Source: a virus. From it: a DNA stretch of 31,365 bases. The DNA is taken from positions 1 to 31,365 of the IMG/VR virus record IMGVR_UViG_3300047311_000469; one strand, written 5' to 3'. The notes beneath the pieces are model-generated. The model did no database searches and was not told the DNA's origin. It saw only the letters and a list, made by a program, of their open reading frames with translations. Both the position numbers and the translations under genes were made by a program. Positions 1 through 31,365 of this stretch are shown one piece after another. How positions within the stretch are numbered: position 1 is the stretch's first letter; each line of letters opens with the position of its first letter.

Positions 1-300
1 CTCCTTACCCTTTTTCGTAATAAAGAGCTTGGTTTCGGCTCCCTTTTGGCGATTAACAATGCCGCGAGAAACCAGATCAGTTATTTCGTCCTGATCTTTT
101 GCGCTTGTTAATAGACTAATGTCGATGCTGTCGTTTCTATAGGACTCAACGACGATGCCCTCTTGGAACTTTGTTGTGTTCGCCATCTCCGAAATGTCGA
201 GGTCCAAGTCATAGATGTTCTGGTCAGAAGCAGAAGGATGAAAACATCCAGTTGCGAAAAGAAATGAACAAAGCACGAGCGATAAGGGTAGGAGTTTCAT
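1..300 (-). CDS. Predicted lipoprotein, cut by the left window edge
   Basis: Reading leftwards from an ATG at 298-300 the frame stays open for 100 codons to the window edge, so only the N-terminal part is visible. The first 19 residues form a lipoprotein-type signal: basic Lys-2, a Leu-rich core, then A-T-G-C with Cys-19 as the expected lipidated residue. The mature part is acidic and polar, with no domain I recognise. AGGAGA lies about a dozen bases upstream of the ATG, and the gene starts 22 bases after the beta-helix gene, so the two are probably co-transcribed. In this position, beyond the capsid genes, it could be a virion-associated, lysis or superinfection protein; this is inference. 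The C-terminus is unseen. Confidence 0.65.
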   Translation of the reverse strand, partial: MKLLPLSLVLCSFLFATGCFHPSASDQNIYDLDLDISEMANTTKFQEGIVVESYRNDSIDISLLTSAKDQDEITDLVSRGIVNRQKGAETKLFITKKGKE

Positions 301-322
301 TGGCTTGCAGCTTCTCCTGTTT

Positions 323-1633
323 TCATTGTGGATTTGCGATTCTGGCGCGCGAAACTCCGCCAGCGCAAGGCGTAGGCGTAACGGTTGGCGTTGGAGTATT
401 TGTCGGCGTTGCCGTAGCTGTGGCCGTAGCTGTGGCCGTTGGCGTTGGCGTCGGCGGTTCGAGCGCACCAAGGCTTTCAAACGCGGGCTTTCCTGCGTGA
501 AATCCTGGCGATGTGTAGATCAAATTATAATTGTTTCCAGCCGAGTTTACGTAATCCGAAGTCCCTGCCCCACTAGTGATGTCATTGTAGCTTGTAGCGG
601 TGATCCAATCGCCAGCGTTATTGTAAGTCGAGGCATTGTCGCGGAAACGATTGTTAGCTGTAAACGCTGCATTTGCTGTGCTAACCATGTCGATTCCGTC
701 ACCCGTATTGTCAGTGATCATATTGCCGATGATCGTGCCCAATGCTCCATTTCCTGTGTCTTCGTGAATTCCGTCAGCCGTATTGCTAACAATGGTGTTA
801 TACAGGACGCATGGCACCGTCCCGACATCGATAAAGTGGATTCCGTTTCCGCCAGACGTAAAAATAGTGTTCTTCACAAAGACTGGCGTAGCATTCGACG
901 CGAATATCCGTATGCCATCAGTTGGCCCGCCATTTATCCGATTGGCGACTATACGGGCGCCTGCTACCGCAGTTACTTGCACAGCGGCTGTTCCACCGGA
1001 AGCTCCAGACATTGTGATGTCACTATCGAACAAGACACATCGAGAACCGCTAAGGGTCAGACCAACCACGCTTCCAGTGTTACTATCCGTGACCGTGCAA
1101 GACTTCATCACGCTGTCTGAACCTAGATTAAATTGCGGGTTTGATGAGGCTCCTGAAAACTGAATCGTCTCGAATAAAATGAACGCGTTGCCTGATCCAG
1201 CCTCACGTCCACTTGTGTAACTAATCAGTGGCATGTTGGTAGTAATGAGCGGCCCATTACTGTTGGTGCGTCCAAGATAACCATCGCCAATCGTGCTGCT
1301 GTAGCCTCTGATAATGATGGGGCTGGTTACGGTTCCAGAATTAGTAAATGTATCAATACTGCTGGTTCTCGAATACGTGCCAGCCTTAACGTTCACCCTG
1401 TCGCCTGCCACTGCGTTAGTCAGCATCGTAGCCCATGAGCAAGGCGTCGCGGAATTGGTGCAGTTCGCCCATGTGTCCGTGCCTGTGGTTGTGACGTAAT
1501 GCTCGGTGATCGCGCCGAACGCATTGGAGCCGACCGACAAGATCAGGATTGCAGCAATGGCCAGATATGCGCGAAAGCCGCGTGACGCTGAAAGCGCTTT
1601 TACGCGGGTTTCAGGATCGTACTCGATTGTCAT
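323..1633 (-). CDS. Secreted or virion right-handed beta-helix protein with Thr/Pro/Ala-rich tail
   Basis: The 436-residue product has a hydrophobic N-terminal segment (about residues 20-42) ending in a signal-peptidase-like A-F-G-A. A repetitive Asn/Gly/Thr-rich region follows, containing a GDRVNVKAGTY motif and many short beta-strand repeats, typical of pectate-lyase-like parallel beta-helices. The C-terminus is a Pro-Thr/Ala-Thr linker and a short Cys-containing end. Such folds serve as phage tail spikes or depolymerases, or as cell-surface adhesins. The signal-like segment is unusual for a tail spike and would suit an exported lysogenic product. Codons 10-19 lie on a palindromic repeat element (1578-1607). 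It follows the capsid cement gene in the same direction. The start is the first ATG of the frame; no strong ribosome site is visible. Confidence 0.7.
   Translation of the reverse strand: MTIEYDPETRVKALSASRGFRAYLAIAAILILSVGSNAFGAITEHYVTTTGTDTWANCTNSATPCSWATMLTNAVAGDRVNVKAGTYSRTSSIDTFTNSGTVTSPIIIRGYSSTIGDGYLGRTNSNGPLITTNMPLISYTSGREAGSGNAFILFETIQFSGASSNPQFNLGSDSVMKSCTVTDSNTGSVVGLTLSGSRCVLFDSDITMSGASGGTAAVQVTAVAGARIVANRINGGPTDGIRIFASNATPVFVKNTIFTSGGNGIHFIDVGTVPCVLYNTIVSNTADGIHEDTGNGALGTIIGNMITDNTGDGIDMVSTANAAFTANNRFRDNASTYNNAGDWITATSYNDITSGAGTSDYVNSAGNNYNLIYTSPGFHAGKPAFESLGALEPPTPTPTATATATATATPTNTPTPTVTPTPCAGGVSRARIANPQ
1578..1607 (-). repeat. Dispersed palindromic element, copy inside the beta-helix gene
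   Basis: Thirty bases with terminal arms CCGCGT (1578-1583) and ACGCGG (1602-1607), TTTT beside the right arm, and an inner AGCGC/GCGCT-like stem. On the coding strand it reads CGC GTA AAA (Arg-Val-Lys), the same frame used by the other coding copies. It encodes part of the cytoplasmic N-terminus of the beta-helix protein, a tolerant position. Confidence 0.8.
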
Positions 1634-1666
1634 TCCGCTTGTGCGGAGCGTGTCACCGAAAAGTTT

Positions 1667-2089
1667 TTAGAACACGAAGGCCAGCGAGTAGCTGATCGCC
1701 GTGTTGTCGCCGCCGGCAGTCAGCACGGCCGCGTCCAGGCGCACGTAGCGCTTTAGGCCGATCGGAAGCTTGAACTGATAGGCGAACGCGGCAGCCCCGG
1801 AGGAGCTGACGCCAGTGATAACCTGCGCGGGCACGTCGGTCACTGCCGCGAAAGTGATGTTGTCCGCGCTGTCTTTGAGAGTCAGCGTGATCGTTTTTGC
1901 GTCCACCAACGAAGGCGTAGCAGGCACGGACATGAGAAGCTCAACGCCCGGGAAGTCGATTCTCCCTGGATCGTCGTTCCCGCTGTCGATGCTGGTTGTG
2001 AAGTTCGCCGCGGCCGCAGCCGGCAGCGCTTTCGTCACGATGAGGTTCGCGTCTTTGAGCGTTCGCGTGTTTTGGATTACTTGAGCCAT
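1667..2089 (-). CDS. Capsid cement/decoration protein, Bbp16-like
   Basis: This 140-residue protein lies directly downstream of the major capsid gene. ATG at 2087-2089 is chosen because AAGGA sits six bases upstream; the open frame extends further up, but only across the capsid gene. An Asp-Pro-Gly-Arg segment, a repeated beta-strand core with TLTLKDSADN, and a late GLKRYVRLDAAV stretch resemble the Bbp16 family of capsid cement proteins known from Bordetella phage BPP-1 relatives. Such proteins bind the outer capsid after expansion and stabilise it. The stop of the capsid gene is 7 bases away, so the two are likely translated together. The family call rests on remembered sequence pattern, not a search. 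Confidence 0.65.
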   Translation of the reverse strand: MAQVIQNTRTLKDANLIVTKALPAAAAANFTTSIDSGNDDPGRIDFPGVELLMSVPATPSLVDAKTITLTLKDSADNITFAAVTDVPAQVITGVSSSGAAAFAYQFKLPIGLKRYVRLDAAVLTAGGDNTAISYSLAFVF

Positions 2090-2096
2090 AGATTCC

Positions 2097-3092
2097 TTAT
2101 TGGTGCAGTCCCGCGCGCTCAGTCGTGAGCAGTGAGTCTGTGGGCTGGATCGCGACGCCGAGAATGTCCTCGGGCATGTCGGGCCACACGCCGGCAGGTC
2201 CGACGCCTTTGCCCGTTCCGGTGACGTACGTGGTCTGGCGGGATTTCTGCAGCATGTACAGTTGCGCCGCATTGATGAACCAGCGCCATTTCGATTTGTC
2301 CGCGCGAAGTGCCAGAGGCACCTTGCGCCAGAGCGCAGCAGCGACCGCGTCGCTGAGGCCGTGCGAAGATTCGTCCAAATTTTTGATTCGGTAATTGGCC
2401 TTCTGCCGTTCCACGACCAGTCCGAGGTAACTCAGGAAGTTGTTGGCGAACGCCATCAGCTTCTTGCTTGAGTCGTTAGGATCGGAAACTTGCTGCTTGA
2501 TCCATTGATCGCTCATCGTGAACCGGCCGCCGTTGCCGACGAACAGGTGAACGCCTTCGGGATTAACCGGGTTGTCGTCGAGATAGACCAGGTAGGCGCT
2601 GGAAGAGTCCGCGCCGGCGCTGCCGCCGCCGTCGAGCTCGTTGTTGTCCGTATCGACTTGCGTCGAGAGCCCCTTGAACCCGTCAGCTGCGATCGCTGCG
2701 CCGTACCAGATCTGGCTGCCGATGTTGATCACGCTGCCTTTGAGCGTTGCAACCGCTTCGTCAGTGAGAATGTCGCCAGTCTCAAGCTCCGGATTCTCGG
2801 CGCGCGCTGCAATCACGATGTCTTCGTTGATCTGCATTTGCGCATCGAAGATGCACATGGAGCCGGTGTCCCGACGCCATGCAGACTTCGTAAGGGAAAC
2901 GCCGGCGCCGGCTTTGCGGAACGCTCCGGTCGGCAACTCGGTGCGGGTGAGAGTGGTGTAGGTGATTCCCGATTTCGGGAACGCAGGAATCACGGAGAGT
3001 TCGGGCGCGTAGGTGAGAACGCCTTCGATCAGTGCGGAGACGCCAACCCCGCTGCGGGCGGCGAGGTCGAGAAGTGTGTAAGTTCCAGTCAT
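2097..3092 (-). CDS. Major capsid protein
   Basis: The 331-residue product has the size, position and N-terminus expected of a phage major capsid protein. The early DLAARSG...IEG region leads into ELSVIPAF and a TRTELPTGAFRKAG segment, a pattern seen in capsid subunits of the kind paired with Bbp16-like cement proteins. Acidic NPELETGDIL and SQIWYG segments also fit. It assembles the icosahedral shell on the scaffold. Gene order (portal, protease, scaffold, capsid, cement) supports the call strongly. It begins 6 bases after the stop of the scaffold-like gene; no clear ribosome site precedes its ATG, suggesting coupled translation. Confidence 0.8.
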   Translation of the reverse strand: MTGTYTLLDLAARSGVGVSALIEGVLTYAPELSVIPAFPKSGITYTTLTRTELPTGAFRKAGAGVSLTKSAWRRDTGSMCIFDAQMQINEDIVIAARAENPELETGDILTDEAVATLKGSVINIGSQIWYGAAIAADGFKGLSTQVDTDNNELDGGGSAGADSSSAYLVYLDDNPVNPEGVHLFVGNGGRFTMSDQWIKQQVSDPNDSSKKLMAFANNFLSYLGLVVERQKANYRIKNLDESSHGLSDAVAAALWRKVPLALRADKSKWRWFINAAQLYMLQKSRQTTYVTGTGKGVGPAGVWPDMPEDILGVAIQPTDSLLTTERAGLHQ

Positions 3093-3098
3093 AAAATT

Positions 3099-3641
3099 TT
3101 AGCTGTCCGTCGCGAGCGCGATTGGTTTCCAAAAAGCGCCGAGCCGCTGCCGCCAGGGCATCGATGCGTCGACTTTCTTTTCAGTTGTTTGGTCGCCGGT
3201 GTTGTGCGCTTTCGCAGGGAGCGCTGTGCCGGCGCGCGCAGCGATTTCTCGCGCTTTCACTTCGGCGGTTTCGTCGACAGTCTTGTGTTCGTCCTCGAGC
3301 TGTTTCACTCGGGCGTTTGAATTTTTCAGATCGCGTTGGGCCGTTTCGAGATTCGTTTTCAGCTCGTTCACGTCGACGACTTCGACGCCGACACTCACAG
3401 TCGCAGTCGGCGCGGCGGTCGCGGCAGGAGCGGGCTCGTCAGCTTTCGCTTTCTTGCCCTTCATGGGCATGTCCTTGCCGTCTTTGCCCTTGTTCTTGTC
3501 GTCCTCATCGGGCTCGGGCTTCGGAGCGGGCTTTAGCTGCTCTTCGAGCTCGGAAATTTTTGTGTCTTTGGTGTCGGCCTCGCCAGTGAGGCGAAGAATC
3601 TCGGACTGCGCGGTCTCGAGCTGATCTTTCAGTGTTGCCAT
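3099..3641 (-). CDS. Scaffold-like coiled-coil protein of the head module
   Basis: This 180-residue highly charged protein has two predicted coiled coils (about residues 1-36 and 90-135) separated by a Lys/Asp/Pro/Ala-rich low-complexity stretch. There is a short aromatic C-terminus with PWRQRLGAFWKP. Position between the head protease and the capsid gene, composition and length all fit an internal scaffold that guides procapsid assembly and is removed by the protease. ATG at 3639-3641 is preferred because GAAGG lies five bases upstream; an in-frame TTG at 3660-3662 would add seven residues. The C-terminal motif may bind the capsid subunit (inference). Confidence 0.65.
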   Translation of the reverse strand: MATLKDQLETAQSEILRLTGEADTKDTKISELEEQLKPAPKPEPDEDDKNKGKDGKDMPMKGKKAKADEPAPAATAAPTATVSVGVEVVDVNELKTNLETAQRDLKNSNARVKQLEDEHKTVDETAEVKAREIAARAGTALPAKAHNTGDQTTEKKVDASMPWRQRLGAFWKPIALATDS

Positions 3642-3663
3642 CGCCGCCTTCGGCGATGTCAAC

Positions 3664-3939
3664 TCACGGCGTCGGAGTCGGCGTCACTGTTGCCGTAGCG
3701 GTAGCAGTTACCGTGGCCGTAGCAGTGGGCGTGGCCGTCGCAGTAGAAGTCGGCGACGGCGTGACGATCACAGCAAAGACCACAACTGATTTGGTGCCGT
3801 CACCGTTGTCGTGGAGCCGGACCTGCACGTTGTTATTGGTCGCCGAATCGACCATCGATCGATCGAGGCCAATTGAATCGGATCCAAGCGCGGCGATTAC
3901 CAGCGCTGCAAAACTTACGAGCGTTAAAAGCAGTCTCAT
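3664..3939 (-). CDS. Small secreted protein with Thr/Ala/Pro-rich tail
   Basis: A 91-residue product with a clear Sec-type signal (basic residue 2, hydrophobic residues 3-18, A-L-G-S cleavage region). A short mature domain of about 38 residues follows, then a C-terminal tail of alternating Thr/Ala/Pro/Val. The tail matches in style the tail of the beta-helix protein some 2.3 kb downstream, which is notable for a gene sitting between head protease and scaffold. I do not recognise the mature domain. The tail is encoded by a 6-base-like microsatellite on the plus strand near 3690-3765, so its length may vary. It could be a moron gene acting in the host envelope (inference). Confidence 0.55.
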   Translation of the reverse strand: MRLLLTLVSFAALVIAALGSDSIGLDRSMVDSATNNNVQVRLHDNGDGTKSVVVFAVIVTPSPTSTATATPTATATVTATATATVTPTPTP

Positions 3940-3963
3940 ATTGCGGGAAACGGCGTGTCACCC

Positions 3964-3994
3964 CCGAGTAAAAGCCCTCGCGCCCTCCACTCGG
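3964..3994 (+). repeat. Dispersed palindromic element, variant arms
   Basis: Thirty-one bases with arms CCGAGT (3964-3969) and ACTCGG (3989-3994), AAAAG after the left arm and CC before the right arm. It is the same layout as the CCGCGT/ACGCGG elements, but both arms carry a matching change that keeps pairing. The interior holds two GCCCTC units rather than a good hairpin. It lies seven bases from the next copy (4001-4033), in opposite orientation, between the head protease and the small secreted protein. Confidence 0.6.
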
Positions 3995-4000
3995 CTTTAA

Positions 4001-4033
4001 CCGCGTGAATCGGCGCAGCCGATTTTTACGCGG
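4001..4033 (-). repeat. Dispersed palindromic element after the head protease gene
   Basis: Arms CCGCGT (4001-4006) and ACGCGG (4028-4033) enclose an inner hairpin ATCGGC-GCA-GCCGAT and a TTTT beside the right arm. The element abuts the stop codon of the S49 protease gene (4034-4036) exactly and is outside coding sequence. Confidence 0.8.
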
Positions 4034-4867
4034 TCAGAATGCGCGCGCGATCGCTTCGTCGAGCCCGACCACGATCTGATCAGCGAACCCGAGGCGGACC
4101 GCGTCGGCGCCGAGATATACCTGCGCTTCCATGTCGCTGCGTTGGATCTGCGGCCGCGCCATGCTCACTTCGTCGCGGAACATCGCGCCAATTTCGTCAA
4201 CGCGGTTCTGCAGGTAATCGCGCTCGTCATTGGAGAGCGGTTTCCACGGTGCGCCGGCGGTTTTGTATTTGCCGTCCTGGAAAGATTCCATCTTGAGTCC
4301 GAGCAACGACATCTGTACCGACTCATCCAGGAACGCAGCGTAACATCCGATCGAGCCGGCAGCGGAGCTCGGTGAAAGAAAAATTTGGTCTGTCATGCAG
4401 CCTAGCCAGTACGCGGCAGAGCAGCCGGTCGCGAAATACGTTGCCGTGTTCACGATGCTCGAGAGCATTTTAATTCGCATCGCAGTTTCAGGGACGCCCG
4501 GGAACGAGCCGCCTGGGGAATCAATGCTCAGCATGAGGTTGGCGATCCCTTTGTCTTTCGCGATGCGCCCAAGCGCGTTGTCCACGTCGTTGAGGTCGGT
4601 CGCTGAAAAACTGATGCGATCCATTCCCGACAGGTTCTTGTCGATGGGACCGTCGATGTGCACGATCGCTGTCGGCCCGCGGATCTCGAGCAGATCGTCC
4701 GTGCGCTTAACGGCGCGCTCCGGATCCATCTTTTGTACCCCGGGCGGAGTCTGCGGGATCTGGCCGCGCATCACTGCGAGCAGCGCCATTTCCAATCCGG
4801 CGCGGAATGAGGCTTCAACCAGGACAGGCTGGCAAAAGAGTTTCGTGAAAACTTTATCGTAACGCAT
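4034..4867 (-). CDS. S49-family head maturation protease
   Basis: The 277-residue protein matches the SppA/S49 serine peptidase family used by lambda-like phages to process scaffold and head proteins. Visible signature parts are IDSPGG near residues 115-120, a TGCSAAYWLG segment with probable nucleophile Ser-150, the AAGSIGC strand near 169-174, and GKYKTAG with probable general-base Lys-202, followed by PLSNDERDYLQ. Order portal - small protein - protease - scaffold - capsid is typical. The start ATG (4865-4867) lies within the end of the preceding gene (14-base overlap), implying coupled translation. A palindromic element sits immediately after its stop. Confidence 0.88.
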   Translation of the reverse strand: MRYDKVFTKLFCQPVLVEASFRAGLEMALLAVMRGQIPQTPPGVQKMDPERAVKRTDDLLEIRGPTAIVHIDGPIDKNLSGMDRISFSATDLNDVDNALGRIAKDKGIANLMLSIDSPGGSFPGVPETAMRIKMLSSIVNTATYFATGCSAAYWLGCMTDQIFLSPSSAAGSIGCYAAFLDESVQMSLLGLKMESFQDGKYKTAGAPWKPLSNDERDYLQNRVDEIGAMFRDEVSMARPQIQRSDMEAQVYLGADAVRLGFADQIVVGLDEAIARAF

Positions 4868-5198
4868 TGGTCTGTTTCCTCTCCCACTCGATGCGTTTGA
4901 GCTGGTTTTCCCATTGCCTCATCAGCCCGTCGTAACAGCGCTCCATCCTTTCGAGCTGGTGTGCGTTTTCGATCGAGCGCTCGACGTTTGGTTCGTCGTC
5001 GTCGTAGTGCAGATATGCCTCCTCGAGAGCGTGCAGCTGGGTCTCGCATAGGAGCCCGACCTGATCGAACCGTTCGACGTCGTCCCGGAACGACGCAAGC
5101 CGCGCGACGGCGCGAATAGCTTCAAGATCACGCCTCTCTTTTTCCGCGCGAAGACGTTTAATGTCATCGACGGCGGTGTTGGGTGTGATCGTAATCAT
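4854..5198 (-). CDS. Small charged helical protein between portal and protease
   Basis: This 114-residue acidic/basic helical protein starts at ATG 5196-5198, overlapping the portal stop as ATGA. A longer open frame upstream is only the shadow of the portal gene. A heptad-like region (about residues 10-40) and a C-terminal helix rich in Glu, Arg and Gln suggest a coiled coil. I do not recognise the family. In many lambda-like phages a small head-completion or connector protein lies near the portal, so an assembly role is plausible but unproven. Its last codons overlap the protease gene. Confidence 0.65.
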   Translation of the reverse strand: MITITPNTAVDDIKRLRAEKERRDLEAIRAVARLASFRDDVERFDQVGLLCETQLHALEEAYLHYDDDEPNVERSIENAHQLERMERCYDGLMRQWENQLKRIEWERKQTNALR

Positions 5199-6766
5199 GC
5201 TGCCTGTTTCAACTCGTCCCCGTTTTGATCGACTGCTGTCACCTCTGGGTTGGGATCGGCGCCGGGGCTGCCAACAGTCCCAGGTTTCGGCGCGCGCCAC
5301 AGCGGAAGGTTTTCTTTCAGCCGTTGCAGCCACTCGGGCGGAGCTCCCTGCGCTTCCGCCATTTTGATGAACTCGATGGGCTCGCGGATCCACTGCTTCA
5401 TCACGGCGCGGTAATTGAGGCCGCGCGCGTTGCAGTATTCCCTCATCGTGATCAGACCGTTGGCCAGTAGCTCGATCAGGATTTGGTTTTCTTTGCCGTT
5501 GTCGACTGTGACGCGCGGCGGAAGCTGCCAGGCAATTTTCATTGCCCAATTCGGATCCTTGCACTCGGTCAGCCGGCGAATCTTGATGCGGTGCGAGAGA
5601 TATCGGAACGCGATCGGCGTGTTAAAGCGATCGCATAGTCGGTCCCCAAGTATTTGGAAAAACAGATCAGCGCGCGCGAGAATGAAGCGCACGTTCGGGC
5701 CGTTCATCTTCGCGACGTTCCAGAAAAATTCTGGCGGAACGCCCCAGCTCAGACAGGCGTCACGCATCAGCAGATCTGTAATGAACGCTTCGACCAGAGG
5801 CGACGGCGATTGCGCGGTGATCAGCTTTGCGTCGCCTTCCAGGTCGTCGAGGTAAATGATTCCGCCGCCGGCGGTGGCGACCATCTTCTCGATCTGCGCG
5901 CTGTTGGGATCCGGTGCACCGGTGTCTGTCACGCCGGCCTGGCCGACTGCGCCGAACGCGCCTTTCCTGCGGCTTTTCTTTACGCCTTTGAGTGCGAGCG
6001 CGAGAAGCTGCTGCGCTTTGGCGCTGCGCGTCGCAAGTTTTTTGAGCTCGTGAATGTCGACGAGCGGATTAACGGCCTGCGCGAAATCGGTGATCCCGCG
6101 CGTTTGATTAACCGCGTGCGGCTTATACCAATGAATCATCTGCGCCGCAGGGATCGGTGCGTAATGCCCTAAAATGTCGCGCGTCCAGTACGCGGTGGCC
6201 TTGGAATTTTGATTGACCTCGACGCCGTCAAAGATCGGATTTGTGCCGACAACCAGCGGGACCGGTGAGCCGACTTCCTCGCTGTCATACAACTGAAAAC
6301 ACGGCTCTGGATTGCCGGGCGTGCCCCATTCAGGATTCTCGGTTTTCGCGCAGAAGAATTCGCCGCGGATCATGCGCTGCTCGATCGCGGTGGTCTGCGC
6401 TTCGTAGAAATTTCTGCGCCCGGAGAGATCGCAGCGATCGGGAGTCAGCGCGTAATTTTCAAAGTCTGCTTCGGCCGCGGTGTTCCATTCGATGTCCTCG
6501 CTGTCCAGTTGCAGCGAGACGCCTTTTCCGATCGTGTGCCGAGCGATGCCTGCGACGCCTTCTTTCACTACACCAAAATTTTGCCAGGCCCATTCCGCAT
6601 GATCGTTCAGAGCTTTGCGGGTGCGCCGGTTGATGTAGAAGCGCGAATCGGGCGGAATCAAAAACCGTAGATTCGATCGATCAAGAGAACCGTCGATTGC
6701 TTCGGCAAACGCGCGGCTGCCAAACCCCACCCACGAAAACGGCCACCAATTTTTTACAGCAGGCAT
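5195..6766 (-). CDS. Phage portal protein, lambda type
   Basis: The 523-residue product fits the lambda-family portal (phage_portal_2 type) in size and in pattern. After an N-terminal region comes HWYKP...QTRGITDFAQAVNPL, the stretch that in lambda portals contains the invariant RG motif. It is followed by the long helical stem (LMRDACLSWGVPPEFFW and NVRFILARADLFFQ) and a Gly/Pro-rich C-terminus. The portal forms the dodecameric ring at one capsid vertex, through which the terminase pumps DNA. It starts three bases after the stop of the small upstream gene. No strong ribosome site is visible. Confidence 0.88.
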   Translation of the reverse strand: MPAVKNWWPFSWVGFGSRAFAEAIDGSLDRSNLRFLIPPDSRFYINRRTRKALNDHAEWAWQNFGVVKEGVAGIARHTIGKGVSLQLDSEDIEWNTAAEADFENYALTPDRCDLSGRRNFYEAQTTAIEQRMIRGEFFCAKTENPEWGTPGNPEPCFQLYDSEEVGSPVPLVVGTNPIFDGVEVNQNSKATAYWTRDILGHYAPIPAAQMIHWYKPHAVNQTRGITDFAQAVNPLVDIHELKKLATRSAKAQQLLALALKGVKKSRRKGAFGAVGQAGVTDTGAPDPNSAQIEKMVATAGGGIIYLDDLEGDAKLITAQSPSPLVEAFITDLLMRDACLSWGVPPEFFWNVAKMNGPNVRFILARADLFFQILGDRLCDRFNTPIAFRYLSHRIKIRRLTECKDPNWAMKIAWQLPPRVTVDNGKENQILIELLANGLITMREYCNARGLNYRAVMKQWIREPIEFIKMAEAQGAPPEWLQRLKENLPLWRAPKPGTVGSPGADPNPEVTAVDQNGDELKQAA

Positions 6767-6769
6767 GGG

Positions 6770-7105
6770 CTAGTAGAGAAGTGGATCCAGCGGCAGCGAG
6801 TTGGGATTGCGCGTGTCGATGCGCGAGAAGTCTATGAACGTGACCGGCGAATCGCCGGCCTCGCCGTTGAAGGTTTTGATCGCCGAAACGACGGCCGAGA
6901 ATTGCTCTTCGTTGGTCATCGTGACCTGCCACTCGAATGTCTTTCCGATCGGGGAAGTGGTGATCAGCGTTTTGCCGTCGCCGGTGTTGATCTTTAGGAA
7001 CAGCGCATCGCGCAGCTGGACGAGAGGCTGCACGTCATTGATCTGCGTCGCGTAGTCGACCAGCGCCTGAGTGTATTCTGTGAGATTTAGCCTGAAGAGA
7101 CTCAT
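6770..7105 (-). CDS. Unknown protein between large terminase and portal
   Basis: An 111-residue protein with a helical N-terminus (EYTQALVDYATQI) and a beta-rich remainder ending in FIDFSRIDTRN. The slot between large terminase and portal often holds a head-tail connector (gpW in lambda), but this protein is longer than gpW and I see no convincing similarity. The start ATG (7103-7105) is preceded on the transcript by a small hairpin, CACTC-AGGC-GAGTG (7110-7123), which may shape initiation. The 157 bases between it and the terminase stop hold no other plausible gene, only this hairpin and a palindromic element. Confidence 0.65.
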   Translation of the reverse strand: MSLFRLNLTEYTQALVDYATQINDVQPLVQLRDALFLKINTGDGKTLITTSPIGKTFEWQVTMTNEEQFSAVVSAIKTFNGEAGDSPVTFIDFSRIDTRNPNSLPLDPLLY

Positions 7106-7224
7106 CTGGCACTCAGGCGAGTGTCAAAACGAAAGTGCTTTGACTTGGACGGCGCCGGAGTCTTACGACTGGCGCGCGGGAACGTATCCGACCGATCGCC
7201 CTGCGCGTTCAGTCGGGGTTAGGA

Positions 7225-7259
7225 CCGCGTGGTCCGGCAGCTGCCGGACTTTTACGCGG
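7225..7259 (-). repeat. Dispersed palindromic element after the large terminase gene
   Basis: Arms CCGCGT (7225-7230) and ACGCGG (7254-7259) enclose a perfect 18-base palindrome (GTCCGGCAG/CTGCCGGAC) followed by TTTT. It begins three bases beyond the terminase stop on the minus strand. The copy at 30303-30337 is its near-twin with two differences. Read on the plus strand it looks like an intrinsic terminator (GC hairpin plus TTTT), opposite to local transcription. Confidence 0.85.
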
Positions 7260-7262
7260 CCG

Positions 7263-9491
7263 TCAGCTTTGCTTCTTGGCTTCTTCGGCGGCGAGTTCCT
7301 CTCTCCGCTCTGCGCGCACCTGGTCGAGCCGTTCTTCGATAGTCGGCGCCAACACGCGCTGCATTTTTTCCATGTCGCCCAGGTGATTCAGTTTTCGGCG
7401 AGAATGAAAACCTTTCTTGCCGTCGATCTCGCCGTAAAATTCGTCGGTGAGTTGTTCGCGATAATGTTTGTCGATGTTCGTCGGCAACCACCAGTAGAGT
7501 GGCCCGGTAAGAGTGGCGCCGTTCTTGATGCAATCGTAATAAAGATTTGCCGCGAAGAAATCAGACCACGCCCAGATGAGATCGATCTTGCCATCGAGAA
7601 TCGGCGCAACTCTGATGGTGTTGCCGCGCGTGCGGCTGGCGTCGCCGCCTTTGTACGGCGAAAACATTTCGGAGTTAGCCAGGCAAAACTCATAAACTTC
7701 TTTCGTTTTATCGCCGTCGCCGGAATCGACGAGGCCCGCGGTGACGATGTACTCGCGACGGGCGCGAGTCGTTGAAGCGTTAAAGCGTTGAAGCGTTGAA
7801 GCGGGATCCCAAACGAATTGCCGCGTTTTCCCATTCTGCATCGGCGCGAGGCCGGAAAATTCGAGAATCTGTTGCCAGCTGACGGCTTCGCCCCAATCGA
7901 TGAGCGCGGACCACGTCGGCCAATCGGGATGATCCCAGAGAATTCCCCAGGCGCGGATCCCCCACCAAAAACTGTGCTCCTGGACGTCGACGGTGATCGT
8001 GAGCAGCTCGGGCTCGAGCGGCAGCTGGCCTTGCACGTAGCGGATCGGCGTGCGCGCAATGACGCGATCGAGATCGTCTTCCTTGATCGTGACGCCGGCG
8101 CGCGCGTACGGCAGGCCGAGCGTGAAATTCCAAAACTTAACGAGCGCGGAAACGTCGCCCTTGGCTTCGACGAATTCCTTTGCGATGAGACCCCAGTACT
8201 CAAACGGGTTGTAAGCGGACCAGGCGTGCGCGCTTTCTTTGTCGGCCGGCGCGAACGGATTGTGTTTGACCCACCAGAACCGATCTTCCATCCAGAGCAG
8301 GTCGGTCCATTGGATTTCTTTTTTGCAATGCGCGCACTCGTATGTGGCGCCGCGCTCGAGCGCGTCGATGTCGTACCCGATTTTTACCTTTTCGGTTTTC
8401 GTCGGGTCGTCGATGCGCGGGCGATCTTCGTAAATCGCGAACTGGCTGAACTTGAATTGGCCGGTCGTTTCTTCGCGCCATTTCTCGCGCGCCGTTCCTT
8501 TCGGAAACGGGACGTGATTTTCATCGAACGGAACCAGCTTTTTCTCGATGAAAAACGTGAGCCGCTGCCAGCCGGCTAAATTTGGATCGTACGAAAGCGG
8601 CGATCGACCGGGCTCGACGTCATCCCAGGACGGCGGGACGAATGCTGTAGTCACTTCGCTGCGCGAAGTCTTTTCTGCGCTGCAGTGCGGGCACGGCAGA
8701 TAGCAATAACGCTGCGAGCGGGCGAGAAAAGTTTGCCAGGTAGGTGATAGCTCGCCGCCTTCACCTGGCGTCGAGTTTTCCAGAATCAGCCGGGACGCCG
8801 AAAACAGTTTGGTGCGCGCGATGATCTTGTCGTCGCTGGCTGCGTCGCGATGGATGCTGCGCCGGCAACGGTCTTTTTCATTGACGATCGCGAGCTCGGC
8901 GTTGAACCCGTGCAGATCCGCTTCGGCGCCGCTGCCGATGATGCGCAGGAATTTTCCGCGAAACGATTTGACGAGCGTGGTCCAGAATTTGCGCGATGCC
9001 GGGTGCGGCGGCGGCGCGATCGCGAGCGCGCGGACCGGCTCGCACTGCAGTAAAAATTCATCCAGCTCGCTCCGGACAAACTTCGATGCGCTAGACCTGG
9101 TGGGATCCAGCCAGATCGCCCAGCCGAATCTTTCGGCGATCCAGTACAACGCGACGCAGATTGCAAAAAGCGTTTTCCCGATTCGCGCGCTGGCGCAGAA
9201 CGTGAAGAAATGAACGAACCGCTGCTGAACGATATCGTAGAGGCCACGGAAGATCGGGCAGCGCGACGTGCGCATCCGCCCCGTGCACGGTCCGCCGCTT
9301 TCTTCCGGAATGACGACGTGCTTGTCGATCCATTCGAACATCCGGATCCGCGGCCGCGGCCGGAGCGTGGCGCGAATTAACCCGCGCAGCCAATCAATCG
9401 CATTAAGATAATTTCCCGGAGGAGTCGCCGCGGCGACCCTGTCTCGGCCGACAGCGCTTCTAGCCTGTCGTCTTTTCTGAACGTCGAGCAC
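7263..9491 (-). CDS. Terminase large subunit, GpA family
   Basis: The 742-residue protein matches the GpA-type large terminase: packaging ATPase followed by a nuclease domain that cuts concatemers. A Walker A-like SARIGKT lies at residues 101-107. The expected Walker B position has LAIVNEKDR (about 200-208) instead of the usual VDE-type motif. Two CxxC pairs (CPHC and CAHC) mark inserted zinc-binding parts. TITVDVQEHSFWWG (about 525) is the likely first nuclease acidic motif. It is longer than typical GpA proteins. The start is a GTG at 9489-9491, 32 bases inside the small-terminase gene; the next in-frame ATG (residue 51) would remove conserved N-terminal sequence. An 8-base tandem repeat (7771-7802) lies inside the gene. 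Confidence 0.9.
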   Translation of the reverse strand: MLDVQKRRQARSAVGRDRVAAATPPGNYLNAIDWLRGLIRATLRPRPRIRMFEWIDKHVVIPEESGGPCTGRMRTSRCPIFRGLYDIVQQRFVHFFTFCASARIGKTLFAICVALYWIAERFGWAIWLDPTRSSASKFVRSELDEFLLQCEPVRALAIAPPPHPASRKFWTTLVKSFRGKFLRIIGSGAEADLHGFNAELAIVNEKDRCRRSIHRDAASDDKIIARTKLFSASRLILENSTPGEGGELSPTWQTFLARSQRYCYLPCPHCSAEKTSRSEVTTAFVPPSWDDVEPGRSPLSYDPNLAGWQRLTFFIEKKLVPFDENHVPFPKGTAREKWREETTGQFKFSQFAIYEDRPRIDDPTKTEKVKIGYDIDALERGATYECAHCKKEIQWTDLLWMEDRFWWVKHNPFAPADKESAHAWSAYNPFEYWGLIAKEFVEAKGDVSALVKFWNFTLGLPYARAGVTIKEDDLDRVIARTPIRYVQGQLPLEPELLTITVDVQEHSFWWGIRAWGILWDHPDWPTWSALIDWGEAVSWQQILEFSGLAPMQNGKTRQFVWDPASTLQRFNASTTRARREYIVTAGLVDSGDGDKTKEVYEFCLANSEMFSPYKGGDASRTRGNTIRVAPILDGKIDLIWAWSDFFAANLYYDCIKNGATLTGPLYWWLPTNIDKHYREQLTDEFYGEIDGKKGFHSRRKLNHLGDMEKMQRVLAPTIEERLDQVRAERREELAAEEAKKQS
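7771..7802 (+). repeat. 8-base tandem repeat, four units, inside the terminase gene
   Basis: Four consecutive 8-mers: GTTGAAGC, GTTAAAGC, GTTGAAGC, GTTGAAGC. Because the unit is not a multiple of three, slippage by one unit would shift the frame of the large terminase within its nuclease half. The frame is intact here. Confidence 0.85.
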
Positions 9492-10488
9492 GCTTGCGCG
9501 TGGGTGTCACAGGGCGACGTTTGCGACGTGGTTTTGTTATCTCTGGCGCATTGCGAGCAGCTGACGCTGCTAGAGTTTGATCTGTACGAGCGTCTTTTTC
9601 GGAATCGTTTGCTTCAACGTTTGAATCGTCTCGATCTTCAGGTGCGCCATCAACTGCGATCGCGCGCCGCCCGATCCGCCGCAGCGTCTCTTCCACGGCC
9701 AGGCGAATCAGATCGATAAACGCGGCGCGATCCTGACCATCGAAGCTGACTTTCGCGTAAAGCGCTGCGGTTTCTTCGTCGAACGGAAACTCGGCGAGAA
9801 TTTCTTCGAGCGGTGGTTCGATATATTCAGCCAGGTTCAAATCTTTGATCACGGCGTCCATCTCATCGCGCAGCGTTTGCTCGGCGTCGGAGACGTCGCG
9901 CTTCAGCACCATGAAACGGGCGGCGCGTTGCGGATAAAGCGCCAGCTTGGAATTGATCGCGGCGAGCATTGCGCCGACCGGAAGTTCGAGCTCGGTCGCT
10001 ACCAGGAGAAGATTGTCGCCGCGAGCGATCCGGCGCTCAGCTTCCTGGCAGAGCAATTCTTCGCGATACATCTTCCAATCGCGAACGGTTGTTCGGTCGC
10101 CGTCCTGCTCGTCATCTTCGAGTGTTTCATCTGCGCGATTCCGTCCGGTCTCGAGCATGAAATGCATCCAAGCCACGACGTCGTGGCGTCCGTCCGGGCG
10201 CGGCCGCGGCCATTTGTCTGCAAGATCCGGATGCAGGCGAGGATTCCGCCAGTTCTGCAATGACTTTCGCGTGACGCTCACGCCAAGCCGCTGCGCCAGG
10301 ATCCGGGCGAGCTCGTCCCAGGTCTGCGCGAAATTTAGTTGTTCCGCTGCTGGATTCTGTTTCTCCTTAGCGCGCTGCAGTTTTTCTTCTTCGCGTTTGG
10401 TGAGAGTGTGGCCGGCGCCGAGTTTGCGAATGATGTTCGCAAGCTCTTTTGTCTCGAGCTTTTCGAAATCCGCCGGCGTGAGCTTCAC
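9460..10488 (-). CDS. Terminase small subunit-like DNA-binding protein
   Basis: A 342-residue protein immediately upstream of, and overlapping, the large terminase. Residues about 55-82 (TWDELARILAQRLGVSVTRKSLQNW) form a helix-turn-helix like the Nu1-type DNA-recognition domain. A later segment, ELPVGAMLAAINSKLALYPQRAARF, resembles the region after the helix-turn-helix in terminase small subunits of this type. The C-terminus is strongly basic (KPRRKRRPVTPTRKRARR). It would bind the packaging start site and recruit the large subunit. At 342 residues it is long for the role. The start is a GTG at 10486-10488. Confidence 0.72.
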   Translation of the reverse strand: MKLTPADFEKLETKELANIIRKLGAGHTLTKREEEKLQRAKEKQNPAAEQLNFAQTWDELARILAQRLGVSVTRKSLQNWRNPRLHPDLADKWPRPRPDGRHDVVAWMHFMLETGRNRADETLEDDEQDGDRTTVRDWKMYREELLCQEAERRIARGDNLLLVATELELPVGAMLAAINSKLALYPQRAARFMVLKRDVSDAEQTLRDEMDAVIKDLNLAEYIEPPLEEILAEFPFDEETAALYAKVSFDGQDRAAFIDLIRLAVEETLRRIGRRAIAVDGAPEDRDDSNVEANDSEKDARTDQTLAASAARNAPEITKPRRKRRPVTPTRKRARRSEKTTG

Positions 10489-10523
10489 GCCAGCGCGCCA
10501 ATGTCAGCACCGAATGTTGGATT

Positions 10524-11099
10524 TCATGCGTCGCCCTCGTTGAAGTCGAAGCTGCCTTGTTTATCTCGCCTGATTGCTCTGGCCGTGGCTTCGTAGGAGT
10601 CGTTTATCGGCGCTTTGTTCTCCAGCGTGGCTCCGTGTTCCCAGAAGTGGCGCCAGCCTCGTTTGCGCTTGCGTCCAGCGGCGGTATGCCTGTCCAGCGC
10701 GAAGTCTGGAATCGCCTGTTGAGGCCTCGGCGCTTCGTACATCGCGATCAACGCGTGATCGACTGTGCGAGATTTCGGTGCGCGGCTGAGAATTAGTACA
10801 GCGTGAACGAGGAAAAGACGCTCTGGCGCGTGCTTTGTATCCTTCCGCTTGGCCTGCTCCCGCCAGTTCTGATAAAGCGAGAGAATCGTCGGAGCGACGC
10901 GATTGTCTGCCAGCCCCACGTCCTCGCTGGCGATGATTCTGAGCCGTTTCCAGACGTATTCCGCGAATCCTGAGAGATCGAGCTCCGTGGCCCAGAAGAG
11001 CGCTTGCTCTTCCAGACCACGGCGAATGCATTTTTGCAGCGCGCTCGAAACCTCGGCGCAGTTGTAGCCGCCTTTGGTCGTTAGTTGCGCGAAGGTCAT
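10524..11099 (-). CDS. RarA/MgsA C-terminal-domain-like protein without an ATPase domain
   Basis: The 191-residue product resembles the C-terminal cluster-forming region of the replication-fork ATPase RarA (MgsA). A helical ALQKCIRRGLEEQALFWATEL segment leads to WKRLRIIASEDVGLAD, the family's characteristic (V/I)RIASEDIGLAD-like motif. LVHAVLILSRAPKSRTVDHAL then corresponds to the ALYLA.APKSN region. The AAA+ ATPase half is absent. In bacteria RarA acts at stalled forks with SSB and clamp loader; a stand-alone C-terminal domain could act as adaptor or competitor (inference). ATG at 11097-11099 overlaps the RadC stop as ATGA; longer upstream reading frame is RadC shadow. Confidence 0.65.
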   Translation of the reverse strand: MTFAQLTTKGGYNCAEVSSALQKCIRRGLEEQALFWATELDLSGFAEYVWKRLRIIASEDVGLADNRVAPTILSLYQNWREQAKRKDTKHAPERLFLVHAVLILSRAPKSRTVDHALIAMYEAPRPQQAIPDFALDRHTAAGRKRKRGWRHFWEHGATLENKAPINDSYEATARAIRRDKQGSFDFNEGDA

Positions 11100-11542
11100 A
11101 AGAGCCCGTTCTCCTTGAATGAATAGCTCGCGCCTTCGGCGACGATGACGTGGTCGATTAGCGGAATGCCGAGAAGAGCGCCGCAAGCGCGCAGTCGATC
11201 GGTGACTGATTTATCAGCGTCACTCGGAGTCGGCGCGCCGACCGGATGATTGTGCATCAGGACTATTGCAAAGGCGGCGTTAGCGACTGCCGCGCGAAAG
11301 ATTTCGCGCGGATAAGCGATCGTCTCGGTGATCGAGCCAATACTAACTAGATTGAACGCCTGAACGTCGCCGTCTGCGTTGAGCAGAAGCGCGACTAGAT
11401 GCTCTTTGTCGGCGTCAAACCAAGCTTGTTTCGCGATTACGTCTCTCCAGTACGTGTGCGCAGTCGTTGGAGTCGCTCCGTGCCCGCTTGGCACTTCGCA
11501 GACGCGCATGACTTTTACCATGTAAGCTTTTGCGTCGTTCAT
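11096..11542 (-). CDS. radC: RadC-like JAB/MPN-domain protein
   Basis: A 148-residue protein consisting essentially of the RadC JAB domain. HNHP (97-100) with PSDAD (106-110) provides the metal-binding set, and ALLGIPLIDHVIV is the conserved following strand. LVALLLNADGDV is the family's early LLN strand. The N-terminal helix-hairpin-helix domain of chromosomal RadC is absent, as is usual for phage and plasmid versions. The biochemical role of RadC proteins is not firmly established; a DNA-repair role is disputed. The start ATG (11540-11542) is five bases from the stop of the VWA gene. Confidence 0.88.
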   Translation of the reverse strand: MNDAKAYMVKVMRVCEVPSGHGATPTTAHTYWRDVIAKQAWFDADKEHLVALLLNADGDVQAFNLVSIGSITETIAYPREIFRAAVANAAFAIVLMHNHPVGAPTPSDADKSVTDRLRACGALLGIPLIDHVIVAEGASYSFKENGLL

Positions 11543-11547
11543 GGCAG

Positions 11548-12135
11548 TTAGGCCGCGATTGCTGCGTCTGTGAGGAACAACGTGACGGTCTCGAGCATCG
11601 TCACGCAAGCGGGGTCGATCACTGCTTCGCCGCCATATTGCGCGAGGTCGCGGCAGAACTGGACTTCATGCGACGCTCCGTTCCCGCAGTAGTAAACATC
11701 GATGCGGCAGAGCATCGTGCGCGCGATCGCCAGCGCTCGCTCCGCGCTATTGGGCTGCCCGTCGGTGATAACGACGATATGCTCTGAATTGAGTTTTGCG
11801 GCCTCGCGCAAAGCGCCATGCAGCGAAGTTCCGCCGCCTAGTCGCATCGTGCCAAATCCGCCGCGGGGCGCTAACTCATTGAATGACTCCCAAGTCGTTA
11901 CACGCTCCGAACGATCAGCGAACAATATCACCGCCGCGTTTTCGAGTTTGCTCACCACGCGCAACATGCAATCGCGCATCGCGTCGAATTTAGTTTTGCC
12001 GGTCGCTCTAACGATGTCGCACATGCTTCCCGACACATCGCCGATGATTACTTTCTCGGCTTTCTCGTGAGTGAGCGCCGCGTTGAATGCCTGAATGGCC
12101 TTGTCTTCGTTTTCTGTACTGATTAGTGGTTTCAT
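11548..12135 (-). CDS. von Willebrand factor A-domain protein with intact MIDAS
   Basis: The 195-residue protein is a single VWA domain. The metal-ion-dependent adhesion site is complete: D33-x-S35-x-S37 (GDVSGSM), Thr-103 in GGGTSLHGAL, and Asp-125 in ITDGQPN. There is no signal peptide, so it acts in the cytoplasm. VWA proteins bind partner proteins through the metal site, commonly with AAA+ ATPases or chaperones. The nearby J-domain, RadC and RarA-C-like genes make a protein-assembly or replication-accessory role plausible (inference). The ATG at 12133-12135 follows an A-rich stretch without a canonical ribosome site. Confidence 0.85.
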   Translation of the reverse strand: MKPLISTENEDKAIQAFNAALTHEKAEKVIIGDVSGSMCDIVRATGKTKFDAMRDCMLRVVSKLENAAVILFADRSERVTTWESFNELAPRGGFGTMRLGGGTSLHGALREAAKLNSEHIVVITDGQPNSAERALAIARTMLCRIDVYYCGNGASHEVQFCRDLAQYGGEAVIDPACVTMLETVTLFLTDAAIAA

Positions 12136-12162
12136 TTTTTTGGGTTCTTTCTGTTTTTGGGT

Positions 12163-12675
12163 TTACTGCGAAAACTTTTCGAGAAGCTGATAGGCGCCGT
12201 TCACTGCCTGCGCCGCTTCGAGCGCGCCGCCCTTATCTGGGTGATGAATGCGAACGAGCGAAATCCAAGCCGCGCGCACGATCGACTTTTGCAGCGGCGG
12301 TTTTGGCTTGATTCCCAGCACTTTGGCTGCGAGCGCTAAGCTTTTGCAGCGCGTCGCGAGAAAGTCGGAGAACGTTTTCGGGATTTTAGGGGCGCGTTTG
12401 GCCCGGACTTTCTGGGGCGTCACTGGCGTTGGTGTCGGCTTTGGGGCCGCTGGCGTTACTCCGGCTGCGGCAGCGGATGCGAACTCCGCCGGCGAATTGA
12501 AAACTCTGGTCGCTATCGCGCTCCAGGAAGTTTTCGATTTGGAGCGACTGCCGAAGCGGTACCGATAAGCGCCCGTTTTTTTGCAGACGTAAATCTCGCC
12601 TGCCATCCACTCGGCGAACGCCGGCCGCAATTCTTTTAGATCGGTCGGGCTGATCCTGACTGCATTGCTCTGCAT
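12163..12675 (-). CDS. Protein with C-terminal J domain
   Basis: A 170-residue protein with three parts: a compact N-terminal domain (about 1-70), a Pro/Thr/Ala-rich linker (70-95), and a C-terminal J domain (about 100-170). The J domain carries HPD at 145-147 followed by KGG and an AYQLLEKF helix. J domains stimulate Hsp70 (DnaK) ATPase; phages use them to recruit host chaperone to replication or assembly complexes. The unusual C-terminal placement resembles viral and adaptor J proteins rather than DnaJ itself. It precedes the VWA gene by 27 bases. The N-terminal domain, with EIYVCKKTGAYRYRFGSRS, is unrecognised and may define the client. Confidence 0.75.
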   Translation of the reverse strand: MQSNAVRISPTDLKELRPAFAEWMAGEIYVCKKTGAYRYRFGSRSKSKTSWSAIATRVFNSPAEFASAAAAGVTPAAPKPTPTPVTPQKVRAKRAPKIPKTFSDFLATRCKSLALAAKVLGIKPKPPLQKSIVRAAWISLVRIHHPDKGGALEAAQAVNGAYQLLEKFSQ

Positions 12676-12887
12676 TGGTTGTTTGCCGGTTTGGTCGGTT
12701 GGCTCATCCGTGTTTCTTGTTTTTCTTTCCTGAACAAATTTCGAATCCGGCAGTCGTGACGTCGCGGGAATTCAATCGTTAGGCTGAAAATAAAGTTCAG
12801 CCCATTTTTCGTGGCGCTCGCCGTTTGGCAGGGCCGATGCTGACAAGCTGCCGCTGTGCCCCGCCTTTGATTATTGTATTACAACAA
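12676..12887. other. Intergenic stretch with two inverted repeats
   Basis: Bases 12676-12887 hold no convincing gene. GGCTGAA (12782-12788) and TTCAGCC (12796-12802) form a 7-base-pair hairpin. TTGATTATTGT (12867-12877) and ACAACAATCAA (12881-12891) form an 11-pair AT-rich stem with a three-base loop. The latter covers the stop codon of the gene at 12888-13235 and pairs fully as RNA on the minus strand if one G-U is allowed. It may be an operator or transcript-end structure; there is no U-run for a classic terminator. Confidence 0.5.
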
Positions 12888-13235
12888 TCAAGTGACGACG
12901 GGCTTGGTCTGCCTGAATAAGAAATGCGCGCGGTGCTCCGGAGTGTCCGCGAGTTTTAGCAGCTGACATTCCTGGCGGTATTGTTCCGGCGCGATCTTGT
13001 GCATCACTACTTTAATGCCGCGCCTCCGCGCATCGCGCGCTGCAGCTTTCAGAATCATGCGATGAAACGCCAGCGGCCGACCCGGGATGAAGAAATCGCA
13101 ATCTTCATCGCTGACGAAATCCGGCATCAGTAAGATTTTCGCGTGCCGGTCCGCGTCTTTGAGCGCGTCAGCAATCCACTGTAATGCGATCGCGCGAGCA
13201 TCCTGCCAGGTCACGCCGGCAGTGTGACGGTTCAC
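12888..13235 (-). CDS. Unknown protein, 115 residues
   Basis: I do not recognise this protein. It is helical at the N-terminus (DARAIALQWIADALKDADRH) with a central beta part (KILLMPDFVSDEDCDFF) and a basic KAAARDARRRGIKVVMHK segment. The overall alpha/beta pattern could be a small nucleotide- or nucleic-acid-binding domain (inference). GTG at 13233-13235 is chosen because it overlaps the preceding stop as GTGA; a second GTG at 13212-13214 is possible. The longer ATG-initiated frame up to 13424 covers the neighbouring gene and is rejected. Its stop lies in the 12867-12891 inverted repeat. Confidence 0.6.
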   Translation of the reverse strand: MNRHTAGVTWQDARAIALQWIADALKDADRHAKILLMPDFVSDEDCDFFIPGRPLAFHRMILKAAARDARRRGIKVVMHKIAPEQYRQECQLLKLADTPEHRAHFLFRQTKPVVT

Positions 13236-13417
13236 ACGGCGGGAATCCAGCCGATATCGGCCAAGTACTTGAAACGTTCTTTTTGTTTGCCGAGCGCGAT
13301 CGTGATGTCGCGTGTTTCGTCGTCGATCGTGACCTTCGTGATCTTGTCGATCTTTTGGTCGCGGTAAAACCGGACCAGAAGCGGATCCGGCAGCTTGAGT
13401 GCCTCTTTGTTCGGCAT
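13232..13417 (-). CDS. Small unknown protein, 61 residues
   Basis: ATG at 13415-13417 opens a 61-codon frame ending in a TGA that overlaps the next start. The product is mixed-charge, with a beta-hairpin-like VTIDDETRDITIAL and an aromatic KYLADIGW end. No family is recognised. Its stop-start overlap with the following gene and codon use like its neighbours support it as real. Confidence 0.55.
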   Translation of the reverse strand: MPNKEALKLPDPLLVRFYRDQKIDKITKVTIDDETRDITIALGKQKERFKYLADIGWIPAV

Positions 13418-13484
13418 GTTTCATTGGCCTGTTTTTTAGCGGGTCGGCTCATCCCGGTTTGAAGTTGTGGATCGTTCTATCGAA

Positions 13485-14237
13485 TCAGAAGGGCAAGTTC
13501 AACGTTATTTTCTGCACGCCGGCGTAATCGCGCTTCCGCGTTCCGGAGTGACCGCCGAAGTTGAAGACGTCTCCCCATTTTCTGCGGAGAAGATCGACGT
13601 CGTTCTTTTCGGTCGCGCTGGTCCGGAATGCAGCCTGGCCGCCTTTGCCGGTGAATGTTTCTTTCTGGCAAAATGTGTACCGGCAATTTTTGAAACACAT
13701 TCGATGGCGATGCGCGTTCGCAGCAGCGATGTCGAAATCGTTCTTCGCGACGATGCGCGGATCGAATCGCAAGCCGTGGCCGGTGCGAAATCCCATCGCG
13801 CAGCCGTTGATGTAGCCGGTGAGCATGAACGGCTTCAGGCCGGTGTAATAACGCAGGGCGCCGTTGCTCGCTTCCCAGCCGAAATAAAACGCGCCGATGT
13901 CGCGCGCCATGATGAACGTCGCGCGAATGATCTCCTCGATCAGTAGCGGATCCCGGATCGTCGATTCTTCACCTGGCTCAACGAAGCAGCGCTGCAGACT
14001 GGCGATATCGTCATCGACTAACACGATTGCTTCGCGGTCGCGCACGTGGTCGAAGATCCAATTTAACTTTGGAGTTAAACCTTTGACGGAATCCGGATGC
14101 GTGAGCACGCGGCCGGCGCCGACGATCTTCGCGTAATCAGCGCGCTGACTTGCCGGGACGCACACGACGGCGCTCGGGACGAGCCGATGCGTCGTCATCG
14201 TTGCCGCCCTGGACATCGATGGAATGACGATTTTCAC
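13485..14237 (-). CDS. TET-associated-type glycosyltransferase (GT-A fold)
   Basis: The 250-residue protein begins with MKIVIPSMSRA, the first strand of a GT-A glycosyltransferase. A VLVDDDI motif follows with the metal/sugar-nucleotide aspartates at 75-77, and a later KNDFDIAAA motif near 165 probably contains the catalytic acid. Spacing and motifs resemble the TET/JBP-associated glycosyltransferases described in phages, which add sugars to oxidised or hydroxymethylated DNA bases; ordinary family-2 transferases are an alternative. The start is a GTG (14235-14237) that lies 101 bases inside the upstream ParB-like gene. Partner enzymes making a hydroxymethylated base are not seen in this window, so DNA glycosylation is an inference. 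Confidence 0.6.
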   Translation of the reverse strand: MKIVIPSMSRAATMTTHRLVPSAVVCVPASQRADYAKIVGAGRVLTHPDSVKGLTPKLNWIFDHVRDREAIVLVDDDIASLQRCFVEPGEESTIRDPLLIEEIIRATFIMARDIGAFYFGWEASNGALRYYTGLKPFMLTGYINGCAMGFRTGHGLRFDPRIVAKNDFDIAAANAHRHRMCFKNCRYTFCQKETFTGKGGQAAFRTSATEKNDVDLLRRKWGDVFNFGGHSGTRKRDYAGVQKITLNLPF

Positions 14238-14943
14238 GAATTGATTTCAGGAAACGCTTGAACGGGACCGCGCGGCCAATGCCGATGCCGGTCTTTTTGT
14301 ACGATCGCTCGGTTTCCACGCCGCAGAGTGTTTGCAGAAACGCGAAGTCGCTCTCGTTATCGGTGAAGACGAGAACGTAATCGTATCGCTCATTCAACTT
14401 CGCAGTGATTGAAAACTCGCCGTCGACCGCGGTTGAGTCGCGCATGAGCTTGTCGAGCTCGTCCTGGTTGAATGCAGAGAGCTCGATATCGGACGCGTCG
14501 AGTTCAGAGAGCAGCTTCGCGAGCTTGTCGTTATCGGTGATCGACATCGCCGGCAGTTTGTTGTCGGCGAGAAGATCGCGGCGCTCTTCAGCGAGCGATT
14601 TGTATTGCTGATATTCGACCGGCACGAGCCAACCGCGACGTTTCGCCATTAGCCAGGCTCCGTGGCCTTTCGTAATGAAACCGGAGCGGCGCGAAACGAC
14701 GACGGCTTTCCGCCAACCATTTCCTCTTCGTTTGTCTGCAGGCCTCTGCCACAAGCGGCCGCCAGAAACAATCCCGGTACCGGCAATCACGCGCTCATAA
14801 GCATCGAGTTGCTTCGCAGGATGTTCGCGATGCGCGTTGTCCGGATGCGCACGCAAATTGTCCGGATGTTCAAGCTTGTCGAATTTGCAGTACACCGGAA
14901 TCCCTGTCGCGAGGATCGGTTTCTTTCGACGAGCAAATTTCAT
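14137..14943 (-). CDS. ParB/sulfiredoxin-fold protein
   Basis: A 268-residue protein with a ParB-like N-terminal domain. VYCKFDKLEHPDNLRAHP is the opening strand, KAVVVSRRSGFITKGHGAWLMAKRRG corresponds to the GHGR-type phosphate-binding motif, and VPVEYQQ is the last strand. An acidic helical region and a C-terminal beta part (YDYVLVFTDNESDFAFLQTL) follow. Phage proteins of this type commonly sit beside DNA methylases or base-modifying enzymes and are usually not partition proteins. Here the neighbour is a glycosyltransferase whose start lies inside this gene. The C-terminal part resembles a nucleic-acid-modification specificity region only loosely. Confidence 0.75.
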   Translation of the reverse strand: MKFARRKKPILATGIPVYCKFDKLEHPDNLRAHPDNAHREHPAKQLDAYERVIAGTGIVSGGRLWQRPADKRRGNGWRKAVVVSRRSGFITKGHGAWLMAKRRGWLVPVEYQQYKSLAEERRDLLADNKLPAMSITDNDKLAKLLSELDASDIELSAFNQDELDKLMRDSTAVDGEFSITAKLNERYDYVLVFTDNESDFAFLQTLCGVETERSYKKTGIGIGRAVPFKRFLKSIRENRHSIDVQGGNDDDASARPERRRVRPGKSAR

Positions 14944-15117
14944 GGGAAGTTCGTTTTGGGATTATTCGTATGAAAATGAAGAGTGTCGTAAAGACCCCTG
15001 GTGGGGGGCTGCACCGTAAAAGTTATCTCCGAGGGGGCTGCTGTAAGCCTGCGTGGCAGGCCACCGTGGCACGCAGAACGCGTCCAGTGAGTCATGTGTA
15101 TCTCCGTGCGGGCGTCT
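14944..15117. other. Leader region with nested hairpins before the ParB-like gene
   Basis: This 174-base gap has no convincing gene. GCCTGC-GTG-GCAGGC (15047-15061) is a perfect small hairpin, and a wider alternative pairs CTGCGTG (15049-15055) with CACGCAG (15070-15076). GGGGGCTGC occurs twice (near 15004 and 15034). Closer to the ParB-like start, a TTTACG and TACGAA pair spaced 16 bases apart on the minus strand could be a weak promoter. The wider inverted repeat resembles the dispersed palindromes only at its arms and lacks their TTTT. Confidence 0.35.
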
Positions 15118-15735
15118 TCATTGCCACGGATCATTAGCACTGTCGCCATACAACCACTTCAGGAACGAATAGAATTCGCCGAGCTCCTGCCTGGCTTCCT
15201 CGAAGTCCACGAGTTGCAGCTGTGAGGTGTGACGCTGTTTGATTCGCGCGTATTCGTTGGCGACGTTCAAGAAGTTGGCGAGTCGTGGGAACTTTTTGTT
15301 GCCCTTGTGTTCGGGCTGCACTTTCTCAGGCACAAGGCTGATCGCGTGCTTGCGGATCGTATCGAATTTGAACGAGCTAAGTATCTCGAGATCAGGGCCG
15401 GTTAGCGCCACGCGTGGCGCATCCAGAGGCGCGAGAGCCTTTGCGTTCACACTGGCAATCAGCATGTAACGTTGTGCTGTCCGGAGCGCCACGTTGAGCG
15501 GAGCGCAGAAGTTGAACAGCACCCACTCCAGCCAGTCGCCAGATGGAACCAGGTGTTTGCATTTGAGTAAGTGGTGACCACTGACGGCCGCATACCACAG
15601 CGCACTGTTCTGATCAGCGCGCACGATCGCGACCGCGGTTTCTGAGGACTTGTGATACTCGATCGCGCTATTCAGCGCTTCGGTGAGCTCCTCCTTTTTC
15701 TGAATCGTTATCTCTTTTCCTGTGAGTGCTTGCAT
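15118..15735 (-). CDS. DUF3102-like phage protein
   Basis: The 205-residue protein carries, at about residues 50-95, the DUF3102-type pattern. HLLKCKHLVPSGDWLEWV corresponds to the G..L..aK..v.HG.W..W segment, followed by LRTAQRYMLIA, the RTAQ.YM helix. Proteins of this type occur widely in phages and mobile elements beside ParB or replication genes, and their role is unknown. The C-terminal half is helical and charged, with no recognised domain. ATG at 15733-15735 overlaps the end of the preceding gene by 28 bases. Confidence 0.65.
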   Translation of the reverse strand: MQALTGKEITIQKKEELTEALNSAIEYHKSSETAVAIVRADQNSALWYAAVSGHHLLKCKHLVPSGDWLEWVLFNFCAPLNVALRTAQRYMLIASVNAKALAPLDAPRVALTGPDLEILSSFKFDTIRKHAISLVPEKVQPEHKGNKKFPRLANFLNVANEYARIKQRHTSQLQLVDFEEARQELGEFYSFLKWLYGDSANDPWQ

Positions 15736-16457
15736 CGTTGTCTTGTTCTTGTTCCCCGCATCGGCAGGCTTTTGATTCCACTAAAAGTGTCGCGGAAATC
15801 CTGGATTGGTTTGTTAGCGGCCTGCCTGCTCTTGTTGTCCATGCCGCCGATCGCAGCGCACGTTGCAGAATCGATCAGGTCGCCACTGAGCACGTAGATC
15901 ATCGAGTAGCCTCGTTTCCCGAGCTGGACTAACGAGGTGCATTTGCGCACCCAGGCGAGCGGCCGTCTAAAGCACCTGCCGGTACCGGCTGGATCCGCGA
16001 CGCGCGATCGAAGATCCATTTCCATTTTCTTCGGGATGCGGAGATCCATCCCGACTTTCAGCTGCGGCGCTATCACTCCGAAAATCGTCAGCATGCGTGC
16101 GCCCATCTGCATGAGGTCTGGTTGCCGGCCGCTTTTGTTAGTTTGCGTAGCCCACTCGAGAGTGTTGCTGAATTGGTCGCTGAAGCTTTGCAACTCGGCT
16201 GCCGGCGTCGAATCGAAATCGACAATTGGAATACGATGGTCAATGGCCCGATCCGCAGGGTCGGAAAACTCCTCGTCGTCGTCGTCAGCGAAACGCCGGC
16301 GCGGTCTCGAGCTTTCGTAGGGCTGAGGTTGGTCGTAGCCAAGAGCGACTGCTCGCTCGAGCTGAGCGGGACTCCACGCGGCGCGCATTTCAATCCATGC
16401 GCTCGCGTAGTCGCTGTAGGCGAGTCGTCGTGAATCTTCATTATCTCCGTTACGCAT
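15708..16457 (-). CDS. Unknown protein, 249 residues
   Basis: ATG at 16455-16457 starts eight bases inside the upstream gene, and the frame runs to 15708. An acidic DDDDEEFSDPADRA patch (about residues 55-70) is followed by a helical AAELQSFSDQFSNTLEWAT and a central beta region with a conserved-looking YSMIYVLSGDLIDSA. The C-terminus is basic and overlaps the DUF3102-like gene. I do not recognise the family. The long acidic linker suggests two domains. Confidence 0.6.
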   Translation of the reverse strand: MRNGDNEDSRRLAYSDYASAWIEMRAAWSPAQLERAVALGYDQPQPYESSRPRRRFADDDDEEFSDPADRAIDHRIPIVDFDSTPAAELQSFSDQFSNTLEWATQTNKSGRQPDLMQMGARMLTIFGVIAPQLKVGMDLRIPKKMEMDLRSRVADPAGTGRCFRRPLAWVRKCTSLVQLGKRGYSMIYVLSGDLIDSATCAAIGGMDNKSRQAANKPIQDFRDTFSGIKSLPMRGTRTRQRCKHSQEKR

Positions 16458-16755
16458 TGGCGGCTGCCAGGTCTTCGGCGCGGCCGCGCTTGTAAATTCT
16501 GCGCGTCGCGCGCTCCTCGCGCCGGCGGGTCCGGCGCATTGCTCGTTCCTCGAGCGAGTGACCTTCACCGATTTCGCGCCGGTATTGGAAGCATGTGAAC
16601 ACGCGCGGATCGCCGCGAATCATGAAACGTTTTACGGGGAACAAAAAATAATCGCGGTCGCTCGCTTTGAGCACCTGGACCGGGCGCAAACCTGCGCGGA
16701 TCTTAACAAGCGACGCGTTTGGCGAAACGAATCGCGGGGATGAAACTTCGCTCAT
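16450..16755 (-). CDS. Small basic unknown protein
   Basis: A 101-residue protein with a beta-rich first half (SLVKIRAGLRPVQVLKASDRDYF) and a very basic C-terminal helix (RAMRRTRRREERATRRIYKRG), suggesting nucleic-acid binding. The ATG at 16753-16755 lies two bases after a strong hairpin (16758-16790) in the leader, which leaves little room for a free ribosome site. Translation may therefore depend on the hairpin state. Family unknown. Confidence 0.55.
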   Translation of the reverse strand: MSEVSSPRFVSPNASLVKIRAGLRPVQVLKASDRDYFLFPVKRFMIRGDPRVFTCFQYRREIGEGHSLEERAMRRTRRREERATRRIYKRGRAEDLAAANA

Positions 16756-16757
16756 TC

Positions 16758-16790
16758 AGCTCTAGGGGTTGTGTTGTAAACCCCGGAGCT
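16758..16790 (-). promoter_or_regulatory. Strong leader hairpin adjacent to a start codon
   Basis: AGCTC (16758-16762) pairs with GAGCT (16786-16790), and GGGGTT (16765-16770) with AACCCC (16779-16784), with an 8-base loop. It ends two bases upstream of the ATG at 16753-16755 and covers the expected ribosome-binding position. Confidence 0.55.
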
Positions 16791-16793
16791 GCT

Positions 16794-16822
16794 GATCAGT
16801 CCTCGCTGCAGCGAGGCTGATC
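16794..16822. repeat. Second hairpin in the same leader
   Basis: GATCAG (16794-16799) pairs with CTGATC (16817-16822), and CCTCGC (16801-16806) with GCGAGG (16811-16816), with a single bulged T and a TGCA loop. On the plus strand a TACTTTTG follows. It could terminate or attenuate transcription; the U-run is on the strand opposite to the local genes. The rest of the gap 16823-16922 shows no gene with a usable start. Confidence 0.55.
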
Positions 16823-16922
16823 GTACTTTTGTCCGGGGAGAACGCTACGCCGAAACGTTTTCAGACTCGCAGCGCGAATTCAACCGCGCGCCAGGCGAAT
16901 TGTGACGCTTTCTCGACCGCAA

Positions 16923-17294
16923 CTACGCGATTTTTGAGCGTTTCCTGCCATCAGGAGGCGCGATTCTGAGAGTCAGCGACGCTTTCGCGCGTTTGGGGAC
17001 TTTGATTTCCCCATTGGCACCGACGAGAAATTTGTCGAGCAAGATGTTGCTCCGGATCGCGCTGATGCGTCCGCTCGGGCCTTGGTCGACGTCCAGCGGG
17101 CTCGGGTGCCGCCGCTTCATCCGCCGCCGGAATTTGCTCGTCGAAATATGCAATCGTTTGCAGATCACCTTGACGGTTTCCCACGGGCCGCGCAGTTCGA
17201 CGACATAACCTCGGTTACGAAGCCGCTGAATCATCAGGCGGTCGATTTGATTTGGCGAAGCGCCAATGACCTCGAAAAGTTCGTCGATTCTCAA
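16923..17294 (-). CDS. Putative helix-turn-helix protein
   Basis: A 123-residue basic protein. Residues about 35-62 (RGPWETVKVICKRLHISTSKFRRRMKR) have a helix-turn-helix pattern. A small domain with GPSGRISAIRSNILLDKFL and a basic C-terminus follow. The start used is a TTG at 17292-17294, because an in-frame stop lies four codons upstream and the first ATG is at codon 21; neither has a clear ribosome site. A transcriptional or DNA-recognition role is likely, but no specific family is recognised. A TTGACC and TAAAAG pair spaced 17 bases apart upstream may be a promoter. Confidence 0.5.
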   Translation of the reverse strand: MRIDELFEVIGASPNQIDRLMIQRLRNRGYVVELRGPWETVKVICKRLHISTSKFRRRMKRRHPSPLDVDQGPSGRISAIRSNILLDKFLVGANGEIKVPKRAKASLTLRIAPPDGRKRSKIA

Positions 17295-17430
17295 ATCAGA
17301 TCACAAAAACTTTTACGGGCTGTCAGAGCCATGGTCAATCACCCGTTCGTCTTTTATTAGTTGACGCCCCCGCGCGTGCTGCAGACACGCAGCGGAAACG
17401 CCAAATGCGCTTACGGTTTTGCTGGGCGCG

Positions 17431-17634
17431 TTATGTGCCCGCGTGGACTCGCCCCGGCAGCAGCAGCGGAGAGCCATGGATGCCCAGCGCTTCCACCTTT
17501 ACAGGCGTGACGCCGAGCACATTCTCGAACTCGCGCAGAATATTATTCCACGCAGTCTCCCCGGCGCCGCTCTTGAACTTATTGATCTTGTCCGCCGCCT
17601 CTGGCGGGAACTCGATTTGAATTGTTGGATTCAT
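17431..17634 (-). CDS. Small unknown protein with an ideal ribosome-binding site
   Basis: The start ATG (17632-17634) is preceded by AGGAGGTGAT at four-base spacing, fully complementary to the 16S rRNA tail and among the best such sites in the window. An in-frame GTG nine bases upstream lies inside this site and is rejected. The 67-residue product has a short strand (TIQIEFPPEAADKI), an amphipathic helix and a Pro/Leu-rich end; the length and pattern recall small antitoxin- or Arc-like DNA-binding proteins, but I cannot assign a family. It is separated from its upstream neighbour by 38 bases, suggesting independent high-level translation. Confidence 0.65.
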   Translation of the reverse strand: MNPTIQIEFPPEAADKINKFKSGAGETAWNNILREFENVLGVTPVKVEALGIHGSPLLLPGRVHAGT

Positions 17635-17672
17635 TTTTATCACCTCCTATCGTGTTGTTGGTTAAGAACAGA

Positions 17673-18137
17673 TCACGCCATTTTTCGCAGTTTCTTGCCT
17701 GCATTCAATTCCGCCAGCGCGCGCTTGTAACGATCCGTTAGCCAGGCCGGCCGGTTTTTGATTGTTCGTTGCTGATCCGGCGTGCGTAGCTTCCAATCTT
17801 CGACCGCGTACGCGAGCGCCCTGAGCGATTGCCGAAAATAAAAATGCCAGAGCCGGCCATTGAGCTCGAACTCTTTTGCTCCAACGATTTGCTGCACCGA
17901 TTCGAGTAAATCTTCTTCGCAAGAAGCGACTGACGAATCGTTTCGAATCGATTCGTTTTGTGTTGTCGTTTCGAACCGAATCGAATCGTTCGATTCTGGT
18001 TTTTTTCGCGCGGCGGAGTCAAGACTTTTCTTATCCGATAATTCAATCGGGCCGAGTGGCAGCTCAGCCTGGACCGCCTTAGCCTCGATTTCGATTGTCG
18101 CTCCACACGACGGGCAACGAATGAAAGATTCGCTCAT
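17673..18137 (-). CDS. Unknown protein with N-terminal zinc-knuckle-like motif
   Basis: A 154-residue protein starting at ATG 18135-18137, which overlaps the preceding stop as ATGA. It opens with a single CPSCG motif, then a Ser/Asn/Thr-rich linker, then a helical domain (about 85-154) with LNGRLWHFYFRQSLRALAYAVEDWKLRTP and a basic C-terminus. Only one Cys pair is present, so any zinc site would need a partner or dimer. The linker is encoded by a cluster of GAATCG/CGATTC hexamers (17898-17996). Function unknown. Confidence 0.6.
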   Translation of the reverse strand: MSESFIRCPSCGATIEIEAKAVQAELPLGPIELSDKKSLDSAARKKPESNDSIRFETTTQNESIRNDSSVASCEEDLLESVQQIVGAKEFELNGRLWHFYFRQSLRALAYAVEDWKLRTPDQQRTIKNRPAWLTDRYKRALAELNAGKKLRKMA

Positions 18138-18517
18138 GCCGCGACCCTTTCCCACCAGCCCGCGTGATTCTGTATAATCGCGCGCAGCCTTTTTTCATCG
18201 CGCTCATCTTCGCAACCGTTGGCGGCCACGTATTGCAGAAAATCGCGCTCCGGCCCAGCCAGCGAATCGTTAAACAGCTCCACTGGAAAACCCGGCCCTT
18301 CTTGGTCGCGTTGCCGGCTCAACATTTTCTCGAGATTCTCGATTTCAGATTCGAGGTCCGAACGCTCGCTTCTCAGATCCTCGATATCGTCCTCGATTCG
18401 CTCGACGCGCTGTCGCTTCTCTGCAATCTGTTTTTCGACTGGAAACGGTTGCCGTCGCACGAGCCCGATAGCCGGTTCGATTCCTGGAAGAAGCGGTAAT
18501 TGCACCACGTCGCTCAT
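18134..18517 (-). CDS. Coiled-coil protein, 127 residues
   Basis: ATG at 18515-18517 overlaps the Gp37/Gp68 gene stop as ATGA. The middle of the protein (about residues 28-72) is a long heptad-patterned coiled coil (KRQRVERIEDDIEDLRSERS onward). The C-terminal domain contains AGPERDFLQYVAANGCEDE and ends AGWWERVAA. I do not recognise the family. Tight overlap on both sides suggests it works with, or is dosed with, its neighbours. Confidence 0.6.
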   Translation of the reverse strand: MSDVVQLPLLPGIEPAIGLVRRQPFPVEKQIAEKRQRVERIEDDIEDLRSERSDLESEIENLEKMLSRQRDQEGPGFPVELFNDSLAGPERDFLQYVAANGCEDERDEKRLRAIIQNHAGWWERVAA

Positions 18518-19530
18518 CGCGCGACCTCCGCTGTAGCCGCGGCGCTGTGCGCCGTCGGAAATTCATTCCACGAGCGATCATCTAGCAGCCGGCCAGCGCG
18601 TTTTTTCCCGACGCGCATCATGTATTGCGCGCCGTGCTGATCGCACTTCGCATACGTGTGTGCGCCTGCGCACGAAAATAGATGTTCGTGATAACTATCT
18701 GCTGGAACCCACTCACCCCACTGCTTAAAGAAAAACGGAACGTCGGCCTGGATGCATTGATCGCGTAATGACCGCGCCCAATCAGGATGCATCGGACGCG
18801 CGCCGGGCCCGGACTCGCCGCCGACGATCACCCAATGGATCCCGTAGCCATTCTTACCCGGCGTCCACCCGCAGTCGTTAGGGCAGCCCGGGCATCCCTT
18901 GCATAAGGTCACCGGCCCGAGCAACGGCTCGCAGCTCAGAAACCGAACTGCCGCCGGCGTCTCGAGCAACAACGGAATCCGCTCATCCGCGCGCTTCTGA
19001 TCTTCGACACTCACGCCGAGCCATACGTTTTCCGGTGCGCCCCCGTAATGCAGCCAATGAAAAAGCCAGTACCACGCCGCGAGTGGTTCCGTCAGCGAAT
19101 TCTCGACGCGCCCTATCCTGTTACGAAAATTCTCCGGCCGCTTCGTCAGCAACAACCAGTCCAGATTCGGCGTTGCATGAATCAGCGCGAGCAAATCAGC
19201 CAGCCATTCAACCGGAACCTCAGAATCGAGCCAATCAGCCAGCGACGCGCAGAAAACTCGCGGCTTAACGAAATTGTGAGGAACGCCAGCAGGAACCGAA
19301 TGTAACTCCTGAATCCTGCGCTGTTCTGCTTCCCGATTCCACTTCATCGGTTGCTTCCAATAACTCGCGCTGGTGCGATGCCGCTCTTTCCCCTTCCCCC
19401 ATTGCGCCCAGCCGCGCCGTTTCGATTCCCCTTCCGCGTAGCAATGCACGCAGCCAGGTGAAACCTTCGTGCAGCCGATCCACGGATTAAACGTGTGATC
19501 GCACCACTCGATTTTTGAATCGGCGCCCAT
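18514..19530 (-). CDS. Gp37/Gp68 family protein (DUF5131), radical-SAM-like
   Basis: The 338-residue protein shows the hallmarks of the phage Gp37/Gp68 family. SKIEWCDHTFNPWIGC opens the protein, with Cys-20, Cys-27 and Cys-30 in GCTKVSPGCVHCYAE. LDWLLLTKRPENF, NVWLGVSVEDQ, RFLSCEPLLGP, WVIVGGESGPGARPM and PFFFKQWGEW follow in the order typical of the family. The Cys triad suggests an iron-sulfur cluster and radical-SAM-like chemistry, but no substrate is established. GCPGCPNDCG adds an extra metal-binding insert. Its ATG (19528-19530) follows a tiny gene by two bases. Confidence 0.88.
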   Translation of the reverse strand: MGADSKIEWCDHTFNPWIGCTKVSPGCVHCYAEGESKRRGWAQWGKGKERHRTSASYWKQPMKWNREAEQRRIQELHSVPAGVPHNFVKPRVFCASLADWLDSEVPVEWLADLLALIHATPNLDWLLLTKRPENFRNRIGRVENSLTEPLAAWYWLFHWLHYGGAPENVWLGVSVEDQKRADERIPLLLETPAAVRFLSCEPLLGPVTLCKGCPGCPNDCGWTPGKNGYGIHWVIVGGESGPGARPMHPDWARSLRDQCIQADVPFFFKQWGEWVPADSYHEHLFSCAGAHTYAKCDQHGAQYMMRVGKKRAGRLLDDRSWNEFPTAHSAAATAEVAR

Positions 19531-19532
19531 CG

Positions 19533-19619
19533 CTATTGCTTGCCTCCGTCATCATCCCGATCGGGCAGCGGATCTTCGATGCAAATGGGCGTCGCTTCTT
19601 TCATCGGATGCAACGTCAT
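19533..19619 (-). CDS. 28-residue microprotein between the HerA-like and Gp37/Gp68 genes
   Basis: ATG at 19617-19619 overlaps the ATPase stop as ATGA, and the frame ends with TAG at 19533-19535, two bases before the next start. The peptide is acidic (ICIEDPLPDRDDDGGKQ at its end). GGAGG near its end lies 12 bases before the Gp37/Gp68 ATG. It fills the whole gap between two real genes in the style of all other junctions here, so it is either a microprotein or a translational-coupling leader. Confidence 0.5.
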   Translation of the reverse strand: MTLHPMKEATPICIEDPLPDRDDDGGKQ

Positions 19620-21409
19620 GCCGCACCAAAGAGCGTTTCGCTCGGCCAGATCGTCTCGCCATTGATCTCCACCAGCTCGCGCGCAGCCAGGCGCTGAATG
19701 TAGGTATTCCGCGTTGATCGCTTATAGCAGGTCTCTTCTCCGAGCTGCTCACGAGTCACGCCGATCTCAGGCCGCGCGAGCACGGCCGCAAAAATTTTAG
19801 ATTCACCTTCCGGCAACTTCTGCAGCCAATACCGCTGCAGCTCCACACCAGTCGGCAACGGCTGATAATCGCTGCCGATCCAATCAATCCCCGCTTCCGT
19901 GATCGCGAACCGTTCGCCGTTTTGCGTCACGAAGCCTGCTGCGAGCAACCGCTGCAGATAAGTATTGCGCGTCGATCGCTTGTAACCCGTCAACGTCGTC
20001 AGCTGCTCACGCATCACGCCATTCGGATGCTGCGCAATCGCGATCGCGCACCGCCGCTCGCCAATGCCTAACGAAACGTCCGTGTCGCCGCTGGCGGGCG
20101 GTGATCGAACGCTACTCACACTCGCTCGACTCGTTGGCCTTCCCGCCAGCGTGCGTTCCGGAATTCGCGGCCTGGGGAGCGGTCGCCGCGGCGACCTGGC
20201 CAGTGGTGTCACGCCGTCGCGAACTTTATTGATGACCTGCAAAATCGATTGCATCGATTCATCGATCTTCAGCAATCGATCGGCGTACGGCGCTATCGCC
20301 GCAGCCATCCGTTTTTCGAAACCTTCATTAAGCGCCGCGAAGTCACACAATTTCCCGAACCGATCGATCTGCGAATCTTTCAGAATCGGCTTCTCGATAA
20401 TTTCGACGCGGGCCGCTTTATCGCTCGTGAGCTTTTGCAATGTCTGACTGCGCTCGCGCTCGAGCGCAATGATCTTTCGCTTCAGCTCTTTCGGATCATT
20501 CGCTTTCGCCTGCTCGATCGTCGCCGCCATCTTTTCGCGAAGCGATGCCAGATCCACCGGCTTCAGATGTTTCGGTGCGAAAACCTTCTCGCCCACTTTC
20601 GGCGTCGCGCTCGAATCGAACGTCTCGCGCTTGCGCACCTTCACCTTCTTAAAAATTTCCAGCCAGCCAGGCGACCAAAACCACGCTTCACCTATTCGCA
20701 GCGTCGGCAACGATTCCACGAAGGCCGTCCACTGCTCCGCTGTGAAATCGTGCGCGTGCACCCAGGCCTCGACCGCTTCCCGGTCCTGCGGCGATATCGT
20801 CCGCAGACAAACCAGCACTTCGATCTGTGTGAGAACGTTCTTATTCAGAACCGCCGCGCGCTGCGTCACCAGCGTCACGCCCAGGCCGCGGGCCCGGCCG
20901 CGCCTAACGATATCTTCCATCGCGCCTAACAACCGTTCCCCGCCCTCGCCGCGCATCGTCTTTTGCGGCGCGAACGCGTCCGCTTCATCCACGATCAAAT
21001 GCAGCGGAGCGCGGTTTCGTCGGTAAAGCGTTTCTGCGAATGCCGTCATAAACCGGATCATTTCGCCTTTCCGGAACGACGACAGATCGAGCACCACCGA
21101 GCGGCCGTGTTCCACAACGAAATCCGCGACGAGCTCGCCACCCGTCGATTCCAGCGGCACGTCGCCGTGCTCGCCGCCCATCACGATTATCTCGAGCCCT
21201 TCGTGCTTCCCATCGGCCGACGCGCGCAAACCCCACCACACGCCGATTGGATCCACGACCACGACCTGCAGCGACGCCTTCAACATTTCCTCCGCCATCA
21301 CGCTTGCTGTGTACGTTTTCCCAACGCCGCGCTTCGCCAGGATCGCGAACGTTTGTGTCACCGCCTCTTTCGGCAGCGACAGATCCGATGAGATATGCAG
21401 CTTGCTCAC
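19616..21409 (-). CDS. HerA-like (DUF87) ATPase with two C-terminal winged helices
   Basis: A 597-residue protein. Its FtsK/HerA-type ATPase core has Walker A at about 25-32 (AKRGVGKT), Walker B LHLIVDEAD at about 136-144, and a VTQR sensor segment near 181-184. A charged linker with coiled-coil pattern (about 330-420) and a Pro/Arg-rich hinge (about 430-460) follow. Two homologous winged-helix units then occur, each holding YKRSTRNTY followed by (L/I)QRL. HerA-like ATPases are hexameric DNA translocases, usually partnered with a nuclease; none is adjacent. GTG at 21407-21409 is chosen because GGAGG lies eight bases upstream and it overlaps the previous stop as GTGA. Possible roles: DNA translocation, recombination or defence-related (inference). 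Confidence 0.82.
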   Translation of the reverse strand: MSKLHISSDLSLPKEAVTQTFAILAKRGVGKTYTASVMAEEMLKASLQVVVVDPIGVWWGLRASADGKHEGLEIIVMGGEHGDVPLESTGGELVADFVVEHGRSVVLDLSSFRKGEMIRFMTAFAETLYRRNRAPLHLIVDEADAFAPQKTMRGEGGERLLGAMEDIVRRGRARGLGVTLVTQRAAVLNKNVLTQIEVLVCLRTISPQDREAVEAWVHAHDFTAEQWTAFVESLPTLRIGEAWFWSPGWLEIFKKVKVRKRETFDSSATPKVGEKVFAPKHLKPVDLASLREKMAATIEQAKANDPKELKRKIIALERERSQTLQKLTSDKAARVEIIEKPILKDSQIDRFGKLCDFAALNEGFEKRMAAAIAPYADRLLKIDESMQSILQVINKVRDGVTPLARSPRRPLPRPRIPERTLAGRPTSRASVSSVRSPPASGDTDVSLGIGERRCAIAIAQHPNGVMREQLTTLTGYKRSTRNTYLQRLLAAGFVTQNGERFAITEAGIDWIGSDYQPLPTGVELQRYWLQKLPEGESKIFAAVLARPEIGVTREQLGEETCYKRSTRNTYIQRLAARELVEINGETIWPSETLFGAA

Positions 21410-21588
21410 AGTTTTTCCTCCGCCGGCTGTGCTGCAACGTCCGCTTCGTGGCTCTTTTTGATGATGCGGACCGCTTCCTCCTGGACCGCGATCTTGCGCT
21501 TGCGGATCCCGATATTTTGCATCTGAACAACGAACCGCTCGCCACTGATCACCAGCAGCGTGCAGCAAATAACGAGAAGCATTTTCAT
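21406..21588 (-). CDS. Small membrane-anchored protein coupled to the HerA-like ATPase
   Basis: A 60-residue protein with an N-terminal hydrophobic segment (about residues 3-15: MLLVICCTLLVIS) and a charged cytoplasmic-type tail with VQEEAVRIIKKSHE. ATG at 21586-21588 starts six bases after the upstream stop. Its TGA overlaps the ATPase GTG start, so the ATPase is likely translated from the same ribosomes. It may tether a partner to the membrane (inference). Confidence 0.6.
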   Translation of the reverse strand: MKMLLVICCTLLVISGERFVVQMQNIGIRKRKIAVQEEAVRIIKKSHEADVAAQPAEEKL

Positions 21589-21594
21589 GTGAGT

Positions 21595-22683
21595 TTATCC
21601 GCCGCGGCGGGATTTCCCCGTAGCCACGGCGCTGCGTGCTGTTCCCGGCAGCTGAAACAACGTCGCGACCTTCGCCACGCGTTCCGGCTGCAGCGCCCGA
21701 AAATTATCAGCCCCATCCGTCGCGAGCTCTAACTTCGCGACCTTCTTCCGCTGCTGTTGCAGATAAATCGCTTGCAACACGAGCTCAGCCAACGCGCGAT
21801 CATTTCCGCGCGTCAGCAATTTCGCTTCCAGACTCGTTAGGAACTCGCGCAGCCGCACGATGCCGCTTCCTGGATTGATCCCCTCGCCGCTTACGATCGC
21901 TTCGAACATCAACATGATCGGCGTGCTGCTGATCGGTACACTCCCGTTCAGCTCCGTTGCGATCGCGAAGGCGAAACCTGCATTCACGCCAGCCTGGCGC
22001 AGCCCTGTCTCATGCGACCGATGCGCCATGACCCAATGAATCGGATGCTCGAATGCCCGATAAATCTCCAGCGTTTGTCCCACGCTCAATCTCCGAGTCC
22101 GCTCCGTCGAACAAATCGGCGCGATCGAATTGCAAATCATCGCGATCAAACTGCCGTGCTTCAATCCGTGCTGGATCTTCAGCTGGTCCGCGACAGACCT
22201 GGTCGCGCCGCGGTCCACCGCGTCCATCGTCGTCATTTCGTGGCCGTCAATTTTCGATGGCAACCCGAATGTCACCATCATTCGCACCTCGACGTTTGCG
22301 ACGATCACCGCGAACAACCGATGCTGTCCGTCGATCAGCTCGTCACGGTCGTTAAACGCGATGCCCTGGTGGGTATAAATCCAACGGCCGTTCAGCATGT
22401 CGCGCGCGTACGTGTTGATCAGGTCCTCGCGGATCGTCCGATTCACAAAATTGTTTGTGAGCCAACGCTTCGCCAGTTCAGGTGTCATAATGATCCATTG
22501 CGATCGCAACGGCCCGATCGTGGAAATGTCTTCGCCGTTTTTCTCGATCTTTGCCGGCGTCCCGTTGCGCAAGATCGCGCCGCGTTTTTCCGCGTTCGCG
22601 ACGATCCGCAGAATTTCGTCCGGATCGAACATTCCCGGCGTCGCGCCGTTACGCCGCCCGGCTGAGCTCTTCAATAAGACCAT
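21595..22683 (-). CDS. DGQHR-motif ParB/Srx-like protein
   Basis: The 362-residue protein contains ITPELAKRWL-like lead-in sequence (MTPELAKRWLTNN), then INTYARDMLNGRWIYTHQGIAF and IDGQHRLFAVI near residues 117-127. This is a DGQHR box shared with ParB/sulfiredoxin-fold and DndB-like proteins. A helical C-terminal domain follows, with TLEIYRAFEHPIHWV. Phage members are common and uncharacterised; roles in DNA modification or regulation are inferred from the fold. The ATG at 22681-22683 has a good ribosome site (GGAAAGGA, about six bases away) although it lies 35 bases inside the HNH gene. Confidence 0.7.
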   Translation of the reverse strand: MVLLKSSAGRRNGATPGMFDPDEILRIVANAEKRGAILRNGTPAKIEKNGEDISTIGPLRSQWIIMTPELAKRWLTNNFVNRTIREDLINTYARDMLNGRWIYTHQGIAFNDRDELIDGQHRLFAVIVANVEVRMMVTFGLPSKIDGHEMTTMDAVDRGATRSVADQLKIQHGLKHGSLIAMICNSIAPICSTERTRRLSVGQTLEIYRAFEHPIHWVMAHRSHETGLRQAGVNAGFAFAIATELNGSVPISSTPIMLMFEAIVSGEGINPGSGIVRLREFLTSLEAKLLTRGNDRALAELVLQAIYLQQQRKKVAKLELATDGADNFRALQPERVAKVATLFQLPGTARSAVATGKSRRGG

Positions 22684-23779
22684 GTTTTTCCTTTCCTTGT
22701 GCGCGCAGCAGCAGCAGCGCAGTTCGTTCGCGCGATTTCCGCAAAAGCGCTTTCGCCTGTGACTCGCGACAGAGATCGTTTCTATGCGCGAGCGTCAGAT
22801 TTTCTGGCGCGAGATTATTGTCATTCCCGTCGATGAACCTAACGACATGGTGCGCCGGCACTTTGCGGCCATTCGCCTTCTCCCAAATAACGCGATGCAA
22901 AATCGGCCGGCCATTTTCCGGCGTCCAGCTCCCGCGCTTATTGTATCCGGTTTTCGGGCACCAAAACCACAGATCTCCCTTGTAAATCACGCCCTGGGTG
23001 CACAGATCGATCTTACAGATCGCTTCCTGCGAGTTGAGCCCGGCATTGAGCTTGTCTTTGATTTCGCGCGCCTCCGGCGTCGCATAATCGAACGGAACGA
23101 CTCCGGATGAAAACGGTCCCGTCGGCTGCTCCATCGGCAATTTCAACCTGGCCCGCAGCGTCCGAATAAACCACGCCCGTTTTTCCATCGGCCACGTTCG
23201 AAACTCCCAGCGCAGACTCGGCGGGATCGCGACCTTCTTCATTGTCGCCATCAGCGAAACGATCTCCGCTCTCGTTGCGCGTTTCATCCTGGCGAAACAA
23301 CCTGTGCCTTCGACTCGTTGCCGCGCGAGAATCCGAGCCCGCAGCTCCGGACACACTTTCCGAAGACCCCGCGTCGCCAATAATTGCGCAATCGTCCCGC
23401 ATGACCGTTTCCATCGCGGCGCCACGCGTGAAAGCATTTCCGCGTGGTTCAAATAATCGCAGTAAATCGCTTCGACGAAATGTTCTTCATAACCCCGCGC
23501 GCCTTGCCGCCCTTTCTGCCGCGCGAGAAATTCGCTACGGCGGCGTTCGATCTCTTCTGGGCCGAGGCGTGCTCGAGGATCGATCTTCTGATCTGCGATT
23601 CCGAACCGCAACCGGCGTCCGTGCGGCCTCCGCCGCTTCAAACCGTGCCTAACGAATCCGTTCCAGATCGGGTACCGATTTAGCCCGAAAATTTCCGCAA
23701 GCTCGTTGACCGAATAACCGCGCTGGTACAGTCGATAAAGCCGCAGCACGCGACGCGTTGATAGAAACGGCCGGTTCAT
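22649..23779 (-). CDS. HNH endonuclease with N-terminal helix-turn-helix
   Basis: A 376-residue protein. Residues about 8-45 (VLRLYRLYQRGYSVNELAEIF) form a helix-turn-helix. The C-terminal part is an HNH nuclease of homing-endonuclease type: AHHVVRFIDGN at 309-319 with His-310/311, Asn-321/322, and PENL at 325-328. It includes the KTGYNKRGSWTPENGRPILH lead-in seen in HNH_3 proteins. Such enzymes are often free-standing homing endonucleases in phages, or function in packaging; the distance from the terminase argues against packaging. ATG at 23777-23779 overlaps the previous stop as ATGA; a longer upstream frame is rejected. Confidence 0.82.
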   Translation of the reverse strand: MNRPFLSTRRVLRLYRLYQRGYSVNELAEIFGLNRYPIWNGFVRHGLKRRRPHGRRLRFGIADQKIDPRARLGPEEIERRRSEFLARQKGRQGARGYEEHFVEAIYCDYLNHAEMLSRVAPRWKRSCGTIAQLLATRGLRKVCPELRARILARQRVEGTGCFARMKRATRAEIVSLMATMKKVAIPPSLRWEFRTWPMEKRAWFIRTLRARLKLPMEQPTGPFSSGVVPFDYATPEAREIKDKLNAGLNSQEAICKIDLCTQGVIYKGDLWFWCPKTGYNKRGSWTPENGRPILHRVIWEKANGRKVPAHHVVRFIDGNDNNLAPENLTLAHRNDLCRESQAKALLRKSRERTALLLLRAQGKEKHGLIEELSRAA

Positions 23780-23958
23780 CGCTTCGACCCCGGTCTCTTC
23801 GCGCACCGCGCCCCGAACTCCTCCCACGCTTGCACCGACGCGCGCCTTGCTTTATCCGTTAGGCCGGTAACGCGTTCTGGCGTGGCTGTCGTCCGCTTAC
23901 CTCGGGCGTCGTTCTCCTCAAGGCCGGCGCCCGGCTTTTCCAGCGGCGGCGAATTCAC
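23776..23958 (-). CDS. Small unknown protein, 60 residues
   Basis: GTG at 23956-23958 is chosen because GGAGG lies five bases upstream and the codon overlaps the previous stop as GTGA; an ATG 12 bases further upstream is possible. The product is hydrophilic, with many Ala, Arg, Glu and Thr, and a WEEFGARCAKRPGSKR end. No family is recognised. The stop overlaps the HNH start. Confidence 0.5.
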   Translation of the reverse strand: MNSPPLEKPGAGLEENDARGKRTTATPERVTGLTDKARRASVQAWEEFGARCAKRPGSKR

Positions 23959-24107
23959 GAGAGCCTCCATTCCACATAGCTGACGAGGCCCATGATCAGA
24001 GCGACGCCGGTATCAAAGACGGCCCAAACCAGATCGCCAGTCCACCAACAATGCACGGCTACTCCCGCCGAAAAAATGGCAATAAGAAGTGGAAGCAATC
24101 GCCTCAC
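23955..24107 (-). CDS. 50-residue membrane protein with two hydrophobic segments
   Basis: GTG at 24105-24107 overlaps the stop of the upstream gene as GTGA, and the frame ends in a TGA at 23955-23957 that itself overlaps the next GTG. The peptide has a basic start (RR), a hydrophobic helix (about residues 4-19), a Cys-Trp-Trp turn, and a second hydrophobic helix (about 25-44) ending in an EWRLS tail. This is a hairpin two-helix membrane protein, the size of some phage holins or antiholins, though far from the lysis genes. No family is recognised. Confidence 0.55.
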   Translation of the reverse strand: MRRLLPLLIAIFSAGVAVHCWWTGDLVWAVFDTGVALIMGLVSYVEWRLS

Positions 24108-24442
24108 GCCACAGCCCTCAGTTGCGTCGAGCCGCGTGGCGCAGCTTTTACGCGGTTGATCGTGTGCTTCTCAATCAACGCTTCGATCGCCGCGACCTTC
24201 CACCACTTGAACCCGTCGATGTGCACGTATTCCAGCTTGTGCTTGTTAGCCAGTCGGCGAAACGTCCGGCGTGGATCCTTCCCCGTAATCGGAAAAATCG
24301 CCAGCGCTCCCGCTTCATCCACCAGCTGCAACGATTTCAAAATCTCATCGCGCAACAACGGCCGCAGCTCCGCGACCTCGCGCGCGATCACTTCGCGAAT
24401 AACAGCGACAATCGTCTCCTCGGAGATTTGGATCGCAGCCAT
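24104..24442 (-). CDS. Unknown protein, possibly a winged-helix DNA binder
   Basis: A 112-residue protein with an N-terminal amphipathic helix (TIVAVIREVIAREVAELR). A compact domain with DPRRTFRRLANKHKLEYVHI and GFKWWKVAAIEALIEKH resembles excisionase-like winged helices, where an aromatic-rich wing follows the recognition helix. The C-terminal residues (about 96-103) come from a palindromic repeat element (24132-24155), read in the Arg-Val-Lys frame. Family not recognised. Confidence 0.55.
   Translation of the reverse strand: MAAIQISEETIVAVIREVIAREVAELRPLLRDEILKSLQLVDEAGALAIFPITGKDPRRTFRRLANKHKLEYVHIDGFKWWKVAAIEALIEKHTINRVKAAPRGSTQLRAVA
24132..24155 (-). repeat. Dispersed palindromic element, minimal form
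   Basis: Arms CCGCGT (24132-24137) and ACGCGG (24150-24155) around a short GC-GCA-GC core with TTTT beside the right arm; 24 bases in all, the shortest complete copy. It lies in the 3' end of the gene at 24104-24442 and is translated as Arg-Val-Lys-Ala-Ala-Pro-Arg. Confidence 0.8.
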
Positions 24443-24448
24443 GGCTGT

Positions 24449-24625
24449 TTAAGCTCGATTATCCGGCGTCCGCGCATCGCGTTTCGCGTCCGCTTCGCGC
24501 ATCATCCGGTCCAGCCGCCGCCTTGCCATGTGTGAGTCGATGCGAACGAACGCCATCAAAAGCAAAAACAGCAGCACTAAGCCGCCCACGATCCAAAGGG
24601 TGACTGCGTAGAACGTCACCGCCAT
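24449..24625 (-). CDS. Single-pass membrane protein, 58 residues
   Basis: ATG at 24623-24625 has AGGAGGTGAT six bases upstream, so this start is firm even though it lies inside the end of the preceding gene. One hydrophobic helix (about residues 4-24, TLWIVGGLVLLFLLLMAF) is followed by a basic tail (HMARRRLDRMMREADAKR). It probably sits in the inner membrane with the tail in the cytoplasm. No family is recognised. Confidence 0.6.
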   Translation of the reverse strand: MAVTFYAVTLWIVGGLVLLFLLLMAFVRIDSHMARRRLDRMMREADAKRDARTPDNRA

Positions 24626-25284
24626 TGCGCCATCACCTCCTGCGATTTCTGTTCCAACCACGCATCGAGATTCTCCGGAACGACCGAACCCGGAAGAGGA
24701 ATAGATTCGCGTCCGTTAGCGCTCGCCGCGTGGCCCGCCGCGGCGGGCTTTACGCGGGAAGCGCGCGCGGGCTTTCTGTCGGTATGCGCTCCGGTGTCCC
24801 GCGCGCGCCCATCCATGACATCTTTAGCCGCGTGAGAGCTAGACGCGTGGCGAAGCTTTACGCGGCCTTGCTCTTTTACGCGGGTCTTCAGAGAAACGCG
24901 CGCGGGTTTTATGCCCCCCAGCATTTTCCCGCGCGCGCCCATCTCCGCAGACTTCTTTGGCTTCGCAGAGCCAGCCGCCGGATTCGATGTTTCTGCCGGC
25001 TGATTAAAAAACTCGCCCTCCGGAATCTCCCCGTACTCCAGCGCTCGCAAAAATCTCCCGATCTCCTCACCGTGAACCGGAGCGAGGCCATCACACGCAG
25101 CGTGCAACATCGCGATAATCGCTTCCCTGCCGCGCTTCAGCGCGCGATCGAACGCAAGGTCACGGCCTGTCCGCTCCTGCGAAGCCGAAACACCGTCGAT
25201 GGTCCGTTGAAGCGTTCGCGCAACTTCCAGCGTATATCTCAGCTCCGCGTCGCCAGAAGAAAATTTGTGTCCATTCGTGTCCAT
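24616..25284 (-). CDS. Unknown protein carrying several palindromic elements
   Basis: A 222-residue protein starting at ATG 25282-25284. The first 110 residues form a helical domain (TLEVARTLQRTIDGVSASQE; IGRFLRALEYGEIP). Residues about 120-200 are a low-complexity basic linker in which three palindromic elements are translated, each giving Arg-Val-Lys, and in which a KPAR-containing segment is duplicated. A short C-terminal domain (PENLDAWLEQKSQEVMAQW) closes it. The linker looks like a landing zone for repeats. The function is unknown; the N-terminal helices resemble nothing I can name. Confidence 0.55.
   Translation of the reverse strand: MDTNGHKFSSGDAELRYTLEVARTLQRTIDGVSASQERTGRDLAFDRALKRGREAIIAMLHAACDGLAPVHGEEIGRFLRALEYGEIPEGEFFNQPAETSNPAAGSAKPKKSAEMGARGKMLGGIKPARVSLKTRVKEQGRVKLRHASSSHAAKDVMDGRARDTGAHTDRKPARASRVKPAAAGHAASANGRESIPLPGSVVPENLDAWLEQKSQEVMAQWR
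24726..24757 (-). repeat. Dispersed palindromic element with GC-rich core
   Basis: Arms CCGCGT (24726-24731) and ACGCGG (24752-24757) around the perfect palindrome CCCGCCGCGGCGGG (24734-24747). It is inside the gene at 24616-25284 and read Arg-Val-Lys-Pro-Ala-Ala-Ala-Gly. Confidence 0.8.
24828..24883 (-). repeat. Nested palindromic elements (one inside another)
   Basis: Outer element: CCGCGTGAGAGC (24828-24839) and GCTCTTTTACGCGG (24870-24883) pair through CCGCGT/ACGCGG and GAGC/GCTC. Its loop is occupied by an inner element, ACGCGT (24843-24848) to ACGCGG (24860-24865), with a GC-GAA-GC core. Both are read Arg-Val-Lys in the host gene. Confidence 0.75.
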
Positions 25285-25294
25285 TCGTGGTTGT

Positions 25295-25471
25295 TCAGTT
25301 GAACGACCCAATCGGCACCAAGCACTGCTTGGTGATCTGCACTCCCTGAAGCCTGACAGGAACCGAAAGCGCCAAAACAGCCAGCCGCGCCCGATCATCA
25401 TCCGTCTGCGATCGCAGCTTGGACACCAAGCGATCAAAATTCTCGCGAGTTGTAATCAACGGCTCGCTCAC
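25295..25471 (-). CDS. Small unknown protein, 58 residues
   Basis: GTG at 25469-25471 overlaps the previous stop as GTGA. The product begins with a helical TTRENFDRLVSKLRSQTDDD and ends in a beta-rich VPVRLQGVQITKQCLVPIG. No family is recognised. It ends ten bases before the next gene. Confidence 0.5.
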   Translation of the reverse strand: MSEPLITTRENFDRLVSKLRSQTDDDRARLAVLALSVPVRLQGVQITKQCLVPIGSFN

Positions 25472-25842
25472 TCGTCGCCCTCCCAATCGTCCTGGTAGTC
25501 GTAGCGACGGCTCTCTTCGTACTGTGAATCTTCGAACTGCTTAATGACGGCCTGATCCTCGGGACTCCTTTCGTCTTTCGGAATCAGCAGGATTCGCTCA
25601 ATTCGCTGGCCTCGATAAGCGCGCTCTGCATCCTCGCGTTCGATCAGCGCCGCATTCCTCTTCGCGATCTTGTATTGCTCAACGGCTTTATCCGTTAGGC
25701 GCGCAGCTTTTTTCCGCAGCTCATCGATCTCGGCGATGCTCACCGGAAACGGCGAGCTTAGCTGCACTTCGAAATGACAATAATCATGCGAGCGCATCAC
25801 TTTCACGCTCGCGTTCAGCTTCTCTTCGCTCGGCTCGCTCAT
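25468..25842 (-). CDS. Unknown acidic protein, 124 residues
   Basis: ATG at 25840-25842 overlaps the preceding stop as ATGA. The N-terminus has a strand pattern NASVKVMRSHDYCHFEVQLS, which I associate with an uncharacterised group of phage proteins. A long helix (EIDELRKKAARLTDKAVEQY onward), a charged middle and a very acidic tail (YDYQDDWEGDE) follow. The strand-plus-helix start could be a small DNA- or SSB-interacting domain, and the acidic tail resembles an SSB-like or DNA-mimic end (inference only). Confidence 0.55.
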   Translation of the reverse strand: MSEPSEEKLNASVKVMRSHDYCHFEVQLSSPFPVSIAEIDELRKKAARLTDKAVEQYKIAKRNAALIEREDAERAYRGQRIERILLIPKDERSPEDQAVIKQFEDSQYEESRRYDYQDDWEGDE

Positions 25843-26075
25843 ACAGTGGCCTTGCACCTTTGAGGTAAACCAGTGATTGCCGGCTGAAATGGCACGTTGT
25901 CCTCGTCCTCGATCGCCACGCCCGGAAACTGCTTCGCTAAAACTTTCAGCACCGTCTCGCGACTGCCGGTAAAAAGCGTTGATCCACGTTGCCCGTTATG
26001 GATCTCAGCCTCCACGTCACCGTTCCCAAGCGGTCGCAACCTGATCTTTATTTCCGGCTCCCGTTCCGCGATCAT
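25839..26075 (-). CDS. Small beta-rich unknown protein
   Basis: ATG at 26073-26075 overlaps the previous stop as ATGA; 78 residues. The pattern [18 protein letters not shown] followed by [19 protein letters not shown] and PGVAI suggests two strands and a helix. No family is recognised. Its stop overlaps the next start in turn, marking a tightly coupled run of small early genes. Confidence 0.5.
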
Positions 26076-26851
26076 GCCGTCGCTGGTTCCTTTCCCTCCG
26101 CGCACATTTTGCGCACCAGATCTTGTGCCCCGAGCTCAAGCGCCGCTTTGAGCGGCGCGAATTTTTTCTCGAATATTGGCCGCGCGATTTCCTTCGCCTT
26201 CGCGAGCGCTTCCCAATAATCGAGCTTTCTCCAATCGACGACCGCAGCGACGCCCGCATCGACGACCGCAGCGACGCCCGCATCGACGACCGCAGCGACG
26301 CCCGCAGCGACGACCGCAGCGACGCCCGCAGCGACGCCCGCAGCGACGCCCGCATCGACGCCCGCAGCGACGCCCGCAGCGACGCCCGCATCGACGAGTT
26401 TCTTACGAGCCGCAGCCCTTAATTCCCACGCCTCATTGCGAGCTTTGCGAATATTCTCGAGTGTCGGATTCTCCCTGAGTAGATCGGCTGCGGCGTCCAA
26501 GCCGGCCAGCGATAGCGCCGCCGGCGCCGCATCGCGCACCACAAAATCACGGATCATTTCCAGCCGGTGCCGTTCCACCGCGCGCGTCGATCGCGTACCA
26601 ACAAGCAGCGGCACTAACGGCTTCAAAAGTCGATTCCGTTCTGCATCGCTCGGCAACCGATCGTTCCAGCTGATCATAAACGAAGTGATTACCGGACACG
26701 CGCATACCGGATGATCGCTGTGCGGCTCGCCTGCGATCCAGGCCACCGCCTCCATCACGCAGACGCCTTGGGCGCGCGCCCCGTGGTTACCCTTCCTAAG
26801 CTCGATCCCATCCAGCCCGAGCAGCGGAAGTGTTTCCGGCAATTGGCTCAT
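26072..26851 (-). CDS. Unknown early protein with a long tetrapeptide repeat
   Basis: A 259-residue protein. The N-terminal domain contains [18 protein letters not shown] followed by [19 protein letters not shown] and [15 protein letters not shown], a conserved block I have seen in uncharacterised phage and actinobacterial proteins. A helical [12 protein letters not shown] then leads to 13 tandem four-residue units (Ala/Gly/Val/Asp) encoded by 26236-26391, and a C-terminal amphipathic domain ([20 protein letters not shown]). The Cys and His residues in the conserved block suggest a metal site. ATG at 26849-26851 overlaps the previous stop. Confidence 0.62.
26236..26391 (+). repeat. 12-base tandem repeat, 13 units
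   Basis: Thirteen consecutive units of CGACG(A/C)CCGCA(G/T) with variation only at positions 6 and 12. The unit is a multiple of three, so copy-number change lengthens or shortens the encoded Ala-Gly-Val-Ala/Asp helix or linker without frameshift. Confidence 0.95.
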
Positions 26852-27060
26852 ATCCGTGCAATCCGCGATCGCGCCCGTAAGAAGTTTCTATTCTGGAGAT
26901 CTGCGGTAATCGGCGCAATCTTTGGACGATTCCAAGCCGCCGTCTCCACCTCGTGAATCGCTTTCTTCGAGCTGCGGAGCGCCGCTTTGAGATCCTCCAC
27001 ACAGCCGTAGCCAGCGTGCGCAGCCATCCGCTCAAGTCGTTGTTCGCCTTCCGCGCTCAT
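26848..27060 (-). CDS. Small unknown protein, 70 residues
   Basis: ATG at 27058-27060 overlaps the stop of the preceding small gene as ATGA; a longer frame upstream is that gene's shadow. The product is helical with AHAGYGCVEDLKAALRSSKKAI and a basic C-terminus with [11 protein letters not shown]. No family is recognised. Confidence 0.5.
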   Translation of the reverse strand: MSAEGEQRLERMAAHAGYGCVEDLKAALRSSKKAIHEVETAAWNRPKIAPITADLQNRNFLRARSRIARI

Positions 27061-27230
27061 GCCGCCACCCGCCTCTCCTGCCTCCGCTGAGCTTTCTGCA
27101 GCCGCTCCAGCTCCTCGATGCAGCGTTTTTCCCATTCAGCCGCCGCGATTATAACGTCCGGATTATTGCTTTTTTCCAATCCACGCGCGTAATCGCGCAT
27201 CGCTTCGGCTACCTCTATTTTTGCTTCCAT
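27057..27230 (-). CDS. First gene of the leftward operon, 57 residues
   Basis: ATG at 27228-27230 lies after a purine-rich GAAAGAGAAA and 22 bases below the likely leftward promoter -10. The product is almost entirely helical and charged (VAEAMRDYARGLEKSN; AEWEKRCIEELERLQKAQRR), a probable coiled coil. Being the first product of the early operon it could be a Cro-like or accessory regulator, but it has no visible helix-turn-helix. No family is recognised. Confidence 0.55.
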   Translation of the reverse strand: MEAKIEVAEAMRDYARGLEKSNNPDVIIAAAEWEKRCIEELERLQKAQRRQERRVAA

Positions 27231-27252
27231 TTTCTCTTTCTTTTGTTACACA

Positions 27253-27280
27253 GATTTATCTGCTAAACAGAAGCTGTCAA
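27253..27280 (-). promoter_or_regulatory. Leftward early promoter
   Basis: On the minus strand TTGACA (27275-27280) and TAAATC (27253-27258) are spaced 16 bases apart, upstream of the leftward operon. The -10 is imperfect. The palindrome CAGAT-TT-ATCTG (27251-27262) overlaps the -10 and is a candidate operator. Confidence 0.5.
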
Positions 27281-27317
27281 CAAAAAGTTTGACTTTTCTT
27301 TAGATATTCGCTAAACG
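27262..27317. promoter_or_regulatory. Divergent control region: rightward promoter and operator-like repeats
   Basis: On the plus strand TTGACT (27289-27294) with TAAACG about 17 bases further could drive the repressor gene. GCTAAAC occurs at 27262-27268 and again at 27311-27317, each preceded by an AGAT-containing AT-rich stretch, so each overlaps a promoter -10. These are natural candidates for repressor binding sites. The two -35 boxes lie back to back, eight bases apart. Confidence 0.45.
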
Positions 27318-27339
27318 CATGTATTCAGGAAGAGCAAGA

Positions 27340-27759
27340 ATGAGCCAATTTTCCAACCAATTGCAGACCTCGATAGAGGCAAACGGACTTACCCAGACCG
27401 AGATCGTCGAGAAGATAGGTGTTTCCCAGGGCCAGATGAGCCGGTACGTAAACGGCGAGAATCGCCCCGAGCCACAGGTGCTTGAGAAATTGTGCGCCGT
27501 TTTCCCTAAAAAAGATCAGACATCGCTCCTCCTCGCGTACCTCGAAGATGACGTTCCCGATTCCCTCAAGAATCTAATAGCTATCGAGCCAAAATCGGCG
27601 GTGCCGCGGGTTGGCGAAGACTCTCCGGTCTATCGGTCGCGGATGCCGAAGAGGCTTCGCGAAGCATACGATCATCTGGGCGCCGCCGCTTTAGAGCACG
27701 CGTCGATCGCAAAAATAATCATTAACACCAGCGACCTCCAGAAAGGCGGCGCGGGATGA
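27340..27759 (+). CDS. XRE-family repressor
   Basis: The 139-residue protein has a lambda-repressor-like helix-turn-helix at about residues 4-55 (LTQTEIVEKIGVSQGQMSRY followed by VNGENRPEP). A short C-terminal region follows, ending in a helical YDHLGAAALEHASIAKIII. There is no LexA-like peptidase domain, so induction would not be by RecA-stimulated self-cleavage of this protein. ATG at 27340-27342 is preferred (AGGAAG upstream); an in-frame ATG at 27319 would add seven residues. Placed opposite the leftward early operon beside a divergent promoter region, it is the likely lysogeny repressor. Confidence 0.85.
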   Translation: MSQFSNQLQTSIEANGLTQTEIVEKIGVSQGQMSRYVNGENRPEPQVLEKLCAVFPKKDQTSLLLAYLEDDVPDSLKNLIAIEPKSAVPRVGEDSPVYRSRMPKRLREAYDHLGAAALEHASIAKIIINTSDLQKGGAG

Positions 27760-27769
27760 ACGAGAAACA

Positions 27770-27952
27770 ATGATCACGGCTGTCGTCGTCTGTTTAATTG
27801 TCCTGTTATTGATCTTGATCGACGGCCGTCTCGCGCGCATGAAAAAAATCGAGCGCGAGATACTCAAAGAAATCAAGACTTCTAACGACCGCCTGAACGA
27901 AGCCAACAAGGCGCTGCAGTGGATGGTCGACAACTCGCCGCCCCGACAATGA
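27770..27952 (+). CDS. Small membrane-anchored coiled-coil protein
   Basis: A 60-residue protein with an N-terminal hydrophobic helix (about residues 2-17, ITAVVVCLIVLLLILI) and a charged coiled coil (MKKIEREILKEIKTSNDRL). The start is ten bases after the repressor stop, and its TGA overlaps the next start. The layout recalls small membrane proteins expressed from prophages, possibly for exclusion; no family is recognised. Confidence 0.6.
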   Translation: MITAVVVCLIVLLLILIDGRLARMKKIEREILKEIKTSNDRLNEANKALQWMVDNSPPRQ

Positions 27953-28275
27953 AGACCCTTTTCAAATTCTTAGGCGCTATCGCGTTGATTGTCTTGATAA
28001 TTGCAATCGTCGCGAAGGTTCAGAACGAAAGCGAAACGCGCGCAACACAACAGATCGCCACTGAGCAGCGCGAAAACGAGGACGCGATTAAACAGCGCCA
28101 TGTGCTAGTCGGCATGAGCGCGGCCCAAGTTCGCCAGGCTTGGGGCGAACCAAAGCACGTCATTCGCACCACCGCCGAGAGCCACGAGTACGAAGAATGG
28201 TCCTACGGCGCGCACGCGACCCTTTCATTCGTCGACGGCGTCTTCAAATCCGGAACTCGCGACGACGGCAAATGA
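27949..28275 (+). CDS. Membrane-anchored BamE/SmpA-like domain protein
   Basis: ATG at 27949-27951 overlaps the previous stop as ATGA. The 108-residue product has an N-terminal membrane anchor (about 4-24), a charged linker (about 25-48), and a small domain. Its sequence VLVGMSAAQVRQAWGEPKHV followed by HEYEEWSYG and LSFVDGVF matches the SmpA/OmlA (BamE) pattern GMS..eVr..wG.P...W.Yg...l.F.dG. No lipobox Cys is present, so it stays anchored in the inner membrane facing the periplasm. Sitting between repressor and integrase it is probably expressed in lysogens and may alter the host envelope or block superinfection (inference). Confidence 0.7.
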   Translation: MKTLFKFLGAIALIVLIIAIVAKVQNESETRATQQIATEQRENEDAIKQRHVLVGMSAAQVRQAWGEPKHVIRTTAESHEYEEWSYGAHATLSFVDGVFKSGTRDDGK

Positions 28276-29540
28276 AACGCGGCAAGTTCGCCAACGGACA
28301 AATCCGCCGTGGTGGACCGATCCTCGTAAGAATCGGCAACGTCACGATCCCAATTTACGCGTTGCGCGATGGCCGTTTCGCCGTCGTGTACCGTCCGGCG
28401 CCGAAGGCGAAACGCAAAGTTCTCCCGTACACACTTCTTTCGAAAGCGAAACAGGTCGCCCAGGAGAAAGCGATCGCGATTTCAAACGGCCGCGGCGAGG
28501 CCGTCGATTTCACTGCTGCCGATCGCGAAATTTATTTGCATGCAAAAAACGTCGTCGCGCCATTCGGCATCGGTATTACTTCCGCACTCGAGCAATGGTC
28601 CGAATGGAAAGCGCGCGGATCCGCCGGCGCGCGCCGTGAGCGCGTTCCGGAGATCGTCGAGCAACTGCTCGTTTCGAAAGCCGATCACAAACTTTCCGCG
28701 AAATACATGGGCGCTCTCAAACGCGATCTGCGCGCGTTCGCCTCGAAATTTCAGCAGCACATCGACGAAGTCCGCGCGTTGCCGATCGAGAATTATTTGC
28801 GCGATCTAGGAGTCGGCGATCGCCGGCGTAACAACATTCGCGACGTCATCGTCACTTTGTTTCTTTTCGCAAAGGAGCACGGCAACCTTCCCCAGGACCG
28901 CATCACCGAAGCTGAGAAAGTAAAACGCATCGATCTCGAGCACGGCGCGCCGCGGATCTACACGCCCGCGCAGCTGCGCGTGATACTCGAGCACATTTCT
29001 CCCGAATGGATCGATTGGATTTGCTGCCAGGCGTTCGCTGGCATTCGTCCGGAAGAAGCAGGCAGACCGCACATCAGCAAAAAAACCGGCGAACGCCGCA
29101 AATTGATGTGGACCGATTTCCTGTGGGACGAACACCAGATCCGGATCGCCGCGTTGATTTCAAAAACTGGACGCGATCGCTACATCGCGATGAACGAAAC
29201 TCTTCTCGCCTGGTGCGGCCATCACCGCGGCGAAACCGGCCCGGTCTGCGTGTACGATCGCCCCGATCGCGAGACAGGTCGCCTCGGCGAGCTCCTCGGA
29301 TTCGGTTGGATCCCGGATGGTCTCCGTCACAGTTACGCCAGCTACTGGCAATCGCTCCACAAAGACATGGCCAGGCTCAAAGAAGAAATGGGCAACAGCG
29401 AGCAAGTGAACCGCCGCTTTTACTATCATCCCCAGCCCGCCGCCATGGCGAAAAAATGGTGGGCAGTACTTCCCGACGAACACGATCTCGCCGGCAGCCG
29501 AAAAGTTATGCAGATGCCACTAGGCATCGCATTTCGATGA
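28272..29540 (+). CDS. int: Tyrosine recombinase (integrase)
   Basis: The 422-residue protein has an N-terminal arm-binding part, a SAM-like core-binding domain (about 98-205) and a C-terminal catalytic domain. Catalytic positions: Arg-259 (AFAGIRPEEA), Lys-298 (ISKTGRDRY), Arg-352 in DGLRHSYASYW, and Tyr-384 in NRRFYYHP nine residues after the usual His/Trp site. Asp-349 replaces the usual first His of HxxR, and Asn-375 the second His. ATG at 28272-28274 overlaps the upstream stop. It is followed by a small gene and then the attachment region, so it should integrate the phage into a tRNA gene. Confidence 0.87.
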   Translation: MKRGKFANGQIRRGGPILVRIGNVTIPIYALRDGRFAVVYRPAPKAKRKVLPYTLLSKAKQVAQEKAIAISNGRGEAVDFTAADREIYLHAKNVVAPFGIGITSALEQWSEWKARGSAGARRERVPEIVEQLLVSKADHKLSAKYMGALKRDLRAFASKFQQHIDEVRALPIENYLRDLGVGDRRRNNIRDVIVTLFLFAKEHGNLPQDRITEAEKVKRIDLEHGAPRIYTPAQLRVILEHISPEWIDWICCQAFAGIRPEEAGRPHISKKTGERRKLMWTDFLWDEHQIRIAALISKTGRDRYIAMNETLLAWCGHHRGETGPVCVYDRPDRETGRLGELLGFGWIPDGLRHSYASYWQSLHKDMARLKEEMGNSEQVNRRFYYHPQPAAMAKKWWAVLPDEHDLAGSRKVMQMPLGIAFR

Positions 29541-29716
29541 AGCCGGTCGACTGGACGAAGCTTAGTTTTGAAGAGCGAATGAAGCTGCGCGCCGAACGCC
29601 GCGCCAGTCCCGAATACAAGCACGAGCTACAAATGCGGCTCGAAGCTATCGAACGCCGCCGACGCCATCACGAGATTTGGCGAGCGATTCGATTATTCGA
29701 AGGAAGCCAAAGTTAA
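29537..29716 (+). CDS. Small basic protein after integrase
   Basis: ATG at 29537-29539 overlaps the integrase stop as ATGA; 59 residues. It is highly charged and helical (WTKLSFEERMKLRAERRAS; RLEAIERRRRHHEIWRAIRLF). The position directly between integrase and attachment site and the basic charge suggest a recombination directionality or DNA-bending factor, but it lacks a recognisable excisionase fold. Its last codons overlap the left arm repeat at 29711. Confidence 0.6.
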   Translation: MKPVDWTKLSFEERMKLRAERRASPEYKHELQMRLEAIERRRRHHEIWRAIRLFEGSQS

Positions 29717-29730
29717 CAAAAAGTGAACAC
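29711..29730 (+). repeat. Attachment-region arm repeat, left copy
   Basis: AGTTAACA, four bases, GTGAACAC. The same 16 defined bases recur at 29898-29917. Each copy itself contains two half-sites of the form AGTTAACA / GTGAACA about 11 bases apart, as in integrase arm-type sites. Confidence 0.75.
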
Positions 29731-29843
29731 TCAAAGATCCATTTCTTTGCGCGTGTTTGTTTTGTGATTTCGGGTGCCGGCGCGATCTCGCTCTGAAAAC
29801 CGACACGGCCAGACAAAATCCCGAATCTAATCGCTCCCAAAAA

Positions 29844-29871
29844 TCGGGTTCAAGTCCCGCCCCGAGCACCA
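29844..29871 (+). other. attP core: 3' end of a tRNA gene
   Basis: TCGGG-TTCAAGT-CCCGC is a T-arm with the standard TTCRANY loop (29849-29855). It is followed by a seven-base acceptor half, CCCGAGC, then A and CCA at 29869-29871. The matching 5' acceptor half and D-arm are absent upstream, so this is a tRNA 3' fragment, not a gene. Integration here would rebuild a host tRNA. The homologous core may extend upstream toward 29818. One T-stem pair is mismatched. The 157 bases between 29717 and the core's loop hold no other gene. Confidence 0.8.
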
Positions 29872-29897
29872 ATGAAAGCGCATCGTTTTCGCTGAGA

Positions 29898-29917
29898 AGT
29901 TAACAGTTCGTGAACAC
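29898..29917 (+). repeat. Attachment-region arm repeat, right copy
   Basis: AGTTAACA, four bases, GTGAACAC, matching the left copy at 29711-29730 and lying on the other side of the tRNA core. Confidence 0.75.
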
Positions 29918-29923
29918 CATTTT

Positions 29924-29985
29924 TGGGTGAAGTTTACCTAACGGCTTCCCAGGCGGCGCGCGATCCTGGGTGAAGTTTCCCTAAC
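29924..29985 (+). repeat. Pair of 19-base direct repeats next to attP
   Basis: TGGGTGAAGTTTACCTAAC (29924-29942) and TGGGTGAAGTTTCCCTAAC (29967-29985) differ at one base and start 43 bases apart, about four helical turns. They are candidate binding sites for integrase, excisionase or a host bending factor. No gene is present from 29717 to 30029. Confidence 0.8.
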
Positions 29986-29989
29986 TTTT

Positions 29990-30009
29990 CGCGCGCAGCT
30001 CAGCGCGCG
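29990..30009. terminator. GC-rich hairpin downstream of the lysis-side genes
   Basis: CGCGCGC (29990-29996) pairs with GCGCGCG (30003-30009) around a six-base loop, 20 bases beyond the stop of the last leftward gene on this side. No U-run follows on the minus strand, so termination is only a possibility. Confidence 0.35.
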
Positions 30010-30029
30010 AGGGCGTAATCAGGATCGCA

Positions 30030-30257
30030 TCACCAGCCCCTTGAACCGTTGCGGCGGACGTAGAAGCTCAGGTCCGGCCACCAGGTCTGCCGTTTCATTA
30101 TCTCGATCACTCTGAAGGATTCGCCGCGCTCGGCCGCGGTCACGATCGCTTTTGCATCGGTGGCTTTCATCGACACTGAAACAGAAGCCTCTTCGCCTTC
30201 GCGCACGCAGCTTTCTTCCAGCGTATCCAACGCCCAAGCTTTAGTAGCGGTGCTCAC
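30030..30257 (-). CDS. Small unknown protein at the end of the lysis-side operon
   Basis: GTG at 30255-30257 (GGGG four bases upstream) gives 75 residues; a TTG at 30297-30299 would add 14 residues but lies in a palindromic-element remnant. The product contains WALDTLEESCVREGEE, SVSMKATDAKAIVTAAERG and a C-terminal KRQTWWPDLSFYVRRNG. No family is recognised. It is the last leftward gene before the attachment region. Confidence 0.45.
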   Translation of the reverse strand: MSTATKAWALDTLEESCVREGEEASVSVSMKATDAKAIVTAAERGESFRVIEIMKRQTWWPDLSFYVRRNGSRGW

Positions 30258-30282
30258 CTTTCCCCGCGCGGACGAGTCAACG

Positions 30283-30337
30283 CCGCGTAAAAGAGCCAAA
30301 GGCTGCGTAAAAGTCCGGCAACTGCCGGACCACGCGG
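30283..30337 (+). repeat. Palindromic element (30303-30337) with an adjacent partial copy
   Basis: The complete copy has arms CTGCGT (30303-30308) and ACGCGG (30332-30337) and a GTCCGGCA-A-CTGCCGGAC-type hairpin; it differs from the 7225-7259 copy at two positions. Directly upstream, CCGCGTAAAAGAGCC (30283-30297) with GGCT after an AAA loop is a second copy lacking its right arm. On the minus strand the complete copy is a GC hairpin followed by TTTT, eight bases after the stop of the gene at 30345-30560, so it may work as an intrinsic terminator. Confidence 0.7.
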
Positions 30338-30344
30338 CTGGGAT

Positions 30345-30560
30345 TTAGCTCGCGATCGGGTGATCAAGTAGCCGATTCAATTCGCGATTCCGCTCTTCAG
30401 TAGCGGCAATTTCTTCAAGCCGTTCCAGGAACAGTTTCGCGGACGTGCCGAGGATCGGATTGGAAGTGTGCTGAAACTCGACGAAGCCGTTCTCGTAATC
30501 GTAAACAGCACCGCACTCGCTACACCAGCCGCCTTCAAGTTTGTGCTCATGCTCGGACAT
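30345..30560 (-). CDS. Small unknown protein with a CxxC motif
   Basis: ATG at 30558-30560 starts 71 residues: a His/Glu start, WCSECGAVYDYENGFVEF with one CxxC pair, and a C-terminal coiled-coil helix (FLERLEEIAATEERNREL). A zinc site would need His residues of the N-terminus (SEHEHK). No family is recognised. It lies 12 bases after the holin-like gene in the same operon. Confidence 0.55.
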   Translation of the reverse strand: MSEHEHKLEGGWCSECGAVYDYENGFVEFQHTSNPILGTSAKLFLERLEEIAATEERNRELNRLLDHPIAS

Positions 30561-30572
30561 AGAAACTTAGAT

Positions 30573-30794
30573 CTATAGAGCGAGAAAGCCGAGAAGTAGC
30601 AGGATCGCTCCGATCGCGATGATGAGCAGCGCGTATCTCACGTCGAACCTGTCGGGCGCGTGGATGCCGAAACGTATCGCATACCGGGCCCGGCGGACGA
30701 GCTCGGAGTGAAGGGCGTTGTCGATGTTGGCCAGGGGAACGGTTTGCGCGAAGTTGATGAGGAACCAGGTGAGCAATCGCGCGGTGTGATTCAT
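30573..30794 (-). CDS. Holin-like small membrane protein
   Basis: ATG at 30792-30794 overlaps the end of the lysozyme-like gene in a TGATGA junction. The 73-residue product has a moderately hydrophobic N-terminal segment (RLLTWFLINFAQTVPLA), a polar middle with basic residues, and a strong C-terminal transmembrane helix (YALLIIAIGAILLLLGFL). Size, topology and position right after a putative peptidoglycan hydrolase fit a holin or other lysis membrane protein. No specific holin family is recognised. Confidence 0.5.
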   Translation of the reverse strand: MNHTARLLTWFLINFAQTVPLANIDNALHSELVRRARYAIRFGIHAPDRFDVRYALLIIAIGAILLLLGFLAL

Positions 30795-31365
30795 CACACC
30801 CCGACGAGAAATGTTTGGTACTCGGCGACGGCCGGGCGCGACAACCACGGGTAAATGGAGTGCTCCTGGCCGCGGAGGCTGGATCGAATCTTGAGGCGCT
30901 CGTCGCCTTTGCGCAGCGGCCCGTTGTGCATCGTGTTGCCGCGCATGAGTCGCGCAGAAAATTCAAAGGCTAACGGGTGGTTGAATTTCATCGCCTGCTG
31001 AAACGCAATACCGTTGTCGATGTTGGCTCTGCTCAGCAGTGCAACCAGATCGGCTCTATTGTCGCGCGCATCGTACGAGACCTGAAACACGCCGGCCTCT
31101 GAATTTTCCGGTGTGTCGTCGCCAAGTCGCGAGGTATCGACTCCCTCAGAGAAGATCCAGCTCGACTCGAAGCCGGCGAGCACGCGCTGCACCTCGAGCA
31201 TCACTGCTATGCGGTGAAATACATCCGAATATGGCCCGAGCTCTAGGAAAACTTTGTTGTAGATGTCGGCGGTGCCGACCATCGCGTTGCGCTCGAAGAT
31301 CGCGTAATCCGCGGTGCGCGCCCAGGCGATTTGTTCGGTTAGAAAAGAATCGGGCGCTCTGCCCT
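30794..31365 (-). CDS. Putative phage lytic enzyme, start beyond the right edge
   Basis: The frame is open from the window edge to the TGA at 30794-30796, so at least 189 residues are present and the N-terminus is missing; the ATG at 31280-31282 is internal. Visible motifs are LAGFESSWIFSEGVDTS, ENSEAGVFQVSYDARDN, and a MKFNHPLAFEFSARLMRGN segment. The Glu in GFESSW and the GVFQVS turn recall lysozyme-/transglycosylase-like phage hydrolases. It would degrade peptidoglycan at lysis, with the holin-like protein encoded next. Without the N-terminus the fold assignment is tentative. Confidence 0.5.
   Translation of the reverse strand, partial: GRAPDSFLTEQIAWARTADYAIFERNAMVGTADIYNKVFLELGPYSDVFHRIAVMLEVQRVLAGFESSWIFSEGVDTSRLGDDTPENSEAGVFQVSYDARDNRADLVALLSRANIDNGIAFQQAMKFNHPLAFEFSARLMRGNTMHNGPLRKGDERLKIRSSLRGQEHSIYPWLSRPAVAEYQTFLVGV

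Follow-up and report, generated by a model that had tools for sequence, protein, structure and literature searches.

The phage genome and its palindromic repeats

The window, i.e. the whole stretch of DNA analysed, is one virus record of 31,365 bases from a soil phage whose genes include, besides those for the head protease and the large terminase, genes for ParB-like and HNH proteins. A near-identical contig (IMGVR 3300046517_002301) adds about 12 kb with one more copy of the repeat described here, so that the phage genome is at least about 43 kb long. Dispersed along the window are about nine copies of a palindrome family in which the frame is fixed and the hairpin tip can be exchanged (Table 1), and every position given in the initial annotation indeed holds a copy or a remnant. 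The copies are 24 to 56 bases long. Those at 3964 and 4001 form an inverted, tail-to-tail pair with 6 nt between them; the former has lost its inner hairpin (fold z -0.6) and carries the arms CCGAGT/ACTCGG. For the copy at 24132 a different DNA fold is predicted, at a non-significant z of -1.0. Intrinsic terminators were rejected upon inspection, since the hairpin, read along the phage genes, is not followed by a T run.

Table 1. Palindromic elements in the window
Feature	Position	Strand	Context
Element CCGCGTAAAAGCGCTTTCAGCGTCACGCGG	1578..1607	-	In frame in ORF 323-1633 (-)
Diverged element CCGAGTAAAAG...CACTCGG	3964..3994	+	Arms changed as a pair
Element CCGCGTAAAAATCGGCTGCGCCGATTCACGCGG	4001..4033	-	Immediately downstream of the head-protease stop codon (gene 4034-4867); DNA fold z -4.2
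Element CCGCGTAAAAGTCCGGCAGCTGCCGGACCACGCGG	7225..7259	-	3 nt downstream of the large-terminase stop codon (gene 7263-9491); fold z -3.3
Element CCGCGTAAAAGCTGCGCCACGCGG, the shortest	24132..24155	-	In frame in ORF 24104-24442
Element CCGCGTAAAGCCCGCCGCGGCGGGCCACGCGG	24726..24757	-	In frame in ORF 24616-25437
Outer element with a second one nested in its inner hairpin	24828..24883	-	In frame in ORF 24616-25437
Nested inner copy CCGCGTAAAGCTTCGCCACGCG	24844..24865	-	
Partial copy, 5' arm and hairpin CCGCGTAAAAGAGCCAAAGGCT	30283..30304	+	Own 3' arm absent; runs into the next copy
Element CTGCGTAAAAGTCCGGCAACTGCCGGACCACGCGG	30303..30337	+	Core nearly identical to the 7225 copy, on the opposite strand

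Near-identical relatives carry the same copies wherever they share sequence with the window. Two more distant phages (L265 and L266, terminase identity 80% and 69%) are without these copies, with junctions that are not alignable; downstream of the terminase gene, at roughly that position, they have different hairpins. Many phage contigs from diverse soil phages contain the element with new cores.

A constant internal loop with a free apical hairpin

As a single strand, the element is predicted to fold into an outer stem that ends with CGT/ACG, followed by an asymmetric internal loop (AAA opposite C) and a free apical hairpin. The frame reads CGT-AAA-(variable hairpin)-C-ACG, followed by a pyrimidine, and only three A and one C are constant in it. 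The AAAA beside one arm and the CC beside the other, proposed initially, are thus to be corrected to AAA and a single C; the inner hairpin opens with a fourth A or a G that is paired to its own last T or C. The outer arms differ between copies with pairing kept (CCGCGT, CCACGT, CCCCGT, CGGCGT), and the base directly after ACGCGG is a pyrimidine in 19 of 20 phage, 109 of 109 Verrucomicrobiota and 47 of 48 Patescibacteria copies. The cores had been described as unrelated; this does not hold for the copies at 7225 and 30303, which have 17 of 18 core bases in common, while exchangeable cores are otherwise seen.

The pattern CCGCGTAAA-N(4-45)-CACGCGG gives eight overlapping matches in the window and none in 300 shuffles, the exact form CCGCGTAAAAN{4,30}CACGCGG gives four and none (100 shuffles), and CGTAAA...C inside any complementary 6-nt arm gives eight, where shuffles average 0.08 and never exceed 2. 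When the 256 possible 3-nt/1-nt loops were compared in bacterial loci, after removal of everything that the query could have fetched, AAA/C accounted for 33 of 90 structures (shuffles 0), with the outer arms CCACGT, TCGCGT, CGGCGT and CCCCGT. Chance GC palindromes are ruled out by the shuffle counts together with this unbiased loop count; the earlier reading of a fixed frame with exchangeable cores is borne out, and the comparison with shuffled sequence suggested for it leaves it standing. At the gathering score, Rfam 15 gives no match in the window, and its matches in the host loci are confined to tRNA, rRNA, tmRNA, RNase P, introns and riboswitches, the element itself remaining unmatched.

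Near-palindromic constant arms, repeated in a phage with ParB-like and HNH proteins, could also be double-stranded sites to which a DNA-binding protein of the phage or of its host attaches, for example as an operator, for partition or for packaging, but the wide range of lengths, the paired changes of the arms and the overlap of copies with tRNA and RNase P genes in unrelated bacteria leave this reading only a minimal likelihood.

Copies within coding sequence

Four window copies lie inside predicted ORFs in one common reading frame, R-V-K, and two others closely follow stop codons. The frame CGC-GTA-AAA is used by all four same-strand intragenic copies of the window and by six of seven across all phage loci. 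In particular, the copy at 1578 encodes TRVKALSASRG near the start of its ORF, provided that the ATG at 1633 is the true start, and that at 24132 encodes NRVKAAPRG near the C-terminus, while the ORF at 24616-25437 contains the peptides SRVKPAAAGHAA (24726 copy) and TRVKEQGRVKLRHASSSHAA (24828 copy). Predicted ORFs hold about half of the phage copies and about a third of those in Verrucomicrobiota. A search of IMG/VR returned no homologue of the element-bearing phage proteins beyond the query's own contig, and as two of the ORFs with in-frame copies gave no homologues there, no empty homologue was found.

Rickettsia palindromic elements also occur inside coding sequence (PMC3733652), which the present element may resemble with its copies in predicted ORFs and their fixed R-V-K frame; unlike them, it is also found on tRNA ends, in RNase P RNA and in phages, and the two have no sequence in common.

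Spread in bacteria and a possible link to integrases

The suggested search of other genomes found the motif in many of them, with 113 host loci mostly from Verrucomicrobiota and Patescibacteria. Strict copies number 41-43 in one Limisphaerales genome and 27 in another genome, and in Verrucomicrobiota they are arranged in head-to-tail arrays, inverted pairs and nested copies. Tandem copies with 4 nt between them were also seen. In Patescibacteria, 34 matches were obtained in 15 of 240 genomes, the reversed pattern giving none, while in a Pseudomonadota control of 249 genomes none of the seven matches had a palindromic core. Copies per genome are usually few in phages and Patescibacteria, and most genomes of the element-carrying phyla have none. 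Neither a transposition event nor a target duplication was seen, comparison of close relatives showed no clean empty site, and no mobilising gene was found beside the elements.

Among gene neighbours, integron integrases lie beside some copies in some Verrucomicrobiota, and no element was found near Y1_Tnp genes in the 30 loci tested. In an integrase gene, a filled site (GTCTCC followed by CGCGTAAA) corresponds to an unfilled copy (GTCTCC followed by ACATT) within the same genome. The attC sites of integrons are folded sites recognised via unpaired bases, with a variable terminal structure and GTTRRRY/RYYYAAC (R/L) boxes. The elements could accordingly be conceived as attC-like folded single-strand sites of Verrucomicrobiota integron-type tyrosine recombinases, the variable hairpin being the variable terminal structure. 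Indeed, 11 of 18 genomes tested have integron integrases above the curated cut-off, five genomes (G242, G117, G114, G037, G286) carry many copies in or beside intact or broken integrase genes, and an element-rich region in G032 has many small ORFs that resemble cassettes. However, the element is much shorter than attC, inspection found no R/L boxes in it or its immediate flanks, none of the six Patescibacteria genomes tested has an integrase above the cut-off, the G032 integrase contig lacks a strict element, and several G242 integrase remnants have both flanks in common, i.e. are duplicates. An attC-like identity is thus very unlikely.

tRNA ends and structural RNAs

In 29 of 380 Patescibacteria genomes, about 60 tRNA genes have a copy whose first CC is the CC of the tRNA 3' end, and within the loci examined this register is found in 22 of 65 tRNAs. 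In Verrucomicrobiota, the tRNA ends of 289 genomes gave eight matches, out of tRNA register and at chance level. Patescibacteria copies also lie near rRNA and tmRNA genes and inside RNase P RNA, where two lineages have a copy at the same site and one gene carries copies on both strands. A candidate insertion into a 23S rRNA helix (L341) was discarded, as it appears to be in an intervening sequence of the gene. Orientation is mixed, both against and along tRNAs, and with and against genes in Verrucomicrobiota. In the part of the open-access literature that was searched, no paper was found that describes repeats of this kind for Patescibacteria or for tRNA ends.

These positions are compatible with selected RNA hairpins serving 3' end protection, processing or termination, whose AAA/C loop would bind a ribonuclease or another RNA-binding protein. 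The exact capping of tRNA 3' ends, the two window copies 0-3 nt behind the stop codons of structural genes and the different hairpins behind the terminase gene of L265 and L266 argue for such a role, and the Patescibacteria tRNA register could be functional and not a trace of insertion. Nevertheless, selected RNA hairpins remain a rather unlikely explanation for the family as a whole, given the mixed orientation (also in the RNase P gene), the share of copies within predicted ORFs, the absence from most genomes of the same phyla, and tandem and nested copies, which would be unexpected. Common descent or duplication, instead of independent insertion, could account for the sites in RNase P RNA and in the integrase gene.

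Relation to known repeat families

GTAG-tagged REPs, associated with RAYT/TnpA-REP transposases, are palindromes of 20-40 bp that are dispersed, paired, clustered and mostly intergenic; in their long forms a small bulge separates the basal from the apical stem, they are known from PVC bacteria, and they have GTAG or GTGG 0-2 nt 5' of the hairpin foot (PMC3733652, PMC6006769). The present copies are likewise dispersed palindromes, numerous and found in pairs and clusters, with a bulged long-hairpin architecture like that of long REPs (PMC6006769), and 17 of 22 element-bearing genomes have Y1_Tnp genes; hence they might be drifted GTAG-type REPs mobilised by a Y1 (RAYT/TnpA-REP) transposase. Against this, none of 30 Y1_Tnp loci (1.5 kb per side where the contig allowed) has elements with complementary arms, the flanks of phage, Patescibacteria and Verrucomicrobiota copies show no conserved tetranucleotide, neither GTAG nor GTGG, and five element-bearing genomes, albeit MAGs, have no Y1_Tnp match. 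Descent from GTAG-REPs is thus improbable, and the element differs from them by a constant AAA/C internal loop, an apical hairpin free in sequence and the lack of the tag; nor does it stand beside the Y1 genes of these 30 loci.

CGTC-tagged REPs, which include Rickettsia RPE-4 and RPE-6 and Neisseria dRS3, are short palindromes without a dedicated transposase; they bear the CGTC tag at one end and, at the opposite end, an unpaired tail that is mostly CCA. Among them are REP-like RPEs in frame within ORFs, and the class is reported from Proteobacteria, Chlorobi, Bacteroidetes, Spirochaetes and Thermotogae but from neither Verrucomicrobiota nor Patescibacteria (PMC3733652). The element is likewise a short palindrome but differs in constant sequence and structure: the CGTC tag is absent from the flanks and the consensus of phage copies, which have CGTAAA instead and GG-pyrimidine at the 3' end.

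TIGR arrays, found in phages and Patescibacteria, are tandem 8-12-nt box C/D repeats with spacers of about 9 nt beside tas genes, and some contain palindromic stems (PMC12045711). The element is similarly a short repeat of phages and Patescibacteria, but it is dispersed and its variable part is self-complementary; this different architecture rules out a TIGR-Tas array.

A probable REP-like family with a proposed recognition by its frame

The fixed frame, the scattered relatives and the exact placement at tRNA 3' ends suggest, therefore, an undescribed kind of repeat related to REP and Rickettsia palindromic elements, in support of the initial annotation, which had noted this likeness and placed the arms outside the families it knew. 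On balance, the copies probably belong to a family of REP-like repeats, short, palindromic and non-autonomous, which multiplies in Verrucomicrobiota, Patescibacteria and phages and whose frame would be recognised by a host-made enzyme. The chances appear even that these are a further superfamily of REP-like palindromes across the three groups, defined by the CGT-AAA/C-ACG loop and devoid of an end tag, in which a new enzyme sets Patescibacteria copies on the 3'-terminal CC of tRNAs and inside RNase P RNA. The element may be mobile, and the host-made enzyme would recognise, presumably on single-stranded DNA, the frame CGT-AAA / C-ACG irrespective of the apical hairpin, and would set copies with their first CC on a target CC. 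Because such an enzyme would read the frame only, the apical hairpin would be free to change while pairing is kept, and copies would be tolerated after stop codons, in ORFs and in structural RNAs because they fold on themselves and are readable as R-V-K.

The usual definition of short palindromic repeats rests on a sequence tag and a linked transposase, whereas the marks of this family are an internal loop and a free apical hairpin; with no linked Y1 transposase in the loci tested, the spread of palindromes can therefore be tested in a new setting. In Patescibacteria, the hairpin placed on the CC at tRNA 3' ends poses a direct question about tRNA 3' maturation, or about an enzyme that would use tRNA ends for insertion.

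As for the phage, a prophage search for its host gave only distant terminase relatives (identity at most 33%) in Verrucomicrobiota. The carriers of the family probably include phages of Verrucomicrobiota, and this phage may have acquired the element from its host. The shorter frame, the covarying outer arms, the in-frame ORF copies, the distribution in Verrucomicrobiota and Patescibacteria and the placement at tRNA 3' ends go beyond the initial annotation. The phage itself offers a small genome in which about nine copies occupy three contexts, namely intergenic, in frame and nested.

Palindromes in the phage genome

The window is one IMG/VR record of 31,365 bases from a tailed phage whose genes lie mostly on the minus strand; a match to a major head protein is also present. 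All palindromic copies listed in the initial annotation were found in the sequence, and the proposed excess over chance was borne out, as the pattern CCGCGTAAA-N(4-45)-CACGCGG gives 8 overlapping matches in the window, whereas 300 dinucleotide shuffles contain none. A looser pattern, which accepts every complementary pair of 6-nt arms provided that the first ends in CGT and is followed by AAA, with C and the second arm closing the element, gives 8 matches versus a shuffle mean of 0.08. Single-strand DNA folding predicts the expected two-storey hairpin for copies 4001, 7225, 24726 and 24828 (named by start coordinate) and, in the centroid structure only, for copy 1578; region 30283-30337 folds into two hairpins within the outer arms, another fold is predicted for copy 24132, and the inner hairpin is lost in copy 3964. 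Copies 3964 and 4001 form an inverted tail-to-tail pair, a nested pair lies at 24828, and the partial copy 30283 continues into the full copy 30303, where the core of copy 7225 is found again on the opposite strand with one change. These inverted, nested and run-on copies share the habits of those in Verrucomicrobiota, which occur as head-to-tail tandems (spacers down to 4 nt), inverted pairs and nested copies.

Genes and other repeats of the window
Feature	Position	Remark
Large terminase	7263-9491	
Portal	5195-6766	
Head protease	4034-4867	
DUF5131 gene	18514-19530	part with about 80-86% DNA identity to mycobacteriophage and Gordonia phage genes; only near matches to the first 25 kb of the window in the phage collection
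Imperfect inverted repeat, 25 nt	8503-8569	within the terminase gene
Tandem repeat, step about 12 bases	26234-26397	within ORF 26072-26851; same type at the end of related contig 3300046517_002301

Constant frame of the element

Sequences from many genomes confirm that a constant frame exists, but it is smaller than first claimed, with the order CGT, AAA, hairpin, C, ACG, the remainder of the arm and a pyrimidine. The inner hairpin starts with A or G, usually with the complementary T or C at its end, while the pyrimidine follows the 3' arm in 19 of 20 phage, 47 of 48 Patescibacteria and 109 of 109 Verrucomicrobiota copies. In an unbiased count in host loci, which left out everything that the search pattern could fetch, a structure had to have 5 or more pairs in the outer stem, 4 or more in the inner stem and a 3-nt/1-nt loop between them; the AAA/C loop made up 33 of 90 structures, each other of the 256 loops at most 5, and AAA/C did not occur in shuffles. 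Since the arms of these 33 structures differ (CCACGT, TCGCGT, CGGCGT, CCCCGT and others), base pairing is preserved as the outer stem changes, and CGT/ACG and AAA/C are constant.

Copies in and beside phage genes

Copies 1578, 24132, 24726 and 24828 lie within predicted ORFs, and all four read CGC-GTA-AAA (R-V-K), the frame used in 6 of the 7 same-strand intragenic copies of all phage loci; the third reading frame would hit a TAA stop. Those element-bearing phage ORFs that were searched had no homologues in IMG/VR. Copies 4001 and 7225 lie 0 and 3 nt, respectively, after stop codons. Behind the terminase gene of two phage relatives (L265, ~3940-4000; L266, ~12500), near the site of copy 7225 in the window, there is a different hairpin family, GGCGGGTGATCGC...CGGCCCGCC.

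Distribution among phages and bacteria

Beyond the window, the element was found in other soil phages, in Verrucomicrobiota and in Patescibacteria. In particular, an IMG/VR scan gave 81 stretches, of which the part with palindromic cores represents the family and the remainder resembles chance matches; up to 3 strict copies with new cores are present in other soil phages, and 4 in the near-identical contig of the window. Scanning one genome per species for TTCG-loop copies returned 113 loci, mainly in Verrucomicrobiota and Patescibacteria. Whole-genome counts of strict copies reach 41-43 in Limisphaerales palsa_1371 and 27 in Verrucomicrobia GSL.Bin9; 22 of 289 Verrucomicrobiota genomes have a match, with about ten true cases with palindromic cores. 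The CCACGT form gave 34 matches in 15 of 240 Patescibacteria genomes (reversed control, 0), and 249 Pseudomonadota genomes gave 7 matches, all of them lacking a palindromic core. A cassette-like region of small ORFs in a Verrucomicrobiota genome (G032, contig 49, 43-62 kb) holds many other repeat types (e.g. CTCCGCCGCGGCTTACGATG, GGCGCACCGCCCACTGAAAA) between elements.

Stable RNA genes in Patescibacteria

Patescibacteria copies are concentrated on stable RNA genes, in exact register: the first CC of the element is the CC after the tRNA discriminator base. A T-loop followed by CCRCGTAAA was found 63 times among the matches listed, in 29 of 380 Patescibacteria genomes (3 control matches), with the same 30-nt length in all listed but one; as the pattern does not prove an intact tRNA each time, we speak of about 60 tRNA genes. 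In Verrucomicrobiota this pattern is at chance level. Among 65 tRNAs of the Patescibacteria loci examined, 22 end in CCNCGTAAA and 4 have a reversed element at the 5' end (two of these being one gene in overlapping loci). Elements follow GUCCGRRCAC in the RNase P RNA of both Zambryskibacteria and Peregrinibacteria, at a corresponding part of the molecule. The main rival explanation, that the elements are functional RNA hairpins, has its strongest case in these tRNA ends, but its general validity is disfavoured by the mixed orientation, the copies within ORFs and the patchy distribution.

A compound unit, in which a reversed element is nested in another and an additional TTTACGTG half is present, recurs at eight Patescibacteria loci (L278, L281-L284, L326, L340, L343) and often adjoins the 3' end of a tRNA directly. 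In Kerfeldbacteria (L259), a group I intron match is found next to the 16S rRNA gene, and an element (2310-2339) lies outside this match at a distance of about 120 nt.

Proposed mobility and relation to REPs

REPs, with their Y1 transposases, are mobile palindromes recognised by structure. A similar structure-recognised mobile palindrome would fit the present elements, in which the loop is constant and the apical hairpin free, copies may be tandem, inverted or nested, and presence within genes is tolerated; we infer that they are mobile. Membership in the REP/Y1 transposase family itself is not supported, as the GTAG/GTGG tag is absent from the element flanks and none of 30 Y1_Tnp loci has an element nearby. 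The suggested likeness to REP-type palindromes outside any known family agrees with the comparison with published REP classes (PMC3733652, PMC6006769), beside which the elements appear to be a variant of the same general kind that lies outside those classes. A literature search of partial coverage found no paper describing them.

Junctions in integrase genes

Integron-type integrases recombine folded hairpins. Many element-bearing Verrucomicrobiota encode them, and some copies lie close to them; none above the cut-off was found in the Patescibacteria tested. In one Verrucomicrobiota genome (G242), several copies lie within broken integron-integrase genes, in which GTCTCC is followed by CGCGTAAA, while in the intact gene of the same genome it is followed by ACATT. 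As they share flanks and are partly duplicates, these broken genes are not independent events. The sequence of this junction and the sites in tRNA and RNase P genes suggest that copies may be joined to a CC of the target.

Five loci of G242 and a second Verrucomicrobiota genome, G117 (L268, L269, L270, L271, L273), contain several copies of broken integron-integrase genes with internal deletions. Elements, often as inverted pairs, sit at the junction, which precedes the catalytic tyrosine motif by a few codons.

Follow-up and report, generated by a model that had tools for sequence, protein, structure and literature searches.

A probably complete, unrecombined attP with a tRNA-Leu(GAG) core in a circularly mapping phage of soil Verrucomicrobiota

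The attP of phage Ms6 has a 26-bp core that corresponds to the 3' end of a tRNA-Ala and includes the T-loop, and the 7-base T-loop has been implicated in strand exchange (PMC1762012). In the Cluster K1 mycobacteriophages CrimD and Adephagia, the core comprises 24 bp of the tmRNA 3' end and has one pair of 11-bp repeats, labelled arm-type, on each side; the arm sequence differs between close phages, and Giles and L5 have direct arm pairs (PMC3203893). In our literature search we found no described phage integration site for the Verrucomicrobiota host group considered here (mostly Chthoniobacterales/Udaeobacter).

We found that one end of a viral record from IMG/VR (IMGVR_UViG_3300047311_000469) resembles these sites. 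The window, that is, the whole stretch of DNA analyzed, is the complete record of 31,365 bp, which is classed as linear and is without end repeats. We estimate a probability of roughly 0.93 that a temperate tailed phage of soil Verrucomicrobiota has its complete, unrecombined attP in the region described below. An earlier note had called the attP apparently intact, and this agrees with the exact arms, the 27-nt tRNA core and the phage genes that are reached on both sides by way of a second contig (G001, IMGVR_UViG_3300046517_002301). The arms, the core and its tRNA identity, the circular map and the attR- and attL-like relatives were all read from sequence. The features, all on the plus strand, are as follows.

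28272-29540, plus strand: tyrosine recombinase (integrase), 422 aa; phrog_1, E=8.2e-12; R259, K298, D349, R352, N375, Y384
29537-29716, plus strand: basic ORF of 59 aa, possible accessory protein; ATGA overlap with the integrase stop; ends inside the P arm
29711-29730, plus strand: putative P arm, on the integrase side, AGTTAACAAAAAGTGAACAC; heptamers at 29712 and 29723, 11-bp period
29824-29832, plus strand: conserved motif on the phage side, AATCTAATC, at -22 from the 23-mer core; candidate for a left core-type site or an accessory site
29845-29871, plus strand: attP core, CGGGTTCAAGTCCCGCCCCGAGCACCA, 27 nt; 3' end of tRNA-Leu(GAG) (T-stem, T-loop, 3' strand of the acceptor, CCA)
29898-29917, plus strand: putative P' arm, AGTTAACAGTTCGTGAACAC; heptamers at 29899 and 29910
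29924-29942, plus strand: candidate accessory-protein (e.g., directionality factor) site, copy 1, TGGGTGAAGTTTACCTAAC, imperfect palindrome
29967-29985, plus strand: candidate accessory-protein site, copy 2, TGGGTGAAGTTTCCCTAAC

We found that the two arms match exactly. A search of the whole window for AGTTAACA-N4-GTGAACAC returned exact copies at 29711-29730 and 29898-29917, as the earlier note had claimed for the two sides of the tRNA core, and no third copy in the window with up to 3 mismatches allowed (0.08 expected). The arm sequence was found nowhere else in the window, nor in G001. Each arm consists of two direct heptamers, GTTAACA and GTGAACA, 11 bp apart, or approximately one helical turn. 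In a pattern-free test for tandem heptamers with an 11-bp period and an 18-mer recurring within 260 bp, the joint pattern was present at the attP, in none of the other 480-bp segments of the window (0/484) and in none of the shuffled sequences (0/1000). Arm-type sites thus appear to be repeated on both sides of the core, as in a complex attP of the lambda type, and the heptamers are probably bound by the integrase. Matches to the pattern GGGTGAARTTTMCCTAA in viral contigs (9) were no more numerous than expected by chance, on our own estimate, for a collection of that size and were set aside.

The core is the 3' end of tRNA-Leu(GAG). The 26 nt at 29846-29871, combined with an anticodon-loop constraint (TTGAGG), recovered 33 loci, and identity extended over at least 29845-29871 in all of them (33/33). 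A 32-nt probe (29840-29871, the core plus the leftward AAAAT) did not match any of 84,980 genomes. Since the longer probe was without a match and the 33 loci were identical from at least 29845, a start at 29818, as drawn originally, is too far left: the tRNA fragment itself was correctly recognized, but the core of 29818-29871 included approximately 27 nt too many on the left. Of 26 loci scanned with ARAGORN, 25 were called tRNA-Leu(GAG), the viral locus L022 included; the sole exception was L040, a contig that ends inside the gene. Because the anticodon constraint determines which isoacceptor the genome scan can recover, L022 is a further basis for the tRNA identity: it is a virus contig found without the constraint, and it contains a whole tRNA-Leu(GAG) with the identical 26-nt end. 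Neither ARAGORN nor Rfam found a tRNA in the window alone, as expected for a fragment. When the 5' part of a host tRNA was joined to the window from 29845, ARAGORN called a complete tRNA-Leu(GAG); the core restores the 3' end of the gene on joining, as in a tRNA-targeting attP. The identity begins in the 5' strand of the T-stem, the T-loop sublocation typified by Ms6.

The 33 loci are nearly all from Verrucomicrobiota, mostly soil Chthoniobacterales/Udaeobacter. Their record titles name Verrucomicrobia and allied groups, except for two "uncultured bacterium"; soil Chthoniobacterales and Candidatus Udaeobacter are frequent among them. The core had been expected to predict the host tRNA target, and with an exact core in 33 loci it does: we infer that the phage inserts into tRNA-Leu(GAG) of Verrucomicrobiota, with the exact host genus likewise a prediction. 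An uncultured soil phage is thereby tied to a host group, and its exact insertion site is named. The same core is present, internally or at one end, in other IMG/VR contigs (L018, L019, L020, L022 and L023), and three contigs (G094, G096 and G097) have an integrase-like match within ~1 kb of it. Because several other phage contigs share the core, the site can be used in searches for prophages in these bacteria. An integrative vector could also be targeted to it.

A tyrosine recombinase gene adjoins the attP, as in other tRNA-targeting sites. The window integrase itself had no Pfam match, whereas homologous proteins from host genomes matched PF00589. R259, K298, R352 and Y384 were invariant in the 11 sequences of the family alignment. 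The positions of the usual catalytic histidines hold D/N349 and N375 in this clade, and the replacement (NxLRH or DxLRH, and GNS) is found in the phages and in most of the host-genome homologues. AlphaFold predicted the structure with low confidence (a mean pLDDT of 39), and the model was inadequate for a fold search; moderate confidence was confined to approximately residues 16-75 (strands and a helix), where an arm-binding domain is expected. A profile search of the PDB found no relative. More distant integrases in host genomes had no tRNA-Leu(GAG) core beside them, and no arm comparison was obtained from these. The 59-aa ORF had no PHROG match and is missing from two related phages, G003 and L021 (described below), in both of which the integrase stop abuts the arm.

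We compared the arms with those of relatives, counting offsets from the 23-mer GGGTTCAAGTCCC[CG]CCCCGAGCA. The att junctions come from relatives only, as no genome was found carrying the window phage itself integrated. G003 (IMGVR_UViG_3300050029_000424) has an integrase ~70% identical to that of the window, the same tRNA core, and a P arm (GGGAACAAAACGGGAACA, heptamer GGGAACA) at -134. Past the core there is a kinase-like ORF with a glycine-rich loop (GKGTFG), which runs to the contig end. We read this junction as a probable attR in a host. Two contigs from host metagenome-assembled genomes, L051 and L083, contain tRNA-Leu(GAG) followed by sequence like the window P' arm, with TGGAACA heptamers at +30 (TGGAACAGATGTGGAACA in L051); L083 has lost one 11-bp unit from this arm. 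Host sequence lies downstream, with an ORF that we read as floA-like. Relative to the empty site in L036, both contigs contain an additional 715 bp inserted precisely at the tRNA 3' end, and no second copy of the core is left. By these features the insert appears to be an attL-like relic of a related element. G093/L021 (IMGVR_UViG_3300041964_000040) has an integrase ~44% identical, its frame broken in the assembly, the same core, and the heptamer GTGACCA. The arms are at -134/+30 in the window and at -133/+30 in L021, so that the P' offset of +30 is common to the window, L021 (GTGACCAGAAAGTGACCT) and L051. In L019, a heptamer pair is found near the same core at other offsets. A fixed arm position with a changing sequence is what would be expected of arm sites that co-evolve with their integrase.

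Two further motifs are found at the attP. The motif at -22 has the same offset in three phages (AATCTAATC in the window and in G003, GATCTAACT in L021) and was not found in host tRNAs. To the right of the P' arm is a direct repeat, TGGGTGAAGTTTmCCTAAC (at 29924 and 29967), a second pair within the attP span that the earlier note had not mentioned. It is confined to the attP in the 43,449-bp circle described below, and the attR of G003 has one inverted copy on the integrase side of the core. The pair may be an accessory site. It is possible, and in our judgment rather unlikely, that the shift of this palindromic pair between the P' and P arms in relatives, together with an integrase clade without both catalytic histidines, reflects a variant integration/excision complex with a putative directionality factor. 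Farther to the right, at 30301-30337, is a 37-bp inverted copy (95% identical) of a sequence at 7225-7261, a GC-rich hairpin GTCCGGCA[AG]CTGCCGGAC plus a T/A run that resembles a terminator.

We found that the window is part of a circular map. G001 is a near-identical virus contig that is circularly permuted relative to the window. Positions 1-5324 of its reverse complement correspond to window 26114-31365, crossing the attP, and are followed by 12,084 bp of new sequence and then by window 1-15421. Identity is 99.9-99.99% apart from a tandem array. The array (26236-26396), which lies within an ORF, consists of 13.4 copies of CGACGCCCGCAG, and its alignment differs between G001 and the window, suggesting a change in copy number. 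In a third assembly, G088 (IMGVR_UViG_3300046642_000616), the 12-kb segment is again joined to window position 1, at 99.99% identity. The three contigs are circular permutations of one map, which closes as a circle of 43,449 bp, as judged by comparing contigs between assemblies. The tail tape measure gene is in the 12-kb segment and the capsid, portal and terminase genes are in the window, all on the strand reading toward the attP. Besides the terminase gene (7263-9491), a second "terminase large subunit" match (19616-21568; phrog_2666, 1.4e-19) may be another ATPase, and, of the window proteins that were scanned, the one at 18514-19530 had the best family match (phrog_2045, function unknown, 4e-106). 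BLAST against annotated phages gave no match. The permuted map would fit a circle, headful-packaged concatemers or tandem prophages, and does not fit a single integrated prophage. That the contig came from a free or circular form had been suggested before, and the crossing of the attP into phage tail genes in G001 supports a circularly mapping, non-integrated phage genome of ~43.4 kb. Phage genes had also been placed on both sides of the attP: the integrase is indeed on the left, but no lysis gene was recognized on the right, where unidentified late-strand ORFs lead to the tape measure gene.

These data bear on three other explanations. The contig could be an integrated prophage or its relic, with the tRNA fragment as one att site and bacterial DNA to its right; the record is linear with the integrase near one end, and G003 is exactly such an attR. 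In the window, however, the core is followed by a P' arm, and the late-strand ORFs beyond it lead through the tape measure gene to the window's own capsid genes (in G001). Bacterial DNA to the right of 29872, which the earlier note had named as evidence against its reading, was not seen among 213 genomes of the host order, which had only short, weak matches (70-90%) to 29872-31365. The permuted contig contradicts this explanation as well, and we consider it the least probable of the three, with very little chance of being correct. A head-to-tail array of tandem prophages, with an attP-like junction between copies, would yield the same permuted contigs, but it needs an extra duplication, and a host junction for the window phage is in no contig; we regard it as highly improbable.

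It is just as improbable, in our view, that the arms are bound as operators by a repressor or another regulator and are not arm sites of the integrase. A gene for an HTH regulator is present at 27319-27759, and the arms were assigned to the integrase from their sequence. Against this, they lie between two convergent gene ends, they occur nowhere else in the window or G001, and they flank the core at offsets that are conserved in phages with differing heptamers.

We therefore favor a complete attP, and it would function as follows. The integrase (28272-29540) would bind the tandem heptamer arm sites on either side of the 27-bp core, and strand exchange would occur in the core, most likely within the 7-base T-loop, TTCAAGT. 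The tRNA gene would stay intact after integration, since its 3' end would then be provided by the phage core. The P arm and the integrase gene would be at the far end, beside the displaced 3' fragment of the tRNA.

This arrangement can be compared with the known systems. The closest relatives, G003 and G093/L021, have the same integrase family, tRNA core and arm offsets as the window; G003 differs in being integrated-like, and G093 in its heptamer. Like that of Ms6, the core is a tRNA 3' end with the T-loop, but Ms6 uses tRNA-Ala of mycobacteria, an unrelated host, and the window phage uses tRNA-Leu(GAG) with an encoded CCA. In the Cluster K1 phages, too, the core corresponds to the end (3') of a structural RNA gene and has paired arm repeats on each side; in contrast to the window, their target is tmRNA and their right-hand pair is inverted. 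Both pairs in the window are direct, like those of Giles and L5. The attP is of the textbook tRNA T-loop type, like those of Ms6, CrimD and Giles, an ordinary mechanism in a different host phylum.
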